From Planctomycetota bacterium (lineage in GTDB: Bacteria > Planctomycetota > UBA1135 > GCA-002686595): DNA of 64,000 nucleotides. Every line of letters starts with the position of its first letter. Position 1 is the stretch's first letter. The DNA is taken from contig JAEUIA010000003.1 of the NCBI GenBank assembly GCA_016795245.1, forward strand, positions 62,001 to 126,000, in the 5' to 3' direction. The notes under the pieces are model-generated. The model was not told the DNA's origin, searched no databases, and saw only the letters and a program-made list of their open reading frames with translations. Both the position numbers and the translations under genes were made by a program. Below, one piece after another: positions 1 through 64,000 of the stretch.

Positions 1-925
1 CATCGGCGCGCTGAAGCGCCGTCACGCCGAGCGCGCGATTCTGCAGGGCCAGATGAAGGGCGAGACCACGATCATGATCCTCTCGGCCTACGGCTTGATG
101 CGGACCAGCCAGGAGTGGCGCGCGGAGTTGATGAAGGGCAAGCTGGCGGGGCACGGTCAATTCGACATCGGTACGACCGCTTGCACCGAGACGTCGCACG
201 ACCTCGAGCCGCCCTATTCGAACATCTCGCGCCGCGCGTTCATCACGATGGGGGACACGTGTTTCGACATCAGCATGGGGACGCTCGCCAAGTCCGGCGT
301 GGCCGGAATCACGCGCGAGGAGTTCGAGGCGATCATCGGCAGCGCTCGCTATGCGATCTTGCGACTGGGTGTGTGGGATGACATGCCCGACGCCGTTCTG
401 AACTACATGCACACGGGCCTCGCGCGTGTCACCAACGACGGCGCGACGCACCTCGCGGAGCAATCGAAGACGGCGACCGACGGATGGGCCTGCGCTCTGG
501 CCGCGGCCGAAATCGGCGGGCCGCTGCAGATGAAGGCCGGGGAACGCCGCGCGTTGTACGAGCGCGTCATGACGGACCTCGGCAAGCTCGAGCATCCCGG
601 CGCCAAGGAAGCGTTCGCGCTGATGACCGCGATGTCCGGTCGCGCGTTGACGCTGTGTGACGACGCCATGATTCCCGATGCACTGGCCGAGATCACCAAG
701 ACCCTGGCGCTGCCTGCAGCTCAAGTGCCGGCGGCACAGACGGCGCTCGAGTACATCGCCGCGACCATCCACGCGCAGAACAAGGATGCGGCTGCGGCCG
801 TCGCGAGCCTCACGAAGTCGATCGCGGGCGATTCGGACCGGCGCTCCATCGCCCGGCACGACTTGATGTTCCAACCGATCGGGAATGACCCCGCGCTGCT
901 CAAGCTGTTGCGCGACCCGAAGTGA
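1..925 (+). CDS. Unknown protein, C-terminal part (5' end outside window)
   Basis: The reading frame is already open at base 2 and runs about 307 residues to a TGA at 923-925, so the true start lies upstream; the first in-window ATG at 53 is probably internal. The visible part begins with a basic stretch, then a hydrophobic segment (MILSAYGL) and a long, mostly helical, Ala-rich region. I see no catalytic motif, cysteine cluster or transmembrane helix that identifies a family. It converges with the L,D-transpeptidase gene 3 bases downstream. The frame has the strong GC-rich codon bias of its neighbours, so I regard it as a real gene of unknown function. Confidence 0.75.
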   Translation, partial: IGALKRRHAERAILQGQMKGETTIMILSAYGLMRTSQEWRAELMKGKLAGHGQFDIGTTACTETSHDLEPPYSNISRRAFITMGDTCFDISMGTLAKSGVAGITREEFEAIIGSARYAILRLGVWDDMPDAVLNYMHTGLARVTNDGATHLAEQSKTATDGWACALAAAEIGGPLQMKAGERRALYERVMTDLGKLEHPGAKEAFALMTAMSGRALTLCDDAMIPDALAEITKTLALPAAQVPAAQTALEYIAATIHAQNKDAAAAVASLTKSIAGDSDRRSIARHDLMFQPIGNDPALLKLLRDPK

Positions 926-928
926 GCT

Positions 929-1765
929 TCAGTCGACGATCGTGACGCTCGTCCCCTCGATGGCGAGGTGGAAGACGCGATCGACATCCGGCTGCAGCAT
1001 GCGCACACATCCGTGCGAGGCGTTCTTCGAGATCCAGTCCTCGACCGGTGCACCGGTGTAGCCGTGGAAGCCGATGCCTGAGCGCCCCAGGCCGGCAGCG
1101 TCCAGTGCGATCCAGTAGCCTCCGAGCACATTGCCGGGGTCGTCCGGCGCGTACACGATGTTGGTCGTCGGGTCCGTCCAAGCCGGCTTGAGCACCCGCT
1201 TCGTGATCGTCGTGCGCCCGACCGGAGTCGGTGATTCCGCGGCTCCGAGGCCGACGGCGCAGAAGCGCACCAGGGTGTGACGGCCATCAGCCGTCGAGCG
1301 CCAGGCGATCAGCCGATGCTGTCCCTTCGCGACCGTCAGCGAAAGCGTCGCCGTGGAGAGATCGAGCACCTTCAGCTCCTGTCCGATGCGCAGCTTCTTC
1401 TCGTCGTAGCCTTCGTTGAGGTACGCGAGCATTCCCGCGCCGATGCGGTAGCGCTGCGCGATCTTCGTCGGGTTCTCGCCTTTCGCGACCTTGTGCAACA
1501 CCAGACCGAGTCGCTCCATCCCCGGCAGGCGTTCGGGCGAGAAGAACGCGCGGTCGCAGAATGGCTCGAGCGTGTCGCCCAGGACGCGCGCGGCCTCCGG
1601 CGACAGCGTGGTCATCGCCGTCCCGGCTTCCAAGATCAGCGGGACGACTGCCGCCGGGTCGCGCGTGGCGGACGCGACGAGTTCGGCCATGGTCGGCTTG
1701 GGGGCCGGTGCGTCGTCGAGGTTCGGGAGCAGAGCGGAAAGCGAGAGGATGAAGGCTGCGATCAT
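929..1765 (-). CDS. LysM / L,D-transpeptidase (YkuD) family protein
   Basis: The protein (278 aa) has an N-terminal signal-like hydrophobic stretch, a LysM-like segment at about residues 95-140 (ENPTKIAQRYRIGAGMLAYL...LRIGQELKV) and a C-terminal YkuD domain. The catalytic motif is clear near residue 250: S-H-G-C-V-R-M, with the upstream GIGFHGY histidine. The family forms or remodels 3-3 peptidoglycan cross-links, or attaches proteins to peptidoglycan, in the periplasm, using the Cys as nucleophile. ATG at 1765 is chosen because it gives the export signal; no strong Shine-Dalgarno is visible. The substrate cannot be told from sequence. Confidence 0.9.
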   Translation of the reverse strand: MIAAFILSLSALLPNLDDAPAPKPTMAELVASATRDPAAVVPLILEAGTAMTTLSPEAARVLGDTLEPFCDRAFFSPERLPGMERLGLVLHKVAKGENPTKIAQRYRIGAGMLAYLNEGYDEKKLRIGQELKVLDLSTATLSLTVAKGQHRLIAWRSTADGRHTLVRFCAVGLGAAESPTPVGRTTITKRVLKPAWTDPTTNIVYAPDDPGNVLGGYWIALDAAGLGRSGIGFHGYTGAPVEDWISKNASHGCVRMLQPDVDRVFHLAIEGTSVTIVD

Positions 1766-1858
1766 GCCCGGACACTAGGAAAAACTCCTACGCAATCGAA
1801 GCACCTACACGCGGGTTTCGGTGTGTGTCAATGATTTTGAGACAGCCTGGACTTGAGA

Positions 1859-2877
1859 TCAGAGAGCGCTTGCCGCGGACTTGGTCGGAGGGTTGATCCA
1901 TACGGCCGTGGGCAGGGCCGGAGGAGTCGGCTTGCCGCGGACGAATCGTTCGGGATGCTGCTGGTACGCGCGGCGGAGTGTGTTCGCGCGGGCTGCGGAC
2001 ACGAGCGGCGCACGGCCGTGATGCACGTCCGCCGGCGTCATCCAGCCGATCCCGCTGTGCCGATACTGGTTGTTGTACCAATCGAAGAAGCGCACGCAGA
2101 ATCCGCGCGCATCCTCGATCGAGCCGAAGCGCTCTGGGAAGTCCGGCCGGTACTTGAGCGTATTGAACTGGGCTTCGGAGAAGGGATTGTCGTCCGAGAC
2201 GTGCGGGCGGCTGTGGGTCTTGTGACGCCCAGGTCTGCCAGGAGGAAGGCGACGTCCTTCGAAGTCATCGACGAGCCACGGTCGGCGTGCACGGTGAGCT
2301 GATTGCGCGCGACGCCTTCCTTCGCGATCGTTGCCGAGATCAACTTCTTCGCCAGCACAGCGCTCTCGCGCCGCGCAATCATCCAGCCGACGACTTTGCG
2401 ACTGAAGATGTCGAGGATCACGTTGAGGTGGAAGTAGTTCCACTTCGCAGGCCCCTTGATCTTCGTGATGTCCCACGACCACACCTGGTTGGGGGCGGTG
2501 GCGAGCAGCTCGGGCTTGGCGTACGCGGGTCGCCGCAGTTGGTCACGTCGCTCGCGGACTTCACCTCGGGCCGCAACGGCGCGGTACATCGTGCGGCGCG
2601 AGCACAGGTAGATGCCCTCGTCGAGAGCGGTCGCGAAGACCTGCGAGATCGACGTGTCGACGAAGCGTTCCTGGTGGACGAGATCGAGCACGTCGTTCCG
2701 TTCCGCACTCGACAGTGCTCCGGGCGAAGCCTTGCGAGGGCGGGTTTGCATCGGGGAGCCCGGGGTCTCGCGTACAAGTTGGGCCTGCGCGCGATACCAG
2801 GTCGCGCGCCGAAGCCCCAGCGCCGTGCACGAGGCGGATACGCCGAACTCGGCGCGGGCTTGTGTGACGGCCTGCAT
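1859..2877 (-). pseudogene. IS3 transposase OrfB (DDE integrase core), one-base deletion
   Basis: The frame starts at the ATG at 2877 (TGATG overlap with the restored OrfA frame). It encodes an HTH_21-like N-terminus and an rve/DDE core: first D in SWDITK, second D in VHADRG. After DLGVT, near 2222, the frame is lost. Adding one A to the cacaagaccc stretch restores the family sequence, including SDDNPFSEAQF with the catalytic Glu, and continues to the stop at 1859-1861. The third catalytic residue is therefore out of frame. The deletion is not in a homopolymer longer than two, so programmed frameshifting is unlikely. A sequencing error is possible. Confidence 0.85.
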
Positions 2878-2895
2878 CAGTCGTCCTCTTCGATC

Positions 2896-3342
2896 TCATG
2901 CTGTTTCAGGGGGATCCCCAGGATCTCGCGCACTTTTTTTTTGGAACTCGATGATGGCCTTGGCCTTCGCGAGCTCCTTCTCAAGCTTGCGTGCCCGGCG
3001 CTCGAGCTCGATCTCGCGCGTGCTCGGCTTGGGCTTCGCCCGTGGACCACGCCGCTTGGAGAGCCCGGCCAGCCCGTGCTCGTGCAGTTGCTTGCGCCAG
3101 GCGACGAGGCTGGAGGAGTACAGCCCCTCACGTCGCAACAGCGCGCCGATCTCGCCGGGCTTCGTGCAGGCATCGGCCTCGCGCACGATGCGCGCCTTGT
3201 ACTCGGCGTCGAAGCGCCGGCGCGTGGCACGAGCCAGGACTTCAGGATTGTCGAGCGCTCCCCGAGGAGGGAGCTCGTCGCGAGTACGCTCCGATCTCCC
3301 TCCTCGGGGAGCGCTCGGGCGGTCGGTCGTTTCGGTCATCAC
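2896..3342 (-). CDS. IS3 transposase subunit OrfA (frame-shifted C-terminus)
   Basis: OrfA (148 aa in this frame) has the helix-turn-helix of IS3-family OrfA (RRFDAEYKARIVREAD ... LRREGLYSSSLVAWRKQ) followed by a coiled-coil/leucine-zipper segment (RRARKLEKELAKAKAIIEFQKK). The gene runs into nine consecutive A (minus strand, 2934-2942), after which this frame gives only SARDPGDPPETA and stops. Skipping one A restores the usual continuation (KKVREILGIPLKQH), which ends at a TGA overlapping the OrfB ATG. The run is either an inserted base or a slippery frameshift site. A 22-bp inverted repeat lies inside the first codons. Confidence 0.85.
   Translation of the reverse strand: MMTETTDRPSAPRGGRSERTRDELPPRGALDNPEVLARATRRRFDAEYKARIVREADACTKPGEIGALLRREGLYSSSLVAWRKQLHEHGLAGLSKRRGPRAKPKPSTREIELERRARKLEKELAKAKAIIEFQKKSARDPGDPPETA
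3252..3317. repeat. Perfect 22-bp inverted repeat inside IS orfA start region
   Basis: The arm 3252-3273 is the exact reverse complement of 3296-3317, with a 22-nt spacer. It lies within the first 30 codons of orfA (around residues SAPRGGRSE ... ELPPRGAL), so an mRNA hairpin would form close to the transposase start codon. It could limit translation from transcripts entering from outside, as leader hairpins do in some insertion sequences, or it may be a later insertion. Confidence 0.7.
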
Positions 3343-3498
3343 GCGGGGTCATCCTTCTGCCCTCGACACTAAGCTGCAGGGGGAAGGTTGTCTCACGCAC
3401 GTTGGTACAGAGGGGAAGATCAGGTCGCTAATGGTGGATGTGTATCGCCTCGATCAGTGTTCTACCCATACCATTGGCAGCGGGACTAGCGTCGTTGG

Positions 3499-4452
3499 CT
3501 AGTAAATCTCAAGGTACTGGACGGCGTCCGCCAGTCCAGAGCTTGTCCAGGTCGGACCATCCGGAAGCAAGACGCCATCACTGTCTATGGTTCCGTCTCT
3601 GTTCCTGTCTAGAAGGACCAGCAACGGACAATTCCTGCCTTCATTAAGGCCGCTACGCAGTACGTAGACGTATCCATGTTGGGTGTGATTGCCTGACCAA
3701 TACGAATCATAGTCGCAAGCAAGCGACTGAATTTCTGGTACACCCGATCCTGAGACCTTGGCATATAGCCGTTGGACACTCACGCTGCCCGAGGTAGCGA
3801 AATCCAGTCGGCACAAGTCTCTTGAATCATCAAACAGTGCGAACAAGGACACTTCAGCCCCACTCGCGGGGGCAGGATTGAAGAACATCGCGGAGACGAC
3901 ACGCCTGCCAGCCGTGTCCTCTTCCAGGATCGTCTTACGTGATGTGATGTCGATGTGCATCTCAGGATAAACCCACTCGCCTGAGGCGTTCAGCGTCCCA
4001 CGATGCACGATTGGCTTCGCAAAAGTCCAAAGCTCGATTACGGTGTTGCCGGATCTACGCTTTCCTGCGATCAGAGCCCTGCTCGTGCCGGCGGAGATCG
4101 CGGCGGTCGGCCAAAAAGTAACCGATTCAACCTGAACTGAAGACTGCTCCGGTTTCGGACCATCCGCTGTCCACGCCCAGTTGAATGAAACAGAATGGTC
4201 AGCCATTGAGTAGCCAATCGTACCCTCGACGGTATTCACGGCATTACCCAGCATCTTGATCCCCCTGAGGTTCAGGCCACCCTCAAGCCGAGGATGAGGC
4301 ATACCAGTCGGTGGCGGGGTCTGCGCGGAAGGCGCCATGGACAAGAGGCCAACGGTCGAGAGAAGAACCCCTGCGACAAGGCCACTTGCAAGTAGGACTC
4401 GGTCAGGCTGCAGAGTGCCAGCCAATCCTAGTGCGTTGCGAAGAACATGCAT
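3499..4452 (-). CDS. Secreted protein of unknown function
   Basis: The protein has 317 aa with an N-terminal hydrophobic segment near residues 20-45, typical of export. The ATG at 4452 is supported by AAGGAG 7-8 bases upstream. The mature part is beta-rich and has no motif I recognise; LLDRNRDGTIDSDG near the C-terminus looks like a calcium-binding dockerin/EF-like acidic loop. It follows the HExxH protein gene by 14 bases and is probably cotranscribed with it. Base composition is visibly lower in GC than in neighbouring genes (a hand count of 3661-3720 gives 28/60 G+C, against 42/60 at 7081-7140), which suggests acquired DNA next to the IS. Confidence 0.75.
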   Translation of the reverse strand: MHVLRNALGLAGTLQPDRVLLASGLVAGVLLSTVGLLSMAPSAQTPPPTGMPHPRLEGGLNLRGIKMLGNAVNTVEGTIGYSMADHSVSFNWAWTADGPKPEQSSVQVESVTFWPTAAISAGTSRALIAGKRRSGNTVIELWTFAKPIVHRGTLNASGEWVYPEMHIDITSRKTILEEDTAGRRVVSAMFFNPAPASGAEVSLFALFDDSRDLCRLDFATSGSVSVQRLYAKVSGSGVPEIQSLACDYDSYWSGNHTQHGYVYVLRSGLNEGRNCPLLVLLDRNRDGTIDSDGVLLPDGPTWTSSGLADAVQYLEIY

Positions 4453-4466
4453 CGTGCACTCCTTTC

Positions 4467-5144
4467 CTAGGGGCAGCAGGGAGGCGGGGTCGTTAGTTCG
4501 GCCGCCGTTGGTACGTGGGTGAAACCGCAACAACCCGTGCATCCATCCCCAAGGCATGCGAGCAACGTGGCGTTGAGGCTGTCGCGCGTCTTCTTGTAGA
4601 AGTCGCACGCCTGTGCGAGATTTGATGGGGTAGAAAGGGGAGGTTCGCAAATAAGCCCAGTGATCAACGCAGTATCATTTGCGCGCAGGAGCGCATGGTT
4701 GCATTGATGGCAGGAGTTGCCGCCGGTACTGGGTGCTTGAACGTCCGGGTCTCTTGCGTCAGGATTTGTTGGATCACTCGCGTGTGCTCGCTTGGCGTGT
4801 TGGTACTCGTGGGCTAGTACGATTGCGATCATGTACGCGGGAATCTTGTAGCGGACATTTATGGCAATAGTGCCGGAGTCTGCTTCTCCAGGGGCGCCCG
4901 GATTCTCCAGATTCACGAGCACGATATAGCCCGTGTCCGGATCCGTGGCCTGCTCGATCTCCGTCGCCAGTTCATTCCCTAGATAGTTCCGCACAGTGTC
5001 GAGCAGGGCCCCCCTCGTCTCCGCTGCCAGAGGCTTCATGGCCAAGCCGCCCGTTCCAAAACTGTCGTTCCCGGTGTTGGCGCGGGGAGCCGTGTGGGAA
5101 GGCAAGATGAGGAGGGTGGCAAGTGTTGCGAGCAGGCTGCGCAT
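4467..5144 (-). CDS. Secreted Cys-rich protein with HExxH motif (putative zinc metalloprotease)
   Basis: The protein has 225 aa with a signal peptide (MRSLLATLATLLILPSHTA). A strong AAGGAG precedes the ATG at 5144. Near residue 125, IVLAHEYQHAKRAH contains HEYQH, the zincin HExxH motif; the histidine after the motif could be a further ligand, but no third ligand is certain. The C-terminal 100 residues hold many cysteines (CHQC, CLGDGCTGCCG, CCP). It is probably exported and disulfide-bonded or metal-binding. It forms a two-gene unit with the downstream unknown protein. The proteolytic role is inferred from the motif only. Confidence 0.7.
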   Translation of the reverse strand: MRSLLATLATLLILPSHTAPRANTGNDSFGTGGLAMKPLAAETRGALLDTVRNYLGNELATEIEQATDPDTGYIVLVNLENPGAPGEADSGTIAINVRYKIPAYMIAIVLAHEYQHAKRAHASDPTNPDARDPDVQAPSTGGNSCHQCNHALLRANDTALITGLICEPPLSTPSNLAQACDFYKKTRDSLNATLLACLGDGCTGCCGFTHVPTAAELTTPPPCCP

Positions 5145-5433
5145 AGTCTTCTCCTTTGTTATGGCCCAGGGTAGGAAGCCAGGAGGCCAAGGAGTGTATG
5201 CGCCTTGTAAGGATCGGGGGTAGAAGCAGCTGGCGTAACGTTCTTTCTGTAATTCGCGCCTGTTGATCTGAGCCGTGCGAACTTCGCTGCGCTCGCGCTC
5301 GCGCTCGGCCTTGCGGCCGCGCGCCGGCGAGCGGAGCGAGTCGGTGCGCGGCCGCAAGGCCGAGTGCGAGCCAACAAGTTTGTCGTGGCGGGCACCCGCC
5401 GTTATCGCGGGTTCAGGTGATGGGATCGCCCTA
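5145..5433. other. Non-coding stretch with long palindrome
   Basis: No gene is supported here. The stretch holds the upstream region of the HExxH gene and the 75-bp palindrome described separately. A second small dyad (gcgggcacccgc) lies near 5389. The lower-GC composition of the islet ends around here. Confidence 0.5.
5297..5371. repeat. 75-bp near-perfect palindrome (26-bp arms, 23-nt loop)
   Basis: Positions 5304-5322 are the exact reverse complement of 5346-5364 (19 bp). The pairing continues outward to 5297/5371 with a single G-T pair, giving a 26-bp stem around a 23-nt spacer. The core contains GCGGCCGC. It sits at the edge of the low-GC islet, upstream of the HExxH gene. It could be a strong terminator or insulator, a REP-like element or a relic of a mobile element end. 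No poly-T follows. Confidence 0.75.
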
Positions 5434-5559
5434 ATGTTCACCGACGAGGAGACACGGAAGTTGACCTTCGGGATCAGCCTTGGCGTGAAGGAGCGGGAGC
5501 TTGTCGTTCGGGACGGGCATGGAACGGAGCCGCGTCGGATTAGCCTCGACGCCAACTAG
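5434..5559 (+). CDS. Possible small protein (41 aa), weak
   Basis: A short frame starts at the ATG at 5434 (GGTGA about 10 bases upstream as a weak ribosome site) and ends at a TAG. Its product is hydrophilic and ends GTEPRRISLDAN. The same frame is open further upstream through the palindrome, so it may be the remnant of a longer gene. It resembles no family I know. Confidence 0.25.
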   Translation: MFTDEETRKLTFGISLGVKERELVVRDGHGTEPRRISLDAN

Positions 5560-5595
5560 CGCCGCGCCCGATGGCGAGGGTAGGTTTGCGCCGTC

Positions 5596-5865
5596 ATGAG
5601 CAGCAACCGAACTCCGGCACCCGATGACTGGCGTCGCCACGGGCAGGAAAGATACCTGATTGGAGTCCGGCTCGTTGCGCGCACCTACGCCGTCTACAGC
5701 CCGCATTGGGATCACGATCATTGCGAGTTCTGCTCCGAGCCGTTTTCCCTCCACGAGGGCGACTTGAGCGAGGGCTACGCGACCGAAGATGCGTACCGCT
5801 GGGTGTGCGCGCCGTGCTTCGAGGACTTCCGAGGCGAGTTGAAGTGGACGGTCGTGTCGTCGTGA
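5596..5865 (+). CDS. Small putative zinc-binding protein
   Basis: This is an 89-aa hydrophilic protein with two cysteine pairs, HDHCEFCSEPF near residue 43 and WVCAPCFEDF near residue 73. The C-x2-C ... C-x2-C arrangement is typical of a zinc ribbon, and the protein has no signal peptide. I do not recognise a named family. It is the last gene of the lower-GC islet and converges with yaeQ, with a small inverted repeat in the 42-bp gap. Confidence 0.6.
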   Translation: MSSNRTPAPDDWRRHGQERYLIGVRLVARTYAVYSPHWDHDHCEFCSEPFSLHEGDLSEGYATEDAYRWVCAPCFEDFRGELKWTVVSS

Positions 5866-5879
5866 CTGCTTGACCCAGC

Positions 5880-5905
5880 GCCGGTCCGACGGTTTCGCGA
5901 CCGGC
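5880..5905. terminator. Possible bidirectional terminator hairpin
   Basis: GCCGGTC (5880-5886) pairs with GACCGGC (5899-5905) around a 12-nt loop, in the gap between two convergent genes. The stem is short and lacks a T-tract, so the call rests on location. Confidence 0.3.
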
Positions 5906-5907
5906 AT

Positions 5908-6450
5908 TCAGCTCGCGAGGGGGCGCTCTTCGACCGTCGTGCTCAACGCAGTGCCGTCCCAGGTCACGAACATGTGACCGTCGTGGATCGACACGTCCAG
6001 GGACACGTTGCGCTCGAGCCTGGGTTCGAGTTCCTTGAGGAATGCCGGCTCGAGGGTGATCACACGAATGTCCGCAGCTCGGTGGATGTGGGTTTCCTCA
6101 CACTGCTTGAGCCACAGTTGTTGCGACTTGTGCGGGAACACGAGGACCCGACCGATGCTCTTCGACGCCTTGTGCAAACGCTCCGGCGCCGGGAGGCCGA
6201 CCTCGATCCAGGCCGTGGTCTGCCCCGTCAGGTCCTTGACCCACAAAGCCGGCTCGTCCGGCTCCGAAAGCCCGCGCGCGAAAGCGATGCCGGGTTCGAA
6301 TGCGAGGCAGTACGCCAGGATGCGCGTCAGCAGGAACGGCACGGTTTCCGAAGGATGGCGCGCCACGCGCAGGTCCAGATCTTCGTAGACGTTGCGGCTC
6401 GTGTCCGAGAGTTGGATCTGGAATCGGTGGATCGTGGAGGGGAGGCCCAT
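5908..6450 (-). CDS. yaeQ: YaeQ family protein
   Basis: This 180-aa protein matches the YaeQ family along its whole length. It has the N-terminal STIHRFQIQLSD, the central RHPSETVPFLLTRILAYCL, the GLSEPDEPALWVKDLTG block and the IEVGLPAPERLHKASK block. YaeQ proteins are small cytosolic proteins with a nuclease-like (PD-D/ExK-like) fold; the E. coli protein has been linked to suppression of an RfaH defect, but the biochemical role is unclear. ATG at 6450 is chosen because it gives the conserved M-x3-STI start. It is divergent from the lipoprotein gene at 6493. Confidence 0.9.
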   Translation of the reverse strand: MGLPSTIHRFQIQLSDTSRNVYEDLDLRVARHPSETVPFLLTRILAYCLAFEPGIAFARGLSEPDEPALWVKDLTGQTTAWIEVGLPAPERLHKASKSIGRVLVFPHKSQQLWLKQCEETHIHRAADIRVITLEPAFLKELEPRLERNVSLDVSIHDGHMFVTWDGTALSTTVEERPLAS

Positions 6451-6492
6451 GCGCTGCGAGGGTAGCAGCAGTATCCTCGTGGACGAACGACG

Positions 6493-7044
6493 ATGATCCG
6501 CACCTTTCAACGAGTCTCGATCGCGCTCGCGCTGATTCTGACGACGGCCTGTGCCAGTTCGCGTTACTACGACGCGCGCTACCTGCCGGCTCCGTTGGAG
6601 GTGCGTGTCGCCGCGCAGTCCGTCGAAGGCAGCCAGGTGCGCGTGCTGGCGACCGTCCTGGGCATCGCGCGCAAGGACGAAAAGGCCGGTCGGCCGGAGC
6701 AGGTCGAAGTGCGCGTACGCTTCGAAAACCTGGGCGCGGTCGAGGCCCTCATCCTCGAGGACGGTTTCTCGTTGCTCTCCGCCGATTTGACGCCGTTCGC
6801 GGCGGTCGCGCTGGCCCCGGATGCCGACTTGCGCGTCCCCGCGGGCGAGACGCGCACGCTCGACATCGCGTTCGGTTCCTCCGCGCGCGAACTCGATTGG
6901 AGCGGCTTGAACCTGCGCCTCGCCGTGTCGTTCCAAGACGTGCGCGTGACTGCAGCCGGTACCTTCACGCGCGTCGTGTACGCGCCCGTCGAGCCGGTGC
7001 GTTGGAGCTTTGGTCTGGGTTACGGCTACGGTTACTGCTGGTGA
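6493..7044 (+). CDS. Small lipoprotein with beta-sandwich-like domain
   Basis: The protein has 183 aa with a lipoprotein signal: MIRTFQRVSIALALILTTAC, with Cys at residue 20 as the lipidation site. The mature part is beta-rich (EVRVRFENLGAVEALILEDGF ... ETRTLDIAF), resembling Ig-like or LEA/FlgD-like beta-sandwiches of unknown function, and ends in an aromatic-glycine tail (GLGYGYGYCW). It is convergent with the 11-heme cytochrome gene, with 7 bases between them. No catalytic residues are visible. Confidence 0.75.
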   Translation: MIRTFQRVSIALALILTTACASSRYYDARYLPAPLEVRVAAQSVEGSQVRVLATVLGIARKDEKAGRPEQVEVRVRFENLGAVEALILEDGFSLLSADLTPFAAVALAPDADLRVPAGETRTLDIAFGSSARELDWSGLNLRLAVSFQDVRVTAAGTFTRVVYAPVEPVRWSFGLGYGYGYCW

Positions 7045-7051
7045 TCCGGCC

Positions 7052-9814
7052 TCAAGGGCCGCCCAGGAAGGTCGCCGCGTCGCCTTGCGCCGCACCGTTC
7101 GCGTCCAGCCACGAGTCGAGCACGAGGCCGTTCACTGGGTCGGCGAGCAAGCGGATGATCGACGCACCGAGCGGTCCCGCCATGTGCGCATCCGTGGCTC
7201 CGTCGCGCAGGCTCGGCCCGACGTTCGGATCCAAGAACGTGTGGTTGTTGGATCCGTTCGCGACGCCTGAAGCCTGAACGATGCGGTCGAGGTCGTAGTA
7301 GACGCGTGCCGGATCGAACACCGTCGACGGCGGCACGTTGTCGGTGCCTTTGCGGTCGGTGTGCGTGTCCAGCGGATTGACGGGTGCTCCGAATTCGTCG
7401 AACAGGAACAAGCCCGTGCCCAGACCGGCAGCCATGTGCGCGAAGAACGGCGAGTTCATCTGATTGCTGGTGTTGCGGCCGAAGTGCTGCTTCAGGAGAT
7501 TGAAGTCGAGCGCTCCGAAATTGCCGGCTGCCAGTGCGTTGCGGAACGTGTCGTACTGCGGTCCGAAGTTGGCGATGCCGCTCGTCGTCATGTGGCAGGC
7601 CACGCAGTAACGCGGGCCTTCCTTCGTCGCCGTCACGCGTCCGCGGATGGAATGCGCCATGATCGCGTTGTGCGACAAGGACGGATAGCCCGAGGTGCCC
7701 GGACCTGTCCCCGACGCATTCTTGTCCGAGAATCCGAAGCGACGTGAGAGCTGATTGTTCTTGTCTTTCCACTGGAAGAACACCTTGGTGTTCGCGCTGA
7801 ACTGCGTGATGCGCCCGCGCGCGTTCACACCCAACTGGAAGAACAAAGGTGATTGGTAGGTGAAGTCAGCAGTGCGCTGCCTGAACACGATGCGCTCGCC
7901 GGTGACGTTGCTGAAGTTGTTGCCGGTGTTGTACTCGCCCGACAAGTGACAGCCCATGCACGTGTTGGTCCACGACGCATGGCACGACACACAATCCATG
8001 CGGTCCGTGTGCGCGAATCCGGCGCCCACTCCCGCCGTCTGTTTGGGTCCGGTTCCGTTCGTGGCCGTGTTGTCGATGCGGCCCATCGCGTAGCTGGCCT
8101 TGGCATTGAAGATCGGTTGCCCGGACTGCGGGTGCAGTTTCCCGGAGTTGACGATCGTGTCCTTCGTCTGCGGCACATAGTGCACCTGCCCCGTCAGGCG
8201 ACTCTTCAGCCAATAGCGCCCGTTCGCGTCACGCGTGACGTGGCGCATCGGGTTGCCCTTCGAATCCACACCGACCTCTGCGACCGTTCCCTCGTAGGTC
8301 GTTCCCGGTTGCACGGGCGCGTAGGTGTCCACGCCTCCGTGACAGTCGCTGCATTGGATCGAGACGTTCTGTTCCATGCGCGAGAGCAACGGTCGATCGG
8401 GATCGTCGATCTTGCCTCCGTGCATGTCGTGACTGCCGTGGCAGTCGATGCAACCCAGGCCGGCGTCGTAGTGCACATCCGGCGGCGTGTCGTCACGTCC
8501 GTCGCCGTCGTAGTCCTCGGTGAGCAGGTACTGATTGCCGTTGCGACCGTTGAACGTGTTGTTGTCGACGACGGCATCGAACAGGCGCGGATCGTTGTGC
8601 GTGCCCTGATTCGAAACCGGATTCGCCGGGTATTGCCGGTTGTTGCGCACGTCGGCGTTCTGGTCGAGGCGAATACCCCAGTACTGCATGACCGTGCGGT
8701 TCGAGCCCTGGTGACATCCGGCGCAAGTGGCGTCGTCCATACCCGGTACGGGCTTGCCGTCCGTGCCGGTCTTTTTGACGCTCGCAATACGGTGCGAACG
8801 CGCGTGCGAACGCTCCGGCGCATCGATGTCGTCAGGGTCGACCGGCTCGATCTTGTTGATGTTGGGATCGCTGCTCCCGCTGCGTCCGGACAACGAGTAC
8901 GGCATGTGGCAGGCCGAGCAACCCGACGAGCGGAAATCTCCCGCGCGGTTGTTCGCGCCGGCGCTGCCGAGGTGGCAATCACCACACGTGAACGAGACCT
9001 GTTCGATGAACAGATTCGCGAGCGGGGAGCCGCTGATCACGCGGTTCTGCGCATCGCGGTCGTCATCCAGACCTGCCGCGAGGTACGCGTTGTTGTTGAA
9101 GATGTTGTTGCCGCCGTTCTGGCCGAAAACGCTGTAGACCGGAACTTCGATCACTCGACCGATGGCTCCGACGACGGCCTGCAGCACATTGAACGCCGGG
9201 TTGGTCCGCGCGCGAAAGCCCATGTCCGCAGCGGTCCCGTTGTGGAGCGCCTGATTCTCGGGCACCAGGCTGTCCGCGCCGATGGCAAAGTTCGCACCGG
9301 ACCAGACGCCGGCTTCGGTCGCCAGCAGACTGTCCGCGACGGAGTTCGCGTGGTCGGTGTGGCATTGCCCGCAACCACGCGCATTCGATGTCACACGCAG
9401 ATCGCCGGGATTGATGAACTGCAGGTAGTCGATCGCGGTGTAGGTGCGGCCGCCGACGCTGTAGTCGGGGAACTTGTCCATGCCGGCGAGTGTCAGACGG
9501 TTGAAGTACGCCTTTGCGTTCGTCGTCTGGAACGCATCGTCACCGATCTGCGGCGGCGGCGGAACGTGGCTCGCGGCCATGTCGTCGCCGGCCGGATTAC
9601 CGCCGTGACACACGGTGCAGCGGATGTTGTCCGCTCCCGCGAACGGGTGCGGGTTCTCGATGCCGGGCCCCGAGTAGTCATTGCTCAAGGTGCCGTTGTG
9701 GCACTGCATGCACGACTCGACAGCACTCGATTGCAGCGATCCAGTCTCGCCGCTGCAGCTCGCGAACAACGCCGCAGCCAACACCATGATCCAAACGGGT
9801 GTGCGATGAAGCAT
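7052..9814 (-). CDS. Undecaheme (11 CxxCH) c-type cytochrome lipoprotein
   Basis: The protein has 920 aa. The ATG at 9814 is chosen over upstream starts because it gives a lipoprotein signal, MLHRTPVWIMVLAAALFASC. I count 11 CxxCH sites: CMQCH, CTVCH, CGQCH, CGDCH, CSACH, CAGCH, CIDCH, CSDCH, CVSCH, CMGCH and CVACH. Long non-heme insertions separate them, unlike compact tetraheme repeats. This architecture fits a large lipid-anchored, probably surface-exposed electron-transfer cytochrome acting as a terminal reductase/oxidase module. It is the last gene of the minus-strand electron-transfer cluster, 163 bases after the 7-heme cytochrome. No CxxCK active-site heme of nitrite reductases is present, so the terminal substrate is unknown. 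Confidence 0.9.
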   Translation of the reverse strand: MLHRTPVWIMVLAAALFASCSGETGSLQSSAVESCMQCHNGTLSNDYSGPGIENPHPFAGADNIRCTVCHGGNPAGDDMAASHVPPPPQIGDDAFQTTNAKAYFNRLTLAGMDKFPDYSVGGRTYTAIDYLQFINPGDLRVTSNARGCGQCHTDHANSVADSLLATEAGVWSGANFAIGADSLVPENQALHNGTAADMGFRARTNPAFNVLQAVVGAIGRVIEVPVYSVFGQNGGNNIFNNNAYLAAGLDDDRDAQNRVISGSPLANLFIEQVSFTCGDCHLGSAGANNRAGDFRSSGCSACHMPYSLSGRSGSSDPNINKIEPVDPDDIDAPERSHARSHRIASVKKTGTDGKPVPGMDDATCAGCHQGSNRTVMQYWGIRLDQNADVRNNRQYPANPVSNQGTHNDPRLFDAVVDNNTFNGRNGNQYLLTEDYDGDGRDDTPPDVHYDAGLGCIDCHGSHDMHGGKIDDPDRPLLSRMEQNVSIQCSDCHGGVDTYAPVQPGTTYEGTVAEVGVDSKGNPMRHVTRDANGRYWLKSRLTGQVHYVPQTKDTIVNSGKLHPQSGQPIFNAKASYAMGRIDNTATNGTGPKQTAGVGAGFAHTDRMDCVSCHASWTNTCMGCHLSGEYNTGNNFSNVTGERIVFRQRTADFTYQSPLFFQLGVNARGRITQFSANTKVFFQWKDKNNQLSRRFGFSDKNASGTGPGTSGYPSLSHNAIMAHSIRGRVTATKEGPRYCVACHMTTSGIANFGPQYDTFRNALAAGNFGALDFNLLKQHFGRNTSNQMNSPFFAHMAAGLGTGLFLFDEFGAPVNPLDTHTDRKGTDNVPPSTVFDPARVYYDLDRIVQASGVANGSNNHTFLDPNVGPSLRDGATDAHMAGPLGASIIRLLADPVNGLVLDSWLDANGAAQGDAATFLGGP

Positions 9815-9977
9815 CCCCAACCTTCCTCGGGTCACGACCCGCGCGCAGATGCGCGAAGCGCCACCCAGGCGGAAACAACCGCCGACTCTCGCTCTCTCTC
9901 CCTCATCGAAGGCCATCCGTTCACCGGCGACCTTCGTCCCCGTACAGGCATCGAACAGATCAGATGACAATCTTGAT

Positions 9978-10634
9978 TCAATTGCCGATCTCCGCCTGGT
10001 TCCACGTGCGCGGCAAGTGACACCTGTCGCAGCGATCGACCCAGCCCAGGCCGACGTGGTTCGGGTTGTTGGCGCGCGCGAGATCGCTGGCGTGGCAGGA
10101 AACACATTCCGTGTCGGTCGGCGTGAAGCGGCCTACTTCCGCGCCGGCGTGGCAACGGTGGCACGCTGTTGCGGCGTGAACGCCGATCAGAGGGAAGCGC
10201 GTGCGGTCGTGCAACGCATACTGGCCGAACGGACGCCAGGTTTGTTGCGTGTGACAGGAAGTGCAATCCGAACCGAGCTGACCCGTGTGCACGTCTTCAT
10301 GACAGCCCGCGCAGCCGCGCGCCTGGAAGATGCCGACCGGACCACGATCATTGTGGCAGCGCAAGCAGGTCGCACGCGCATGAGCGCCTTCGAGCTTCAC
10401 GCCCGTCTCACCCTCGTGGTCGAACTCGAACTCGGTCGAAACGCGCCTCCAGTCGTCGCCGACGTGGCACAGCGCGCAGTCGCCCGGAAACGTATCGTGC
10501 GGCAAGACCGGGCCAAAGCCTGACCACCACAGCTTCTGCGCAGCGCTGTCGGAGCCTTGCACGACGCACGCGACGGCCAGGAACATCAGCGCGCACACTG
10601 CTGACCAGGTGCGCAAGGATCGTAGATGTTTCAT
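9978..10634 (-). CDS. Heptaheme c-type cytochrome
   Basis: The protein has 218 aa with a signal peptide (MKHLRSLRTWSAVCALMFLAVAC, possible lipobox). Seven CxxCH sites are visible: CALCH, CLRCH, CAGCH, CTSCH, CHRCH, CVSCH and CDRCH, spaced as in cytochrome c3/c7-like multiheme modules. The ATG at 10634 overlaps the stop of the beta-barrel gene (TGATG) and is preceded by AGAGGAG, showing translational coupling. The expected role is to relay electrons in the periplasm or inside the outer-membrane barrel, as MtrA/PioA-type cytochromes do. It is smaller than MtrA (10 hemes), so the comparison is by context, not close identity. Confidence 0.88.
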   Translation of the reverse strand: MKHLRSLRTWSAVCALMFLAVACVVQGSDSAAQKLWWSGFGPVLPHDTFPGDCALCHVGDDWRRVSTEFEFDHEGETGVKLEGAHARATCLRCHNDRGPVGIFQARGCAGCHEDVHTGQLGSDCTSCHTQQTWRPFGQYALHDRTRFPLIGVHAATACHRCHAGAEVGRFTPTDTECVSCHASDLARANNPNHVGLGWVDRCDRCHLPRTWNQAEIGN

Positions 10635-12322
10635 CAGAAGCTCCTCTGCAGAAAGAGGCCCACGACCACGGCTGTTTCCGAATCGAACAACAGCACGTCG
10701 CTGTAGGTCGAAAAGCTCCAGCCGGAGTCTCCATGCGTTTCGAAAGATGCCCGCACACGGTGCTGCGGGATGTCGTCGTTGTCGGCCGAGAACCCGTCGA
10801 TTCGATTGAGCGTGAAGTCGTAGCCGAGCCGCCACAGACCGTGTGACGTCGCCGCACCCAAGGCCGTGCGCCAGCCCAACGTGCTGCTGAACTGCCCGTT
10901 CGTCCCGAACCCAGCGGCCTCGACGCGCAGGTCGTCGAACATGAAGTCCTTCACCTCGAACCCGGCTTCAGCGTCGCCGCCGTTGTCGTCCTCGTCCTGC
11001 CACACGCCCGCTTGACCGAACAGTTCGAAGTAACGTCCGACAGCCTGGCGTCCACTGATCGACGCGCGGTCGAAGTGATCGTTCGCCAGCTGCGCCGCTG
11101 TGACCGGCAGGAACTCGTCGCGATCGAGCACGGGAAACGTCCGGTGTGTGTACGTCGCACGCAGCGAACTGCCGCTTTCGAAACGCCTGCCGGTCGTGAC
11201 GTAGGCCTGCGTGACTTCGGGTCCGCTGCTCTTGTCCACGTCTCCGCCGGTGTAGTAATCGATCCACGCCGTCGCGCTGAAAGTCCACGCGGCCGGCGGC
11301 AGGTACACCACTTTGGCCACGAACAAATCGCGATCAGCCGCGAGGTCGTGGAAGGTCTTCTGATACCCGCCTTCGATCGAGAGCATCTCGCTCTCGTCGA
11401 CGACGTAGCGGTAGTAGCCTGCGAATTGCAGGTCGTGACCGCTGTCCTGGCCCGCGTTGGGCTCCGGCATGAATCCAGCGCTCACACCGAAGGTATCGCC
11501 GTTCGACAGCCGGCGGCCCCACTCGACTCCGTCCAGCACGCCGAATTCGGGCATCCCGTACTGCAGGAAGCGACCGAGTTCGTAGCGATCCGGATCGAAG
11601 CGATTGCCGCCGAACGAGTAGCTCGCACGGTCCAGACGGAAGCGTTGTCGGTTCTCGTTGTCGTCATCCGGAACACTCGTACGGCGCGCGTTGAACTCGC
11701 CGTCGAGGTGCAAGCTCCCGCCCTTTCGAAACAGGTTCTCGAAGCGCAAGTCGGTGCCTACACGCGCGAATGTGTCGCTGCGATTGCCTTCGGTGTTCGA
11801 GATGTGGTCGAGGAACGTGTACACGCGTCCGGATGCAACCGGCTCGCGCTCGCTCGGGCGGAACGGTCGGATGCGCGCCAGCAGCGGCTGGTCGGTCGTC
11901 CAGTCGTCGTCGACGCGCTCCCACGGCGGATGGTCAGGCGCAGCCGGTGCAGTTTCCGTCGTCTGGGGTTGCAATGTCTCTCCGGACGACGGGAGTGTCG
12001 GCGCCGGTGCAGCGATGCGCGACTTGGGTACGCGTGCCTGACCACGCGTGCCCGGTGCAGGCACGAACGACGCATCGTCGAGTTCTACAGCCGCTTGCCG
12101 TTCTTCGACACGCTTGACCGTGCCTTCGAAGCGCGCGCCCTCGCGCGTCGTGAAAACCACCCGATCATTCACCGTCAATCCGTCGGCCACACCTCGGTCG
12201 ACGACAGCGGTGCGCGGCATCGTCGATGTCACGCGCATGTTGACGAACACCATCTCCTCGATCTGGGCGTACGCCGGTGCCACAAGCGCAGCCAGAGCGC
12301 ACCATCGCAAACTGAAACTCAT
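10634..12322 (-). CDS. Outer-membrane beta-barrel, MtrB/PioB-like porin of cytochrome conduit
   Basis: The protein has 562 aa. The ATG at 12322 is supported by AGGAGGAG and a signal peptide (MSFSLRWCALAALVAPAYAQ). Residues about 25-150 are soluble, including a beta domain (VVDRGVADGLTVNDRVVF) and a Pro-rich linker. The remaining roughly 400 residues alternate polar and aromatic/hydrophobic residues with acidic turns and end in Phe (GLFLQRSF), the classic outer-membrane protein C-terminus. It is sandwiched between multiheme cytochromes with overlapping start/stop codons. In known porin-cytochrome complexes such a barrel encloses a multiheme cytochrome. The assignment is by topology and context; I cannot run a profile search. 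Confidence 0.75.
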   Translation of the reverse strand: MSFSLRWCALAALVAPAYAQIEEMVFVNMRVTSTMPRTAVVDRGVADGLTVNDRVVFTTREGARFEGTVKRVEERQAAVELDDASFVPAPGTRGQARVPKSRIAAPAPTLPSSGETLQPQTTETAPAAPDHPPWERVDDDWTTDQPLLARIRPFRPSEREPVASGRVYTFLDHISNTEGNRSDTFARVGTDLRFENLFRKGGSLHLDGEFNARRTSVPDDDNENRQRFRLDRASYSFGGNRFDPDRYELGRFLQYGMPEFGVLDGVEWGRRLSNGDTFGVSAGFMPEPNAGQDSGHDLQFAGYYRYVVDESEMLSIEGGYQKTFHDLAADRDLFVAKVVYLPPAAWTFSATAWIDYYTGGDVDKSSGPEVTQAYVTTGRRFESGSSLRATYTHRTFPVLDRDEFLPVTAAQLANDHFDRASISGRQAVGRYFELFGQAGVWQDEDDNGGDAEAGFEVKDFMFDDLRVEAAGFGTNGQFSSTLGWRTALGAATSHGLWRLGYDFTLNRIDGFSADNDDIPQHRVRASFETHGDSGWSFSTYSDVLLFDSETAVVVGLFLQRSF

Positions 12323-14391
12323 CGACTCCTCCTCTTGCGCCGCATCAACACGTCCTCTTGCACGCCGTGGCAGTCGACGCACTCGGTTCCGAGCGGGCGG
12401 AAACGGACGACCTCTTCGCCAGAGGCCGAGACCCATGGTTTGTGGCAGGCCGAACAGGCAATTTCGGCGTGCTGTTCGCGCAGGGGGAAACGCGAGTCGC
12501 GATCGTGGTTGAAAGCGATGAAGTTCTCGAGTGCGTCTGAGTGGCACTGCGCACAGCTGTTCGCGCCGCGCGCCTCGAACTGGCCTGCATGCGGATCGAA
12601 GTGACAGTCGGAGCACTTGTTGCCGAGCGCAGCTTGCCAGGTCCGGCCCACGCTGTCGGGCGCGTGCAACGGTTCGTGACAGGACGAGCACGAAACGCGA
12701 CCGTGCGCTCCGACGAGTTGAAAGCCGGTCCAGCGCCCATGATCGAAGCCGCGTGGGAAGGCCCTGAACGAACTTTCGTCGTGGCAGCGCGCACAGTCCG
12801 TGCGGCCTTCGACTTCACGCGGCGACGAGGGTGTGTCGAAGCGCCCTTGATGCGGGTCGGTGTGGCACGTGATGCAGCCTGTGAAGGCACCGAAATGCTC
12901 CTCGACCCGGCCGAACGTCCGACCTGATTCGTCCGGCGCCGCAGCGCTGGGGTGACAGCTCGCGCATTCGCTCTGCGCGTGCGCACCCAGGATCGCGAAA
13001 TCCGTGAAGCGCAAGTGGTCGAAACCGGGCGCGGGGATCTCCGCGAACGTCGTCGTCGTGTGGCAGGCGGCGCACGATCCGTGGTCCGGTAGCTCCTCGG
13101 GCGTCAGGGAGTCCTCGAAAAATCCGCCGTGCGCATCGCGGTGACAGGCAGCACACTCCGCCGCCGTCCCTTGGAACACGCGCGGCGCATCTTCAGCGGG
13201 CTTCGTGTGACAGTCGTTGCATTGCGTCGTCGCATGCTTGCCGTCGAGCACGAGCTTCGACAAGGCGTGCTGTTCGGCCGTGAACGTGTTCGGCACGAAA
13301 TGCGCGCGCGCATGACAGGCCGTGCATTCTTGGGCGGCATAAGGTCCTGTGGCGAATTGGCCGCCGTGCGGATCTGCGTGACAGGCGCTGCAAGCGTCGG
13401 GTGAACGACCTGGATAGCGCTCGGAGAACTGCTGCAGTCGCGGGTCGTGACAGTCCGCGCACAGCGGCGCGTCGTGTGGCGCGTCCAGGCGATAGCCCGT
13501 GAACGCATGCTGCTCCGCGCTGATCTTCAGGCTCGGCTCGCGGAACAGCGTGTGTTCGGCGGAATGGCATACGACGCAACTGGCGCCCGATGGTTTCGCG
13601 ACCGCCTGCGCCACTTGGATCACAAACGGATCCGAATGCGGTGAAGCGTGACAAGCGCTGCACTCACGTGCGGCGAGGCGCGCACCCGTGTCGCCCATCG
13701 ATTCGAGTGAGTGCGCGTCGGACTCTGCGTGACACTGCCTGCAACCAACGTCGCCGTGCCCACCGATCAACGGCAGAAAGCGTTCGTGACCTTGCGAGTG
13801 CAGTTGATCCCACTGTGTCTGGCCGTGGCAGGAGGCGCACGACACCTGCATGCGTCCTTCGTGCGGGTCTTCGTGGCACGAACCGCAAGCTTGCGACAGT
13901 CCCTGGAACCGTTTGGCGCCCTCGGGCAGGAGTGATGCTTCGGCGTGCTCATGACAGTCGACGCAACCGATCTCGGCGTGACGGCCGTTCATCTCGAAAC
14001 CGATCGCGTTGTGATCGAATTCGGCCTTGCTCTTCGCGCCGATGCCCCGGAACGCGCGGTCGTTCACCAAGGCGAAATTCGCGCCGTGGTGATCGCCGTG
14101 ACAGGCGGCGCAATTGTCAGCCAGAGCCTTGTTCGGGATGCCGTGCACACCGCGGCGCGACTCGATCTGCTCGCCGATCACAGCGTGGCAATCCAAGCAC
14201 GCGCTGGTCATGTCCGAGAACCACCCGCCGTGGCACTGCGAACAGCTGTTGCCGCCGTCGATCTCGTCGAGTTGCGCATGCACGCCGGCGATGGGGCCAG
14301 GAGAAGTGCGCCGCGTATCGACGATGGCGACCATGCTCACCGCTAGCAGCGAGCACACCGTGATCCAGAGCTTGGGGCTCCGCCAGCTCAA
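12319..14391 (-). CDS. 23-heme c-type cytochrome, membrane-anchored
   Basis: I count 23 CxxCH motifs over 690 residues, from CSQCH near residue 50 to CVDCH near the C-terminus, about one per 28 residues, many followed by DPH (e.g. CGSCHEDPH, CSACHADPH). A TTG start at 14391 is chosen: GGAGG lies 6 bases upstream, the codon overlaps the preceding stop (TTGA), and it gives an uncleaved-looking N-terminal helix (LWITVCSLLAVSMVAIV). The only upstream alternative would overlap the previous gene by about 110 bases. The density of hemes suggests a long molecular wire through the periplasm receiving electrons from the inner membrane. The C-terminus is very basic (RRKRRSR). Confidence 0.9.
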   Translation of the reverse strand: MSWRSPKLWITVCSLLAVSMVAIVDTRRTSPGPIAGVHAQLDEIDGGNSCSQCHGGWFSDMTSACLDCHAVIGEQIESRRGVHGIPNKALADNCAACHGDHHGANFALVNDRAFRGIGAKSKAEFDHNAIGFEMNGRHAEIGCVDCHEHAEASLLPEGAKRFQGLSQACGSCHEDPHEGRMQVSCASCHGQTQWDQLHSQGHERFLPLIGGHGDVGCRQCHAESDAHSLESMGDTGARLAARECSACHASPHSDPFVIQVAQAVAKPSGASCVVCHSAEHTLFREPSLKISAEQHAFTGYRLDAPHDAPLCADCHDPRLQQFSERYPGRSPDACSACHADPHGGQFATGPYAAQECTACHARAHFVPNTFTAEQHALSKLVLDGKHATTQCNDCHTKPAEDAPRVFQGTAAECAACHRDAHGGFFEDSLTPEELPDHGSCAACHTTTTFAEIPAPGFDHLRFTDFAILGAHAQSECASCHPSAAAPDESGRTFGRVEEHFGAFTGCITCHTDPHQGRFDTPSSPREVEGRTDCARCHDESSFRAFPRGFDHGRWTGFQLVGAHGRVSCSSCHEPLHAPDSVGRTWQAALGNKCSDCHFDPHAGQFEARGANSCAQCHSDALENFIAFNHDRDSRFPLREQHAEIACSACHKPWVSASGEEVVRFRPLGTECVDCHGVQEDVLMRRKRRSR

Positions 14392-16622
14392 TGCGCGCCT
14401 CCCGTGAAATCGGGCGATCCGTAGATCAGCGCGTAGCAGATGTGCACGACCAGCAAGACCACCATCAGCGCAGCGACCCAACGGTGGACGTAACGCCACC
14501 CGTTGAGGAGCGCGCGCAGATCTTCGAAGTGAGCCGCCATCAGCGCCGTGTGGTGTGCATGGCGGGCGATGGTCAATGCCTCACGCAGCTTGACTTCAGG
14601 TACGTGCTGGCGCTGCCCTTCGCTCTCCAGCGAGTGCAGCAAGCGTCGCAAGTCACGTTGTCCGCCCAGCAACGCCAGCGCACGCCCGACGAGCGAGCTC
14701 GACCATTGACGCGCGGCGATACTGGCGTTGATCTCGGCGCGGGCGTGCTCCACGAATGCGCGTTGGCTTTCGTCCCACGATTCGGACAAGCGCGAGAGTC
14801 GCAGCTTGACCTCTTCCAACTCCAACTCACGGCCGTTGGCCGCGCGCGGAACGTAGGCGTAGAAGTAGCGCCCGATCGCGCCGGTCACCAAGAGCACGAC
14901 CAGCGCCCACAGCGCATGTCCGCCGACGGTGTCGCGCGGCGCCATTCCACCGTGCAACGTTGCCAAGAGCAGCGCGAGCACGCCCGTCGCGACGTGGCTC
15001 GTCATCCACGCCTTCAGCGTTCCGAAACTGAAGCCGCGTTTCTGCGCGCGTCGCAACAGGTAGAGCAGATTGACGACGATCAGCGCGGTCGCTGCGACGC
15101 CGAACCACAAGCCCAGGCCCGAGCTCGGGCGCAGATGTGAGAAGCCCTCGTGCACCGGTCGTTCTTCGAGCGGCAACGTGTAGTAGTCGGCGTTCCACAG
15201 GGCGAACCCCAAGGCCAGGACGGCGAGGCACAAGCCGATGCCCAAGGCGCGCGTCAGACCGGAGCCTTGTTCCGTGACGCTCGAAATCGGTGCGCGCAGG
15301 GCCGGGTCGAATGACACGCCCGAGCGCTCGAGGACGTCGAGCGGCGCCAATCCGCCGGCCATCACGAAGACTTCGTCGTTCGGAATCTCCAGCACGCCGC
15401 GCGACGGGCCGTCCGTGAGTTCGACGTGAACCGCATGCGCGTCGATCGCGGTCACGGTGCTGCGCCACAAGACCCGCAGGCGGCCGGCGGCAAGGCTCTC
15501 GTTCAAGCGTTCCTCCGTCCGTTGACGGATGCGGAAGAACGACTCGTTGCGGTAGCTGATCGTGACCTGGTTGCCGGGTTGTTCCGCCAGAGCGACTGCG
15601 GCTTCGACGGCACTGTCCCCACCGCCGACGACCAGGATGCGGCGATTCTGGTAGGAGCTCGCGTCGAGCAGGCTGTAGGCGACCTTCGGCAAGTCCTCGC
15701 CGGGGACTCCTAGTTTGCGCGGTGTGCCGCGCCGGCCTAGCGCGAGGCACACGTTGCGAGCGCGGTACGAATGCGCTCCTGTCTGGACGACGAACGTACC
15801 GTCGGGCTCGCGCGTCAGACCCTTGAACTCTTCGCCGCCGTGTATCGGCAGATGCTCGTCGCGCGCGATCTTCTGCCACAAGTCGACGAGTTCTTCCTTC
15901 GTGTACGACTTGCGGTCCAGCCGTCCGTGCAGAGGCAGATCGACCGGCTGCGTAAGGACGAGTTTGCGTCGCGGATATTTGGCGACGGTTCCGCCCGGCC
16001 CGGCCTCTTGATCGAGCGTCACGAACGAGAGTCCGTGCTTCTTGGCTTCCAACGAGCACGCGAGGCCGGCCGGCCCGGCGCCGACCACGCACAGGTCGAG
16101 TGCTTCCTCGCGGGCTGCCGTATCGACGCCCCTGCGCCGAGCGACTTCATCCGCGACGGCGGTTCCCTGATCGATCGCGGTCTTGATCAGCGCGTGCGCG
16201 GTGACCTCACCGGCCAGGAACAAACCGGGTGTGCCGACGGCTTCGAGTTCGACGGAAATCGCCGGGATGTCACGCCGCTTTTCGGTGTCCGTCAGCGTGA
16301 CCGTGATGGCATCGACCGGGCACACGGTTTCGCACGCGGATACGCCGGTGCAACGCGCACCGTTGACGACCATTGCCTGGCCGTGCACGAGTTCGAGCAC
16401 GCCCTGCTCAGGACAGGCCTTGACGCACGCGCCGCAACCCAGGCAGCGAGTCAAGTCGATGACCGGATGCTGGAGTTGCGCCTTGGCGCTGCCGCTGCGG
16501 ACTGCGCGCTCGCGCTCGTTCACACGCCGCTGCATGCGCGTGAGCTCGATACGACGCGCCAGGGCCGCGAGGAACGCGAGTCCCAGCGCGAGCACGAGCG
16601 CGACGAGCAGCGTCCAACTCAA
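14388..16622 (-). CDS. Membrane ferredoxin-FAD/NAD(P) oxidoreductase fusion
   Basis: The protein has 744 aa. An N-terminal helix (residues 3-22) is followed by a two-cluster ferredoxin domain near residues 50-110. Next comes a thioredoxin-reductase-like flavoprotein with an FAD dinucleotide motif (VVGAGPAGLA, near 180) and an NAD(P)-type motif (VVGGGDSAVEAA, near 335). The C-terminal part has several transmembrane segments with histidines (HVATGVLALLLATLHGG; HRWVAALMVVLLVVHICY) that could bind b-heme. The first cluster motif is complete (CLGCGACVKACP); the second, CTGVSACETVCP, has Val in place of the second Cys. The TTG start at 16622 has GGAGG 7 bases upstream. By context it is probably the inner-membrane entry point feeding the 23-heme cytochrome; electron donor and direction are unknown. 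Confidence 0.8.
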   Translation of the reverse strand: MSWTLLVALVLALGLAFLAALARRIELTRMQRRVNERERAVRSGSAKAQLQHPVIDLTRCLGCGACVKACPEQGVLELVHGQAMVVNGARCTGVSACETVCPVDAITVTLTDTEKRRDIPAISVELEAVGTPGLFLAGEVTAHALIKTAIDQGTAVADEVARRRGVDTAAREEALDLCVVGAGPAGLACSLEAKKHGLSFVTLDQEAGPGGTVAKYPRRKLVLTQPVDLPLHGRLDRKSYTKEELVDLWQKIARDEHLPIHGGEEFKGLTREPDGTFVVQTGAHSYRARNVCLALGRRGTPRKLGVPGEDLPKVAYSLLDASSYQNRRILVVGGGDSAVEAAVALAEQPGNQVTISYRNESFFRIRQRTEERLNESLAAGRLRVLWRSTVTAIDAHAVHVELTDGPSRGVLEIPNDEVFVMAGGLAPLDVLERSGVSFDPALRAPISSVTEQGSGLTRALGIGLCLAVLALGFALWNADYYTLPLEERPVHEGFSHLRPSSGLGLWFGVAATALIVVNLLYLLRRAQKRGFSFGTLKAWMTSHVATGVLALLLATLHGGMAPRDTVGGHALWALVVLLVTGAIGRYFYAYVPRAANGRELELEEVKLRLSRLSESWDESQRAFVEHARAEINASIAARQWSSSLVGRALALLGGQRDLRRLLHSLESEGQRQHVPEVKLREALTIARHAHHTALMAAHFEDLRALLNGWRYVHRWVAALMVVLLVVHICYALIYGSPDFTGGAH

Positions 16623-16644
16623 TGCGATCCTCCCAGCCCTGCGT

Positions 16645-16669
16645 TCTCCGCGCCTTCGCCGCGCGGAGA
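16645..16669. terminator. Hairpin between DUF2959 and oxidoreductase genes
   Basis: TCTCCGCGC pairs with GCGCGGAGA (9 bp, 7-nt loop) in the 131-bp gap separating two segments of the minus-strand cluster. No T-tract follows, so it could be a terminator, an attenuator or a processing site. Its position is consistent with two transcription units within the cluster. Confidence 0.35.
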
Positions 16670-16753
16670 GCTGCGCTCATGTCGAGCGCTGTTCATGGTG
16701 TCCCACGGGAACACGACGCCCGCAGATGAGCGTCGCTCCGCGTGGTCGTGCGG

Positions 16754-17608
16754 TCACTGCGGCGCTTGATCCGTGCCCGAGTCCTCCGGCGTGGCCGGAG
16801 GGAACGGGGTTTCGGACGGAGCCGTCGACGGGCGCGGCTTGAGTGTGGAAGAGCGCTGCTTCGCGAACTTCGTCTTCGTCTGGCGCTCCGTCGTCTGAGA
16901 CGTCGTCGCCGTGTTGTTCGGCGTGGCGTTGTCGAGCGTCACCGTCTCGACCTGACCGTACAGCGCCGTGGCTTCGACATACGTGCGCGCTGCGTTCGAG
17001 CAGGCTTCGACGCGATTGTCGAGCTCCTTCGCGCGCTCATGCAGTTCGCGCACTTCCGGATGGATCGACGCGATGGCCGAGGCGTTCAAGTCGCTGGCGA
17101 GGAAGAGCGCCTGATCCTTGAGATCGGCATTGAAGGCTTCGAGCGTGACGAGGACGTTTTGCGCGCTGTTCAGCACTCCCTGGTAGCGATTGCGAGTGTC
17201 ATCGAGGCGCGCCTGACTGCGCTGGCGCATCTTGGTGTTCCCGAACGCCTCGAGATCTTGAGTCCAACGACCGAACACGGTCGCTGCCGATTCCGTCATC
17301 GGACGGACCGACTTGCGTAGCTCGGTCGCCTGGCGCACAGAGTCTTCGATCGACTGCTTGAAAGTGGCGAATTGCTTCGTCGCATCGCCGCTGAAGTTGG
17401 GGGATACCAACGCCGTGAGTTCGGACAGCGAGGCGCGCGCCTTCTCGCGCGCAACAGTCGCATCGACCTGCACGCGTTCGACGCGCGTCAACAGGTTGTC
17501 CACCTCTTGGACGCTCTGGGCCTGCCGCGAAGTGCTCGCGCACGAGAAGAGCCCGAATACGGTGGGAAGAAGGATCGCGACCTGGGTCACGAGAAGACGA
17601 CGAATCAC
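16754..17608 (-). CDS. DUF2959-like lipoprotein, coiled-coil
   Basis: The protein has 284 aa. The GTG at 17608 is selected because GGAGG lies 8 bases upstream and the product then begins with a lipoprotein signal (IRRLLVTQVAILLPTVFGLFSC). The mature part is a long helical coiled coil. The block VFGRWTQDLEAFGNTKMR ... RNRYQGVL ... DQALFLASDLNASAIASI matches what I recall of the DUF2959 family, of unknown function. The C-terminal 60 residues are low-complexity, rich in Thr, Pro and Lys. It lies between ccsA and the oxidoreductase in the same orientation, so it may serve the same envelope system structurally. Confidence 0.75.
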   Translation of the reverse strand: MIRRLLVTQVAILLPTVFGLFSCASTSRQAQSVQEVDNLLTRVERVQVDATVAREKARASLSELTALVSPNFSGDATKQFATFKQSIEDSVRQATELRKSVRPMTESAATVFGRWTQDLEAFGNTKMRQRSQARLDDTRNRYQGVLNSAQNVLVTLEAFNADLKDQALFLASDLNASAIASIHPEVRELHERAKELDNRVEACSNAARTYVEATALYGQVETVTLDNATPNNTATTSQTTERQTKTKFAKQRSSTLKPRPSTAPSETPFPPATPEDSGTDQAPQ

Positions 17609-17731
17609 GCTGAATACCTCCGCTTGGATGCCGGGGAGAAGACCGCCTCGCGCGCCCTCTCCATGTATCAATCGTGTTCGACCGTTCGGCCGCCCCCTCT
17701 TGAGAGCGGCGTGGAGTTCAGGCAGTAGCCA

Positions 17732-19552
17732 TCACGCGGCCGCGCGCATTTTTTTCTCACACTGCTGCGCGAGTTCGACCGTCGCAGCCGGAACTTTCTT
17801 CGCAGCCGCGCGCTCCCGCAGCCACGCGATCCCGCCGAGTGCGACGATGCTCCATTGCACGCCGTAGTAGGTCCACAGGCTGGTGTGAATGCCGCTGGTG
17901 AATCCGTAGCTGTGCAATCCGACGCCCAGCAGGTTCACGCCCCACCACGAGAACGCGACGATCGTGCCGCCAAAAGCCGCAGCTGCGCACGTGCCGTGAT
18001 CACGCAAGAAGCCGCCGCGGCGCGCGTGCAGGATCACGAGCTGACTGATCACGATGAGCAGCGCACCGTTCTCCTTGGGGTCCCAACCCCAGAAACGTCC
18101 CCAACTCTCGTTGGCCCAGATGCCGCCGAGGATGGTCCCGACAGTCGAGAAGATGACTGCGAAGCACAAGACGCCGTAGACGGTGCGCGCGAGAGAGCGA
18201 CGAGCGGCCGGATCGTTGCGCTTCCACCCGAACAACTTGCCGATCAAGTAGAAGCTGGCGAGTCCTGCCGCCAACATGCCGGCTGAGTAACCGATGGTGA
18301 TCGCAGTGACGTGCGTCGCCAGCCAGAAATTCGTGTCGAGCACTGCGACGAGGCTCGGCATCGTGTCTTGCTTGTCCAGCGTCTCGTAGCCGTTGGCGAC
18401 GAACAGGCCGATCATGCCCAAGGCTGCTGCGGTCCCGATGGCCACGCGCGAGCGTTGAACCCATTCGATGAACACGGCGATGAGCACGCCGGTGGCGGTT
18501 ACGAACAGCACCGTCTCGTACAGCGTCGAGACCGGTGGGCGGCCGCGGATGATGCAACGCAGTGTGATGGCGATTGCGAGCAACACCGTCGCGATCGACG
18601 TCAGGGTGACATTCGAGAGCCACAGGAAGCGGCTCTTCGGCCGGAGCCACGACACCGCGACTGTGAGGAACGCAGCGATGAAGGCCGCGAGGCTCCATTG
18701 AATCGGATCGAAGGCGTAGTACGCACGTTCGAGTTGGATGTGCTCGTACTCGCCGCGCGCCGTCGCGCGTGCCACGAGCCGGTCGCGAAGCGATGCGAGA
18801 GCCGCGGCAAAAGCACCCGGGTCGGTCCGCTTCTCCACCAAAGTGATGAAGCCCGAGATGACGGCCGAGTCGGCTTCCGCGAGACCCTGCTTGGGGCCCA
18901 CACGCGCGATCAGATCACCAGGGGTGGCCCAGTCCGTGACACTCGGATCCGTGTTCGCCGGCGGAATCAGTGCGAGCGCACCGCCGTCCTTGGTGTCTCC
19001 ACCGCGCGCAAAGTCCAAGAACCGGGCGAGGCGCATGAACGAAAACACGTTGCTCGCCAGGTCGACGATCTGTTGCTGTTGCGAACTGCGCAGCTTGGGC
19101 TCGATGCTTTCGTACTCATGAGCCAGTGCGAACAAGCGCGGCATGCCCGGCTGCAGTTCGGCGTATGTCCAGCGATCACGCTTGCGCTTGCCGTCCGTCG
19201 AGAGGCCGATCGCGACGATCGCATCCGAGTCGGTCACGAGGAACGTCGGCGTATCGATTGCGGCTTCGGGAAAGAACACGACATCGAGCAACCATGCCAC
19301 GGGATCGAGCTTCTCGCCCGAAGCCGAGACGACACTGCGCTTGCCGCTCACGCGCAGCAGCGTGAACCCGGCGTAAGTCGAGAGCGGTTTGATACGGCCG
19401 CCGTCCTGGATCGGAAGGCTGCCGAACGATTCGAGGATCTCGGGTGTCCACGGTTGCTCGCGATGCTCGTGCTGCAACGGGGAGGCGTGAATCGTCGCCG
19501 TTGCGATCAGAGCGATCGCGACGGCACATAGACGTCGGAGGATCGTGCTCAT
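17732..19552 (-). CDS. ccsA: Cytochrome c assembly protein CcsA/ResC
   Basis: The protein has 606 aa. The ATG at 19552 overlaps the resB stop (ATGA). The N-terminal ~290 residues form an exported domain after a signal-like helix. Then come about eight transmembrane helices carrying the heme-handling WWD signature: WANESWGRFWGWDPKENGAL, near residue 490. Conserved histidines (THVTAITIGYSAG; LLGVGLHSYGF) fit heme ligands. CcsA with ResB/CcsB exports heme and joins it to CxxCH cysteines in system II cytochrome c maturation. The large N-terminal domain is typical of the extended ResC of some planctomycetes/Bacteroidetes. Proximity to 41 heme sites makes the cluster self-sufficient for maturation. 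Confidence 0.92.
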   Translation of the reverse strand: MSTILRRLCAVAIALIATATIHASPLQHEHREQPWTPEILESFGSLPIQDGGRIKPLSTYAGFTLLRVSGKRSVVSASGEKLDPVAWLLDVVFFPEAAIDTPTFLVTDSDAIVAIGLSTDGKRKRDRWTYAELQPGMPRLFALAHEYESIEPKLRSSQQQQIVDLASNVFSFMRLARFLDFARGGDTKDGGALALIPPANTDPSVTDWATPGDLIARVGPKQGLAEADSAVISGFITLVEKRTDPGAFAAALASLRDRLVARATARGEYEHIQLERAYYAFDPIQWSLAAFIAAFLTVAVSWLRPKSRFLWLSNVTLTSIATVLLAIAITLRCIIRGRPPVSTLYETVLFVTATGVLIAVFIEWVQRSRVAIGTAAALGMIGLFVANGYETLDKQDTMPSLVAVLDTNFWLATHVTAITIGYSAGMLAAGLASFYLIGKLFGWKRNDPAARRSLARTVYGVLCFAVIFSTVGTILGGIWANESWGRFWGWDPKENGALLIVISQLVILHARRGGFLRDHGTCAAAAFGGTIVAFSWWGVNLLGVGLHSYGFTSGIHTSLWTYYGVQWSIVALGGIAWLRERAAAKKVPAATVELAQQCEKKMRAAA

Positions 19553-20712
19553 GCTGCGCGCATTTCCAGCTTCACGTAACGCGTGAGCTTGCGAACGAAG
19601 TGGAAGAGCAGGCCTGCGGCGATGACCAGGCACGCGGCCAACGGCCATTGGTCGGCCGGATTGCGTACGACGGCGAAAGTCGAGAACAGACGATCACCCG
19701 GCCGCGCGTTCGACGGCCCCCACGAGGCCTGGTACAGCACCAGCCCGCCGTCGCGCAGCGGCTCGTTCATCGAGATCTTGACGTCCCGGCTGCTGGAGCC
19801 GCTCGCGACTTGCACCTCGCTCTCGAACGAGCGCGGCATGTTGGTTCCGGGGTGCTCGGTCTTGTTGAAGCGAGCGAGTTGAATGGCGAACGGCATGGCG
19901 TAGCGCTCCTTGCGCAGCGACACGGCCCAGGCTTTGCCGGCTGCGACGAAAGTGAAGGGTTGCGCTTCCGCGCCCCACAGCAACGCGCGCCGCCGCGTAC
20001 CAGTCTGTTCGTCGAAGATGGATACACAGGCTCCTGCGATGTTGGCTTCGGCACGCGCGTCGACCTCACGCGGCACGAGTTTGACTCCGTCGATCACGAC
20101 GGGTCCGTGTGCGCTCGTGGACTGAGCACGTTCCGGCCTGCAATTCTTCGACACGCTTTCGATCTGGACCGTGAATGGAATGTCCGCAGCGTTCAGGCTG
20201 ACAGGAATTCGTTGCGCTTCTTCGATGCGCTCGTGCGGGACGAGGTGCTCGCGCACACGGCCCCCGTCGAGCTGCTCGATCACTGCGAGTTCCCAACGGA
20301 AGTAGCTCTCGAAGTGATCCGCGCTTTGACCCTCGTACAACGTCACGTGCCCGTCGCTGGACCAGTTGTGCTTCACCAGTGCAGACATGAGCAGCATCGC
20401 AATACCGACGTGCGTGACGATGACGCCCGCCGTCGCCCAGCTCTTCCGGATACGGACGAATCCACCCACGGCGAGATTCACGGCGAGCAGGCACATCACC
20501 AGGTTCGCGCCCGGCAACGGGATCGAGAACCTACCGAAGTCATGAAACAGAATGAACGACTCGAAGTACTTGCGCTGCACTTCGAACAGGCCGGTGCGCG
20601 TCTGCTCCAACGTGCCGAGCCAGGTCAAGAGGCCCAGGAGTACGAGCAGGACACAGCACGTGGCCAGCGACGAAGCCACCGTCAGCACACCGCGCGCGAT
20701 CTTGCGTACCAC
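19549..20712 (-). CDS. resB: Cytochrome c biogenesis protein ResB/CcsB
   Basis: The protein has 387 aa with N-terminal transmembrane helices (SSLATCCVLLVLLGLLTWLGTLEQ, with the ResB-typical WLGTLEQT motif), a second pair, a large periplasmic domain and a C-terminal helix (WPLAACLVIAAGLLFHFVRKL). Its GTG start at 20712 lies one base after the stop of the preceding lipoprotein gene, and its stop overlaps ccsA. ResB partners CcsA in the system II heme lyase complex. The protein is somewhat shorter than the Bacillus ResB. Confidence 0.9.
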   Translation of the reverse strand: MVRKIARGVLTVASSLATCCVLLVLLGLLTWLGTLEQTRTGLFEVQRKYFESFILFHDFGRFSIPLPGANLVMCLLAVNLAVGGFVRIRKSWATAGVIVTHVGIAMLLMSALVKHNWSSDGHVTLYEGQSADHFESYFRWELAVIEQLDGGRVREHLVPHERIEEAQRIPVSLNAADIPFTVQIESVSKNCRPERAQSTSAHGPVVIDGVKLVPREVDARAEANIAGACVSIFDEQTGTRRRALLWGAEAQPFTFVAAGKAWAVSLRKERYAMPFAIQLARFNKTEHPGTNMPRSFESEVQVASGSSSRDVKISMNEPLRDGGLVLYQASWGPSNARPGDRLFSTFAVVRNPADQWPLAACLVIAAGLLFHFVRKLTRYVKLEMRAA

Positions 20713-20713
20713 G

Positions 20714-21802
20714 CTACTGCGCCTCCTGCAGCGACGCCGCGAACGTCAGCAGGGCCGACCGCTGTGCACGCACGAGTTCACCGGGGCCGGTCATCTTGAT
20801 GAACACCGACCGCGTGGAATTCATGCACGTGACGCCAATCATCGATCCGGAAGCGCCGTCGATGTCGACGATCTTCGCCGGTCGTCCGCACAAAGTAATC
20901 GAGTCCAGTTGATCGAGGTCCGTTTGCGCGATGGGCGCGAGGCCCAGTTGACCGCGCCAGCGATTGACGTTCGCGAGTTCTCCGCCGGCTTCGCCGCTGA
21001 GCACCGTCACGTAGCATTCGACCGCTTCACCGTCGCCGGCCCAGAAGCTCAGGGCACGCGATGCGCGGTCCGGTGCACGACGCCAGGTAGCCGGTGTCAC
21101 GAATTCGAATCCGCTCGCGGCGGATTCCGATGTGTGCGTCGGTTGTGCGCCGGATCCGAACGACGCGGCGAACGCGAGAAAGGCCTCGCGCTCGGCAGCG
21201 ACAGTCGCGCTGGGGCCGGTCATCTTCACGAAAAGAGAGCCGGCAGGCTCGATCAGCAGCAAACCTGTGAGCGCCCAATCATCACGCGCTTCCGCGCCGC
21301 TCATGCCCTGCCACTTGCCTTGCCACTCGACCAGCGTGGCTTGACTGCCGAACAACGTCGCGCGCGGCAGCGCTTCGATCGCGGCCGCCGACAACGGGCC
21401 CAGCGAGAGTTGCCCACGCCAACGGTTGATGTTCGCCGTCAGTCCGCCGGCGTCACCTGCGAGCATCGTGACGTAGCATTCAGCGCGTTCGTCGCCGGCC
21501 GGCTTGAAGTTCGCGACGCGCATCGTCGCCGGCGCGAGCTCGGTCCAGCCCTTCGGGGTCGTCCACTTGAACTGTTGGGCCGGCGCGTCGTCCACAGGCG
21601 GAAGCGCATTCGAAGACCCGCGGAGCCCGAACCGTTCCGCGTGTGTCGCACGCGAACCGAAATCGATGCGCGAGTTCTCGACGACGCGCGACTGCTCGAT
21701 TCGATGCGACGTCCCTGCTGCCGGTGTCGGAGCGCAACCCGAAACGATCACACATGCGCCGACGGCGCCCCATGCGGCGCAACGCCACTTCAACTCTCTC
21801 AC
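20714..21802 (-). CDS. Lipoprotein with tandemly duplicated domain
   Basis: The protein has 362 aa. The GTG at 21802 has GAGGAGG about 5 bases upstream and gives a lipobox signal ending VSGC; the ATG at 21835 would add 11 residues but lacks a ribosome site. Two homologous halves of about 150 residues follow, each with F-x-TP-x-x-W, a (E)CYVT-L-G-GG segment, N-x-NRWRGQL-L-P and a C-terminal FVKMTGP / FIKMTGP with FAAS. The repeat is clearly an internal duplication. The domain is of unknown function. The gene precedes resB by one base, hence it is coupled to cytochrome maturation. Confidence 0.8.
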   Translation of the reverse strand: MRELKWRCAAWGAVGACVIVSGCAPTPAAGTSHRIEQSRVVENSRIDFGSRATHAERFGLRGSSNALPPVDDAPAQQFKWTTPKGWTELAPATMRVANFKPAGDERAECYVTMLAGDAGGLTANINRWRGQLSLGPLSAAAIEALPRATLFGSQATLVEWQGKWQGMSGAEARDDWALTGLLLIEPAGSLFVKMTGPSATVAAEREAFLAFAASFGSGAQPTHTSESAASGFEFVTPATWRRAPDRASRALSFWAGDGEAVECYVTVLSGEAGGELANVNRWRGQLGLAPIAQTDLDQLDSITLCGRPAKIVDIDGASGSMIGVTCMNSTRSVFIKMTGPGELVRAQRSALLTFAASLQEAQ

Positions 21803-21958
21803 TCGATCCTCCTCGTCCGGCGCATCGATGCGCATTCGGACTTCGGGGGATCGACCGCTGTGCGCCGATCCCTTGAGGCGTTCCCGGCGTCGGCGCGGAA
21901 AAAAGTTCCTCCCGCGACGGGAACGAGCCCGGCGCGGGAGGAAGCGTGCCTCAGCAAA

Positions 21959-22558
21959 TCACTTGGCGCGCGTGTAGGTGATCTCCATCGCCAGGTACTC
22001 CTTGCCGTCGGGTCCCGTGGCGTAGGACGACATCACCCAGTTGTCCTTGTCGACGATCTTCTCGGTCGTACGGTTCTTCTTGGACACGCCGGCCATGACG
22101 TCGGGCATCTCGCCGGTGTAGTTGAAAGTCTTGGTCTTGGCGTCGTACGTGCCTTCCATGGTCATGATGGCGGTGCCCATGTTGTCCATCCATGTGCCGA
22201 CGTACTTCTTCTTCATGTTGTCGTAGCCGAGGTGGCCCAGACCCACGAAGGGCATGCCCTGGAATTCGCCTTGCGTGTGATCTTCGAGGAAGCGGCCGTC
22301 CATGATCCACTTCACTTCAGATGTCGCGGGCGACTCCTCGGCCGGAGCTCCGGGGGCCATGATCATCTTGACTTTCATGTTCCACTTGCCGGCCTTGTCG
22401 GCCAGTTGCTTGTGGCCCTCGCCCGGCGTGGCGAACTCCATCCACTTCTTCATCATCTCCGCTTCATCCGCGCCTTGCGTCATCTTGGTGAGCGCTTGAG
22501 CCGCGAGGCCACCGGCTGCAACAAGCGCAACGGCGGCGAGTGCAAATCGAATCTTCAT
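21959..22558 (-). CDS. DUF1579 family secreted protein
   Basis: The protein has 199 aa with a signal peptide (MKIRFALAAVALVAAGGLAAQA). The body has the DUF1579 hallmarks: GKWNMKVKM, WIMDGRFLEDHTQG, GLGHLGYDNMKKKYVGTW and FNYTGEMPD. These form a lipocalin-like beta-barrel of unknown role, common in planctomycete envelopes. GGAG lies close upstream of the ATG. It is 156 bases upstream of the lipoprotein/resB unit and may be transcribed separately. Confidence 0.85.
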   Translation of the reverse strand: MKIRFALAAVALVAAGGLAAQALTKMTQGADEAEMMKKWMEFATPGEGHKQLADKAGKWNMKVKMIMAPGAPAEESPATSEVKWIMDGRFLEDHTQGEFQGMPFVGLGHLGYDNMKKKYVGTWMDNMGTAIMTMEGTYDAKTKTFNYTGEMPDVMAGVSKKNRTTEKIVDKDNWVMSSYATGPDGKEYLAMEITYTRAK

Positions 22559-22660
22559 TGAGGTTCTCCTTCTGGTGTTCGGGGTGCGCGGGCACCCCTT
22601 GGGGGGAGCGAATTTATACCAGAAGGCAGAGCAATCTCAGGCGCCGCTGCACACCCACGC

Positions 22661-23974
22661 TCAATGGTGCAAGGCAGCACGCGTCAAGTTGCGATGGCCT
22701 TCGCGCGTGACGAGCACGTTGTCTTCGATGCGGATCCCACCGTGGCTCGCCAGCCGATCGATCGTGCTCCAAACGAACGAGTCCTTCAGCTTGCCGTTCC
22801 TGTGCGGGCGCAACAGCATCTCGATGAAGTAGACGCCGGGTTCGATCGTGAACACCTGGCCCTCTTCAATGACGCGCGTCGTGCGCAGGAACGGGTATTG
22901 CTTGGGCGGTGTGTTCGTTCCGCCTTCGGGGGCACTCTGGTGGCCCGAGACATCGTGGACTTGCAACCCGAGGAAGTGTCCCAGGCCGTGCGGGAAGAAC
23001 GGTTGAGTCAGGCCCATCTGGACGGCCTCTTCGCCGCGCGACTTGATGACACCCTTGTCGTGCAGCATGTCGGCGATCTTGACGTGCGCGGCGTGGTGCA
23101 AGGTTGGGTAGGGCAATCCGGGCTTGACCAGCGCGCACAAGTCGAGCTGGATCTTGTCCAGCGCCGAAACGAGCGCGACGAAATCCGCGTCGGCCTTGGG
23201 CGTCGTCCACGTGCGTGTGATGTCGGACGCATAGCGATTCACTTGCGCACCGCAATCGGCGAGCAACACGCGCCCGTGACGCTTCGTCCGCTTCGCGTGG
23301 TAGTGCAGGATCGCGCCCTTTTCATCCAGCGCGACGATCGTCGGGTAGGGGAGATCGTCATCCGTGCAGCCGACGGCCTGCACATAGGCTTGATGGATCT
23401 CGAGTTCGCTGGCGCCTTCGACGAACGCACCGCGCGCCGCCTTGTGTCCGCGCGCACCGAGGACTTGCGCCTCCTCCATGCAGGCCACTTCGTAGGCACT
23501 CTTCGTGCTGCGCGCCCAATCGAGGCGCACGACGAGCGGCGCAGGGTTTTGCGCGTCCTGCGCGATGCCGGCACTCGTCGCGTGCGTCGGTGCGTCGCCG
23601 ATGTAGGCCGTGCGCCCCTTCAGCTCGAGTGCCTTCCATGCCGCCGCAGTGTCGGTGACGTTCACGACCTCGAACTCGGTCGCCCAGAACGGCGAGCCCA
23701 GCGGAGCCTGCTCGTACCAGTAGTCTTCGGGCGCGACGCGCACGAGGCGCGGCTTCTTGTCAGGCCGCACGTGCAGCAAGTGGTGCGGCCCCGCGAGCGG
23801 CGTCCAGTGCGCGAAATGCGGCGTCGGGTGAAACGGCGCATCCATGTCGTCCACGAAATACCGGAACGGTGTCCCGCTCTGGATCACGACGGAATCAAAC
23901 TTGCTCGCCGCCAACGCCAGCCCGTACGTGCGCCGGCGTTCCGCGACGTGTGCAGGATAGTGGGCGGCGATCAT
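22661..23974 (-). CDS. pepQ: Xaa-Pro dipeptidase (prolidase, M24B)
   Basis: The protein has 437 aa with no signal peptide. The N-terminal creatinase-like domain is followed by the pita-bread metallopeptidase fold. Metal ligands are visible: LADCGAQ and ASDITRTW (Asp pair), FFPHGLGHFLGL (His), FTIEPGVYF (Glu) and GGIRIEDNVLVT (Glu). Length and motifs match PepQ, a cytosolic dimetal enzyme that cleaves X-Pro dipeptides. Its ATG lies one base after the stop of the peptide transporter gene, so peptides imported by that transporter are probably hydrolysed by this enzyme. Confidence 0.93.
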   Translation of the reverse strand: MIAAHYPAHVAERRRTYGLALAASKFDSVVIQSGTPFRYFVDDMDAPFHPTPHFAHWTPLAGPHHLLHVRPDKKPRLVRVAPEDYWYEQAPLGSPFWATEFEVVNVTDTAAAWKALELKGRTAYIGDAPTHATSAGIAQDAQNPAPLVVRLDWARSTKSAYEVACMEEAQVLGARGHKAARGAFVEGASELEIHQAYVQAVGCTDDDLPYPTIVALDEKGAILHYHAKRTKRHGRVLLADCGAQVNRYASDITRTWTTPKADADFVALVSALDKIQLDLCALVKPGLPYPTLHHAAHVKIADMLHDKGVIKSRGEEAVQMGLTQPFFPHGLGHFLGLQVHDVSGHQSAPEGGTNTPPKQYPFLRTTRVIEEGQVFTIEPGVYFIEMLLRPHRNGKLKDSFVWSTIDRLASHGGIRIEDNVLVTREGHRNLTRAALHH

Positions 23975-23975
23975 G

Positions 23976-25502
23976 TCATTTCACTCCGTGCATCAGCTTG
24001 TTCACGAGGCGTGAAGCGATGAACAACATCACTCCGAGCGACACCGCCATCCACAGGATCGGCGTGAACGCTTGCGTATAACCCTCGAGCGCCGCCGGGC
24101 CGGTCGCGTCTTCCGCGATCTCGACGCTGCCCGCGAACTTCGAGAACAAACCCGCGCCGTAGTTGGCGCAGGCGATCGAGACGAACCAGGCGCCCATGAC
24201 CATGCCGGTCATGCGTTCGGGAGCGAGTTTCGTGACCATCGACAACCCGACAGGCGACAGGCACAACTCGCCGCTCGTGTGGATGACGTACAAACCCGCG
24301 AGCCACGTCCACGGGATCTTGCCCGCGTCGTCGGCGGATTGCATGCCGAGCAAGAGGAGGCCGAAGCCCAGACCGACCTGAATCAGCGCGAGGCCGAACT
24401 TCGCCGGGATCGAGGGATTGGCGCCGGAGCGCGCGAGCTTGACCCACAGTGCCGCGAAGACCGGGCCTAGCACCACGATCAGGATCGCGTTCACCGACTG
24501 GAAGTCCTCGGGCAGCATCGTCCAATCCCACGAGGAGATCGTCAGGTGGTGGATGTGGTTGGCGGCGAAGACGTTCAGCGAGTTGCCGGCCTGCTCGAAG
24601 CTCGCCCAGAACGCGATGTTGCAGAGCAACAGGAGCAGCAAGGCCAAGATGCGATCGCGCGTGACCCGCTCGCTCTTCAAGCCGAAGACGAGCAGATACA
24701 GGCCGATAGCGCCGCCGAGGATTCCGAGTGCGAGTCCGACCTCTTCCTTCTTGAGCAACAGCGAGTACATGATCGGCACACACACGATGCAGCCCAACGT
24801 GACCATCAGCAGCGGCATCGGACCCTTGCGCTCGGGCGGCGCCTCGCCCTTGCCGAGCAGTGCCTTGTGGCCGGCTCCGAACACGATCAGGCCCAGCAGC
24901 ATTCCGATGCCTGCCAGCATGAAGCCGTAGCGGTAATCCGGGACGGCGAGTGACGTGACCGGATCGATCACATCGCTCATCCAGCGCGAGATGCGCGCGC
25001 AGAAGATCGGCGCCAGGAACGCGCCCAGGTTGATCCCCATGTAGAAGATCGTGAACCCGGAATCGCGGCGCGGATCGCCCTGCTTGTACAGCTTGCCGAC
25101 GAGCGTCGAGATGTTCGGCTTGAACAGGCCGTTGCCGACGATGATCGTCGCGAGGCCGATCAGGAACACGGTCTCGTCGCGCGAGATCAGCGTGAAGCAC
25201 CCGATCGCCATGATCACACCGCCGAGCATGATCGAGCGCCTGTATCCCAGCACCCGGTCCGCGACGTATCCGCCGAAGACGCCCAGCGCGTACACGAGCG
25301 CGGTGTAGGCGCCGTAGATGACGGCCGCGTCCGCGCTCGACTTGCTGAACATCGCGATCAGGTGGAAGACGAGCAGCGCGCGCATGCCGTAGTAGCAGAA
25401 GCGCTCCCACAGCTCGGCGAAGAACAGGACGAACAATCCTCGCGGATGACCGAGGATCGTGGGTTCGTCGGACGGAATGGACTCGTCAGTTACAGATGCC
25501 AT
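23976..25502 (-). CDS. POT/PTR family proton-dependent oligopeptide transporter
   Basis: The protein has 508 aa with about 12-14 transmembrane helices. The POT signature is near the N-terminus (ELWERFCYYGMRALLVFHL, the ExxERFxYY motif used in proton coupling), as is the second PTR2 signature (FTIFYMGINLGAFLAPIF). GAGG precedes the ATG at 25502. The family imports di- and tripeptides with protons across the inner membrane. It heads a two-gene unit with pepQ. Confidence 0.93.
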   Translation of the reverse strand: MASVTDESIPSDEPTILGHPRGLFVLFFAELWERFCYYGMRALLVFHLIAMFSKSSADAAVIYGAYTALVYALGVFGGYVADRVLGYRRSIMLGGVIMAIGCFTLISRDETVFLIGLATIIVGNGLFKPNISTLVGKLYKQGDPRRDSGFTIFYMGINLGAFLAPIFCARISRWMSDVIDPVTSLAVPDYRYGFMLAGIGMLLGLIVFGAGHKALLGKGEAPPERKGPMPLLMVTLGCIVCVPIMYSLLLKKEEVGLALGILGGAIGLYLLVFGLKSERVTRDRILALLLLLLCNIAFWASFEQAGNSLNVFAANHIHHLTISSWDWTMLPEDFQSVNAILIVVLGPVFAALWVKLARSGANPSIPAKFGLALIQVGLGFGLLLLGMQSADDAGKIPWTWLAGLYVIHTSGELCLSPVGLSMVTKLAPERMTGMVMGAWFVSIACANYGAGLFSKFAGSVEIAEDATGPAALEGYTQAFTPILWMAVSLGVMLFIASRLVNKLMHGVK

Positions 25503-25598
25503 GCTGGCCTCGCCGGGGGTCGGGGGGATGACTGGCGCGGAATCGTACTGGATCGCACGCGAGTCGTAAGCCCCTGTTCGAGGCTATCTTGTCCGTCG

Positions 25599-26408
25599 AT
25601 GCACGAGCGCTTCACGATCCACCCGGCCAAATCCCGCGATCACGCTGATTTCGCGCGGTTCTTCGTCGAATTGGGCCACGACGACGCCGTGCCTGAACCG
25701 GCGCGGTGGGAGCTCGAGTTCATGCCGCACACGTTCTTCCTCGAGGAAGCCGGCGTGAAGGTCGGATACGCCTACGTCGAGCACTTCGGCGAGCGCGGTT
25801 ATATACGCCACGTCGTCGTGGACAAGTTGCAGCGCGGGAAGGGCGCGGGTCGCGCGTTGATGGAAGCGATCGCGCTGCGACTGCGCGAGCGCGGTGCGCG
25901 GGCGTGGGAGCTGAACGTGATGCGCGGCAACGTGCCGGCGATTCGCTTGTACGAAGCTTTCGGCATGCGCGAGCAATATTCGACCTTCGTCCTGCGGTTG
26001 GACTGGAGTGCCGCGAACGATCTGCCGCGCGCCGCGCAGCCGCTGCGCGCGTTGGTCGTGGAGCCTGCCGATGACGCCGAAGTCGAGCAACGCTTTGGCC
26101 TGCCGACCGGACAGCCGGCGCGCTTTCGGGCGCTGCCCGGGCAAGTGCTCATGCGCCTGGCGGACGCGGAACTCCGCACGCGCGCATTCGCGCGCTTCGA
26201 TCCATCCTTTCCGGGCGCTTTTCCTTTTCGTGTGACGGACACGACGGACGTCCAAGAATTGCTCGCGGCCTTGCGTCCGCATGCCCGGCCCGAACACACG
26301 TGGATTCAACTCGTGATCGAGGATCACGCTCCGTCGGCTACTCTCTTGCGCGAGCGCGGTGCGCGTTTGATGTTCGAGATCATCCACATGCAGGGAGTCA
26401 TACCGTGA
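25599..26408 (+). CDS. GNAT family N-acetyltransferase
   Basis: The protein has 269 aa. The N-terminal half is a GNAT domain: YIRHVVVDKLQRGKGAGRALM gives the acetyl-CoA-binding Q/R-x-x-G-x-G/A motif, followed by WELNVMRGNVPAIRLYEAFGM (beta5/motif B). The C-terminal 120 residues look like a second, degenerate acyltransferase-like domain. The ATG at 25599 is chosen because it begins the conserved fold. The stop overlaps the GTG of the next gene (GTGA), so the two are translationally coupled. The substrate is unknown. Confidence 0.85.
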   Translation: MHERFTIHPAKSRDHADFARFFVELGHDDAVPEPARWELEFMPHTFFLEEAGVKVGYAYVEHFGERGYIRHVVVDKLQRGKGAGRALMEAIALRLRERGARAWELNVMRGNVPAIRLYEAFGMREQYSTFVLRLDWSAANDLPRAAQPLRALVVEPADDAEVEQRFGLPTGQPARFRALPGQVLMRLADAELRTRAFARFDPSFPGAFPFRVTDTTDVQELLAALRPHARPEHTWIQLVIEDHAPSATLLRERGARLMFEIIHMQGVIP

Positions 26409-27703
26409 CGCTGTCACCGACGGTCCTGGCCTTTGCCGTTGTGAGCTACGTGTGCGCACCACAAGCTCCACCGGCCGCGGAAGCCGCGGGCGATGCAGAG
26501 GTCGTCGCCTGGTTGAAAGCTGCGCGTGAGAACGCACCTTCCATCGCGGAGTTCGTCGCGCCCAAGGATGATTCGAAGGCCGCGCGAGTCGTCGTCGTCG
26601 GGCGCGCCTACTCCGGCACGAATGAACTCGCTGCGTTCGAGCGCCGCGTCGTCGAGGCGCTGCCCAGACTCGATGTCGTCGCGCTCGACATCGGGTGGAG
26701 CGAAGGCGACGCGTTGGATCAGTGGGTGCGCACGGGCGAAGGCGATCTGGCTTCGATCATCTCGCATTCAGGCACGTTCGGTTGGAGCGCGATCGAAGCG
26801 CGGGCGTTGATCGAAGGGTTGAGGAAGCGCGATCCGCGGCCGCAGGTCGCCGGCATCGCGACGGGGGACCCGAAATCGGCGTGCGCAACCGTCCTCGAGT
26901 ACCTGGGCCGGGTGTACCCCGAAAGCTCGGCGCGAGCCGAGATCCTATTGCGTCCCTTGCGCACCGACACGCCCAAGGGCGAGCCGCGCTATCACCAGCT
27001 CGACGACAGTCAGCGCGGCATATTGCGCCTCGGCGTCGAGGAGATCGTGAACGTCATCCGCGATCAGGTCGAGACCATGACACGGAAATCGAGTGTCACC
27101 GAATACGCTCGCGCCTTGAGTGCGGCCACGGCGTTGTTGCAGTACGAAGACGTCATGCGCTTCGAACGCGAAGGCGGCGAGAGTGATCCGCACGGCCGAA
27201 TCCTGGCCGAGAACACAGTGCGCGTGTTGAGCGCGCTGCCTGCAACCGCGCGGCTGGTCGCCCTCGTGAACGTGCGCGATCTCGCGCGTGCCAGCGATCG
27301 TGATTCGTTCGTGGCGCAACTCGAGCAGTCGCTCGCCCAGCCTGTGCTCTGCGTCGCTACCGCATGCGGGCGCGGCGAGTTCCTGGCCGTCGATCCCAAC
27401 AACACGGCTGCGGGTCCGCGTCTGCCGCGCGAAGTGAAGCTCGACCAGGCAGACTGCACGAAGCTGGAAGGCGCGCTTCACAGCGGAGCAGGCCTCGACG
27501 GGCGGCTGCTGCTCGCAGGATCTCGGCCGACCACGGGCATCGCGGAATGGTTGTCCAAGAACGGCACCTTGCGCAGTGCGCGCGCCGTGTGCGGGGGAGC
27601 GAGCGAGACGAAGTGGAGTTTCGACGTCCTGGGCGATTTCGACGCGATCGCAGTGATCTGGGATGTCCACGCCGCACGCACGGAGTCAGGGACCGCTCGA
27701 TAG
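26405..27703 (+). CDS. Exported protein distantly resembling erythromycin esterase fold
   Basis: The protein has 432 aa. The GTG at 26405 overlaps the preceding stop and gives a signal-like N-terminus (LSPTVLAFAVVSYVCA). Segment order recalls the EreA/EreB/DUF399-like fold: VVVVGRAYSGTNELAAFERRV at the position of GExTHGTxE, DVVALDIGWSEGDALDQWV, and R-I-L-AENTVRVLSALP like the family's R-x-x-x-MAEN. The key Glu and His of the first motif are replaced by Arg and Ser, so hydrolase activity is doubtful. The final 18 bases overlap the convergent MFS gene. The family assignment is tentative. Confidence 0.5.
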   Translation: MTLSPTVLAFAVVSYVCAPQAPPAAEAAGDAEVVAWLKAARENAPSIAEFVAPKDDSKAARVVVVGRAYSGTNELAAFERRVVEALPRLDVVALDIGWSEGDALDQWVRTGEGDLASIISHSGTFGWSAIEARALIEGLRKRDPRPQVAGIATGDPKSACATVLEYLGRVYPESSARAEILLRPLRTDTPKGEPRYHQLDDSQRGILRLGVEEIVNVIRDQVETMTRKSSVTEYARALSAATALLQYEDVMRFEREGGESDPHGRILAENTVRVLSALPATARLVALVNVRDLARASDRDSFVAQLEQSLAQPVLCVATACGRGEFLAVDPNNTAAGPRLPREVKLDQADCTKLEGALHSGAGLDGRLLLAGSRPTTGIAEWLSKNGTLRSARAVCGGASETKWSFDVLGDFDAIAVIWDVHAARTESGTAR

Positions 27704-29026
27704 CGCGCGCTGTCGCCTACCGAGCACGGCGCCCACGCCGACCCAGACAGCCGCGACAGGCACGACCGCCACCGCGATCACGGGCAGCGCGACCTGGAAC
27801 TGCAGGAACGCCGCGAATGTCCACGCGCCGACTCCGTCGCCCAGGCGGTAGACGAACGTGTCGATGAAGCTCTTCGATTTGTACTTCACCTCGCGCTCGA
27901 CGACCGTGAACAATGACTCGCGTGCCGGGCGAACGGTCGCGTGGTTGCTCGCGCGCAACAGGACCTGTAGCGCTGCGAGCACGGCGAGCTCGGGCACCAA
28001 TCCGCCCGGCGTGAAACCCACCGCCATCAGCTTCGCGCTCTGAAACAACGCCGCGGCGAGCACGATCCAGCCGCACAAGGCGATGACCGGCTGTGACACG
28101 AGCGCGAACGTGATGCCGAACCAGCGAATGAGTCTGCCGGTGAGGAACACCTGGAGCACCAGCGTCAGCGTGTTGGCCGCCGTGTCGATGAGCGCGAACA
28201 GCGCCGTGCGTTCGTCGCGCGTCTCGATCGTCGCGGCGACGAGCTGGCCTTGTTGCATGTACAGGTACGTCCCGACGAGCCCGTGCAGGAACACGTACGC
28301 CGCTACCGAGCGCAAGTACGGTTCGGCGGCCACGAGTCGCAACCCGCGCCACACGTCCGGTGCGGTCGTGGTCGTCGCTTCCGTGCGCCGTTCGATCTTG
28401 TGGATCCTCAGCAATGCGATCACGCACGCCAAGGCTGCGCCGATGAACGCGATCGACACGAGCAACATGTTCACAGTCCCGACGACGCCGACGAACCAGC
28501 GCGTCATCTGTCCGCCGACGATCGCGCCGAAAGTTCCGCCCGCGCCGATGAATGCGAACAAGCGCTTGGCCTGTTCCAGGCGCCACAGGTCGGCCATGAA
28601 GCCCCAGAAGACCGACACGACGAACAAGTTGAAGACGCTGACGAAGATGTAGAACGAGTACTTGATTGCCAGGGCGGGCGTGTCGGACGTCGCTTCCAAT
28701 GCGACCCAGAACGCGGCTAGGCAGAGAATCGAAATCAGGTACACCGCCGGGATGAACACCGCCCTGGGCCACTTCGTCACCATCCACGCGAAGGGCGGCG
28801 TCAACACGAACATCGCGATCAAGCTGCCGGTGAAGAGCCAGGGCAGCTTGTCGGCGCCGCCTTCGAGCCCCAGCGATTCGCGCACGGGACGCAGCACGAA
28901 GTAGCCTGCGAGCAGGCAGAAGAAATACGCCATCGCGAGAACGGCGGTGGGGCCTTCGCCCGCGTGCAGGTCGACGACGCGAGCGAAGAGGGTGCGCCGA
29001 GCAGGCGATGAGTGAGCAGCCGTCAT
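27686..29026 (-). CDS. NTP/NDP-exchange-like MFS transporter
   Basis: The protein has 446 aa with about 12 hydrophobic helices. The N-terminal helix begins GPTAVLAMAYFFCLLAGYFVLRPVRE, and VRPARESLFTVVEREVKYKSK lies in the second half; both resemble bacterial homologues of the Tlc ATP/ADP translocases. Those homologues in free-living bacteria are of unproven substrate, so nucleotide exchange should not be assumed. The gene overlaps the 3' end of the convergent gene by 18 bases. A TATAAG box lies at 29078-29083 on the minus strand upstream. Confidence 0.75.
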   Translation of the reverse strand: MTAAHSSPARRTLFARVVDLHAGEGPTAVLAMAYFFCLLAGYFVLRPVRESLGLEGGADKLPWLFTGSLIAMFVLTPPFAWMVTKWPRAVFIPAVYLISILCLAAFWVALEATSDTPALAIKYSFYIFVSVFNLFVVSVFWGFMADLWRLEQAKRLFAFIGAGGTFGAIVGGQMTRWFVGVVGTVNMLLVSIAFIGAALACVIALLRIHKIERRTEATTTTAPDVWRGLRLVAAEPYLRSVAAYVFLHGLVGTYLYMQQGQLVAATIETRDERTALFALIDTAANTLTLVLQVFLTGRLIRWFGITFALVSQPVIALCGWIVLAAALFQSAKLMAVGFTPGGLVPELAVLAALQVLLRASNHATVRPARESLFTVVEREVKYKSKSFIDTFVYRLGDGVGAWTFAAFLQFQVALPVIAVAVVPVAAVWVGVGAVLGRRQRALSSGP

Positions 29027-29077
29027 GATTGCGCGGCGCGATCATGACCTGCGAGGGGCGTCACACGCTGTCTGCGT

Positions 29078-29083
29078 CTTATA
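29078..29083 (-). promoter_or_regulatory. Possible -10 element upstream of MFS gene
   Basis: TATAAG lies in the 77-bp gap on the minus strand, about 50 bases upstream of the transporter ATG, in an unusually AT-rich patch of an otherwise GC-rich region. No convincing -35 hexamer is seen. Confidence 0.25.
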
Positions 29084-29103
29084 AAAACGAGACGGTTCGA
29101 CGA

Positions 29104-30039
29104 TCAGTGCGCCGCGTTTATGGCTACGGCCCACGCCAAAGCGAGCGCGACGACCGCGGAGAGGCTCACAAGGACCTGCGTCAGCGGCTTGAACCGCAGC
29201 GATGCGCGCCGCCGGCTGAGCACGAATCCCAACACGGCCCCGGCGATGAATCCGAACACGTGGGCCATCACGTCGACGCGCTGCAACGCGCCGTCGAAGG
29301 ACTTGGGGTCGTCGATGGACACGCCGCCCATGCCCAACCACCCGAGCAACCCCAAACCCATCACGACCGGAGCCCAACGTCGCCAGCCGCGATACGAGAG
29401 TTCATGTCTGCGCATCCACTCGAACGCGACCTGGATGCCGAGGGCGCCGAACACCGCGGTCGAAGCGCCCATCGACAAGTGCGAGGGATCCTGAAACCAG
29501 GCGTTCAGCAGATTTCCGAGCGCGCCTGACAAGAGGAAGCCCCACCACGCCAGACCGACGCCGATGCTCTGCGCGAGAATCAGGCTGAAGATCGCGCCGA
29601 ACACGATGTTCCCGGCCAGGTGCGTCAGGTCCAGGTGCAGCGACAACGCCGTGATCGAACGCCACCACTCGCCGCCACGGATCAGCGCCGCATCGGTACG
29701 TCCCAGCGCGCCCCAATCGATCCCGTAGCGGTGCTCGTGCTGCAGCAAGTACACGAGCACCATGATCCCCGCATACAGGATCGCTGCGTGGATGCCGTTG
29801 CTGATCCCCGTGGTCGCCGCTTCACGAGGCGGCCAGCCGACGTTTTCACGCTCGTAGCGCAGCAATTCCTCGCGTGCCTGGTCGGCCATTTCGGATTGCA
29901 CGACGACGACGAAGGACGTATCGACTTGCAGAATCCCGTGCGGCACGTTCATCGCCTGCAGCACGAGTCCGTGACTCTGGCACCTTCGACGATCCGGCGA
30001 ACGCGAGACCTCGACCCAGGTAGCTTGATTGGGGTTCAC
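29104..30039 (-). CDS. Rhomboid family intramembrane serine protease with N-terminal cytosolic domain
   Basis: The protein has 311 aa. The GTG at 30039 is taken because residues 1-70 (TWVEVSRSP ... REELLRYERENVGWPPRE) form the N-terminal domain found in related rhomboids. The membrane core has the catalytic Ser in GASTAVFG (near 194) and the catalytic His in DVMAHVFGFIAG (near 262), with HLDLTHLAGN in the helix that carries the oxyanion-side His/Asn. All catalytic features are intact, so it is predicted active in cleaving transmembrane substrates. It is divergent from the rhamnosidase gene. Confidence 0.9.
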   Translation of the reverse strand: MNPNQATWVEVSRSPDRRRCQSHGLVLQAMNVPHGILQVDTSFVVVVQSEMADQAREELLRYERENVGWPPREAATTGISNGIHAAILYAGIMVLVYLLQHEHRYGIDWGALGRTDAALIRGGEWWRSITALSLHLDLTHLAGNIVFGAIFSLILAQSIGVGLAWWGFLLSGALGNLLNAWFQDPSHLSMGASTAVFGALGIQVAFEWMRRHELSYRGWRRWAPVVMGLGLLGWLGMGGVSIDDPKSFDGALQRVDVMAHVFGFIAGAVLGFVLSRRRASLRFKPLTQVLVSLSAVVALALAWAVAINAAH

Positions 30040-30128
30040 GATTCGACGGGCGCTGTTTCGCGCTCGGGGCGCCTATACTGGTGCGCTTTCCCGCCGGATT
30101 CCACCCGTCCTTCGCGAGTTCCCTGCTG

Positions 30129-33100
30129 ATGATTCACAACGCAACCTTGTCCGCGTTGGCGCTGGCCTTCGTCGTCTGCGCCGCGGCTGACGCTCAAACT
30201 TCAGCCCCCGGAGCCCCGCGCAACCTGCGCACCGAGTACAAGACGAATCCGATCGGGATAGATACAGCCGCACCGCGCTTCGCGTGGGAACTTGGGGATG
30301 ACAGACGCGGCGCGCAGCAAACGGCGTATCAGATCCTCGTCAGCGACAACCCCGACAACCTCGCGCGCGAACTCGGCGACAGCTGGAGCATCAAGCTCCC
30401 GGGGCGCGAGACCAACCAGGTCGCTTACGCTGGTCGCGAGCTGCTGCCGTGGCGCACCTATCACTGGATCGTGCGCACGTGGGATCTCTCGGGCACCGCG
30501 TCAGGGTGGAGCGCACCCGCGTCGTTCACGATGGGGCCGTTGCGCGCTGCCGACTGGCAGGCTTCGTGGATCGCTTCCGAAGCTCCGAGCACGTCTCCCA
30601 AGGGCGGGTATCTCGGATACCACAGCACGTACTCGAGCAACGCCGACGATTTCCACTACGTGCAGATCGACCTCGGCACCGAAGGCATTTTCGACAACAT
30701 CGTGATCCATCCCGCTCGCCCGCACGGGGATCCAAATCAACCCGGCGTGCTCTTTCCGTTGCGCATGTCGGCGTACGTCGACGGCACGCCGTCCTTCGAC
30801 GCGAAGTTCATGCGTGCAGGCAACAAGCCCACGAGTGACATTCCAAACCCCGGAGCAGAGCCGTTCGTGATCAACACGACGCGTTTCAAGATTCGCTACA
30901 TCCGCATCGTCATCGAGAAGAAGCAGCAGGACGGCGACAAGGGGTTCGCGTTCGCCTTGGGTGAGATCGAGGTGCGGGACGGCTCGAACAACATCGCGCC
31001 CACGGGCGTGGCGTCCGCCAGCGATTCACTCGAAGAAGGCGGCTGGTCCGTCAAGGGTCTCAACGACCGTGTGCTGGTGCCCGGGCATGAGCCGCCTGTC
31101 GCGCCGAAGCCGGTCACGCTGCTGCGCAAGCCCTTCTCGCTGAGTTCCCCGCCCAAGCGCGCGCTGGTCGCTGCCAGTGCGCTGGGCGTCTTCGACATGA
31201 CGATCAACGGACAGCGCGTCTCGGACGAGAGACTGGCCCCCGGCTGGACCGACTACACGCAGCGTGTGCCTTACGTGATGTACGACGTCACGCGCCTGCT
31301 CGCCCAGGGAGACAACGTGATCGGCGTTTCGCTCGCAGACGGTTGGTACGCGGGGCGTGTCGGCACACCGAACGGCGACGCGGCGAATCGCGTACGCGGC
31401 ATCTACGGCTCTACACCGCGCTTCATCTGTCAGTTGCACGTCGAGCACACGACCGGAGCCATGTCGACCTACGTCAGCGATGCCAGTTGGAAGTGGTCGC
31501 CTTCCGGCCAGATTCGGCGCTCCGACTTGATCGACGGCGAAGCGATCGACTGGCGCAGCGAGCAGCGCGGATGGGACGGAGCGCGCTTCGCCGACGAAGG
31601 GTGGAAGCCTGCCGTGCCCATCCCCGACGGTCCGGCTTTGTTCGCACGCAGCGCAGATCCGATTCGCGAGGGCCCGGAGCTCAAGGCCATCGCGGTGACC
31701 GAGCCGAGTCCGCGCACGTTCATCTACGACTTCGGCCAGGTCATCACCGGAGTCGCGCGCATCCACGTCGATCTGAAGGAATACGCGACCGTTCACATGC
31801 GCTACGCCGAAGCGCTCGACGACAAAGGGCTCCTGTATCGCGACAATCTGCGTACGGCGCAGCAGACCGATCAGATGACGTTGCGCCCCGGCATGAAGGG
31901 CGGCTTCGACGCACGCTTCACGACGCACGGGTTTCGGTACGTCGAAGTCACGGGGAACATCCCGCCGGCTACGTTGGACCTGATCACCGCTGTACCGATC
32001 TCGAGCGCGACGCCTGAAGTCTCCAGGTTCGAATGTTCCGATCCGATGTTGACGCAGTTGTGGCACAACCTCGAGTGGACGCGACGCAACAACATCGTCG
32101 GCCTACCGACCGACGGCCCGCAGCGCGACGAGCGCCTCGGACGCATGGGCGACACGCTCACGTTCGCCCATACGGCGATGTACCAGGCCGATCTGGCAGC
32201 GACGTTCGGTCAATGGCTGGGTGATGTGCGGCTGGCGCAGCGGCCGACGGGGAGCTTCAGCGATCTCGCTCCGCACCCCGAGCCGGTCTTGGCGCGCACT
32301 CACGGAACGCCTGGATTCGCCGATGCGGGCGTGTTCGTCCCGTGGGAGATGTACCTGCACTACCACGACAAGCGCGTGCTCGAGGCGAGCTTGGATTCAA
32401 TGTTGCGTTGGATCCAATTCGTGCAGTCGCGCAATCCGAGTCTGGTGTGGAAAGAAGACCGCGGCGCCGACCTGAGCGACCTGTTCGATGCGACGACGTT
32501 GGATCACGCTGCGCGCGCCAAGGCCGTCGAGTCGGTGCCGAAGGACCTGTTCGCCACTGCATTCTTCGCGCGATCATGCGAACTCGCGGCGAAGTCCGCC
32601 TTCGCGTGCTCGAAGTTCAAGGACGCCGAGCGCCTCTCCAAACTGGCCGCGGAAGTGCGCGCCACGTTCAGGCGCACCTTCATCGGGCCCGACGGCCGCA
32701 TGCCCAACGATTCGCAAGCCGGCTACGCGCTTGCGTTGGAGTTCGATATGTTCGCCGAGGACCGTCCGGGTGAGGCGCGGGCAGTCGACAACCTGGTGCG
32801 CACGATCACGGACGCGCAGGACAAGCTGACGACGGGAATGCACACGTCCCACCGCGCGCTGCTCGCGCTGTCGCGGCACGGCCATCACGCGCTCGCGCTG
32901 AAACTGGCGACGCGGCGTGATGTGCCCTCTTGGGGCTACGCGGTGAGTCAAGGCGCGACGACGATCTGGGAGCGCTTCGACGGCTACGTCGCCGGGCGCG
33001 GCTTCGCGGATGCGGACTCGAATTCGCTCGACAGCTTCGCGTTCGGCGCGGTCGGCGAGTGGATGATGCGCACGATCGGCGGCATCGACCTCGAAGACCG

Positions 33101-33485
33101 TCACCTCGCTTTCGGGCCCGTGATGCTCGAACCCGTGCTCGACGGGCCGACGAAGAGCTCCGCTGAGGGTCCGCGCGCATTCGAGCACGTGCGCTTGCGG
33201 CCGATGATCGACGGGCTGACCTGGGCGCGTTGTGAGCACGCGTCGATCGCCGGACGATTCAAGATTGCGTGGAAGCGTGAAGGTGATGTCCTCACGTACG
33301 AGTGCACGATTCCGCCGAACACCAGCGCCACGCTGGATCTGCCGGCGATGTCCCGTGATTCGATCACCGAAGGCGGAGAGCCGATCGACAAGGTGAAAGG
33401 ACTGCAGTTCTGGAGCTGCGACGGCCGCGTCGCCTCGCTCGAAGTTCAGGCCGGCACCTATCATTTCGTGTCGCGCCTGAAGTGA
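30129..33485 (+). CDS. Alpha-L-rhamnosidase family (GH78) protein
   Basis: The protein has 1118 aa. The ATG at 30129 gives a signal peptide (MIHNATLSALALAFVVCAAADAQ); the GTG at 30081 would bury it. Domain order fits multi-domain GH78 enzymes: a fibronectin-like N-terminus (ENLRTEYKTNPIGID-type opening, here PRNLRTEYKTNPIGID), beta-sandwich domains with an inserted discoidin-like stretch near 180-320, and the (alpha/alpha)6 barrel. The barrel carries GLPTDGPQRDERLGRMGD, the conserved acidic catalytic-region motif, and a late ATTIWERFDGY. It removes terminal alpha-L-rhamnose from polysaccharides outside the cytoplasm. The inserted beta-domain may bind sugar. Confidence 0.88.
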   Translation: MIHNATLSALALAFVVCAAADAQTSAPGAPRNLRTEYKTNPIGIDTAAPRFAWELGDDRRGAQQTAYQILVSDNPDNLARELGDSWSIKLPGRETNQVAYAGRELLPWRTYHWIVRTWDLSGTASGWSAPASFTMGPLRAADWQASWIASEAPSTSPKGGYLGYHSTYSSNADDFHYVQIDLGTEGIFDNIVIHPARPHGDPNQPGVLFPLRMSAYVDGTPSFDAKFMRAGNKPTSDIPNPGAEPFVINTTRFKIRYIRIVIEKKQQDGDKGFAFALGEIEVRDGSNNIAPTGVASASDSLEEGGWSVKGLNDRVLVPGHEPPVAPKPVTLLRKPFSLSSPPKRALVAASALGVFDMTINGQRVSDERLAPGWTDYTQRVPYVMYDVTRLLAQGDNVIGVSLADGWYAGRVGTPNGDAANRVRGIYGSTPRFICQLHVEHTTGAMSTYVSDASWKWSPSGQIRRSDLIDGEAIDWRSEQRGWDGARFADEGWKPAVPIPDGPALFARSADPIREGPELKAIAVTEPSPRTFIYDFGQVITGVARIHVDLKEYATVHMRYAEALDDKGLLYRDNLRTAQQTDQMTLRPGMKGGFDARFTTHGFRYVEVTGNIPPATLDLITAVPISSATPEVSRFECSDPMLTQLWHNLEWTRRNNIVGLPTDGPQRDERLGRMGDTLTFAHTAMYQADLAATFGQWLGDVRLAQRPTGSFSDLAPHPEPVLARTHGTPGFADAGVFVPWEMYLHYHDKRVLEASLDSMLRWIQFVQSRNPSLVWKEDRGADLSDLFDATTLDHAARAKAVESVPKDLFATAFFARSCELAAKSAFACSKFKDAERLSKLAAEVRATFRRTFIGPDGRMPNDSQAGYALALEFDMFAEDRPGEARAVDNLVRTITDAQDKLTTGMHTSHRALLALSRHGHHALALKLATRRDVPSWGYAVSQGATTIWERFDGYVAGRGFADADSNSLDSFAFGAVGEWMMRTIGGIDLEDRHLAFGPVMLEPVLDGPTKSSAEGPRAFEHVRLRPMIDGLTWARCEHASIAGRFKIAWKREGDVLTYECTIPPNTSATLDLPAMSRDSITEGGEPIDKVKGLQFWSCDGRVASLEVQAGTYHFVSRLK

Positions 33486-33492
33486 GCGTCGC

Positions 33493-33576
33493 ATGAATCG
33501 CTGGATCAAGTTCGGACTCATCGCTCTGGTCGTGCTCGTGATCGCGTTGTGTCTCGGGCCCGGCCTCGCAGAGTGA
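33493..33576 (+). CDS. Possible 27-aa single-helix membrane peptide
   Basis: A short frame 7 bases after the rhamnosidase stop encodes Met-Asn-Arg-Trp-Ile-Lys followed by a hydrophobic stretch of about 16 residues (FGLIALVVLVIALCLG). The composition is that of a small membrane protein, but the ribosome site is weak, so it remains tentative. Confidence 0.3.
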   Translation: MNRWIKFGLIALVVLVIALCLGPGLAE

Positions 33577-33691
33577 CCTCCGAGGCGCCCAGACCCCGCG
33601 TCCGGGGGCGGGACCTTGCGCTCCGGGCTTGCGTGGGTTCTGCTCTGTGTCCGCGGCCACCTCGGCCGTACATCGAAAAGAAGGAGTTTCC

Positions 33692-34744
33692 ATGATCAAG
33701 ATGATCGCTGGATTGTCCCTGGCCGTTGCCGCGCTCGTCGCGCCGGCGCAGGCACAGGCGACCGGCGGAGTGGGCTCGGCACCGCCCGAGTTCAACGCAA
33801 CCAAGTGGTACAACACCGCTCCGATCACACTCGACGACCTGAAGGGCAAAGCCGTTCATATCGTCGTGTTCCGGACCTGGTGAGGCCCTTGCAACTCCGA
33901 GGTTCCTGAACTCGCCGCTCGTTTCGAGAAGGAAGAGTCCAAGGGCCTCGTGATCATCGGCGTGACCGATGAAAAAGAAGATGTGGTCGACAAGTGGGTC
34001 GCCAGCAAGAAGAAGACTGGCTATCCGATCGTGATCCTCGACGGCGAGCTCGAAAAAGTGCTCGGCGTCCCGCATTTCCCGTTCAACGGAGTCATCGACC
34101 CCGACGGCAAGATCTCGTACGCGGGTGATTCTCCCGAGGGCGCGATCAAGAAGGCCATGAAGGCCGCCAAGTCCGGATCGATGTGGCCGAAGAAGCTCTC
34201 CGGGGCGGCGTCGCTCTTGCGCTCGGGCAAGATCGGCGAGGCCTGGGGCGAGTTGCAGTCGATCAAGCCCGGCGACCTCGACGAGCGCGAGAAGGGCATC
34301 CACGAGAAGTTCGTCACGTACGTGACGGAGGTCTCAGGCTCGGCGGTCAAGGCGGCCGAGGAGCTGCTGAAGAAGGAGATGCTCTACGCCGCGCTCAAGA
34401 AGGCCGAGAGCATCGCCAACGCCAAGCCGGAGCTGCCGGCGACGCCCGACGCCGCGAAGCTCGTGGGCGACATCAAGGCGGCGCCGATGTTCGATCTCGA
34501 GATGAAGGGCGGCGAGCTCTTTGCCGAAGCCTTCGAGGCCGAAGAGGCCTACGAGTTCCTCGACGCGGTCAACGGCTACAAGAGCGTGATCAAGAAGGCC
34601 GAAGGCACGAAGATCGCCGCTCTGGCGCTGAAGGCGGCTGAGAACCTGATCAACAAGGGCATGCCGGGCTATTCGGCTGTCTGCGAGAAGTGCAAGAAGG
34701 CCAAGCGCGCGTGCGAGAAGCACGCCAAGGCCGTCAAGCTCTGA
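33692..34744 (+). CDS. Exported thioredoxin-like selenoprotein (Sec64, U-G-P-C)
   Basis: The frame starts at the ATG at 33692 (AAGGAG 7 bases upstream; signal peptide MIKMIAGLSLAVAALVAPAQA) and contains one in-frame TGA at 33881-33883, then continues to a TGA at 34744: 350 aa with Sec at residue 64. Around it the reading is V-V-F-R-T-W-U-G-P-C-N-S-E-V-P-E-L, where TlpA/AhpC-fold proteins have W-C-G-P-C. The redoxin domain covers about residues 30-170 (VIIGVTDEK; FPFNGVIDPDGKI with the cis-Pro region). The C-terminal 180 residues are helical and Lys/Glu-rich, with a CEKC near the end. Inference: an extracytoplasmic thiol/selenol oxidoreductase. Alternatives are a pseudogene or a sequencing error. 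Confidence 0.85.
33899..33913 (+). promoter_or_regulatory. Possible SECIS-like hairpin (weak)
   Basis: Beginning 15 nt after the TGA, GAG-G-UU pairs with AA-CUC around a 4-nt loop CCUG with one bulged G, giving a 5-bp stem. It lies in the window where bacterial SECIS elements occur, but it is much weaker than the hairpins of the two paralogues, and other foldings are possible. Confidence 0.35.
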
Positions 34745-34758
34745 TCGAGGCTTCAAGC

Positions 34759-34795
34759 GACTCCGCGGCCGTGCTTTGCGCGCGGCCGCGGAGTC
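34759..34795. terminator. Strong bidirectional terminator-like hairpin
   Basis: GACTCCGCGGCCG (34759-34771) is exactly complementary to 34783-34795, a 13-bp GC-rich stem with an 11-nt loop. It lies between the convergent redoxin and FUN14 genes. A short T-run (cgtttc) follows on the plus strand. Confidence 0.7.
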
Positions 34796-34801
34796 GTCGT
34801 T

Positions 34802-35311
34802 TCAACCGCGACGCAAGCCGAATACGTAGCCGAGCGCGAAGACCGCCAGCGTGGGCAGGCGCTGCTTCAGGAAGACCGGAACCGTCGACTTGAAATCCAT
34901 GTTCAGGATCCAATTGTCGATGACGGTGATCATCTGGTTCCAATCGACCGTCATCTTGCCCATCGACACGAGCACCTGGATGGTCACGAAGCTGAGTGCA
35001 ATCAGGATCAGCAGGAGCTTGAACGCACGCTTCGACGTGTATCCCAGTGCAAACCCGATCACGCCGAACAGGCTGGCTTCCGTGAGATAAGGCAGGATCG
35101 TCGCCAGCGCGCCCGTTTCGCGCGGATGCTGCTGCGTCATCTCGGTCGTGAACGTGCGCACCTCTCCCGGCAGGGGATTCGGCTGCTCGGGGCGCGTGTC
35201 GACGAGCAGCATCCGCATGAGCACGCTGACCACGAACGTGAGCACGATCGCGAAGAACATGAACTTGGCGAGGGCGGACTTGGGTTTCGGCGGTTGGTTT
35301 TTCTGGGTCAT
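34802..35311 (-). CDS. FUN14-domain membrane protein
   Basis: The protein has 169 aa. An N-terminal transmembrane helix (FMFFAIVLTFVVSVLMRML) is followed by a FUN14-like region: EASLFGVIGFALGYTSKRAFKLLLILIALSF, and a helix near the C-terminus. The G-x-x-x-G-rich EASLFGVIGFALGY stretch is the FUN14 hallmark. The bacterial function is unknown. Its ATG overlaps the stop of the upstream methyltransferase gene (ATGA). Confidence 0.75.
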   Translation of the reverse strand: MTQKNQPPKPKSALAKFMFFAIVLTFVVSVLMRMLLVDTRPEQPNPLPGEVRTFTTEMTQQHPRETGALATILPYLTEASLFGVIGFALGYTSKRAFKLLLILIALSFVTIQVLVSMGKMTVDWNQMITVIDNWILNMDFKSTVPVFLKQRLPTLAVFALGYVFGLRRG

Positions 35312-36144
35312 CGAGTTCGTTCCGGGTCGTGTATGTCACGGGGGATATCGGTTGGCTTGGTGCGCGGCTGGATCGTTCCGGGTTCACGCCGCAGGATCGC
35401 GATCAGGCTCACGCCGTCGGCGAATGCCTGAGTGCCGCCGTCGCGCAACGCGCGGCGCAAGAGGCCGGCTTCGCCCGCGAATACACTGCGCAGGGCCGCA
35501 TTCACCGGAGCGCTCGGCACGCGCATGTCGGTGCCGGCGTCGCCGCTCGTGCGGCCCAGCTTGTTGTTGAGCGCGCGAGCGGTGCGCACGAGCGGCAAGA
35601 GCCGCGCGTTGAAGGGCGAGAGCAGCAACTGCGAGAAGGGCAGGCCCGCCCACACCCGCGTCAGTCGATCGGATTCGTAGCGGCGGTAGTGGCGGCTCGC
35701 GACGTCGTGCGCGCTCCACAGATCCGCGTGCGCCGGAACCGTGATCAAGAACAACGATCCCGGAGCCGCTGCGGCCGCCACCGACGAGAACAGGTAGAAA
35801 TCGTCTTCGACGTGTTCGAGCACGTCCATCATCAGGAACACGCGCGCTTCGCCGGCCAGCGCGCCGAGATCGCGCGGCACGGCACCGCGAATGAAGCGGG
35901 CGCGCGGGTGCAGTCGCGTCGCGCATTCGACAGCTTCCCGCGAGGCGTCGATGCCGACGCACAAGTACTCGTCCGACAGCGCTCCCGCGTTCCCGCCCGT
36001 CCCGCAACCGACGTCGATGACCAGCACGTCCTGCGACGGTGCGATCAAATCGTGCAACAAGACGCGTACGATGCGGCGTCGCGCTGCGAACCACCAGTGG
36101 CGGCCCTCGATGCGCGCGTTGTTCAGCGTCTGCTCGGCATCCAT
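35308..36144 (-). CDS. Class I SAM-dependent methyltransferase
   Basis: The protein has 278 aa. Motif I is VLVIDVGCGTGGNAGAL near residue 42; the acidic end of beta2 follows (VGIDASREAVE), then the post-motif stretch MMDVLEHVEDDFY. The N-terminus RHWWFAARRRIVR and the VPAHADLWSAHDVASRHYRRY motif are typical of methyltransferases placed near glycan or polyprenyl biosynthesis genes. The substrate is not determinable. It is translationally coupled to the FUN14 gene. Confidence 0.85.
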   Translation of the reverse strand: MDAEQTLNNARIEGRHWWFAARRRIVRVLLHDLIAPSQDVLVIDVGCGTGGNAGALSDEYLCVGIDASREAVECATRLHPRARFIRGAVPRDLGALAGEARVFLMMDVLEHVEDDFYLFSSVAAAAAPGSLFLITVPAHADLWSAHDVASRHYRRYESDRLTRVWAGLPFSQLLLSPFNARLLPLVRTARALNNKLGRTSGDAGTDMRVPSAPVNAALRSVFAGEAGLLRRALRDGGTQAFADGVSLIAILRREPGTIQPRTKPTDIPRDIHDPERTR

Positions 36145-36394
36145 GCGGCGTCAGAGCATCCTGAAAACCGTGACACAATGCCACCGCGCCGCCCGTGAAG
36201 GACGACGCGATCGTCAAGTCCGGAGCGGCCAGTCCGATCCGTTCAGAGCCCGCTGCAACGAAACCGGAACAGCCTGCGTCCCACGGTTGCCGGATCGATC
36301 TGGTTCTTTTTCGACCGACCCGTCGAGACCGCTGCCGGCCTTGGTGGACAAGCACCTCTGCGTTCGCGGTGCGCGGTTCGGAGCCGAATTCGAG

Positions 36395-38566
36395 CTACGG
36401 GCACCACAGGATTTGCAGCGCACTGGACAAATTGAACGTGGCCGGCGTGCAGTGCACGAGCGCGTCGCGATACCAGGTCTGGTACATGCGCAGTCCGCCC
36501 GGAGTCAGTCCAACCAGACCCCACGAACTCGGCGCCGGCGGCCACGCCGAGGCGCCGCCGACATTGGTCACGATCCCGAGCCGAATGATCGCGCCCGTCA
36601 CGCACAAGAGACCGTCGCCGAAGGGCGTGCCTGCACCGCCCGCCGCCTGCGCCGTGCCTTGGATGTACATGCACGGCGAGTTCGTCATGCCCGATCCGGC
36701 CAGGGTCACGCTCGGGTACGAGACGGAGGCGATTCCGGTAGCCGAGATCGTCGCGCCGGCGTTCGAGGCCGAGCTGGGGCAGCCGTGTCCGGGTGCTCCG
36801 CCGATCCCGCACGGGCAAGTCGCGGGCGTGCCGAAGCAGTAGGCCGTGAATTGCACGAACGGCAGCTGGTATTCGAAGGCACCGATGTCGCACGGTCCGA
36901 CGCGCGGGAAACTGCGCTGGTCCATCGGCAATGCGATCCCGGCGAACGTGTTGCACGACCCGCGATCGATCGCCGGGCTGCAGTGCATGAGCGCGTGTGT
37001 TTCGGTGGCTCCGCCGTTGTTCTGCAAGGGGCCGAGCTGTCCGGAGAACGGCAGCGACGTCGTGCCCGACAGATCACCCGGCCCGGCGAACATGCAGGTG
37101 CCGTCCGAGTCGAGGTTCAAACCGAAAGACCCCATCAGCGGTGTGCCGCCGAAGTTCTGGCGCAGACCCGGACCGATCGTGTTGTCGTCCAGGAGTGTGC
37201 CGACCACGGCTTCCAAGGACGGTCCCAAGGTGATGTCCGCGAACACACCACCGCCGGCGTTCGCCGCGTGATTCTGGGCGATCGTGCAGCACGAGATCTC
37301 CTTCGGCGCCGAACCGGTCATGAAGAATCCGCCGCCCGACCCGTTCAGAGCGTCGTTCTTGCTGATCGTGCAGAGATCCGCAGTCAGCATGCCCAACGAA
37401 TAGACACCGCCGCCACCCGACGTGCCTTGAGCGCGGTTGCGACTGACTGTCGTGCGCATGAGCGTGAGCGTGCCGCTGTTGGCGATGCCGCCGCCGTTCA
37501 ACGAAGCCGAGTTGGCGTCGACACTGCAATCCGTCAACGTGCCATTGCCGAGCCCCGCCAGGTTGATGCCGCCGCCGAACTGAGCCGTGTTCGAACGCAG
37601 CGTGGTGCTGCCGGCCGTGAGCATCCCGTTCGAAGCGACGCTGATCGCGCCGCCGCTGTTGGCGTTGTTCGACTGAAACGCGGAGCCCGCAACCGTGCAG
37701 GTTCCGTTGAGGTCGATCGCTCCGCCCGAATTGCCGGCGGTGTTGGAGGTGAACGTCGAATTGACGACGTCCACCGCGATCCCCGCCGGAATTCTCAAGC
37801 CTCCGCCCTTGTTGGCGTTGTTGCCCGCGAACGTGACGCCTGAGAAGCTCGCGATCGGCGTCCCGGACCACTGCACGAACGCGCCACCGCCGGTGGAAAT
37901 GCCGCTCGCGACGCAGCTCTGGATCGAACCGCCGGACATCGCGAACTCGGCGTCGATGCGCAGACCGCCGCCGTCGCTGGCCTGGTTGTCGAAGATGTCG
38001 CAGCCCGTGAGCAACAACTTGCCGCGTTGATGCCAGATGCCGCCGCCGAAGGATCCACCTAGGCGACCGCCTTGCAAACGCACGTTGCGCACTTCGACCG
38101 CCAATGTCGCGGCGACAGAAGACGTGATGTGCAAGACACGGTCCGGTGTGCCGATGACCGCCAGCGGCGCGGCATCGATCGCCGTCAAACCGGGGACGCC
38201 CGCGATCAAGAGTGAGCTCAGCACCGATCCGTGCACATCCAGGTCACCCCAGCGCCCGATGTCGTCCGTACCGCCGATGGTGAGCTGGTACGTCGCGGCG
38301 CCGAGCTGAATCGTGACGGCGCCGCCGATGACCGCGGCGTTCTGCAAGGCGGCGCGCAGCGTGCACTGCAGGCCGGGTGTGACTGCATCGGTGTCGCACA
38401 GCCCGTCCGCGAGGTTGAAGTCCTCGCCGTCGGACGTGAGGTTCGGCGTGATGACGACCTGCGCGAGTGTCGCGGAGACCAGGATCATGCCGGCTGCAGC
38501 AGTCGTGGTTAGATGTGCGAGACGCGAACGAAGATCGACTAGCGAGCAAGGCAAGCAACGGTTCAT
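36395..38566 (-). CDS. Surface right-handed beta-helix protein with CSLREA-like start and sorting-type C-terminal domain
   Basis: The protein has 723 aa with a signal peptide. Near residue 60 DGLCDTDAVTPGLQCTLRAALQ is a CSLREA-type module. About 350 residues of short repeats rich in GG-G-x-x-N/S follow (e.g. SNTAGNSGGAIDLNG, NNANSGGAIS), as in polymorphic-outer-membrane/parallel beta-helix proteins, and then the choice-of-anchor-Q pattern (SPAIDRGS ... DIGAFEYQ). The last 140 residues (CPCGIGGAPGHGC ... FGDGLLCVTG ... YQTWYRD ... W) match the C-terminal domain of the protein at 43613. Probably displayed outside the cell; function unknown. Confidence 0.85.
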   Translation of the reverse strand: MNRCLPCSLVDLRSRLAHLTTTAAAGMILVSATLAQVVITPNLTSDGEDFNLADGLCDTDAVTPGLQCTLRAALQNAAVIGGAVTIQLGAATYQLTIGGTDDIGRWGDLDVHGSVLSSLLIAGVPGLTAIDAAPLAVIGTPDRVLHITSSVAATLAVEVRNVRLQGGRLGGSFGGGIWHQRGKLLLTGCDIFDNQASDGGGLRIDAEFAMSGGSIQSCVASGISTGGGAFVQWSGTPIASFSGVTFAGNNANKGGGLRIPAGIAVDVVNSTFTSNTAGNSGGAIDLNGTCTVAGSAFQSNNANSGGAISVASNGMLTAGSTTLRSNTAQFGGGINLAGLGNGTLTDCSVDANSASLNGGGIANSGTLTLMRTTVSRNRAQGTSGGGGVYSLGMLTADLCTISKNDALNGSGGGFFMTGSAPKEISCCTIAQNHAANAGGGVFADITLGPSLEAVVGTLLDDNTIGPGLRQNFGGTPLMGSFGLNLDSDGTCMFAGPGDLSGTTSLPFSGQLGPLQNNGGATETHALMHCSPAIDRGSCNTFAGIALPMDQRSFPRVGPCDIGAFEYQLPFVQFTAYCFGTPATCPCGIGGAPGHGCPSSASNAGATISATGIASVSYPSVTLAGSGMTNSPCMYIQGTAQAAGGAGTPFGDGLLCVTGAIIRLGIVTNVGGASAWPPAPSSWGLVGLTPGGLRMYQTWYRDALVHCTPATFNLSSALQILWCP

Positions 38567-38865
38567 GACTTCACCTCATGTGGCTTAGGGGCCGGTTCGC
38601 GGCCGCGGCAGCGGGTGGCGGAGATGTGAGCCGAACGTCGGCTTGTGCCTCTGGAAGTCAGTGCGCGAAGCGCGATCGTCGCGGCAAGGCGATTCTACTG
38701 GGTTGCAGGATTTGGTGCCCGCCGGGTCCGAGGCCCGCATTCAGCCCGACTGTTCGTGGAGGGACTCTTGCCGGTGCCTTACCGGGATTTTCCGCACGCG
38801 GACGCTCCGCGATGCCGTGACGGCGCGCGTGGTGGAGAGCGGTCCGACGGGTTAGGCTTGCGGTC
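38567..38865. other. Intergenic region between divergent genes
   Basis: About 300 bases with no supported gene; only short frames lacking ribosome sites. It should carry promoters for the beta-helix gene (minus) and the peptidase-like gene (plus). Small dyads such as gccgaacgtcggc near 38630 are present; I see no clear -10/-35 pair. Confidence 0.5.
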
Positions 38866-40047
38866 ATGATCGCGCGCCTTGTCATGGTCGTGGTTGCAGC
38901 CGGCGTGCTGGTGGTGCCCGGTTTCGCGCAGAAATCGAAGAGCGACACCTGCCCGTGGTGCAAGAACGATCCCGAGCTGATGAGAGCAGCCGGCGTGGTA
39001 TCGCACGGACCGATGCCGATCGGGCCCTGGTCCAGTACCGACCTCCCTTCCAAGTTGCCGGCGGGGCAATGGATCACGCTCGAAACGACGCACATTCGAT
39101 TCGCTTCGTCGCTGCCGCAGATCGACGTGGATCTGGCCGAACAGGCGCGCGTGCGCGCGGAGCTCGATCGCCTGCGCCTCGTTCTGCCGAGCGTGCCGGT
39201 GAAAGTGCGGACTTTGGACCCGTGGTTGCGGCTGCACCTGATCGCGATGAAGTCGGAGGAGTTCTACACACGGTTCCAGTCGCTGCTAGGCGTGACCGAT
39301 GCGGATTTCCCCGAAGTGCGCAAGTTCGAGGGCCCGTTCATGGGCGACGGAAAGTACCTCGGTGAACGCGAGAAGTTCGAGGTCGTGCTGCACGCCGCGC
39401 GCGCTTCGCACAACCTGTTCACCAAGGAATTCACCGGCACACAGGTGACGGGTGCACTGCGTTGGCACTTTCAGGCGACGCACAAGATGCTGGTTTCGAT
39501 TCCGTGCGACGATTCGGATCTCAAGAAGGACCGCTGGCTGTTCCCGCACATCGTCCACAACCTGACGCACCTCTTCTTCTGCGCGTACAAGCACTTCTCC
39601 TACGACCCGCCGACCTGGCTCGACGAAGGACTTGCGCTGGCGATGGAAAAGGAAATCGAGCCGCGCTCAGCGACCAACGAAGGCGAAGAAGGTACCTATC
39701 GCGATCGCGTCGCGCCGCCGGATTGGACGGCGCAGGTGCGCAAGATGATCGCGGGCGGTGACCACAAGAAGATCTCGGAGCTGATGTACATCCGCGAAGT
39801 CGGAGCACTGGATGCGGATGCGCTCTACACGTGCTGGTCGGTCGCGCGCTACCTGATCGAGGAACATCCAGAGAAGCTCGCGCGCCTGCTCGGCGGGATC
39901 AAGGGACAGCTCGACGACAAGGGCTATCCGAACGGTAGCGACATGCCGGGCATCCAGCGCAAGCTGTTCAAGGAGATCTTCGATTGGACGCCGCAAGGTT
40001 TCGACGAGCAGTGGGTCGAGTGGGCCAAGGTCCAGACGAGCAAGTGA
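38866..40047 (+). CDS. Exported peptidase-MA/DUF1570-like protein, degenerate zinc motif
   Basis: The protein has 393 aa with a signal peptide (MIARLVMVVVAAGVLVVPGFAQ) and an N-terminal C-P-W-C pair. Near residue 226 it has IVHNLTHLFF and, 22 residues on, PTWLDEGLALAMEKE. In gluzincins the order is HExxH then a W-x-x-EG-A glutamate. Here the catalytic Glu is replaced (H-N-L-T-H) while both His and the downstream Glu remain, so zinc may be bound without hydrolysis. It is convergent with the TPR gene (4 bases apart). Planctomycete genomes often carry such families. Confidence 0.7.
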   Translation: MIARLVMVVVAAGVLVVPGFAQKSKSDTCPWCKNDPELMRAAGVVSHGPMPIGPWSSTDLPSKLPAGQWITLETTHIRFASSLPQIDVDLAEQARVRAELDRLRLVLPSVPVKVRTLDPWLRLHLIAMKSEEFYTRFQSLLGVTDADFPEVRKFEGPFMGDGKYLGEREKFEVVLHAARASHNLFTKEFTGTQVTGALRWHFQATHKMLVSIPCDDSDLKKDRWLFPHIVHNLTHLFFCAYKHFSYDPPTWLDEGLALAMEKEIEPRSATNEGEEGTYRDRVAPPDWTAQVRKMIAGGDHKKISELMYIREVGALDADALYTCWSVARYLIEEHPEKLARLLGGIKGQLDDKGYPNGSDMPGIQRKLFKEIFDWTPQGFDEQWVEWAKVQTSK

Positions 40048-40051
40048 CGCG

Positions 40052-41893
40052 TCAACGCCCGGCTGCGGCGCGAGCCCGAGCGGCGCGCACCTCTGCTTCG
40101 TCCGCTTCTGTGTCGCGTCCCAGCGCGCGGTAGGTGTTCGCGAGCACAGACCACAATGCCGCACTCTCGGCGTCGATCGCGACCGTGCGCTTCAGCAGGG
40201 CGAGCGCCTCTTCCGTGCGGCCTTGTTCCAGCGCGATCCTGGCCCGCCACTGCAGGGCGGCGATGTTGTCGGGCTGTACCTTCTGAACGAGATCGAGGTG
40301 CGCCTCGGCATCGGCGTAGCGCTTCAACTCGATCAACACCGACGCGTACATGACGCGCCAGCGCGGATCGACACCGGTCGTGCGCTCGGCGAATTCGATG
40401 CCCATCTGCATCGTCTCGGCGGCCAACTCGAATTCCTGGATGCGCGTCGCCGGATCGAGCGGAGCGCGTTGGGAAACAGCCCCGCCGATGTTGAACACGT
40501 GATTGGGATGCGGAGCGTTCTCGTAGGCGCGTGTATAGAGCATGATCGCTTCGTCGAGCAACCGGATGCGCGTCGCAGTATCCAAGCTCGGGTCCTGACT
40601 CTGCATCACGCGCATGACCCCCAGGTGATCGCAAGCGACGGCGCTTCGCGGATCGACGGCGTACGCGCGCTCCCACAGGGTGGTCGAGGTGCGCCAATGT
40701 TTCGTTTGCAAGTGCGTTGCTCCGACGAGTGCGGCGCTGACGAGGACAGCCGCCGCGGTCGCGATGATGCGCGATGCGCGCCGCTGCCACGCGAGTCCGA
40801 GTGCGCCGGCAAGCATCAGTGCGAAGGGCATGCACGCGAGGTAGGTGTAGCGGTCGGCGACGAGTTGCGGCCCGACCGCCACGATGCCGCTGACCGGTGC
40901 CAGCAAGACCAGAAACGCGAACCAACCGACGCTGATCGCCGGCCAGCGCGTCCGCATCCACCAGGCCACGAAGCAAGTGACGACCACGAACAAGGCGGAG
41001 GCGATGAATCGCACGGTGAATGGTTCGAACGGACTCGGCATGTCGTAGATCGGGCTGAGTCCGCTCGGCCAGAGGGTCTTCCACGTCTGGAACAAGACGG
41101 CGTAGGAGGCTTGTGCCGCGCGATCGACGAGATCGTGATCTTCGAGCCCGCGCATGGCCGTCCCCGTTGCGCGCTGTCCGACGACGGCGATCACCGCGAA
41201 CGTGATCGAGAGCGCCAGGAACGGCAGTTTCTCGAGCAGTACGCGTCGCTTCATCGTCTTCCAACGCGAGAGTGGCCAGCAATCCAGCGCGAACAGCACG
41301 AAAGGCAGGGTCACCACGCTCGCTTTCGACAGCAACGCGCAGACAAAGAGCACCAGTGCCGTTCCGTACTTGAGTCCACGCCGCTCGTTCGCGGTCGCGT
41401 ACCCGATCCAGGCGATCACCGTGGCGACGAAGAACAAGCCCGAGAGCACATCACGGCGCTCCGTGATCCACGCCACCGATTCGACGCGCAAGGGATGCAC
41501 ACCGAACACTAGCGCCGCCACGAAGGCGCACGCGTCGCTCCCCGTGTTGGACCAGCTTGGCCGCGCGATCACGAACAGGCGGCGCGCCAGAACGAAGAAC
41601 AGCACGACTGCGACGGCATGCAGCATGATGTTCGTCGCGTGGTACCCGCGCGCATCCATGCCCCACAGTGCGTGGTCGATGCCCAACGTGAGCCACGCCA
41701 ACGGCTGGTAGGGGCCCATGTGAAAGGTCGTGAACATCCACTGCAGGTTCTCGAGCGCGAGACCGCGGTAGTGCACGTTCAGGAGGAAGTTCCGGTCGTC
41801 GTCCCAGCCCAGGAACTCCGCGCCCAACGCCGGCCAGAAGCCGACGACGACGAGCGCGACCAGGGCGCATACCAGGCCTGTCCGTTTCGTCAT
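40052..41893 (-). CDS. GT-C-like membrane protein with C-terminal TPR repeats (TMTC-like)
   Basis: The protein has 613 aa. It starts at the ATG at 41893 with a transmembrane helix, then the acidic first loop FLGWDDDRNFLLN, typical of GT-C transferases using lipid-linked sugars, then GVHPLRVESVAWITERRDVLSGLFF and about ten helices. Residues from about 400 on are TPR-like helices (WRVMYASVLIELKRYADAEAHLDLV ... LQWRARIALEQGRTEEALALLKR). The architecture resembles the TMTC family of O-mannosyltransferase-like proteins, common in planctomycetes. The GTG at 41923 would add 10 residues. Confidence 0.82.
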   Translation of the reverse strand: MTKRTGLVCALVALVVVGFWPALGAEFLGWDDDRNFLLNVHYRGLALENLQWMFTTFHMGPYQPLAWLTLGIDHALWGMDARGYHATNIMLHAVAVVLFFVLARRLFVIARPSWSNTGSDACAFVAALVFGVHPLRVESVAWITERRDVLSGLFFVATVIAWIGYATANERRGLKYGTALVLFVCALLSKASVVTLPFVLFALDCWPLSRWKTMKRRVLLEKLPFLALSITFAVIAVVGQRATGTAMRGLEDHDLVDRAAQASYAVLFQTWKTLWPSGLSPIYDMPSPFEPFTVRFIASALFVVVTCFVAWWMRTRWPAISVGWFAFLVLLAPVSGIVAVGPQLVADRYTYLACMPFALMLAGALGLAWQRRASRIIATAAAVLVSAALVGATHLQTKHWRTSTTLWERAYAVDPRSAVACDHLGVMRVMQSQDPSLDTATRIRLLDEAIMLYTRAYENAPHPNHVFNIGGAVSQRAPLDPATRIQEFELAAETMQMGIEFAERTTGVDPRWRVMYASVLIELKRYADAEAHLDLVQKVQPDNIAALQWRARIALEQGRTEEALALLKRTVAIDAESAALWSVLANTYRALGRDTEADEAEVRAARARAAAGR

Positions 41894-42030
41894 CGTCGGG
41901 GGAGTGTAACGCCGCTTCGCCACGGACGTGACCGCGAGCCGTGCGTCAGAACTCGCAGCCGGCTCGCGCGGGTGCTAGGTTCTCCGCGTTCCAGTCTCCA
42001 TTTCTCCACCGATCACCGATCGAAACTCAC

Positions 42031-42864
42031 ATGAAACGCTTTCTCCAACTCGCGTTCGTCGCCGCGCTCGCGACGCCCACCTTTGCAACCGACCTCATGA
42101 TCACGACGGCGAAGCACACCGACGCCACCGAGATGATGGGTCAGAAGACGCCCGCGATGGACTCCACGCAGATCACGTGGATGGGCAAGGATCGCATGCG
42201 CACCGAAGAAGGCAGCACGGTCACGATCGTGCGCAACGACCTGAAGAAGATGTTCTTCTTGGACACGGATGCCAAGACGTACAGCTTCGTCGATCTGCCC
42301 TTCGACATGAAGAAGCACATGCCGCCTGAGATGGCGCCGATGATCGAGATGCAGACGTCGCAGATGAACATGACCGTCGTCGCGACGACCGAAACCAAGA
42401 AGATCAAGGATTGGACGGCGACGAAGTACGTCATGACCATGGCGATGCCCATGATGACCATGACGACGGACGTGTGGACGACGAAGGACGTCAAGCTCGA
42501 CTACACGAGCTTCGCCGCCGTCCAGGGCTCGATGATGTCGATGATGCCCGGCTCGGAGAAATTCGCCGCGGAGTTCAAGAAGCTCGAAGGCTATCCGGTT
42601 CTGCGCGAAGTGACCGTTTCGATCATGGGCATGGACGCGAAGTCGAAGGAAGAAGTCACTGCCGTCGAGAGCAAGGAAGCGCCGGAAGGCACGTACGACG
42701 TTCCGAAGGACTTCACCGAGCGTCCTTTCGACATGATGAACGACAGCCCGAACAGCGGCATGGGCGGTGGTCGTCCGCGCGGCGGCGCGCGTCCCGGCGG
42801 CAAGCCCAAGGGCGAGAAGCCTGCCGAGCGTCCGAAGGTTCCGCCGGCTCCGGAACCCAAGTGA
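42031..42864 (+). CDS. Exported Met-rich DUF4412-like protein
   Basis: The protein has 277 aa with a signal peptide (MKRFLQLAFVAALATPTFA). The body resembles the DUF4412/LolA-like beta fold (ITWMGKDRMRTEEG ... NDLKKMFFLDTDAKTYSFVDL), followed by a stretch extraordinarily rich in methionine (MTMAMPMMTMTTDVW; SMMSMMPG). The C-terminal 40 residues are a disordered Gly/Arg/Pro/Lys tail. Methionine clusters can bind Cu(I) or act as oxidation sinks, but this is speculation. There is no operon partner. Confidence 0.7.
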   Translation: MKRFLQLAFVAALATPTFATDLMITTAKHTDATEMMGQKTPAMDSTQITWMGKDRMRTEEGSTVTIVRNDLKKMFFLDTDAKTYSFVDLPFDMKKHMPPEMAPMIEMQTSQMNMTVVATTETKKIKDWTATKYVMTMAMPMMTMTTDVWTTKDVKLDYTSFAAVQGSMMSMMPGSEKFAAEFKKLEGYPVLREVTVSIMGMDAKSKEEVTAVESKEAPEGTYDVPKDFTERPFDMMNDSPNSGMGGGRPRGGARPGGKPKGEKPAERPKVPPAPEPK

Positions 42865-43017
42865 CGCGCTGAAGTCGATCGGCGCCAGGCGTCGATCGCG
42901 TCCAAGAAACCACGCAGCGCCCCGTCGAGTTCAGCTCGGCGCGGCGCTGCGCTTCATTGGGGCAGTTCCGGCGCAGGAGGCACTGAACAGCACGGCTGTT
43001 TCAGAGGGAGTGCGTGC

Positions 43018-43482
43018 TCACGGTCGCGCGTTCATCGGCTTTCCCCGCACACTCGTCCATTGCCACCAATCGCGCAGCCTGGCCGGGAGTTCAGGGTTTT
43101 CGGCTTGCGCGATCGCGCAGCGGAACGTGTCTTCGACGCAAGGGTCCTGATGCGAGCGCGTGATCTTCGATAGGCGCGCGCACAACTCGCGAGGATCCTG
43201 GCCGGGCAGTTCGGACACGGAGCGAAATCCGAGCTGCACGAAGTCGCGGGCCATCTCCAAACCGACGGAACCGAGGCGTTGAAAATCGGCGAGCGCCGCG
43301 ATTTCGTCACAGCGCTTGCGCGCAACCGAACCGTCGAGTTCTCGATGCAATGCGGCGCCGGTCAGATCCGCGATCGAACCCATCGTGAGGCGCGCAGCGC
43401 GCAGCGCGCGACGTTCGTCCTCGTTGAGTCCAAGTCTGGGCGCTTTCGCACGCTTGGAGAGCGCAGCCTGAGAGGGTGACAC
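43018..43482 (-). CDS. Helix-hairpin-helix protein, Cdd1/pathogenicity-locus-like
   Basis: The protein is about 154 aa from a GTG at 43482; a longer frame to 43614 would overlap the divergent gene. The C-terminal ~90 residues (FQRLGSVGLEMARDFVQLGF, RSVSELPGQDPRELCARL, DPCVEDTFRCAIAQAENPEL, RLRDWWQWT) fit the small helix-hairpin-helix family annotated as pathogenicity locus/Cdd1, probably DNA-binding. The N-terminal 50 residues are basic. The start is uncertain. Confidence 0.7.
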   Translation of the reverse strand: MSPSQAALSKRAKAPRLGLNEDERRALRAARLTMGSIADLTGAALHRELDGSVARKRCDEIAALADFQRLGSVGLEMARDFVQLGFRSVSELPGQDPRELCARLSKITRSHQDPCVEDTFRCAIAQAENPELPARLRDWWQWTSVRGKPMNARP

Positions 43483-43612
43483 GCTCCCGATTCTACTGCG
43501 AGAGGAGTTCTTTGCGCGGCACGCATCTCGCGAGATCTCGCCCGGACCTCCATACTGGACATCGTCCTTGGGATGCGTCCCGCCATCGAACCTCTCACTT
43601 TTGGATTGCGCC

Positions 43613-45223
43613 ATGCACCGTATTCGAATCTTGTGTTCTGCGATTGCTCTGCTCTGCGCAACCAGTGTTGCCCGCGGTCAGGTGTACGAGCGCATCGATG
43701 TCGATGATCAGGGACAACCGGGCGACGTCCAGGGGGAGGCGTGGGGGGACATTTCCGACGAAGGTCGCTACGTCGCCTTCGTAAGTTCGGCCACCAGCTT
43801 CGGCGGCATCGATGTCAGTGGCACACCCGATGTGTTCCTGCGCGACCGAGTTTTGGCGACGACGATTCGCGTGACCTCGACACTGTCGCCGATTGGCGCC
43901 GAGAGAATCCAGCAGGTGGTCCGAGTCAGTGGAGACGGATCCGTGATCACCTTCATGCGCGGCCAGGTGCCGCTGCTGCGAGCGTTCGTCTACGTACGTG
44001 CGACCGGCGTTGCGACTGAAGTTCTGCTTCCCAACATCGACAGCATCCGCATCGACGACCTGGACCAGACGGGAGTCCATGCTGCGATCATCGCGCGCAA
44101 TTTGTCCGGATCGACGGATGCGTACCGACTGAACCTCTTGACCGGTGGGCTGGTCCTCTGCAGTCGCGATTTCAGCGGGCTCCCCGCCGGCGCAATTCGA
44201 GCCGCTATCGATGACGACGGTACGCACGTGGCCTTCATGAGCACATCTCCGGCTCTAGTTCCCGAGGACACGAATGCGAAGGCCGACGCGTTCGTCTTCG
44301 ACATTCCAGGAGGTGTGATGTTGCGGGCCAGTGTCAGCACGACCGGAGTGCAGGGAAACGGCGACGTCGAGAGTATCTCGATCTCAGGTGACGGTCGATT
44401 CGTAGCGCTGACATCGAACTCGACAAACCTCGTGTTCGGGGACTTAAATGGCTTCTCCGATGCTTTCGTGAGAGATCTGCGCCTCGGTGTCACCTCCGTC
44501 GTGTCCCTGACGAGCTTTCAGGCGCCCATGGAATGGCCCGCAGGATCCGTGATCATCTCCGGCGACGGGAAGAGCGTCGGCTTCATCAGCGGGGCCCCGA
44601 CACCATCCGCGCCTTTCGATACGACTGTGGACCCGTTCGTGAAGGATCTCACCTCAGGTGCGCTGCTCGAGGCCGGGATCCCGAGTCCCTACGCCCCGGA
44701 AGGAGTCTATCTCTTGGGCCTGAGTCGGGACGGTCGCGACGTGCTCATAGGCTCGCAGCCGATCACTCCGCCGACTACCTCACCGTTGAAGGGCATCTTC
44801 GTCGTGAAGTTCGGGCCGCGCTGTTCGACAGCGCGCTACTGCACCGCGCTGCCGAACTCGACCGGTCTCGCAGCGAAGATCGCCACGCAAGGTGATGCCA
44901 GTCGCGCGCTCAACAACCTCGTGATCGCAGCTCTGGGCATGCCTGGCGACGCGATCGCGATGCTCGTCTCGGGCACGAGCGCAGTGAATCCGGGCGCGAC
45001 GTTCGGCAACGGGCTGTTGTGCATCGGCGGTTCGCTCATTCGCCACGGCATCCATGTCGCGGACGGCGGCGTGATCCTCGATGCACAAGACCTGCACTCG
45101 GCCGAGTACGCGGGCGTGAACCCAGGTGACACGCGTTACTACCAGGTCTACTACCGCGATCCGGCTGCGGGCGGAGCGAACTTCAATACCACGGATGCCG
45201 TAGCGGTCACGTTCTGCTGGTGA
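43613..45223 (+). CDS. Secreted beta-propeller-like protein with surface C-terminal domain
   Basis: The protein has 536 aa with a signal peptide (MHRIRILCSAIALLCATSVARG). Repeats of the type SISGDGRFVALTSNSTNLV, ISDEGRYVAFVSSATSF and IISGDGKSVGFISG are TolB/WD40-like propeller blades (five to six). The C-terminal 120 residues (FGNGLLCIGGSLIRHG ... DTRYYQVYYRDP ... FNTTDAV, ending W) are homologous to the tail of the beta-helix surface protein at 36395-38566. Both end aromatic at the last residues. Probably displayed at the cell surface; function unknown. Confidence 0.85.
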   Translation: MHRIRILCSAIALLCATSVARGQVYERIDVDDQGQPGDVQGEAWGDISDEGRYVAFVSSATSFGGIDVSGTPDVFLRDRVLATTIRVTSTLSPIGAERIQQVVRVSGDGSVITFMRGQVPLLRAFVYVRATGVATEVLLPNIDSIRIDDLDQTGVHAAIIARNLSGSTDAYRLNLLTGGLVLCSRDFSGLPAGAIRAAIDDDGTHVAFMSTSPALVPEDTNAKADAFVFDIPGGVMLRASVSTTGVQGNGDVESISISGDGRFVALTSNSTNLVFGDLNGFSDAFVRDLRLGVTSVVSLTSFQAPMEWPAGSVIISGDGKSVGFISGAPTPSAPFDTTVDPFVKDLTSGALLEAGIPSPYAPEGVYLLGLSRDGRDVLIGSQPITPPTTSPLKGIFVVKFGPRCSTARYCTALPNSTGLAAKIATQGDASRALNNLVIAALGMPGDAIAMLVSGTSAVNPGATFGNGLLCIGGSLIRHGIHVADGGVILDAQDLHSAEYAGVNPGDTRYYQVYYRDPAAGGANFNTTDAVAVTFCW

Positions 45224-45253
45224 TCCGTTCGCCGGTCGGCGTGCGGCTTGGGG

Positions 45254-46468
45254 TCAGACCTTCATGTCAGACAGCGAGCGCTCGACCTGCAGCGTCCAGT
45301 TCAGGGCGCTGACGTAGAGTCGCTGCAATTCAGACGCAGGGAGCGCGCTGTTCTCGATCGCGTTCCAGTCGGCGCGCTCACACGCGACCGCCGCGTCCAG
45401 CGCCGAGCCCGCCGACCCTCCGTGTTCGAGGAGCGCGGATTTGATCTCGTCGGAAAGCGGCATCTCCGCGAGCAGCGCTTCCATCGTCGTGTCGAGGTAG
45501 ACGTCCAGCAGCGAGAACAGCCCGACCGTGAAGTACTTCTGGTCGTTCTGCTTCGATCCGTTGGCGGCGAGCAACTGGCACAAACGAGCACGACTCAGCG
45601 CGTTGAGCATCAGCTCACGCGGCTTGTCCGTCACCTCGGACAAGAGCAGCATGCGCGTGATCGAGCGCACACGCTCCATGCCGAGCAGCGTGCACGCATG
45701 GCGCACGGAATCGACGCGCTGTGACAACGACAAGGCAGCGGAATTGACGTAACGCAGGAGCTTGTGGCTCAAAGCCAGGTCGCGCTCGATCAGTGTCCCG
45801 AGCTTTTCGAACTCGGCTTTGGGGTCTTCGAGCATCGCCAGGACTTGCAGCAGCGACGCGCGGTTGGCGGTGAGTCGCTTGCGCTTCACGAGGTCCGGCT
45901 GAGCGTAGAACCAGCCTTGGAACAGGTCGTAGCCGGCGTCCTTCGCGACCCAGAACCGATCGCGCGTTTCGATCTTCTCCGCCAGCAGTTTCAGGCCGGG
46001 CCGCGCGAGGATGCGCGCATGATTGCGCAGGCCGTCGTCGTCCAGCTGCCCGGCATCGACCTTCACGTAGTCCGCGAGCGCGACTAGCGGCCACTTGTCC
46101 TCGCTGTGGATGTAGTCGTCGAGCGCGATGCGATAGCCGGCCTTGCGTGCGCGCTCGACGGCTTTCAAAAAGTCGGCGTCGGGAACGATGTCCTCAAGCA
46201 CTTCGAGCACGACGCGTTCTGCTGGAAGGACCGTGTACAACTCGTCCGTGAAGAATCCGCGCGTCAAGTTGACGAACACCGGATGCTCACCTGCAACCGT
46301 GTACAGCCCGAGGTCGAGTAGCGTGTGAATCGCGACGGTGGCCGTGGCCGTATCGCCGTTGAACTGCTGCTTGGCGGATTCGCCCTGCGCGCGGAACAAG
46401 AGTTCGTACGCGCGCACTTCGATCCTGCGATCGACGATGGGCTGACGAGCAATAAGCGCGTGTGACAT
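45254..46468 (-). CDS. EAL-HDOD signalling protein
   Basis: The protein has 404 aa. It starts at the ATG at 46468, giving SHALIARQPIVDRRIEVRAYELLFR, the usual opening of the YuxH-like EAL-HDOD family. The EAL domain (to about residue 200) is degenerate: the catalytic EAL is EVRAYELLFR with partner ALDDYIHSEDKW, so c-di-GMP hydrolysis is uncertain. The C-terminal HDOD domain (LLQVLAMLEDPKAEFEKLGTLIERD ... LLSEVTD) is the helical output module. It is probably a cytosolic regulator of motility or secretion through protein contacts. Confidence 0.88.
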   Translation of the reverse strand: MSHALIARQPIVDRRIEVRAYELLFRAQGESAKQQFNGDTATATVAIHTLLDLGLYTVAGEHPVFVNLTRGFFTDELYTVLPAERVVLEVLEDIVPDADFLKAVERARKAGYRIALDDYIHSEDKWPLVALADYVKVDAGQLDDDGLRNHARILARPGLKLLAEKIETRDRFWVAKDAGYDLFQGWFYAQPDLVKRKRLTANRASLLQVLAMLEDPKAEFEKLGTLIERDLALSHKLLRYVNSAALSLSQRVDSVRHACTLLGMERVRSITRMLLLSEVTDKPRELMLNALSRARLCQLLAANGSKQNDQKYFTVGLFSLLDVYLDTTMEALLAEMPLSDEIKSALLEHGGSAGSALDAAVACERADWNAIENSALPASELQRLYVSALNWTLQVERSLSDMKV

Positions 46469-46588
46469 GCGGGCTGACGCGCCGTCCGCGGGGAAGCTGA
46501 ACCGGCGACGCCCATTCGTCGGCCGTGGTGGGCCGATATCTGAAGCCAATGGGGACTCGACGCCCCGGTTGCGGAAACCCTTTCCGCT

Positions 46589-47770
46589 TCACCGCGCGTT
46601 CAAACAGCGCGCCAGAATCTCGTCCAGCGGATCGAAAACGACCTCCCAGTCGTAGTTCTGTTCGACGAAAGCGCGCGCACGCCGACCGAGTTCGTCCGCA
46701 GCTTGCGTGTCCGCCAGCAAATCGCTGACTGCGCGGGCGATCCCCGGCGCATCGTCACGCACCTGATAATCGCGCTCGGCCGACCCGTCCACGCCTTGCG
46801 TCGCGCAGGTCGTGCCCACCACAGGCAGGCCCATCGCCATCGCCTCGAGCACCTTGTTTTGGATGCCGCGCGCGATGCGCAGCGGCGCGACCGAGACTGC
46901 TGCGCGAGACAGGTACACGCGTGTGTCGGGCACGAAGCCGGTGACCGTCACGCCTTCCACCCGGCCCAGGCTCGAGATCTCGTTGGTCGGATGCGAACCG
47001 ACGATCGTGAAGCGCGCATTGGGATGCTCGCGCCGGATCAAAGGCAGGATGTCGCGCACGAACCACAGACACCCGTCGCTGTTCGGGAAGTAGTTCATCA
47101 CGCCTGTGAACACGATGTGTCCCGCTTCGCGCGCCTCCGGGCGCGGCGCAAAGTAGGCCAGATCGACGCCGTTGCGCAGCACGGTCGAGCGCGGACCGGG
47201 AATGTCGCGGCGAAACACGGCTTGCTCCAAGGGCGTGCAGAGGACGTTGTCCGTGAAGGCCGCCGCGATCCGCCGCTCGAACGCGAGCAAGGTGCGGCAC
47301 TCGCGGCCGTACACCCAACTCATCGGGAAAGACGTGCGCTCGGCGTACTGGCGCCACTTGTCGCTGTCCAATTCGCCGAAGTGCATCACACGCGGCTTGT
47401 CGCGGTGCTTTTCCAAGAACGCGCCCATCGAAGAGGAATAGGCGTAGGCCATGTCGCACGAAGCGATCTGATCGTCGACGGCCGCTTGGAGCGCCCGCGA
47501 CCCGTAGACACCCAACGTGAGCGGCGTGCCCGTCGCGAGCAGCGGCAACGAGGTCAGCTTCTTCCACTTGTCACGGTAGGGAATCGCCGTGGTGGGGATG
47601 CCCTTGCCACGCAACGCCTCGGCCGCCTGCAGGTCGGCTTCGTCGTGCGCGAATGCCACGACCACGACCTCGTGCGTACGCCGCATGCGCTCGATGAGCC
47701 GCCACGTCGTGATCTTGTCCCCGCGGTTCGGCGGATAGGGGATGCGCTGTGAGAGGAAGAGGATCTTCAC
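46589..47770 (-). CDS. Glycosyltransferase family 4, TIGR03087-type
   Basis: The protein has 393 aa. The GTG at 47770 gives KILFLSQRIPYPPNRGDKI, the conserved N-terminus of the exosortase-associated TIGR03087/sugar-transferase Stp1 group. The GT4 C-terminal domain follows: TGVMNYFPNSDGCLWFV, ARFTIVGSHP, VTGFVPDTRVYLSRAAVSVAPLRIARGIQNKVLEAMAMGLPVV, with the E-x7-E motif (K-V-L-E-A-M-A-M). It transfers sugars in exopolysaccharide synthesis; the acceptor is unknown. No exosortase is visible in this window. It lies 22 bases downstream of prmA. Confidence 0.88.
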   Translation of the reverse strand: MKILFLSQRIPYPPNRGDKITTWRLIERMRRTHEVVVVAFAHDEADLQAAEALRGKGIPTTAIPYRDKWKKLTSLPLLATGTPLTLGVYGSRALQAAVDDQIASCDMAYAYSSSMGAFLEKHRDKPRVMHFGELDSDKWRQYAERTSFPMSWVYGRECRTLLAFERRIAAAFTDNVLCTPLEQAVFRRDIPGPRSTVLRNGVDLAYFAPRPEAREAGHIVFTGVMNYFPNSDGCLWFVRDILPLIRREHPNARFTIVGSHPTNEISSLGRVEGVTVTGFVPDTRVYLSRAAVSVAPLRIARGIQNKVLEAMAMGLPVVGTTCATQGVDGSAERDYQVRDDAPGIARAVSDLLADTQAADELGRRARAFVEQNYDWEVVFDPLDEILARCLNAR

Positions 47771-47792
47771 CGGGTGCGCAGAGTATCGGACG

Positions 47793-48713
47793 TCACCGCC
47801 CGCGCGCTCCAACGAACGTGTGCCAGCGCCCGCGCACGCGCTCTTCATCGATGCGCAAGCCGGCGGCGAGGATCGTGGTCCGCGTGGGGTCCGCATGGTG
47901 GCTGGGGCATCCGCTGAATGCGAACCAGCCGCTCGGTGAGAGCGCATCACGCAGATCCCCCGCATGCGACTGGATGATGTCCGAGTAGATGTTGGCGAGC
48001 ACCACATCCCACTCGCCGCGCGTGCCGGAGAGCGATTCGAAGCCGGCCGTCTTGAATCGGCAGAGTTTCGCGACGTTGTTGTTCGCCGCCAGTTCGTTGG
48101 AATAGGGCTCCGCGTTGGGATCGACGTCGAAGCCGAAAACCGAGCGTGCGCCGCACAACGCCGCTGTCACGCCCAGGATCCCCGAGCCCGATCCGGCATC
48201 GAGCACGCGCTCCCCGCCCTTCACGCGGTCGAGCAGGACCTTCATGCACGTGCGCGTCGTGGCGTGGCGCCCCGAGCCGAAGGCACCACCCGGTTCCAAG
48301 CGCATCACGAGGTCCGTCGCGCGCGGCGTGGACTTGCTCCACGGCGCGATCACGCACAGCCTGCCCACGCGGAACGGTTTCCAACTCTTCTTCCACGACG
48401 TGGCGTAGTCCTCAGGGGCGAGCGGACGGAATTCCAGATCGAGGTCCTTCAAGTCGTCGACGCCCGTCGTCTCCGGCAGTGCGCGCAGGGCCTCGCGAAT
48501 GCGCGCGCGCACGAACGCCGTATCCGCGTGTGCCGGAATGAAGGAGCGCACGAAGTCGAAACCATCCGGCGCCTCTTCGGTCGCCAACGAGGGCCTGCCG
48601 AACGCGACCGTCGTGCACGGGCCGATGGCGATCGTCTCGGCGACGAGCTCACACCAGCCTTGCGGCGCGAGCACGCGCACTTCGATCCAGCGCGGCAAAG
48701 CGGTCGTGGTCAA
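47793..48713 (-). CDS. prmA: Ribosomal protein L11 methyltransferase
   Basis: The protein has 306 aa. The TTG at 48713 overlaps the helicase stop (TTGA) and gives PRWIEVRVLAPQGWCELVAE, the expected PrmA start. The N-terminal ferredoxin-like domain is followed by the Rossmann fold with VLDAGSGSGILGVTA (motif I) and VLANIYSDII (N-P/I-x type catalytic loop). The signature GGAFGSGRHATTRTCMKVL is diagnostic. PrmA trimethylates lysines and the N-terminus of ribosomal protein L11 in the cytoplasm. Downstream is the GT4 gene. Confidence 0.9.
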   Translation of the reverse strand: MTTTALPRWIEVRVLAPQGWCELVAETIAIGPCTTVAFGRPSLATEEAPDGFDFVRSFIPAHADTAFVRARIREALRALPETTGVDDLKDLDLEFRPLAPEDYATSWKKSWKPFRVGRLCVIAPWSKSTPRATDLVMRLEPGGAFGSGRHATTRTCMKVLLDRVKGGERVLDAGSGSGILGVTAALCGARSVFGFDVDPNAEPYSNELAANNNVAKLCRFKTAGFESLSGTRGEWDVVLANIYSDIIQSHAGDLRDALSPSGWFAFSGCPSHHADPTRTTILAAGLRIDEERVRGRWHTFVGARGR

Positions 48714-51700
48714 AACGGCAAGTCCTCGGAGGCGATGCGAAACGGTTCGGGGGGCGGTTCGCGCCGGCGGACAACCGGCGGAGGGACGAATGGTGCACCA
48801 GTGTGTTCCTCTTCCTCGTGCGCGCGCAACGGTTTGCCGGGAGAATGGAAGCTCCAGTCCAAACCGCGCCGCTTGACGTCCTGGAGCAGGTTCATGTGCG
48901 CTAGAGCTTCGTGCACGCAATGGTCCGTGTCGCCGCGGACGAGGCGCGCGCCCGTCGTTTCGGGGGCCCCCGTCGTGCCGGCGTCGAAAGGCCGTTCGAT
49001 CGGCAACTCGCGCAGGAAGAAGCGATGGCGCGGGTCGACGATGCGCCCGTCGAGGACGAACACGCAGCCGCGATCGCTCTCGCGGCGCATCAAGCGGCCG
49101 AAGCCCTGCCGAAACTTGGCGAGCGCGCGCGGAATGTAGATCTGGCGCCGCTGTTCGTTGACGCCGATCGCCGCGCATTGCGCATGGTGGTAGCGATCGG
49201 GCACGCCGTACGGCAGCCGTACGATGACCAGGTATTCCAACGTCTCGCCCGGAAAGTCCGCTCCGTACCAGAACGTGTCGACGCCGAAGAGCACCGAGTC
49301 GACCGTCGAGCGAAACAAATCGGAGAGCTCTTCCTTGGCGCTGCCCTCCATGTTCTGAAACCAGAGCGGGATGCGGCGTGCGCGGAAGAAACCGGCCGTC
49401 TCGGCACCGATGCGCTTCGTGTCGGCCGAATTCGTGAACAACACGAGCATCCGCCCGCGCGTGCGTTCGCCCAGGAAGCTCACGAAGCGCCGCACGTAAT
49501 CGAGGAACTTGTCCTTGTCCGTGCCGACCGCGGGCGCGTCGCGCGGGATCGCGATCAAGACGCGGCTGTAGTCGAACACGTCCGGCGCCCGGAACGTGCG
49601 CACGCGACAGGGCGGGCGTTCTTCGTCCTCGGCCGGCGACGCTGCGCGATCGAGCCCCAGGTACGCACGCGCTGCGCCGAAGCCGTCCTGCAACCAGGTC
49701 GTCGCCGAGATGAACACGCCCGTCTTCAGCTCGGGATAATAATTGCGTCCCAGGAACTCGTTCGGGAGCAGGACGCGCGCCGCCAGGACCGTGTCGCCGC
49801 GCACTTCGCGTTCGACGTCGTAGAACGTGCTCGGTTTGAACGACGGATGACCTTCCTCCAGCGGAATCCAGGTCTCCACTGCCTCGACGACCTCGTTCAA
49901 CTCGATGCGCACGCGGTCGAAAGCGCGCCTCAGCGAACCCGTATTGCGCAAAGGCAGCTGGTCCAGGCGCTCGACGAGCGCCGCCAGCAGCGCGTCGAGC
50001 GCACTGCTGCGCTTGGCGAGCTCGATGCGCGCCTCCACCAGGGCTTCGGAATCGTGCTCCAGCACGAACTCGCGCAGCATCGAGTGTTCTTCGCGGTCGA
50101 CGCGCTCCTGCAGCGCCGCACCGCGCCACGTGACGAAGCTCTCGATCTCGATCTCGAGGTCGTCCACCGCGCGTTTCAGGCTGTTCCAGCACTGCACGAC
50201 CTCGGCCAGCGAGGTCCCCGAAGGCGTGTCGTCGATCAGCATCTTTTTCAGCCGGTCGAGCAAGGCGCGCGAGCGCGTCCGGCCGGGCTGGCGCATCGAC
50301 GACAGCATCTTGCGCAGATCGCGGAATCCGATGGTGCGACTCCACGCGCTGTGCGCCTGGTCGTGCAGGTGCTCGCACTCGTCGAAGATCGCGTGCCTGA
50401 AGAATTCCTGGCGTGCGAGCGCGAAGGCCTGATTGATGATGACGACGTGGCTCTTCTCGGCCCGCTTGCGCGCGACTTCAGCGGCACATGTCTCGCGATC
50501 ATCCCGGCGCGTGCAACATCCGGTGTGCCCGCGCACCGAGCGCGACGTCGTCTGCAGCGCGCGAACGAACGGCTCCGAAGCTTCCAGCGCGAGCGGCGGA
50601 CGCAGCGGCAGCCGATCCAGGTCGGCTTCCGGGTCGGTGAGCGCGAACATCGCCAGCAAAGTCCATGCGAACCAGCCCTCGATCGTGTCGTCATCGGGCA
50701 CGGACTGTTTGAGTGCGCGCCAGCAGACGTAATTGTCGCGGCCTTTCAGCATCGACACGAAGGTTGGCGTGGAGACTCCGGTCTCGGCCAGCAACGCCAA
50801 CGCGCGCGGGACTTCGCGGTCGAGTGCTTGTTCCTGCAGCGCGCGCGTGTAGGTCGCGATGCCCACGCGCACGCCGTAGCGCCGCGCCCACAGCATTGCC
50901 GGCACCAGGTACGCGAGCGTCTTGCCCGTTCCAGTCGGCGCGTGGATCAGGAGCAGCTCCTCGGCGCCCAGGGATCGGGCTGTTTCACGCGCGACCTGGT
51001 GCTGCGAAGGCCGGTAGGAATGCCCCGAAACAGCCGGCAGGTGCCTCTCGAAGATCGCGTCCAACGTCGCCATATCCGCGTCGTCGAACGGCTTCTTGGC
51101 GTTCGAATCGGCGGGCATCGTGGTCAAGGTCTCGAATTTCTCGCGCTCGTGCGCACAGCGCGGGTCGAGTTCCTCGATGCAGTCCTCGACAGCTTCGCCG
51201 GTGCGCGCCAGGGCCACGATCCGTCCGTCGCGCAATTCTTCGGGCGCAGGATCTTCGCTCGTTCGCCACGCCGAGGGCCGGTCCAACAACGCGAGTACGA
51301 GTTGCAAACGTGCCGCAGCGCGCGGCTCGTCCTCGACCAGGCCGGCCCACACGCGCGCGTAGCCGAGTGCCGCGATGCGCAGCACGTCGTCATCCAACAC
51401 GTGCACGCGTCGCGCCAGCTCGGCCAACGCGCGCCGCAGATCTCGGGGTCCGTGCGCGCGCACATCCGCATCCGTCAGCAGCGCGATCAGCGCCGCGCGC
51501 TTCGACGCGAGGCGCCCGGGCAGGAACAGGGCTGCGATGTCAGCGGGCGCCGTACAGGTCGGCGCCGAACCGCGTACGCCCGTCAAGTGCTCGTGCCAGG
51601 CCACGAACACATCCGCATCCGGCGTGACGACAGCGCCGTCGCCGATGAAATCGACGAGCTCAGCCCACACCTCGCCTGCGCCGGCCGCGTGCTCGATCTG

Positions 51701-51958
51701 CTCCGTGGTGACGCCGAATTCGCGCACCATGCGCGTGCTGGCCAGAACGCGATCGCCGTCTTCGTCGTCCGAGAACGGATTGGAGAAGCGCGTGAATTCC
51801 TCCCACGTGCCCGGCTCCCCGCCCCGCTTCAGAGCCGCGACCCGGAACACCCCGTCCAGCGCCGGGTCGGGCCCCGTGGCCCAGACCGTGACGAACACGA
51901 GGCCCGCGAGCGGCCCTTGCCGCGCGGAATCTGCAGGTCTGGCGGCGGGCACGATCAT
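48710..51958 (-). CDS. DinG/XPD-type ATP-dependent helicase with degenerate N-terminal exonuclease domain
   Basis: The protein has 1082 aa. Residues from about 15 to 130 look like a DnaQ-type exonuclease (GLVFVTVWATGPDP), but the first DxE motif is missing (TVW). Walker A is HAPTGTGKT near residue 345. Iron-sulfur cysteines are in NYVCWRAL and GHTGCCTRRDDRETC, as in XPD/DinG. The DECEH box is FDECEHLHDQ. Motifs V-VI are near the C-terminus (VDTFWYGADFPGETLEYLVI; KFRQGFGRLMRRESDRGCV). It is a 5'-3' DNA helicase of the RecQ-independent DinG/YoaA type, with DNA-repair roles. Unusual length comes from the N-terminal domain and an inserted helical region. Confidence 0.9.
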   Translation of the reverse strand: MIVPAARPADSARQGPLAGLVFVTVWATGPDPALDGVFRVAALKRGGEPGTWEEFTRFSNPFSDDEDGDRVLASTRMVREFGVTTEQIEHAAGAGEVWAELVDFIGDGAVVTPDADVFVAWHEHLTGVRGSAPTCTAPADIAALFLPGRLASKRAALIALLTDADVRAHGPRDLRRALAELARRVHVLDDDVLRIAALGYARVWAGLVEDEPRAAARLQLVLALLDRPSAWRTSEDPAPEELRDGRIVALARTGEAVEDCIEELDPRCAHEREKFETLTTMPADSNAKKPFDDADMATLDAIFERHLPAVSGHSYRPSQHQVARETARSLGAEELLLIHAPTGTGKTLAYLVPAMLWARRYGVRVGIATYTRALQEQALDREVPRALALLAETGVSTPTFVSMLKGRDNYVCWRALKQSVPDDDTIEGWFAWTLLAMFALTDPEADLDRLPLRPPLALEASEPFVRALQTTSRSVRGHTGCCTRRDDRETCAAEVARKRAEKSHVVIINQAFALARQEFFRHAIFDECEHLHDQAHSAWSRTIGFRDLRKMLSSMRQPGRTRSRALLDRLKKMLIDDTPSGTSLAEVVQCWNSLKRAVDDLEIEIESFVTWRGAALQERVDREEHSMLREFVLEHDSEALVEARIELAKRSSALDALLAALVERLDQLPLRNTGSLRRAFDRVRIELNEVVEAVETWIPLEEGHPSFKPSTFYDVEREVRGDTVLAARVLLPNEFLGRNYYPELKTGVFISATTWLQDGFGAARAYLGLDRAASPAEDEERPPCRVRTFRAPDVFDYSRVLIAIPRDAPAVGTDKDKFLDYVRRFVSFLGERTRGRMLVLFTNSADTKRIGAETAGFFRARRIPLWFQNMEGSAKEELSDLFRSTVDSVLFGVDTFWYGADFPGETLEYLVIVRLPYGVPDRYHHAQCAAIGVNEQRRQIYIPRALAKFRQGFGRLMRRESDRGCVFVLDGRIVDPRHRFFLRELPIERPFDAGTTGAPETTGARLVRGDTDHCVHEALAHMNLLQDVKRRGLDWSFHSPGKPLRAHEEEEHTGAPFVPPPVVRRREPPPEPFRIASEDLPF

Positions 51959-52170
51959 GGCGACGCTGCATTAGACGCGCGGGATTCGGTGATCGCCATG
52001 CGATTGAGTGATCCGGCCCGGTTCCGCGGGCTTCGCCGTCGACAGGCGCGCGCCTTCTACCTATTCTGTTCCGGCTTTTTCACCGCCGGCAAGACGGTGC
52101 GAGGGCACTCTCGAGTCCGACCCCTGAACCCAGAACGACGCCGCCGGGCGCGCACCCTGAGCACACGCCG

Positions 52171-53223
52171 ATGGAAATCACCGAGATCGAGGTCGACGGT
52201 TACGAGAAAGTCGTCCGTTGCCGGGACCAGAAGTCCGGATTGCACGCGCTGATCGCCGTGCACGACACCACGCTCGGCCCTGCCTTGGGCGGCCTGCGCA
52301 TGTTGCCCTACGCTTCGGAAGACGAAGCGCTGTTCGACGTGCTGCGCCTGTCGAAGGGCATGACCTACAAATCGGCGGTTGCGGAGACGGGGCTGGGCGG
52401 CGGCAAGTCGGTCATCATCGGCGATCCCAAGCGCAAGTCCGAGGACATGTTCCTTGCGATGGGCAAGTTCGTGAACAGCCTCGAGGGCAAGTACATCACG
52501 GCCGAGGACATGAACATCGGCATCGCCGACCTCGAAGTCGTGCGCAAGGAAACGAAGTGGGTCACGGGCCTGTCGCGCGAGATGGGCAGCTCGGGCAACC
52601 CGAGTCCGTACACGGCGCTAGGTTGCCTGTACGGCATTCGCGCCGTGCTCGAAGAGCTCGACGGCAAGGCCGATTTCAAGGACAAGCGCATTCTGATCCA
52701 AGGCGTCGGCGCCGTCGGCGGCCGCCTGGCCGAGTTGCTCAAGGAGCGCGGCGCGCAGGTCATCATCTGCGACATCAATCAGGCGCGCGTCGACGAGCTG
52801 GTGAAGAAGCACGGCTTCGAGTCGGTTTCCGACGCCGGTCACGCCTCGTTGCCGTGTGACGTCTACGCCCCGTGCGCGCGCGGCGCCGGATTGAACGACG
52901 AGACGATTCCGATGCTGCGCTGCCGCGCGGTCGCCGGGGCGGCGAACAACCAGCTCTTGGAGCCGCGTCACGGCCGGGACCTGAAGGCGCGCAAGATCTT
53001 GTACGCGCCCGACTACGTCATCAACGCAGGCGGCATCATCAACGTCTCGATCGAGATGTTGCCGGGCGGCTACGACGAGAAAAAGGCGCTGGCCAAGCTC
53101 GAAAACGTATACACCAACCTCAAGAAGGTGTTCGAGATCGCGCGCAAGGACAACATCACGACGAACGAGGCCGCCGCTCGTCTGGCCGAGCTGCGCATCG
53201 CAGCCGGCAAGAAGAAGGCCTAG
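52171..53223 (+). CDS. Leucine dehydrogenase (Glu/Leu/Phe/Val dehydrogenase family)
   Basis: The protein has 350 aa, the usual length of leucine dehydrogenase. Catalytic lysines are in RLSKGMTYKS (K67) and ETGLGGGKSV (K79), as in the Bacillus enzyme. The NAD-binding motif is ILIQGVGAVGGRLAELL, near residue 170. EDMNIGIADLEVV and VAGAANNQLLE are conserved in the family. It catalyses reversible NAD-dependent deamination of branched-chain amino acids in the cytosol. It is divergent from the helicase gene with a 212-bp gap. Confidence 0.92.
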   Translation: MEITEIEVDGYEKVVRCRDQKSGLHALIAVHDTTLGPALGGLRMLPYASEDEALFDVLRLSKGMTYKSAVAETGLGGGKSVIIGDPKRKSEDMFLAMGKFVNSLEGKYITAEDMNIGIADLEVVRKETKWVTGLSREMGSSGNPSPYTALGCLYGIRAVLEELDGKADFKDKRILIQGVGAVGGRLAELLKERGAQVIICDINQARVDELVKKHGFESVSDAGHASLPCDVYAPCARGAGLNDETIPMLRCRAVAGAANNQLLEPRHGRDLKARKILYAPDYVINAGGIINVSIEMLPGGYDEKKALAKLENVYTNLKKVFEIARKDNITTNEAAARLAELRIAAGKKKA

Positions 53224-53231
53224 AACTGCGC

Positions 53232-53909
53232 GTGGTCACGGCAAGGCAGCGGAATTTCCTGCTCGTCCTGCTGCTGTTCGTCCTGCCGGCGATCCTCGTC
53301 ATTCGGATCTTGTCGACGACGACGACCCACGAGGTCGTCGATGGTGCTCAGCCCGGCGGCGTCGTGCGTGGAGTCGTGCTGGGGCCCGACGAGAAGGGCG
53401 TGGCGCTCGTCAAGGTCGTCGCAATGGACGTCGCCGGCACGGTGGTCGGGGCGGAACTCGCGCAAGCCATCACGCAAGCGGACGGCGCCTTCGAGCTGAC
53501 GTTGCCGCCCGTGGAAGGTCGCTACCTGTTGAAATTCACAGGTACCGAGCTGCAACCCGCCCAACTCGAACTCGGCTGGATCCTGCCGGGCGGCGAACAG
53601 CAGGCTCCGGGCGAGTTGCGCGTCGCGATGCGCCAGGGTTGCGGACTCGACGTCGAGATCGTCGGGCCGGACAAGGCGCTCGTCGGCGCCGGGCGCTATC
53701 AGCTGACGAGCCTCACGAGCGGCGGGCTCCTGGGCGGGTTCACGGCCGCGCGCCCGGTCGTCGCGGGCAAGTTCGACCACGGCACCTTCAGCGTCGACGG
53801 CCTCGCGCCGGAACGGACGCGCGTCGAGGTGCGCCTGGAGAACGGGGATCGCGTCGACGCGGTGCTCGAACTGGCGCCGGGGCGGAACCGGCATCGGGTC
53901 GAGTTGTAG
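53232..53909 (+). CDS. Membrane-anchored protein with carboxypeptidase-regulatory-like domain
   Basis: The protein is about 225 aa from a GTG at 53232, 8 bases after the dehydrogenase stop. An N-terminal transmembrane helix (LLVLLLFVLPAILVIRIL) is followed by a beta-sandwich of carboxypeptidase-regulatory type: GVVLGPDEKGVALVKVVAMDVAG ... ITQADGAFELTLPP. The rest is beta-rich, and no catalytic residues are seen. The start is uncertain because no ribosome site is clear. Confidence 0.65.
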   Translation: MVTARQRNFLLVLLLFVLPAILVIRILSTTTTHEVVDGAQPGGVVRGVVLGPDEKGVALVKVVAMDVAGTVVGAELAQAITQADGAFELTLPPVEGRYLLKFTGTELQPAQLELGWILPGGEQQAPGELRVAMRQGCGLDVEIVGPDKALVGAGRYQLTSLTSGGLLGGFTAARPVVAGKFDHGTFSVDGLAPERTRVEVRLENGDRVDAVLELAPGRNRHRVEL

Positions 53910-53937
53910 TCGGCGAGTCGCGGGCGCCTGATGCGGA

Positions 53938-54543
53938 TCAGCTCGACCAATCCGCCGCGAGCAGCTCGCGCACGCGCGCGAGACCGCGGCGCAAATGCGT
54001 CTTGACCGTGCCTAGCGGCAGGGTCGTGGCGCGCGAGATCTGCTCGTGGGAAAGCCCGTCGAAGATCGAGAGCTTGAGCACGCGCTGCTCATCCGGACGG
54101 AGGCGAGCGAGGACGCGGCCGGCTTGCTCTGCTTCGTCTTCGACATCGACGAGTTCCTGGTCGTGGTCGATGACCGGCGGCAGCGTGTCCGCTTCGATGG
54201 TCTCGGTGAGCACCGTCGGCCGCTTCAGGCGACTTCGGTCGATCAGGCGGCGTCGCGCGATCAAGGCGACGAAGGTCAATTCGCCCGCGATCGATTCGTC
54301 GAAGCGGCCGGCCTTCTTCCAGATCTCGACGAAGACTTCCTGCACGGCGTCGTCGGCCTCGTCGCGGTTCGGGCACAAGCGGCGTGCGATCGACCAGACG
54401 AGTCCGCTGTAGCGATCGAAGCACTCTTGCACGGCGTGCGGATCACCGAGGGCGACGCGCGGCAGCACGGGTTCGAGTGCGCGCTTTCGAAGCAACGGGT
54501 TCGTGCGATGCTTGCGGTGCGATGTCTTCATCGAGGTGGACAT
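53938..54543 (-). CDS. ECF-type RNA polymerase sigma factor
   Basis: The protein has 201 aa. Sigma region 2 is ALGDPHAVQECFDRYSGLVWSIA ... DEADDAVQEVFVEIWKKA (the DAxQExF motif). Region 4 is LARLRPDEQRVLKLSIFDGLSHEQISRATTLPLGTVKTHLRRGLARVREL, an HTH with the GTVKTHL recognition helix. The linker is acidic (EDEAEQAG). No anti-sigma gene is adjacent; the upstream neighbours on the same strand are the tandem redoxin genes. ATG at 54543 is preferred, with GTG at 54555 as the alternative. Confidence 0.92.
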   Translation of the reverse strand: MSTSMKTSHRKHRTNPLLRKRALEPVLPRVALGDPHAVQECFDRYSGLVWSIARRLCPNRDEADDAVQEVFVEIWKKAGRFDESIAGELTFVALIARRRLIDRSRLKRPTVLTETIEADTLPPVIDHDQELVDVEDEAEQAGRVLARLRPDEQRVLKLSIFDGLSHEQISRATTLPLGTVKTHLRRGLARVRELLAADWSS

Positions 54544-54630
54544 GCCTGGGATCACCTGCCTGATCCGCGCCTACTTTACTCCTCTTGCATCACGTGTGCA
54601 TCTTCACAATTGACCGAGCGAGTCGAGCTC

Positions 54631-54661
54631 GCGGCCGCGCACCCGGTGAGTACGCGGCCGC
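54631..54661. terminator. Terminator-like hairpin after redoxin pair
   Basis: GCGGCCGCG (54631-54639) pairs exactly with CGCGGCCGC (54653-54661), a 9-bp stem with a 13-nt loop, directly downstream of the redoxin stop on the minus strand and upstream of the sigma factor gene. It shares the GCGGCCGC core with the palindrome at 5304. Confidence 0.5.
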
Positions 54662-54682
54662 CGGATATTGAACGAGAGCGTC

Positions 54683-55795
54683 CTACTTCTTGGAACCGGC
54701 AGCCAGGAGAGTCATCACGGCGTCCTCCATCTCCTGGTCGCGCACATCGCGGTAGCGGATGACGCCTTTTTCATCCAGGACGTAGATCGTCGGCCACCCG
54801 CTGACATTCCACTTCGTGGCCAGCGGTCCGTCGGTAGATTCGTCGACGGCCTGGCGCCACGTGATCTGCTCACGCGCCAGGATCTCCTTCACCTTTTCGA
54901 CGGGACCGTCACTGTTGATGCCGATGAGCGCGAAGGGCTTGTCTGCGAGACGCTTCACGAGCGTCTTTTCGTGCGGGAGCATCGCACGACAAGGTCCTCA
55001 CCAGAAGCCCCAGAAATCGAGGACCACCACCTTTCCGCGGTAGTCGCTCAACTTGAACTTCACGCCGTTCTCGTCGATCGCCTCGAAGTCGGGCGGAATC
55101 TGCCCGATCTGTAGGTGGTCGAGTTCGAACAGGAACCCGGCGGCGATCGACTTGTAGTCCTTGCCGTACGCCGACTTCAGATCACCGAACTCCTTGGATA
55201 GCCGTTCGAACCAGGCTCGCGTCTGGGCCTTCTTCTCCGGCTTGTCGGAGCGCATCGCAATCTGTGCCAGTTCGAAGATCGCACCGGCCTGTACGGGCTT
55301 GTGCGCGGACTTCGCCAGCAGGCTCTGCAACAGGGGCTCGACCTTATCGTCGCCCAGCGTCCAACCCATGCCGCCGATCATCGCCGGCAAGGCGGCAATG
55401 TGCGGGGACGTGATGTGCTCGGCGATCAGTGTCTCGACCGCTGACTTGAAACCTTCCTCCTGGTCGAATTCACCGCTGATTTCGGCGACTTTCATCCACG
55501 ACTGGGCCGCGACTTCGGTGCCCTTGGTCTCGACGGCGAGGGTCTTGAATTCGGCCGCGAACTCGAGGCCCGGGCGCGAATCGTACATCGCGCGCTGCTT
55601 GGCGCGGTCCTGTTCGGCCATCAGCTTTTCCATGAAGTCGGTTTGAGCCTTCTCCATGCGCGCTTGTATCGCATCGAACTTCTGCTGCGGATCGGGCTTC
55701 GCGTCTTCGGCGAAGCCCAGCGTGAAGGTCAGTGCCAGCGCAGCTGCACAAAGGGCCCAGCGTGCGAAGCACGGCAGGCTGACGAGGGTGCTCAT
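54683..55795 (-). CDS. Exported TlpA-like redoxin selenoprotein, copy B (Sec266, U-G-P-C)
   Basis: The ATG at 55795 overlaps the stop of copy C (ATGA). The frame has one in-frame TGA (complement 54998-55000), giving 370 aa with Sec266. A signal peptide (ARWALCAAALALTFTLGFA) is followed by about 200 residues of charged helices, then a redoxin/TlpA domain from about 230: [28 protein letters not shown]. The domain continues normally (FALIGINSDG, GWPTIYVLDEKGVIRY with the cis-Pro) to its end at residue 370. If TGA were a stop, the product would end just before the second active-site cysteine. A perfect 7-bp hairpin begins 8 nt after the TGA. Role inferred: periplasmic selenol/thiol reductase. Confidence 0.88.
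54969..54989 (-). promoter_or_regulatory. SECIS-like hairpin of copy B
   Basis: Starting 9 nt after the TGA, U-C-G-U-G-C-G pairs perfectly with C-G-C-A-C-G-A around the 7-nt loop A-U-G-C-U-C-C, with a G in the loop about 18 nt after the codon. Size, distance and position inside the coding sequence match bacterial SECIS elements read by SelB. The primary sequence also encodes the conserved A-M-L-P-H residues, so part of the similarity to copy C is protein-driven. Confidence 0.6.
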
Positions 55796-56916
55796 TTCTT
55801 GGCGCCCTTCATCTCGGCGAGCAGCGTGTCGATCGCTTCGTCCATCGCCTTCTCGCGCACGTTCTTGTAGCGGATGACGCCTTGTGCATCGAGCACGTAG
55901 ATCGTCGGCCAGCTCTTGACGTTCCACTTGGTCGGCCACGGGCCGCGCGTGGAGCCTTCGATCGATTGACGCCACGTGATGTCTTGATCCTTGAGGATCT
56001 TCTTCACTTTGTCTGCGTCACCGTCACTGTTGATCCCGATCAGGGCGAAGGGCTGCGATTGGAGTCGCTTCACGAGCGACCTTTCGTGCGGCAGCATCGC
56101 AACGCAAGGGGGTCACCACATGCCCCAGAAATCGAGCACCACCACCTTTCCGCGGTAGTCGCTCAACTTGAATTTCACGCCGTTTTCGTCGATGGTTTCG
56201 AAGTCCGGCGCGACCTTGCCGATCTGCAGATTGTCGATCTCGAACAGCACGCCTTCGGCCATCGCGGCGTAGCTCGCGCCGCGCGCCGGCTTGACGTCCG
56301 GGAACTCCTTTTGGAGCCGTTCCATCATCGCACGGGCTTCGGCGATGCGTTCAGGTGACGCCTTCTTGTCGCCCATGATCGTCGAAGCGCACGAGAACAG
56401 GGCCGGCGCCACGACGTTCTTGTGCGGACTCTTCTCGATCAAGGTACGCAGCGCGGCGTCGGTCTTCTCCTTGCCCAGGAATCGATTGAGATTGCGCGAG
56501 ATCAGGCCCGGCAAGTTCTCGATCGACGGTGACTTCGCGTAGTCCGAGAGCAGCGTATCGACCGCCTCGAGGGCGTCGGCTTTGCGCCCGAAATCCGCGG
56601 AGATCCCCGCGACCTTCATCCACGCCTTGGCCGCGAGATCGTTGCCCTTGGCTTCGCGCGCGAAAGCCTGGAAGTCCGGGATGAACTCTTCACCCGGGCG
56701 CTTCTCGCGCAAGGCATCGCGCTCATCGTCGTCCTTCGCATCCTCGAAGGTCTTCGCGAACTCCTTCTCCGCCTTGTCGAGTCGCTCGACGATGGCGTCG
56801 AATTTCTTCTGTAGATCAGTTGTCGCGTCGCGGGCGTAGCCCAGGATCGCCACGAACCCCAGTGCGAGCGCGACGAGTGTCGTGCGCATCCACTGGGGTC
56901 TGGAACGGGTACTCAT
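55792..56916 (-). CDS. Exported TlpA-like redoxin selenoprotein, copy C (Sec268, U-P-P-C)
   Basis: The ATG at 56916 has GGAGG 7 bases upstream and gives a signal peptide (MRTTLVALALGFVAILGYA, from residue 10). One in-frame TGA lies at complement 56113-56115 and the frame then runs to 55792: 374 aa with Sec268. The N-terminal ~220 residues are charged helical and homologous in layout to copy B (QKKFDAIVERLDKAEKEF; EFIPDFQAFAREAKGNDLAAKAWMKVAGIS). The redoxin domain reads [29 protein letters not shown] and ends like copy B (WPTIYVLDAQGVIRY). Diverged from B by duplication; the vicinal pair is U-x-x-C with Pro-Pro between. It heads the two-gene unit and is divergent from the cyanophycinase-like gene. 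Confidence 0.88.
56085..56104 (-). promoter_or_regulatory. SECIS-like hairpin of copy C, bulged U
   Basis: Starting 9 nt after the TGA, C-G-(U)-U-G-C-G pairs with C-G-C-A-C-G when one U is left out of the 5' arm, giving a 6-bp stem under a 7-nt loop A-U-G-C-U-G-C. A bulged U below the loop and a G in the loop are features of the E. coli fdhF SECIS that SelB contacts. I matched these by eye; no folding program was run. Confidence 0.6.
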
Positions 56917-57057
56917 CGATCGTCCTCCGATGGGTGTGGGGTCGAGTCGCCGTCGACCGCGGCGGCGACCTCGCGGTGTGCGAGTCTAGCGCATCCGCGG
57001 CGGTTGTCCCTGGAATCCGAGTTGACGCCGAGGCTTTAGTGGAGAACCCTTACGGGC

Positions 57058-57897
57058 ATGAAAACCCTGCTCACTCTCGCCGCCATCTCGATCGTGGCCG
57101 CATGCACGTTGGCCTTCCAAAAGCCCGTTGGCGATGTGAAGGCGCCCAAGGGCAAGCTCGTCGTCGTCGGCGGCGGCGGCACGACGCCCGAGATCATCGA
57201 ACGCGCGCTCGAACTCGCCGGCGGCAAGTCCGCGCGGATGTTGATCGTCGCGCAAGCCTCCAGCAATCCCGATGCAGGCGATGAGTCGAAGGTGTTCTGG
57301 ATGGAGAAGGGCGCCACGAACGTGCACGTGCTCGATCTCGCCGACGAAGCATTGGCCTTGCGCGAAGTCGAACAGGCGGCGTTCATCTGGATGCCCGGCG
57401 GCGATCAGTCGCGCCTCTACGACGAATTGGCGAAAACGAAAGTCGCGGCTGCGATCAAGAAGCGCTACCTGGAAGGCGCTGTCGTCGGCGGTACCAGCGC
57501 AGGGGCCGCCGTGCAGTCACAGGTCATGTTGATCGGCGGCGAGAAGGCCGATCTGAAAAGCGTGCGCTCCGGCGGTTCCGAGACCGCGCCGGGTTTGGGC
57601 GTGTGGCCCGAGGTGATCGTCGATCAGCATTTCGTCAAGCGTCAACGCTTCACGCGGTTGCTCGCGTGCGTGCTCGATCATCCGGAACTCGTCGGCGTCG
57701 GCATCGACGAGAAGACCGCCGTCGTCGTCACGGGCAGTCAGATCGAAGTGCTGGGCGAGAGCACCGTGCTCGTCGTCGACGCGCGCTCGGCCAGGAAAGC
57801 GGCCACGAAGGACGCCGAACTGCACTCGGCGACGGACCTGAAACTGCACGTCCTGCGTCGCGGCGACAAGCTCGATCTCGCGCAGCGGCCGAAGTGA
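57058..57897 (+). CDS. Exported cyanophycinase-like serine peptidase (S51)
   Basis: The protein has 279 aa with a signal peptide (MKTLLTLAAISIVAACTLAFQ). The S51 fold is evident: LVVVGGGGTTPEIIERALEL at the start, IWMPGGDQSRLYDEL, the nucleophile Ser in VVGGTSAGAAVQSQVM, and the VDQHFVKRQRFTRLL region with HPELVGVGIDEKTAVVV. Cyanophycinases hydrolyse multi-Arg-poly-Asp to beta-Asp-Arg. A secreted homologue may instead act on other isoaspartyl peptides. Confidence 0.88.
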   Translation: MKTLLTLAAISIVAACTLAFQKPVGDVKAPKGKLVVVGGGGTTPEIIERALELAGGKSARMLIVAQASSNPDAGDESKVFWMEKGATNVHVLDLADEALALREVEQAAFIWMPGGDQSRLYDELAKTKVAAAIKKRYLEGAVVGGTSAGAAVQSQVMLIGGEKADLKSVRSGGSETAPGLGVWPEVIVDQHFVKRQRFTRLLACVLDHPELVGVGIDEKTAVVVTGSQIEVLGESTVLVVDARSARKAATKDAELHSATDLKLHVLRRGDKLDLAQRPK

Positions 57898-57901
57898 TGC
57901 T

Positions 57902-59404
57902 TCAGCGCCAGAAGGCCCAGATGTGCGCGTAGGCGAGTGCACCAGCCAGCATGCCGGCCGCGATGTTGGGGACCAGGCTGCGCGTGCGTTCGTAGGTCAT
58001 CGCGTACACGAAGCCGACCCACGCGGTGGCCACCATCCCGGGCATCGAATCGAACTGCGCTGCCGCGAACAGGAGGCTAGAAAACAGCGCCGATTGCCAC
58101 GCGCCGTAATGTCGACGCAGCGTGAGGAACATCAAACCGCGCAGGCCCAGTTCGACCGCGATGGGTGCCACGACGCACACGTCGAATACTTCGACGAGTG
58201 CCAACGGACGCGCGACCCAGAGCACGATCGAATCGACCTGCCCGCTCCAGTGAGATTTCACGCCCGTCGCCAGCAACCCGTCGACCAACACCTGCACACC
58301 CAGCCACTGAATCGCATGCACCGCGAGCGCGACGCCGATCCAGTTCAGAGGGCGCACGAACGGTGACAGCCCAAAGGCCGAGTCGAAAGTGGCGCCCAAG
58401 GGCCTGAGCAGGCGGCGCCGAACCAGCCACAGCAAGGGCAACGCGCATAACGTAGCCGACACCACGCGCAACAGCGGTTGTCCAAGGCCTGCATCCGTGA
58501 TGGTCACGACGAACTGCACCGCGATCGCGGCGAACGCGACGCGCACCGCGGTGGAGTAGCCGCTCTCGAAGGTCCAGACCGGCGGGATGTCGGCGCCACC
58601 CGACGGAATCGCGGGCCGATTGCGCACGAGCCAGCTCAAGATGACGATGAACCCCGCGAGGAGTAGCGCGACACGCAGGGCGGCCATGAGCACGACGCGA
58701 CCGAACACGGATTGCTGCCGTGTGTTGATGGCGAGCAGTGTGTCGCCCGACACTCCGCCCGCGTTCGTCGCGCGCTCGAGCCGCACGCGCAGCATCGTCC
58801 CGATCCAATCGTCGCCGGCCAGCCCGGGTTCGAATTCGTCGATGTTGCGCAGCTCGGTGCTCGGCTCCGTGGAGAAGGCGAGCTTCAAGCCTTCGACGAA
58901 CGCCGCGTGGCCCGACGCGGACAGCCGCTGCATGTCCACGCGCGCTTCCTCGTTCCGATTCGCCTCCAGCAGCAGCACGGCGCGTCGCGCGCGCAGACCG
59001 TCGAGCAGTTGCGGATCTACAGGTTTCGTCTCGCCCTGCAGATCGCGCGCCGGATACCCGTTTTGTTGCAGCACCTCGTCGAAGGCCGCGATCGCAGCCG
59101 GCCGCATAGGTTCGCTGTCGCCGACCAGAATTCGCGCCACGCGGCGGTACTGCGCGGGGATGTCGTCGATCGCTTCCTCGATCCACAGATTGCGCTCGAA
59201 CAGGCGCTGAACCGTCTCGACCGGGCGTACGACGTGCAGCATGCGCACGTCGCTCTGGTTCTGCATCGGCGAGCACACGATCAAACCGACCAGCATCAGG
59301 CTGATGAAGAGCGTGATGGCCTGCGACGGGCCGATGGGGGCCTGGCCCTGGCGCTTGCGCGTCGATTGGGGCGGCCGCCCCGTTTCGAGTTCGTCATCGG
59401 CCAT
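57902..59404 (-). CDS. Membrane protein with degenerate CPBP (Abi/CAAX-like) domain
   Basis: The protein has 500 aa. The ATG at 59404 gives a hydrophilic start, one transmembrane helix (ITLFISLMLVGLIVC), a soluble ~190-residue loop and then several helices. The C-terminal part resembles the CPBP metalloprotease family (VCVVAPIAVELGLRGLMFLTLRRHY; ALFSSLLFAAAQFDSMPG). However, the EExxxR motif reads V-E-L-G-L-R, and the FxxxH motif reads F-A-A-A-Q, so at least two catalytic residues are lost. Either a pseudo-protease or a diverged one. It is convergent with the S51 peptidase (4 bases). Confidence 0.6.
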   Translation of the reverse strand: MADDELETGRPPQSTRKRQGQAPIGPSQAITLFISLMLVGLIVCSPMQNQSDVRMLHVVRPVETVQRLFERNLWIEEAIDDIPAQYRRVARILVGDSEPMRPAAIAAFDEVLQQNGYPARDLQGETKPVDPQLLDGLRARRAVLLLEANRNEEARVDMQRLSASGHAAFVEGLKLAFSTEPSTELRNIDEFEPGLAGDDWIGTMLRVRLERATNAGGVSGDTLLAINTRQQSVFGRVVLMAALRVALLLAGFIVILSWLVRNRPAIPSGGADIPPVWTFESGYSTAVRVAFAAIAVQFVVTITDAGLGQPLLRVVSATLCALPLLWLVRRRLLRPLGATFDSAFGLSPFVRPLNWIGVALAVHAIQWLGVQVLVDGLLATGVKSHWSGQVDSIVLWVARPLALVEVFDVCVVAPIAVELGLRGLMFLTLRRHYGAWQSALFSSLLFAAAQFDSMPGMVATAWVGFVYAMTYERTRSLVPNIAAGMLAGALAYAHIWAFWR

Positions 59405-59478
59405 GTGGGGGCGAGACGATACCACGCACGCTGGAGAACCTTCAGCGCATCGGTGATGATGCCGGCGATGGTGATCCG

Positions 59479-62400
59479 GTGAACTGGGAAGCGCTCCTCG
59501 CGTTGCTGGTGGTCGGCTTCTTCGCGGGCGGACTGGCGCTCGTGATCGTCGTGATCGTGTCGTTGCGCAGCCTCTCCAGGCGCGTGGACGCGCTGGAGCA
59601 CGCGCGCAAAGCGGCCGAGATCGCCGCGTCAACCGCGCGACAGGCGCCGCTCGACCCCGGACTCGCTCCGCCGCCGCCCGCCCATCAGACGACGATGCCG
59701 ACGGCTCCGCTGGCGACAACGCCGCCGCCGCCGCCCGCGCAGCCGGCTCCAGATGCGCCGCCGCAGACCGCGAGTGCAGCACCTTCGCTCCCGCAGCCCG
59801 CTCGATCGCCGGCGAAAATCCCTTCGGCGCGCGTCGAGGAGGACTGGAGCGACGGCGAGCCGCGCGCGCAATCTCCGGCCGCTGCGAGCGCGGATGCGAC
59901 GCACGCAACGAGCGCGACTGCGGAGCATGTGTCGCCGCCGCCCGTGCGCATTCCGGACCCGCCTCCGCGCATCGAGTGGGAGCGCTGGCTGGGCGTCCGC
60001 GGTGCCGCCGTGCTGGGCGGCGTCGTCGTCGCGATCGCGGGGCTCTTGTTCCTCCAGTACTCGATCGAACACAACCTCATCACGGGCCCGATGCGCGTCA
60101 AGATCGGCGCGGTCATCGGCCTGCTCGGGTTTGCCGGCGCAGTCCCGTTGCGCAAGCGCGGCTACGTCGCCGTCGCGAACGCGATCACCGGTGCGGGCGC
60201 AGCGCTGCTCTACGCGGTCGCGTGGGCTGCGCACGTCTTGTACGGCATGATCGGATTTCCAGCCGCCTTCGTCGCGATGGTCGCGGTCACCGCGGCGTGC
60301 GCGCTGTTCGCCGCGCGCCACGGGTCGCTCGTCATCGCCGTGCTCGGGCTCGTCGGCGGATTCGCGACGCCGATCGCGCTGTCGAGCGGCGCCGACCGGC
60401 CCGTCGCACTGTTTGGGTACGTGCTGCTGATCGACCTCGCGTTCCTGTTCGTGGCTGAGAAGCGGCGCTGGCCGTCGCTGGGATTGCTCGCCTTGGCGGG
60501 GACGTTCGTCGTTCAGGCACTGTGGGTGCTGGTGCGGATGGACAGCGGCGGTCTGCCCATCGCGCTGATCTCGCTGGGTGTGTTCGCGCTGTTTTTCGCG
60601 GCCTTCATCGCGCGGTTCGAGACCGGCGAGAAGAAACGCTGGAACACGACGCAAATCGGAGCCGTGATCCTGCCGTTCGTGTTCGCGGTCTACTTCGCGC
60701 AGCACCACGACCTGGGCGCGCACGTGTGGCCGCTCGCCGCGTTGGCGGTCGTGCTCTCGATCGCAGCCGCTTGGATGGCGCGCACACGCGAGCTCGCGTG
60801 GCTGTCGGTGGGGTCGGCCTCGGGCGGCGTGGCGCTGGCTTTGACGTGGACCGCAAACCGCGTGTTCATGATGAGTCGCGCCGAGGCCTTGGAACTCGTC
60901 GTGTGCGGCTTCGTGCTCGTGCTCACTCACGTAGTCGTGTCCGAGCTCGCGGCGCGCGCACAGCGCAGCGCGGAGCACACCCAAGGTGCGCGCGGTGGTG
61001 CGATCGTGAGCGCGATCGGGTTCCAGTTCGTCGCGGTGTTCGCAGCCGGGCGGCCGTACGAAGTCGAGCCCTGGTTGTGGTTGGGACTCTCGCTCGCGCT
61101 CGCGCTGGCCGCGTTCCGTCAAGCAGCACTGGGCGCGCGACCTTGGATCCCTCTGGTGGCCAGCACGTTGACCGGTGTCACGGCCTTCGTCTGGGTGGCC
61201 AAGCACGGCGCGAGCGAACTCATGCCCGACCCGGTCATGTGGTGCGGCGCGCTCGGGCTGAGCGGTGCGCTCATCCTGGCGACGGCGTGGTCCGTGCGTC
61301 GCTTGGGATCGCAACTGCCTTTCTGGGGCGTGGGCGGTTTCGTCGTGCCCGCAGTATTCGGCTTGTTGACCCTGGGTGATCGCTTCATGGACTCGATCGC
61401 AGTCCACGTAGCGTTGATCGTGGTGCTGGGGATCCAGGTCGCGTTCGCGGCGACGGCTGCGCGTGCCAGCGCGCTGTTCATCGTCGGCCTCGCGACGACG
61501 TGCATCGCGCTCGTCTTGACCGGGACCGAAGCGCGCAGGATCGCACCGACCGATTCGTTCCCCGTGGTGTTCGCGTGCGTGCTGGCAGCGAGCGTGATCT
61601 TCGCGGCCTGGCCCGCTGCGCGGTCCGCGCCGTGGGCGGCGCGCACGGGCACCTGGCGCAGCGCCGCGTTCTCGACGCTGCCGTTCTTCTTCCTGGTGCG
61701 CGCGTTGTTCGAAGCACGTTGGCCGGGATCTCCGGTGTTCTATCTGCCGTTCGGATTCGAGCTGCTCACTGGCGCCGTCGCGTACAGCCTGTTCAACCAG
61801 CGCGCGAGCGAAGACCGTGCGCAGCGCATAGGGCGCATCTGGTTCTCGTGCGCGGCCATCCTGTTCGCTGCGATGATCGTGCCGCTGGAGGTCGACCGCG
61901 AACCGCTGGCGATCACGCTGGCGCTCTTCGGCGCCGGAGTGGCGGCGATCCACACGCGCATCGACGCCCGGCCGTTGGCTTGGGTCGCGGCCGGCGCTCT
62001 GGTCGTGGCGTTCATGATCCTCGATCTGGGCCGCATTTGGGGCGTGTTTCCGCACTCCGACGTGCGCGTCTGGAACTGGGTCGCGTACACGCATCTCCTG
62101 CCCGGAATCGCGGCGATCGTGGCGACGACGTTCTTGAGGCGCGCGGGCGGCGGAGTTCCGGCCACCACCGCAGGCATCTGCGCCATCTTGTTCGTGTTCG
62201 CGTGGATCAACCTCGAGATCGCGAACGCCTTCGCGAGCGAAGCGCGCTTCACGCTGCAGTTCGGCCACACGCCTGCACGCGGGCTGACTGTTTCGATCGC
62301 GTGGGCCATCTACGCGCTGGTCCTGTTGGCTCTGGGCGTCTCGAAGCAGCGCGGCGCGTTGCGCTGGGCCAGCCTCGTGTTGATGCTGTGCACCATCGGC

Positions 62401-62538
62401 AAGGTGTTCCTGTCCGACCTCGGGCATTTGAGCGGCCTGTACCGCGCGGCTTCCGTATTCGGGTTGGGTCTCTCGCTGCTCGCGGTGTCCTTGCTCTACC
62501 AGCGCTTCGTCTTCCGCCGCCCCACGTCGCCGAGTTGA
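59479..62538 (+). CDS. DUF2339 family polytopic membrane protein
   Basis: The protein has 1019 aa from a GTG at 59479. One N-terminal transmembrane helix is followed by a coiled-coil segment, then a Pro/Ala-rich linker (residues about 60-150), then over 25 transmembrane segments. The block RIEWERWLGVRGAAVLGGVVVAIAGLLFLQYS followed by GPMRVKIGAVIGLLGFAG is the hallmark of DUF2339. The function of the family is unknown. Downstream is an aldo/keto reductase on the same strand. Confidence 0.9.
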   Translation: MNWEALLALLVVGFFAGGLALVIVVIVSLRSLSRRVDALEHARKAAEIAASTARQAPLDPGLAPPPPAHQTTMPTAPLATTPPPPPAQPAPDAPPQTASAAPSLPQPARSPAKIPSARVEEDWSDGEPRAQSPAAASADATHATSATAEHVSPPPVRIPDPPPRIEWERWLGVRGAAVLGGVVVAIAGLLFLQYSIEHNLITGPMRVKIGAVIGLLGFAGAVPLRKRGYVAVANAITGAGAALLYAVAWAAHVLYGMIGFPAAFVAMVAVTAACALFAARHGSLVIAVLGLVGGFATPIALSSGADRPVALFGYVLLIDLAFLFVAEKRRWPSLGLLALAGTFVVQALWVLVRMDSGGLPIALISLGVFALFFAAFIARFETGEKKRWNTTQIGAVILPFVFAVYFAQHHDLGAHVWPLAALAVVLSIAAAWMARTRELAWLSVGSASGGVALALTWTANRVFMMSRAEALELVVCGFVLVLTHVVVSELAARAQRSAEHTQGARGGAIVSAIGFQFVAVFAAGRPYEVEPWLWLGLSLALALAAFRQAALGARPWIPLVASTLTGVTAFVWVAKHGASELMPDPVMWCGALGLSGALILATAWSVRRLGSQLPFWGVGGFVVPAVFGLLTLGDRFMDSIAVHVALIVVLGIQVAFAATAARASALFIVGLATTCIALVLTGTEARRIAPTDSFPVVFACVLAASVIFAAWPAARSAPWAARTGTWRSAAFSTLPFFFLVRALFEARWPGSPVFYLPFGFELLTGAVAYSLFNQRASEDRAQRIGRIWFSCAAILFAAMIVPLEVDREPLAITLALFGAGVAAIHTRIDARPLAWVAAGALVVAFMILDLGRIWGVFPHSDVRVWNWVAYTHLLPGIAAIVATTFLRRAGGGVPATTAGICAILFVFAWINLEIANAFASEARFTLQFGHTPARGLTVSIAWAIYALVLLALGVSKQRGALRWASLVLMLCTIGKVFLSDLGHLSGLYRAASVFGLGLSLLAVSLLYQRFVFRRPTSPS

Positions 62539-62546
62539 GTTCACAG

Positions 62547-63611
62547 ATGCGCCACAGAAGTCTAGGTCGCAGCGAGTTGCAGGTGCCTGTCGTCGTCTTC
62601 GGCGCGTGGGCGATCGGCGGGTGGTACTGGGGCGGTAGCGACGACGATCAGGCTGTGCGTGCAATTCACGCGGCCATCGATCACGGCATGAATGCGATCG
62701 ATACGGCTCCGGTCTACGGATTCGGTCGCTCCGAAGAAGTTGTCGGCCGCGCGATCCGCGATCGGCGTGAGCGCGTGATCGTAATGACGAAGATCGGCTT
62801 GCGCTGGGACAAGGCGCGTGGCGAACCGTACTTCGAAACCGTCGACCAGGACGGCGTCAAGCGTTCCGTGTTTCGCCATGCCGGTGCCGCGTCGATCCAA
62901 GAGGAGGTCGAAGCGAGCCTCGCGCGCATGCAGATCGCGCACATCGATCTGATCCAGGTGCACTGGCCCGATCTTGCGACACCGGTGGCCGAAACGATGG
63001 GGGCGCTGCTCGAGTTGCGCGCGCAGGGCAAGGTCCGTGCGATCGGCGTGTCGAACTACACGGTGGCGATGATGCAGGAAGCGCGCGCTGCGCTGGGGCC
63101 GGTGCCGCTCGCGAGCGTTCAACCCAAGTACAACTTGCTCGCGCGTGAAGCGGAGAAGGAGCTCTTGCCCTATTGCGCGGCCGAGAACATCGGCGCGATC
63201 GTGTACTCGCCGCTAGAACAAGGCCTGTTGACCGGCCGCGTTACCGCGTCACGGACGTTCGCCGTGAACGACGGACGTCAAAAGCGCGCGACGTTCACGC
63301 CTGAGAATCGCGCGCTCGTGAATGCCTGTCTGGATCGTGTCGTGCGCCCCATCGCCGAGAAGCACTCCGCCACGATCGGCCAGATCGTCATCGCCTGGAC
63401 CGTGGCTCAACGCGGCGTGACGTCCGCGATCGTCGGCGCGCGCACGAGCGAACAGGCGATCGAAAACGCGCGCGCCGGCGCGATCGAACTCATTCCCGGT
63501 GAAAGGGCCGATATCCGCGCTGCATTCGCAGCCCTGCACCTCTCCGGCGCCCTGGCTCCACGCTCGCACTCGTTGTGGAAAGCGTTGGCGAAGAAGATCC
63601 TGGGCCGCTGA
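62547..63611 (+). CDS. Aldo/keto reductase
   Basis: The protein has 354 aa from the ATG at 62547, 8 bases after the DUF2339 stop. It has the (beta/alpha)8 fold: the catalytic Asp and Tyr in MNAIDTAPVYGFGRSEEVVG, Lys in VIVMTKIG, and His in LIQVHWPD. NADPH-binding is toward the C-terminus (AIVGARTSEQAIENA). The N-terminus MRHRSLGRSELQVPVVVFG is typical. The soluble substrate is unknown; C-terminal basic residues follow the domain. Confidence 0.92.
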   Translation: MRHRSLGRSELQVPVVVFGAWAIGGWYWGGSDDDQAVRAIHAAIDHGMNAIDTAPVYGFGRSEEVVGRAIRDRRERVIVMTKIGLRWDKARGEPYFETVDQDGVKRSVFRHAGAASIQEEVEASLARMQIAHIDLIQVHWPDLATPVAETMGALLELRAQGKVRAIGVSNYTVAMMQEARAALGPVPLASVQPKYNLLAREAEKELLPYCAAENIGAIVYSPLEQGLLTGRVTASRTFAVNDGRQKRATFTPENRALVNACLDRVVRPIAEKHSATIGQIVIAWTVAQRGVTSAIVGARTSEQAIENARAGAIELIPGERADIRAAFAALHLSGALAPRSHSLWKALAKKILGR

Positions 63612-64000
63612 TCAGCGGAAGAAGACGAACGTGATGATCAGCATGCACGGAATCAGGAGCATGATCGACCAGCCCATGTAACCGAAGAAGCTGGGCATCT
63701 TGATGCCGTTTTCTTCGGCGATCGCCTTGACCATGAAGTTCGGGCCGTTCCCGATGTACGTCATGGCGCCCATCATCACGGCGCCGCAGGAGATGGCCTT
63801 GAGGATCAGTGCATCGGACGGGACAGCAGCGAGGTATTCAGCGAGGTAGCGCGAGCCCTCGACACTGATGCCCGCTTGTCCGCACGCCACCGCTGCGAAC
63901 GTCAAATACGTGGGCGCGTTGTCGAGGAAGCCCGACAATCCGCCGGTGGCCCAGAAGTACTGCCACGGGTGCACCAGCCCGAGCTCGGCGCCGCGTGAGT
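63612..64000 (-). CDS. nhaD: NhaD-type sodium:proton antiporter, C-terminal part (5' end outside window)
   Basis: The frame is open to the window edge, so only about 129 C-terminal residues are visible. The motif FLDNAPTYLTFAAVACG and then AMTYIGNGPNFMVKAIAEENGIKMPSFFGY are characteristic of the NhaD / UIT3-type antiporters, including the helix-break motif with Asn-Ala-Pro. The end has a transmembrane helix (IMLLIPCMLIITFVFF). Only the 3' end is present; it is convergent with the aldo/keto reductase gene, with adjacent stop codons. Confidence 0.88.
   Translation of the reverse strand, partial: SRGAELGLVHPWQYFWATGGLSGFLDNAPTYLTFAAVACGQAGISVEGSRYLAEYLAAVPSDALILKAISCGAVMMGAMTYIGNGPNFMVKAIAEENGIKMPSFFGYMGWSIMLLIPCMLIITFVFFR

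Follow-up and report, generated by a model that had tools for sequence, protein, structure and literature searches.

The quinone pool feeds the well-studied extracellular electron conduits (Mtr, Omc). The little-studied PCC3 conduits comprise a porin, a periplasmic cytochrome of approximately 21 to 27 hemes with few residues per heme, a second multiheme cytochrome (MHC) and a membrane protein of approximately 300 aa with five transmembrane (TM) segments, the IMP, whose signature in both PCC3 and PCC4 is two WX3HX13H motifs plus SGXXG (He et al. 2017, PMC5566968). Hosts of PCC3 include Sideroxydans, Leptothrix and other Proteobacteria (PMC5566968), and its function is at present a proposal (PMC12442390). 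In the 2026 Sterkfontein ghost-rock survey, group 1 has a large decaheme cytochrome beside a porin of ∼20 strands, in many cases accompanied by a ferredoxin-NADP reductase gene; group 3 has >20-heme or undecaheme cytochromes, and two Planctomycetota genomes are listed among the PCC carriers (PMC13264449).

The window analyzed here is a 64,000-nucleotide stretch of a Planctomycetota genome (contig JAEUIA010000003.1, positions 62,001 to 126,000). An earlier note on it had described one minus-strand cluster with a FeS/FAD membrane protein, a 23-heme cytochrome, an outer membrane barrel, 7-heme and 11-heme cytochromes, DUF2959 and ResB/CcsA, and all of these genes were found on that strand at matching coordinates. 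The stop/start overlaps said to tie the core together are real (TTGA between g6 and g7, with g7 starting at TTG; ATGA between g7 and g8; TGATG between g8 and g9), and a further ATGA joins g3 and g4. The total of 41 c-type hemes also held, with 23 CxxCH motifs in g7, 7 in g9 and 11 in g10, far above the means expected by chance from residue shuffles of the same proteins (0.27, 0.07 and 0.03, respectively). The range first given, 7052-22558, narrows to 7052-21835 for the cluster proper (core, 7052-16622). It ends at 21835 because none of the 28 family loci tested has a homolog of the DUF1579 protein g1 (21959..22558, minus strand; PF07617, E = 2e-45), and g1 was rejected as a member. Judged by described features (motifs, heme counts and gene content), the cluster is most likely a variant of the PCC3 conduits of Proteobacteria, one common to other Planctomycetota, Calditrichota, KSB1 and a cultured member of the Bacteroidota.

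A flavoprotein fused to a probable cytochrome b

Pfam and NCBIfam domains agree with the first description of g6 (14388..16622, minus strand) as a FeS/FAD membrane oxidoreductase: an N-terminal TM segment is followed by an [Fe-S] domain (C60/63/66/70 and C91/97/101) and a YpdA/TrxR-like FAD/NAD(P) domain (residues 176-440). That description needs an addition, as the C-terminal part (441-744), with five hydrophobic segments, forms a five-TM domain that is probably a di-heme cytochrome b, on the basis of motifs and of weak Pfam and PDB sequence matches. The motif W-x3-H-x13-H occurs twice (W539-H543-H557 and W709-H713-H727, all residues invariant), and the pair is found in 70 of 71 full-length homologs. 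The match to Pfam Ferric_reduct was below the cut-off. The AlphaFold2 (AF2) model of the domain is helical throughout (pLDDT 89), and a fold search of the PDB with it returned long-helix look-alikes and no convincing match.

The ∼300 residues of this domain align with stand-alone IMPs of homologous loci (hhalign 99.8%, E = 4.8e-28), which are 281 to 317 aa long, carry exact matches to the W-x3-H-x13-H motif, twice, plus SGxxG, and in Calditrichota, KSB1 and Emticicia adjoin cytochromes of 20 to 23 hemes, further heme-rich cytochromes and an FeS-FAD protein encoded by its own gene. The large components had been called unrelated-looking, a view that no longer fits, given that g6 bears the PCC3/PCC4 IMP signature (PMC5566968) and that g7 and g10 have homologs elsewhere. 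In g6 the five TM segments and two motifs of the PCC3 IMP are fused to a FeS-FAD/NAD(P) module, and TGxxG at 580-584 (T580, G581, G584) replaces SGxxG. The fused FeS-FAD/IMP proteins of Planctomycetota form one clade in the tree (support 0.957), which points to a single joining of FeS-FAD to IMP that was retained in >70 homologs. The arrangement is also reminiscent of NOX/FRE enzymes, which likewise join a FAD/NAD(P) domain to a cytochrome b that has two hemes and HX13H pairs; however, the FAD domain of g6 is YpdA/TrxR-like rather than FNR-like and precedes the membrane part.

Predicted periplasmic and outer membrane components

With Cytochrome_C7/c3 domains and 23 hemes, g7 (12319..14391, minus strand; 690 aa) has 30 aa per heme, close to the PCC3 periplasmic cytochrome (∼21 hemes, 22 to 39 aa per heme), and the count of 23 recurs in 24 of 27 same-type loci. 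Homologs in Bacteroidota, Calditrichota and KSB1 comprise a 23-heme cytochrome and 20-heme cytochromes. g7 begins with a signal anchor and is presumed to be a wire spanning the periplasm. Neither g7 nor g10 had a useful match in sequence searches of the PDB.

The outer membrane barrel proposed for g8 (10634..12322, minus strand), the counterpart of the PCC3 porin, was borne out by prediction: the AF2 model, built from 51 sequences, has 22 consecutive strands (pLDDT 86.9, pTM 0.76), preceded by a signal peptide and a small N-terminal beta domain (residues 24-99) placed in the periplasm. Ushers and porins match it in a Foldseek search of the PDB, and tblastn against plasmids gave no match. MtrB has 26 strands; g8 has no Pfam family, MtrB is absent from its best 50 structure matches, and a relationship to MtrB/PioB was rejected on these two results. 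The cluster would resemble MtrCAB, PioAB and MtoAB in how it works (cytochrome, outer membrane barrel, surface cytochrome) but not in family membership, as g8 has no MtrB/PioB match in Pfam or among the best 50 structures and g7 only partially resembles the DmsE/MtrA family (63 bits, below the cut-off of 192).

The best conserved part of the outer membrane complex is the 7-heme lipoprotein g9 (9978..10634, minus strand), at 53 to 70% identity even across variants and with a lipobox-like Cys in 52 of 69 homologs. At 31 aa per heme it shares with g7 the low ratio (∼30) of PCC3 wires. The 11-heme lipoprotein g10 (7052..9814, minus strand; 920 aa; lipobox ASC) has 84 aa per heme and is presumed to be the surface terminal cytochrome; all 18 near-full-length homologs have 11 hemes, and a 1,322-aa decaheme protein of Sphingobium is homologous to it (24% over 732 aa, E = 1e-28). 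Identity of g10 with ExtM of the selenite/tellurite operon (NCBIfam NF040943) was rejected, the score being far under the cut-off (74.6 bits against 800; E = 5e-21; best stretch, residues 444-497). In PCC3 the extracellular MHC has 10 to 85 hemes and few residues per heme; the window has g9 plus the putative surface cytochrome g10, and a sister variant has a single 12- to 46-heme protein. By description, an 11-heme cytochrome within a porin-cytochrome system also recalls Uet of Tenderiales; Uet has in addition tri- and tetraheme cytochromes (PMC10734462), which are absent from the present cluster. The N-terminal sequences are as expected for a g7 anchored in the periplasm and for lipoproteins g9 and g10, and no result put a component in a compartment at odds with the conduit that the earlier note proposed.

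Accessory genes and related loci

Besides the 7-heme and 11-heme lipoproteins, DUF2959 and ResB/CcsA set the cluster apart from PCC3. The coiled-coil lipoprotein g5 (16754..17671, minus strand; PF11172, E = 1.4e-24; start uncertain, GTG at 17608 likely) belongs to DUF2959, which occurs in 18 of 27 loci of the 7-heme/11-heme variant and 1 of 34 loci of the other (Fisher P = 5e-8, kinship ignored), and this distribution marks it as an accessory of the former. The maturation genes were correctly recognized: ResB (g3, 19549..20712; PF05140, E = 1.3e-18) and CcsA, the cytochrome c synthetase subunit (g4, 17732..19552; PF01578, E = 2.7e-24), both on the minus strand, score over their Pfam cut-offs, and ResB/CcsA also neighbors this set of genes in another phylum. 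CcsA has the WWD motif (WGRFWGWDPKE; TIGR03144, E = 5e-38, below cut-off), so that g3 and g4 together have the hallmarks of cytochrome c maturation system II. The genome carries another ResB/CcsA pair (C22) away from this cluster. The tandem-domain lipoprotein g2 (20714..21835, minus strand) has no Pfam match; with homologs at ResB/CcsA-bearing family loci (L017, L019, L020, L022, L026, L027 and L030), it travels with ResB/CcsA.

Heme counts and gene order recur in dozens of genomes. The order g6-g7-g8-g9 is kept in most adequately long related Planctomycetota loci, where the neighbors are conduit parts and no other pathway is indicated. Two variants occur: a 7-heme core joined by g10, as in the window and nearly constant at 23/7/11 hemes, or a core extended to 12 to 46 hemes without g10. 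One strain (L030/L062) has g6 without adjacent cytochromes and g10 is missing at five loci that have a 7-heme g9 followed by >5 kb of downstream sequence; parts are therefore dispensable. In Calditrichota and KSB1, separate FeS-FAD and IMP genes adjoin those for a 20-heme cytochrome and another multiheme cytochrome, and the Calditrichota loci also have a porin. Several Planctomycetota likewise have FeS-FAD and IMP as separate genes, and the position of the FeS-FAD gene varies among split loci. Plasmid pEMTOL02 of Emticicia oligotrophica carries ResB-CcsA, IMP, FeS-FAD, a 23-heme cytochrome (28% identical to g7 over 656 aa, E = 2e-67), a 40-heme cytochrome and a presumed porin. The system had been suggested as a new type in Planctomycetota; it also occurs in Calditrichota, KSB1 and a cultured member of the Bacteroidota, and similar clusters had already been surveyed, though the part of that survey drawn on here describes them as gene groups, without IMP fusion, variants or cross-phylum homology (PMC13264449).

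Proposed electron path and alternatives

We read the cluster, with a probability of roughly 0.7, as a PCC3-like trans-envelope conduit entered through a NAD(P)H/ferredoxin-linked, NOX-like cytochrome b. An envelope-spanning conduit is the best reading because order and heme counts are conserved, a 22-strand barrel is predicted, and ResB/CcsA adjoins the set in another phylum. What the earlier note proposed thus survives as a conduit-type cluster with maturation genes, and not as one unrelated to known conduits or confined to Planctomycetota. The cytoplasmic FAD/NAD(P) and Fe-S domains of g6 would feed its five-helix cytochrome b, where the four invariant His may bind a stacked pair of b hemes that spans the inner membrane, so that electrons would pass between cytoplasmic NAD(P)H/ferredoxin and the periplasm in the style of NOX or ferric reductases. 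The membrane-anchored g7 would take them over the periplasm, g8 would hold g9, probably within its barrel, at the outer membrane, and g10 would meet the external partner at the surface. ResB/CcsA would act as a second, cluster-associated heme-attachment set, with DUF2959 and g2 as accessory lipoproteins. Export to an extracellular acceptor seems the likelier direction. More tentatively, we suggest as one joint claim that the wire is quinone independent, with the fused g6 passing NAD(P)H/ferredoxin electrons via FAD, Fe-S and two b hemes straight into the 23-heme wire and out via the barrel, and that such wires are widespread in oxygen-reductase-bearing Planctomycetota and have homologs in at least four phyla.

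The same conduit might run inward, with Fe(II), Mn(II), reduced humics or another cell as the donor and an oxidase chain or, via the FAD domain, NAD(P)+ as the recipient. A role in Fe(II) oxidation has been proposed for PCC3, which is present in iron oxidizers, and this genome carries two heme-copper oxidase subunit I genes; nonetheless, inward flow is doubtful, as direct transfer from Fe(II) to NAD(P)+ would be uphill without quinone or proton-motive coupling, g6 shows no separate quinone-linked subunit, and the carriers include the cultured marine strains Poly30, Pla86 and Pla163. These three are not known as lithotrophs. A PCC3-like conduit whose b hemes are fed by quinol, with the FeS-FAD domain only branching or regulating, would agree with the IMP-quinone interaction proposed by He et al. 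(PMC5566968) and with the separate, variably placed FeS-FAD genes of split loci. We regard it as unlikely: at the split loci examined, the IMP comes with FeS-FAD (loci collected with a FeS-FAD query, by which IMPs lacking FeS-FAD would have been missed), and it was fused once and kept in >70 homologs.

The large size of g10 per heme (84 aa) and its partial ExtM match (E = 5e-21, 75 bits against 800) would suit an enzyme at the surface that reduces a soluble substrate (e.g., a selenite/tellurite oxyanion) with electrons supplied by the other components. Such a role is improbable for the cluster as a whole, since the sister variant and several same-variant loci lack g10, the g9 of the sister variant is extended to 12 to 46 hemes, as for a wire, and the best ExtM-matching stretch is short (444-497). 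Chance proximity of cytochrome genes, a flavoprotein gene unconnected with them and housekeeping genes for heme attachment would agree with the finding that neither ResB/CcsA nor DUF2959 is adjacent at every locus, but is highly improbable in view of the cross-phylum order, the overlapping genes and the ResB-CcsA beside the Emticicia set.

If the PCC3-like conduit reading is correct, the NAD(P)H/FeS-fused entry would couple electron exchange outside the cell directly to the redox pool of the cytoplasm, and exchange with minerals or humics would extend to Planctomycetota that also carry oxygen reductases. From the g6 fusion, a candidate inner partner also emerges for the PCC3 membrane protein, which has long lacked an explanation. 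The occurrence of the cluster in the complete genomes of Planctomycetes Poly30, Pla86 and Pla163 and on a plasmid of Emticicia oligotrophica DSM 17448 makes the system experimentally accessible. When plasmids were searched for a Proteobacterial PCC3, the matches were instead this Emticicia cluster, a Sphingobium locus with a flavoprotein, an IMP and two decaheme cytochromes, and, in Alteromonas, Glaciecola and Methylophaga, short sets of an IMP and a 7-heme cytochrome. A [NiFe] hydrogenase lies beside the sets of Alteromonas and Glaciecola.

Gene content and domain structure of the cluster

The minus-strand genes listed in an earlier note on this DNA were all present where stated, comprising in transcription order g1 (DUF1579; 21959-22558), g2 (tandem-domain lipoprotein; 20714-21835), g3 (ResB; 19549-20712), g4 (CcsA; 17732-19552), g5 (DUF2959; 16754-17671), g6 (FeS/FAD membrane protein; 14388-16622), g7 (23-heme cytochrome; 12319-14391), g8 (barrel; 10634-12322), g9 (7-heme lipoprotein; 9978-10634) and g10 (11-heme lipoprotein; 7052-9814). 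The 41 hemes claimed there correspond to 41 CxxCH motifs, far above chance (means in shuffled g7, g9 and g10 proteins of 0.27, 0.07 and 0.03, respectively), and the stop/start overlaps were likewise confirmed (TTGA, g6/g7; ATGA, g7/g8; TGATG, g8/g9; ATGA, g3/g4). A gap of ~160 bases separates g9 from g10. A plus-strand gene for a small lipoprotein (6493-7044) is convergent with the end of g10, at a spacing of only seven bases.

The description of g6 as an FeS/FAD protein covers only part of its product. After an N-terminal helix come an Fe-S domain, with one full CxxCxxCxxxCP cluster and a second cluster one cysteine short, and then a YpdA/thioredoxin-reductase-like FAD/NAD(P) domain from which the TrxR CxxC is absent. 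At residues 91-104 (window 16311-16352) the missing cysteine of the second cluster is replaced by valine, and most g6 homologs carry histidine at this position (CVGHxAC), which suggests a 3Fe-4S or His-ligated cluster. Five hydrophobic segments lie within residues 441-744, with two invariant W-x3-H-x13-H motifs (W539-H543-H557 and W709-H713-H727) and TGxxG at residues 580-584. These features are those described for the inner-membrane proteins (IMPs) of the porin-cytochrome conduit (PCC) types PCC3 and PCC4, which have five helices, SGXXG on helix 4 and WX3HX13H on helices 3 and 5, and which He et al. inferred to bind two b hemes (PMC5566968). AlphaFold2 gave a confident all-helical model of the cytochrome b domain (pLDDT 89), without a convincing match to solved structures; at the second histidine pair, sequence profiles had weak matches to cytochrome b6 and Ferric_reduct (E = 0.003 for each).

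Predicted electron path and likeness to PCC3

In the g8 model (pLDDT 86.9), 22 strands form a barrel, preceded by a small periplasmic domain at the N-terminus; structure matches of the model were ushers and porins, and MtrB was not among the top 50. Together with the uncleaved-looking N-terminal anchor of g7 and the lipobox cysteines of g9 and g10, the barrel model fits a predicted order of products from inner membrane through periplasm and outer membrane to the surface. We infer from the higher conservation of g9 and its plug-like size that it fills the g8 barrel. The most likely path would run from NAD(P)H or ferredoxin to the FAD and Fe-S of g6, through two b hemes spanning the inner membrane to the 23-heme wire of g7, and then via the 7-heme g9 at the barrel to the 11-heme surface cytochrome g10. 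Export is the favored direction, since for an NAD(P)H-linked cytochrome b that lacks a quinone-linked, energy-coupled subunit the downhill course of electrons is outward; electron uptake would be the less likely direction. The organism probably also respires oxygen, as its genome encodes two heme-copper oxidases.

By architecture the cluster works like PCC3, three defining features of which are present, whereas a fourth, a single heme-rich extracellular cytochrome, is replaced by g9 and g10. Its likeness to the Sideroxydans system is one of architecture, and we regard the cluster as a new PCC3-like variant rather than a proven PCC3 member.

Conservation, two variants and maturation genes

Full-length g6 homologs occurred in most of the 61 same-family genomes searched. 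In a phylum-wide sample of 196 genomes, 24 gave a strong match, either as a fused protein or as FeS-FAD alone. The order g6-g7-g8-g9 was repeated in nearly all fetched loci with a long enough contig. Two variants were found among these loci. In that of the window, g7 has 23 hemes and g9 seven, g10 is found in 19/27 loci (11 hemes in 18/18 near-complete copies) and DUF2959 lies nearby in 18/27. In the other, g7 mostly has 26 or 23 hemes and g9 retains its 7-heme start but is extended to 12-46 hemes; g10 was absent from all 34 loci, so that g10 and the extended g9 seem to substitute for each other at the outer end. As five 7-heme loci with >5 kb downstream also lack g10, it is not essential. The window's own genome carries a second, paralogous cluster (L016:8309-16077; G000:C117), with g6 (54%), a 26-heme cytochrome, a barrel (33%) and a 17-heme g9, and without g10. 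Two g9 relatives, L066:12904 (1168 aa) and L110:13196 (1077 aa), have 46 and 43 heme motifs per protein, and both loci contain a CcsA homolog. In strain CPC51 (L030/L062), g6 has g2-ResB-CcsA nearby and no adjoining multiheme cytochromes.

ResB and CcsA of the window scored above Pfam cut-offs. They are an additional set, since a second ResB/CcsA pair (on C22) and one CcsA/CcmC-like gene occur elsewhere in the genome. CcsA was near 6/27 loci of the window's variant versus 3/34 of the other; ResB/CcsA was near 7/20 long family loci and also adjoins the Emticicia cluster described below. The earlier description of these as the cluster's own maturation genes is thus reasonable, but the association is not universal.

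Split forms in other phyla and published conduits

A single scan of the g6 profile against 84,980 species genomes matched Planctomycetota (including the complete genomes Poly30, Pla86 and Pla163), Phycisphaerales, Calditrichota and KSB1. In Calditrichota and KSB1, g6 is split into an FeS-FAD protein (432-462 aa) and a membrane protein (290-317 aa) with both W-x3-H-x13-H motifs and SGxxG, the latter matching the g6 C-terminus by profile comparison (99.8% probability, E = 4.8e-28). The split genes adjoin a cytochrome of 20 hemes as well as other multiheme cytochromes; Calditrichota loci also have a porin, and the KSB1 contig stops inside the second cytochrome. The cultured bacteroidete Emticicia oligotrophica carries a complete split-type cluster on plasmid pEMTOL02 (L116:4899-16697), comprising a ResB-CcsA fusion, a 281-aa membrane protein, an FeS-FAD protein, a 23-heme cytochrome (28% identity to g7 over 656 aa, E = 2e-67), a 40-heme cytochrome similar at its start to g9, and a 538-aa presumed porin in the porin position. 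Planctomycetota too have split clusters, one of which (L132) has g10. The simplest account is that the fusion arose once, since the FeS-FAD module tree parts all fused from all split proteins (support 0.957).

Novelty is limited by published surveys: PCC3 and PCC4 are already published (PMC5566968), as are a novel porin-MHC of Verrucomicrobia (PMC5615132), PCCs in subsea tunnel MAGs of Planctomycetota and KSB1 (PMC10732223), from which several loci compared here (named OFTM) appear to derive, and PCCs with neighboring ferredoxin-NADP reductases and >20-heme cytochromes in a 2026 ghost-rock survey (PMC13264449). We found no description of the g6 fusion, its single origin or the two variants, nor of the cross-phylum link including maturation genes.

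Further relatives were observed on plasmids. A Sphingobium plasmid (L120:5272-15508) encodes a flavoprotein and an IMP in which both histidine motifs are present, together with a 10-heme protein and a decaheme homolog of g10 (1322 aa) bearing LVIVD repeats. Plasmids of Alteromonas (L117:6043-14657) and Glaciecola (L118:6040-14667) carry a short cytochrome b relative, a 7-heme cytochrome and a 2Fe-2S/ferredoxin protein adjoining an [NiFe] hydrogenase; similar, hydrogenase-free trios occur on Methylophaga, Qipengyuania and Bradyrhizobium plasmids (L119, L121 and L122).
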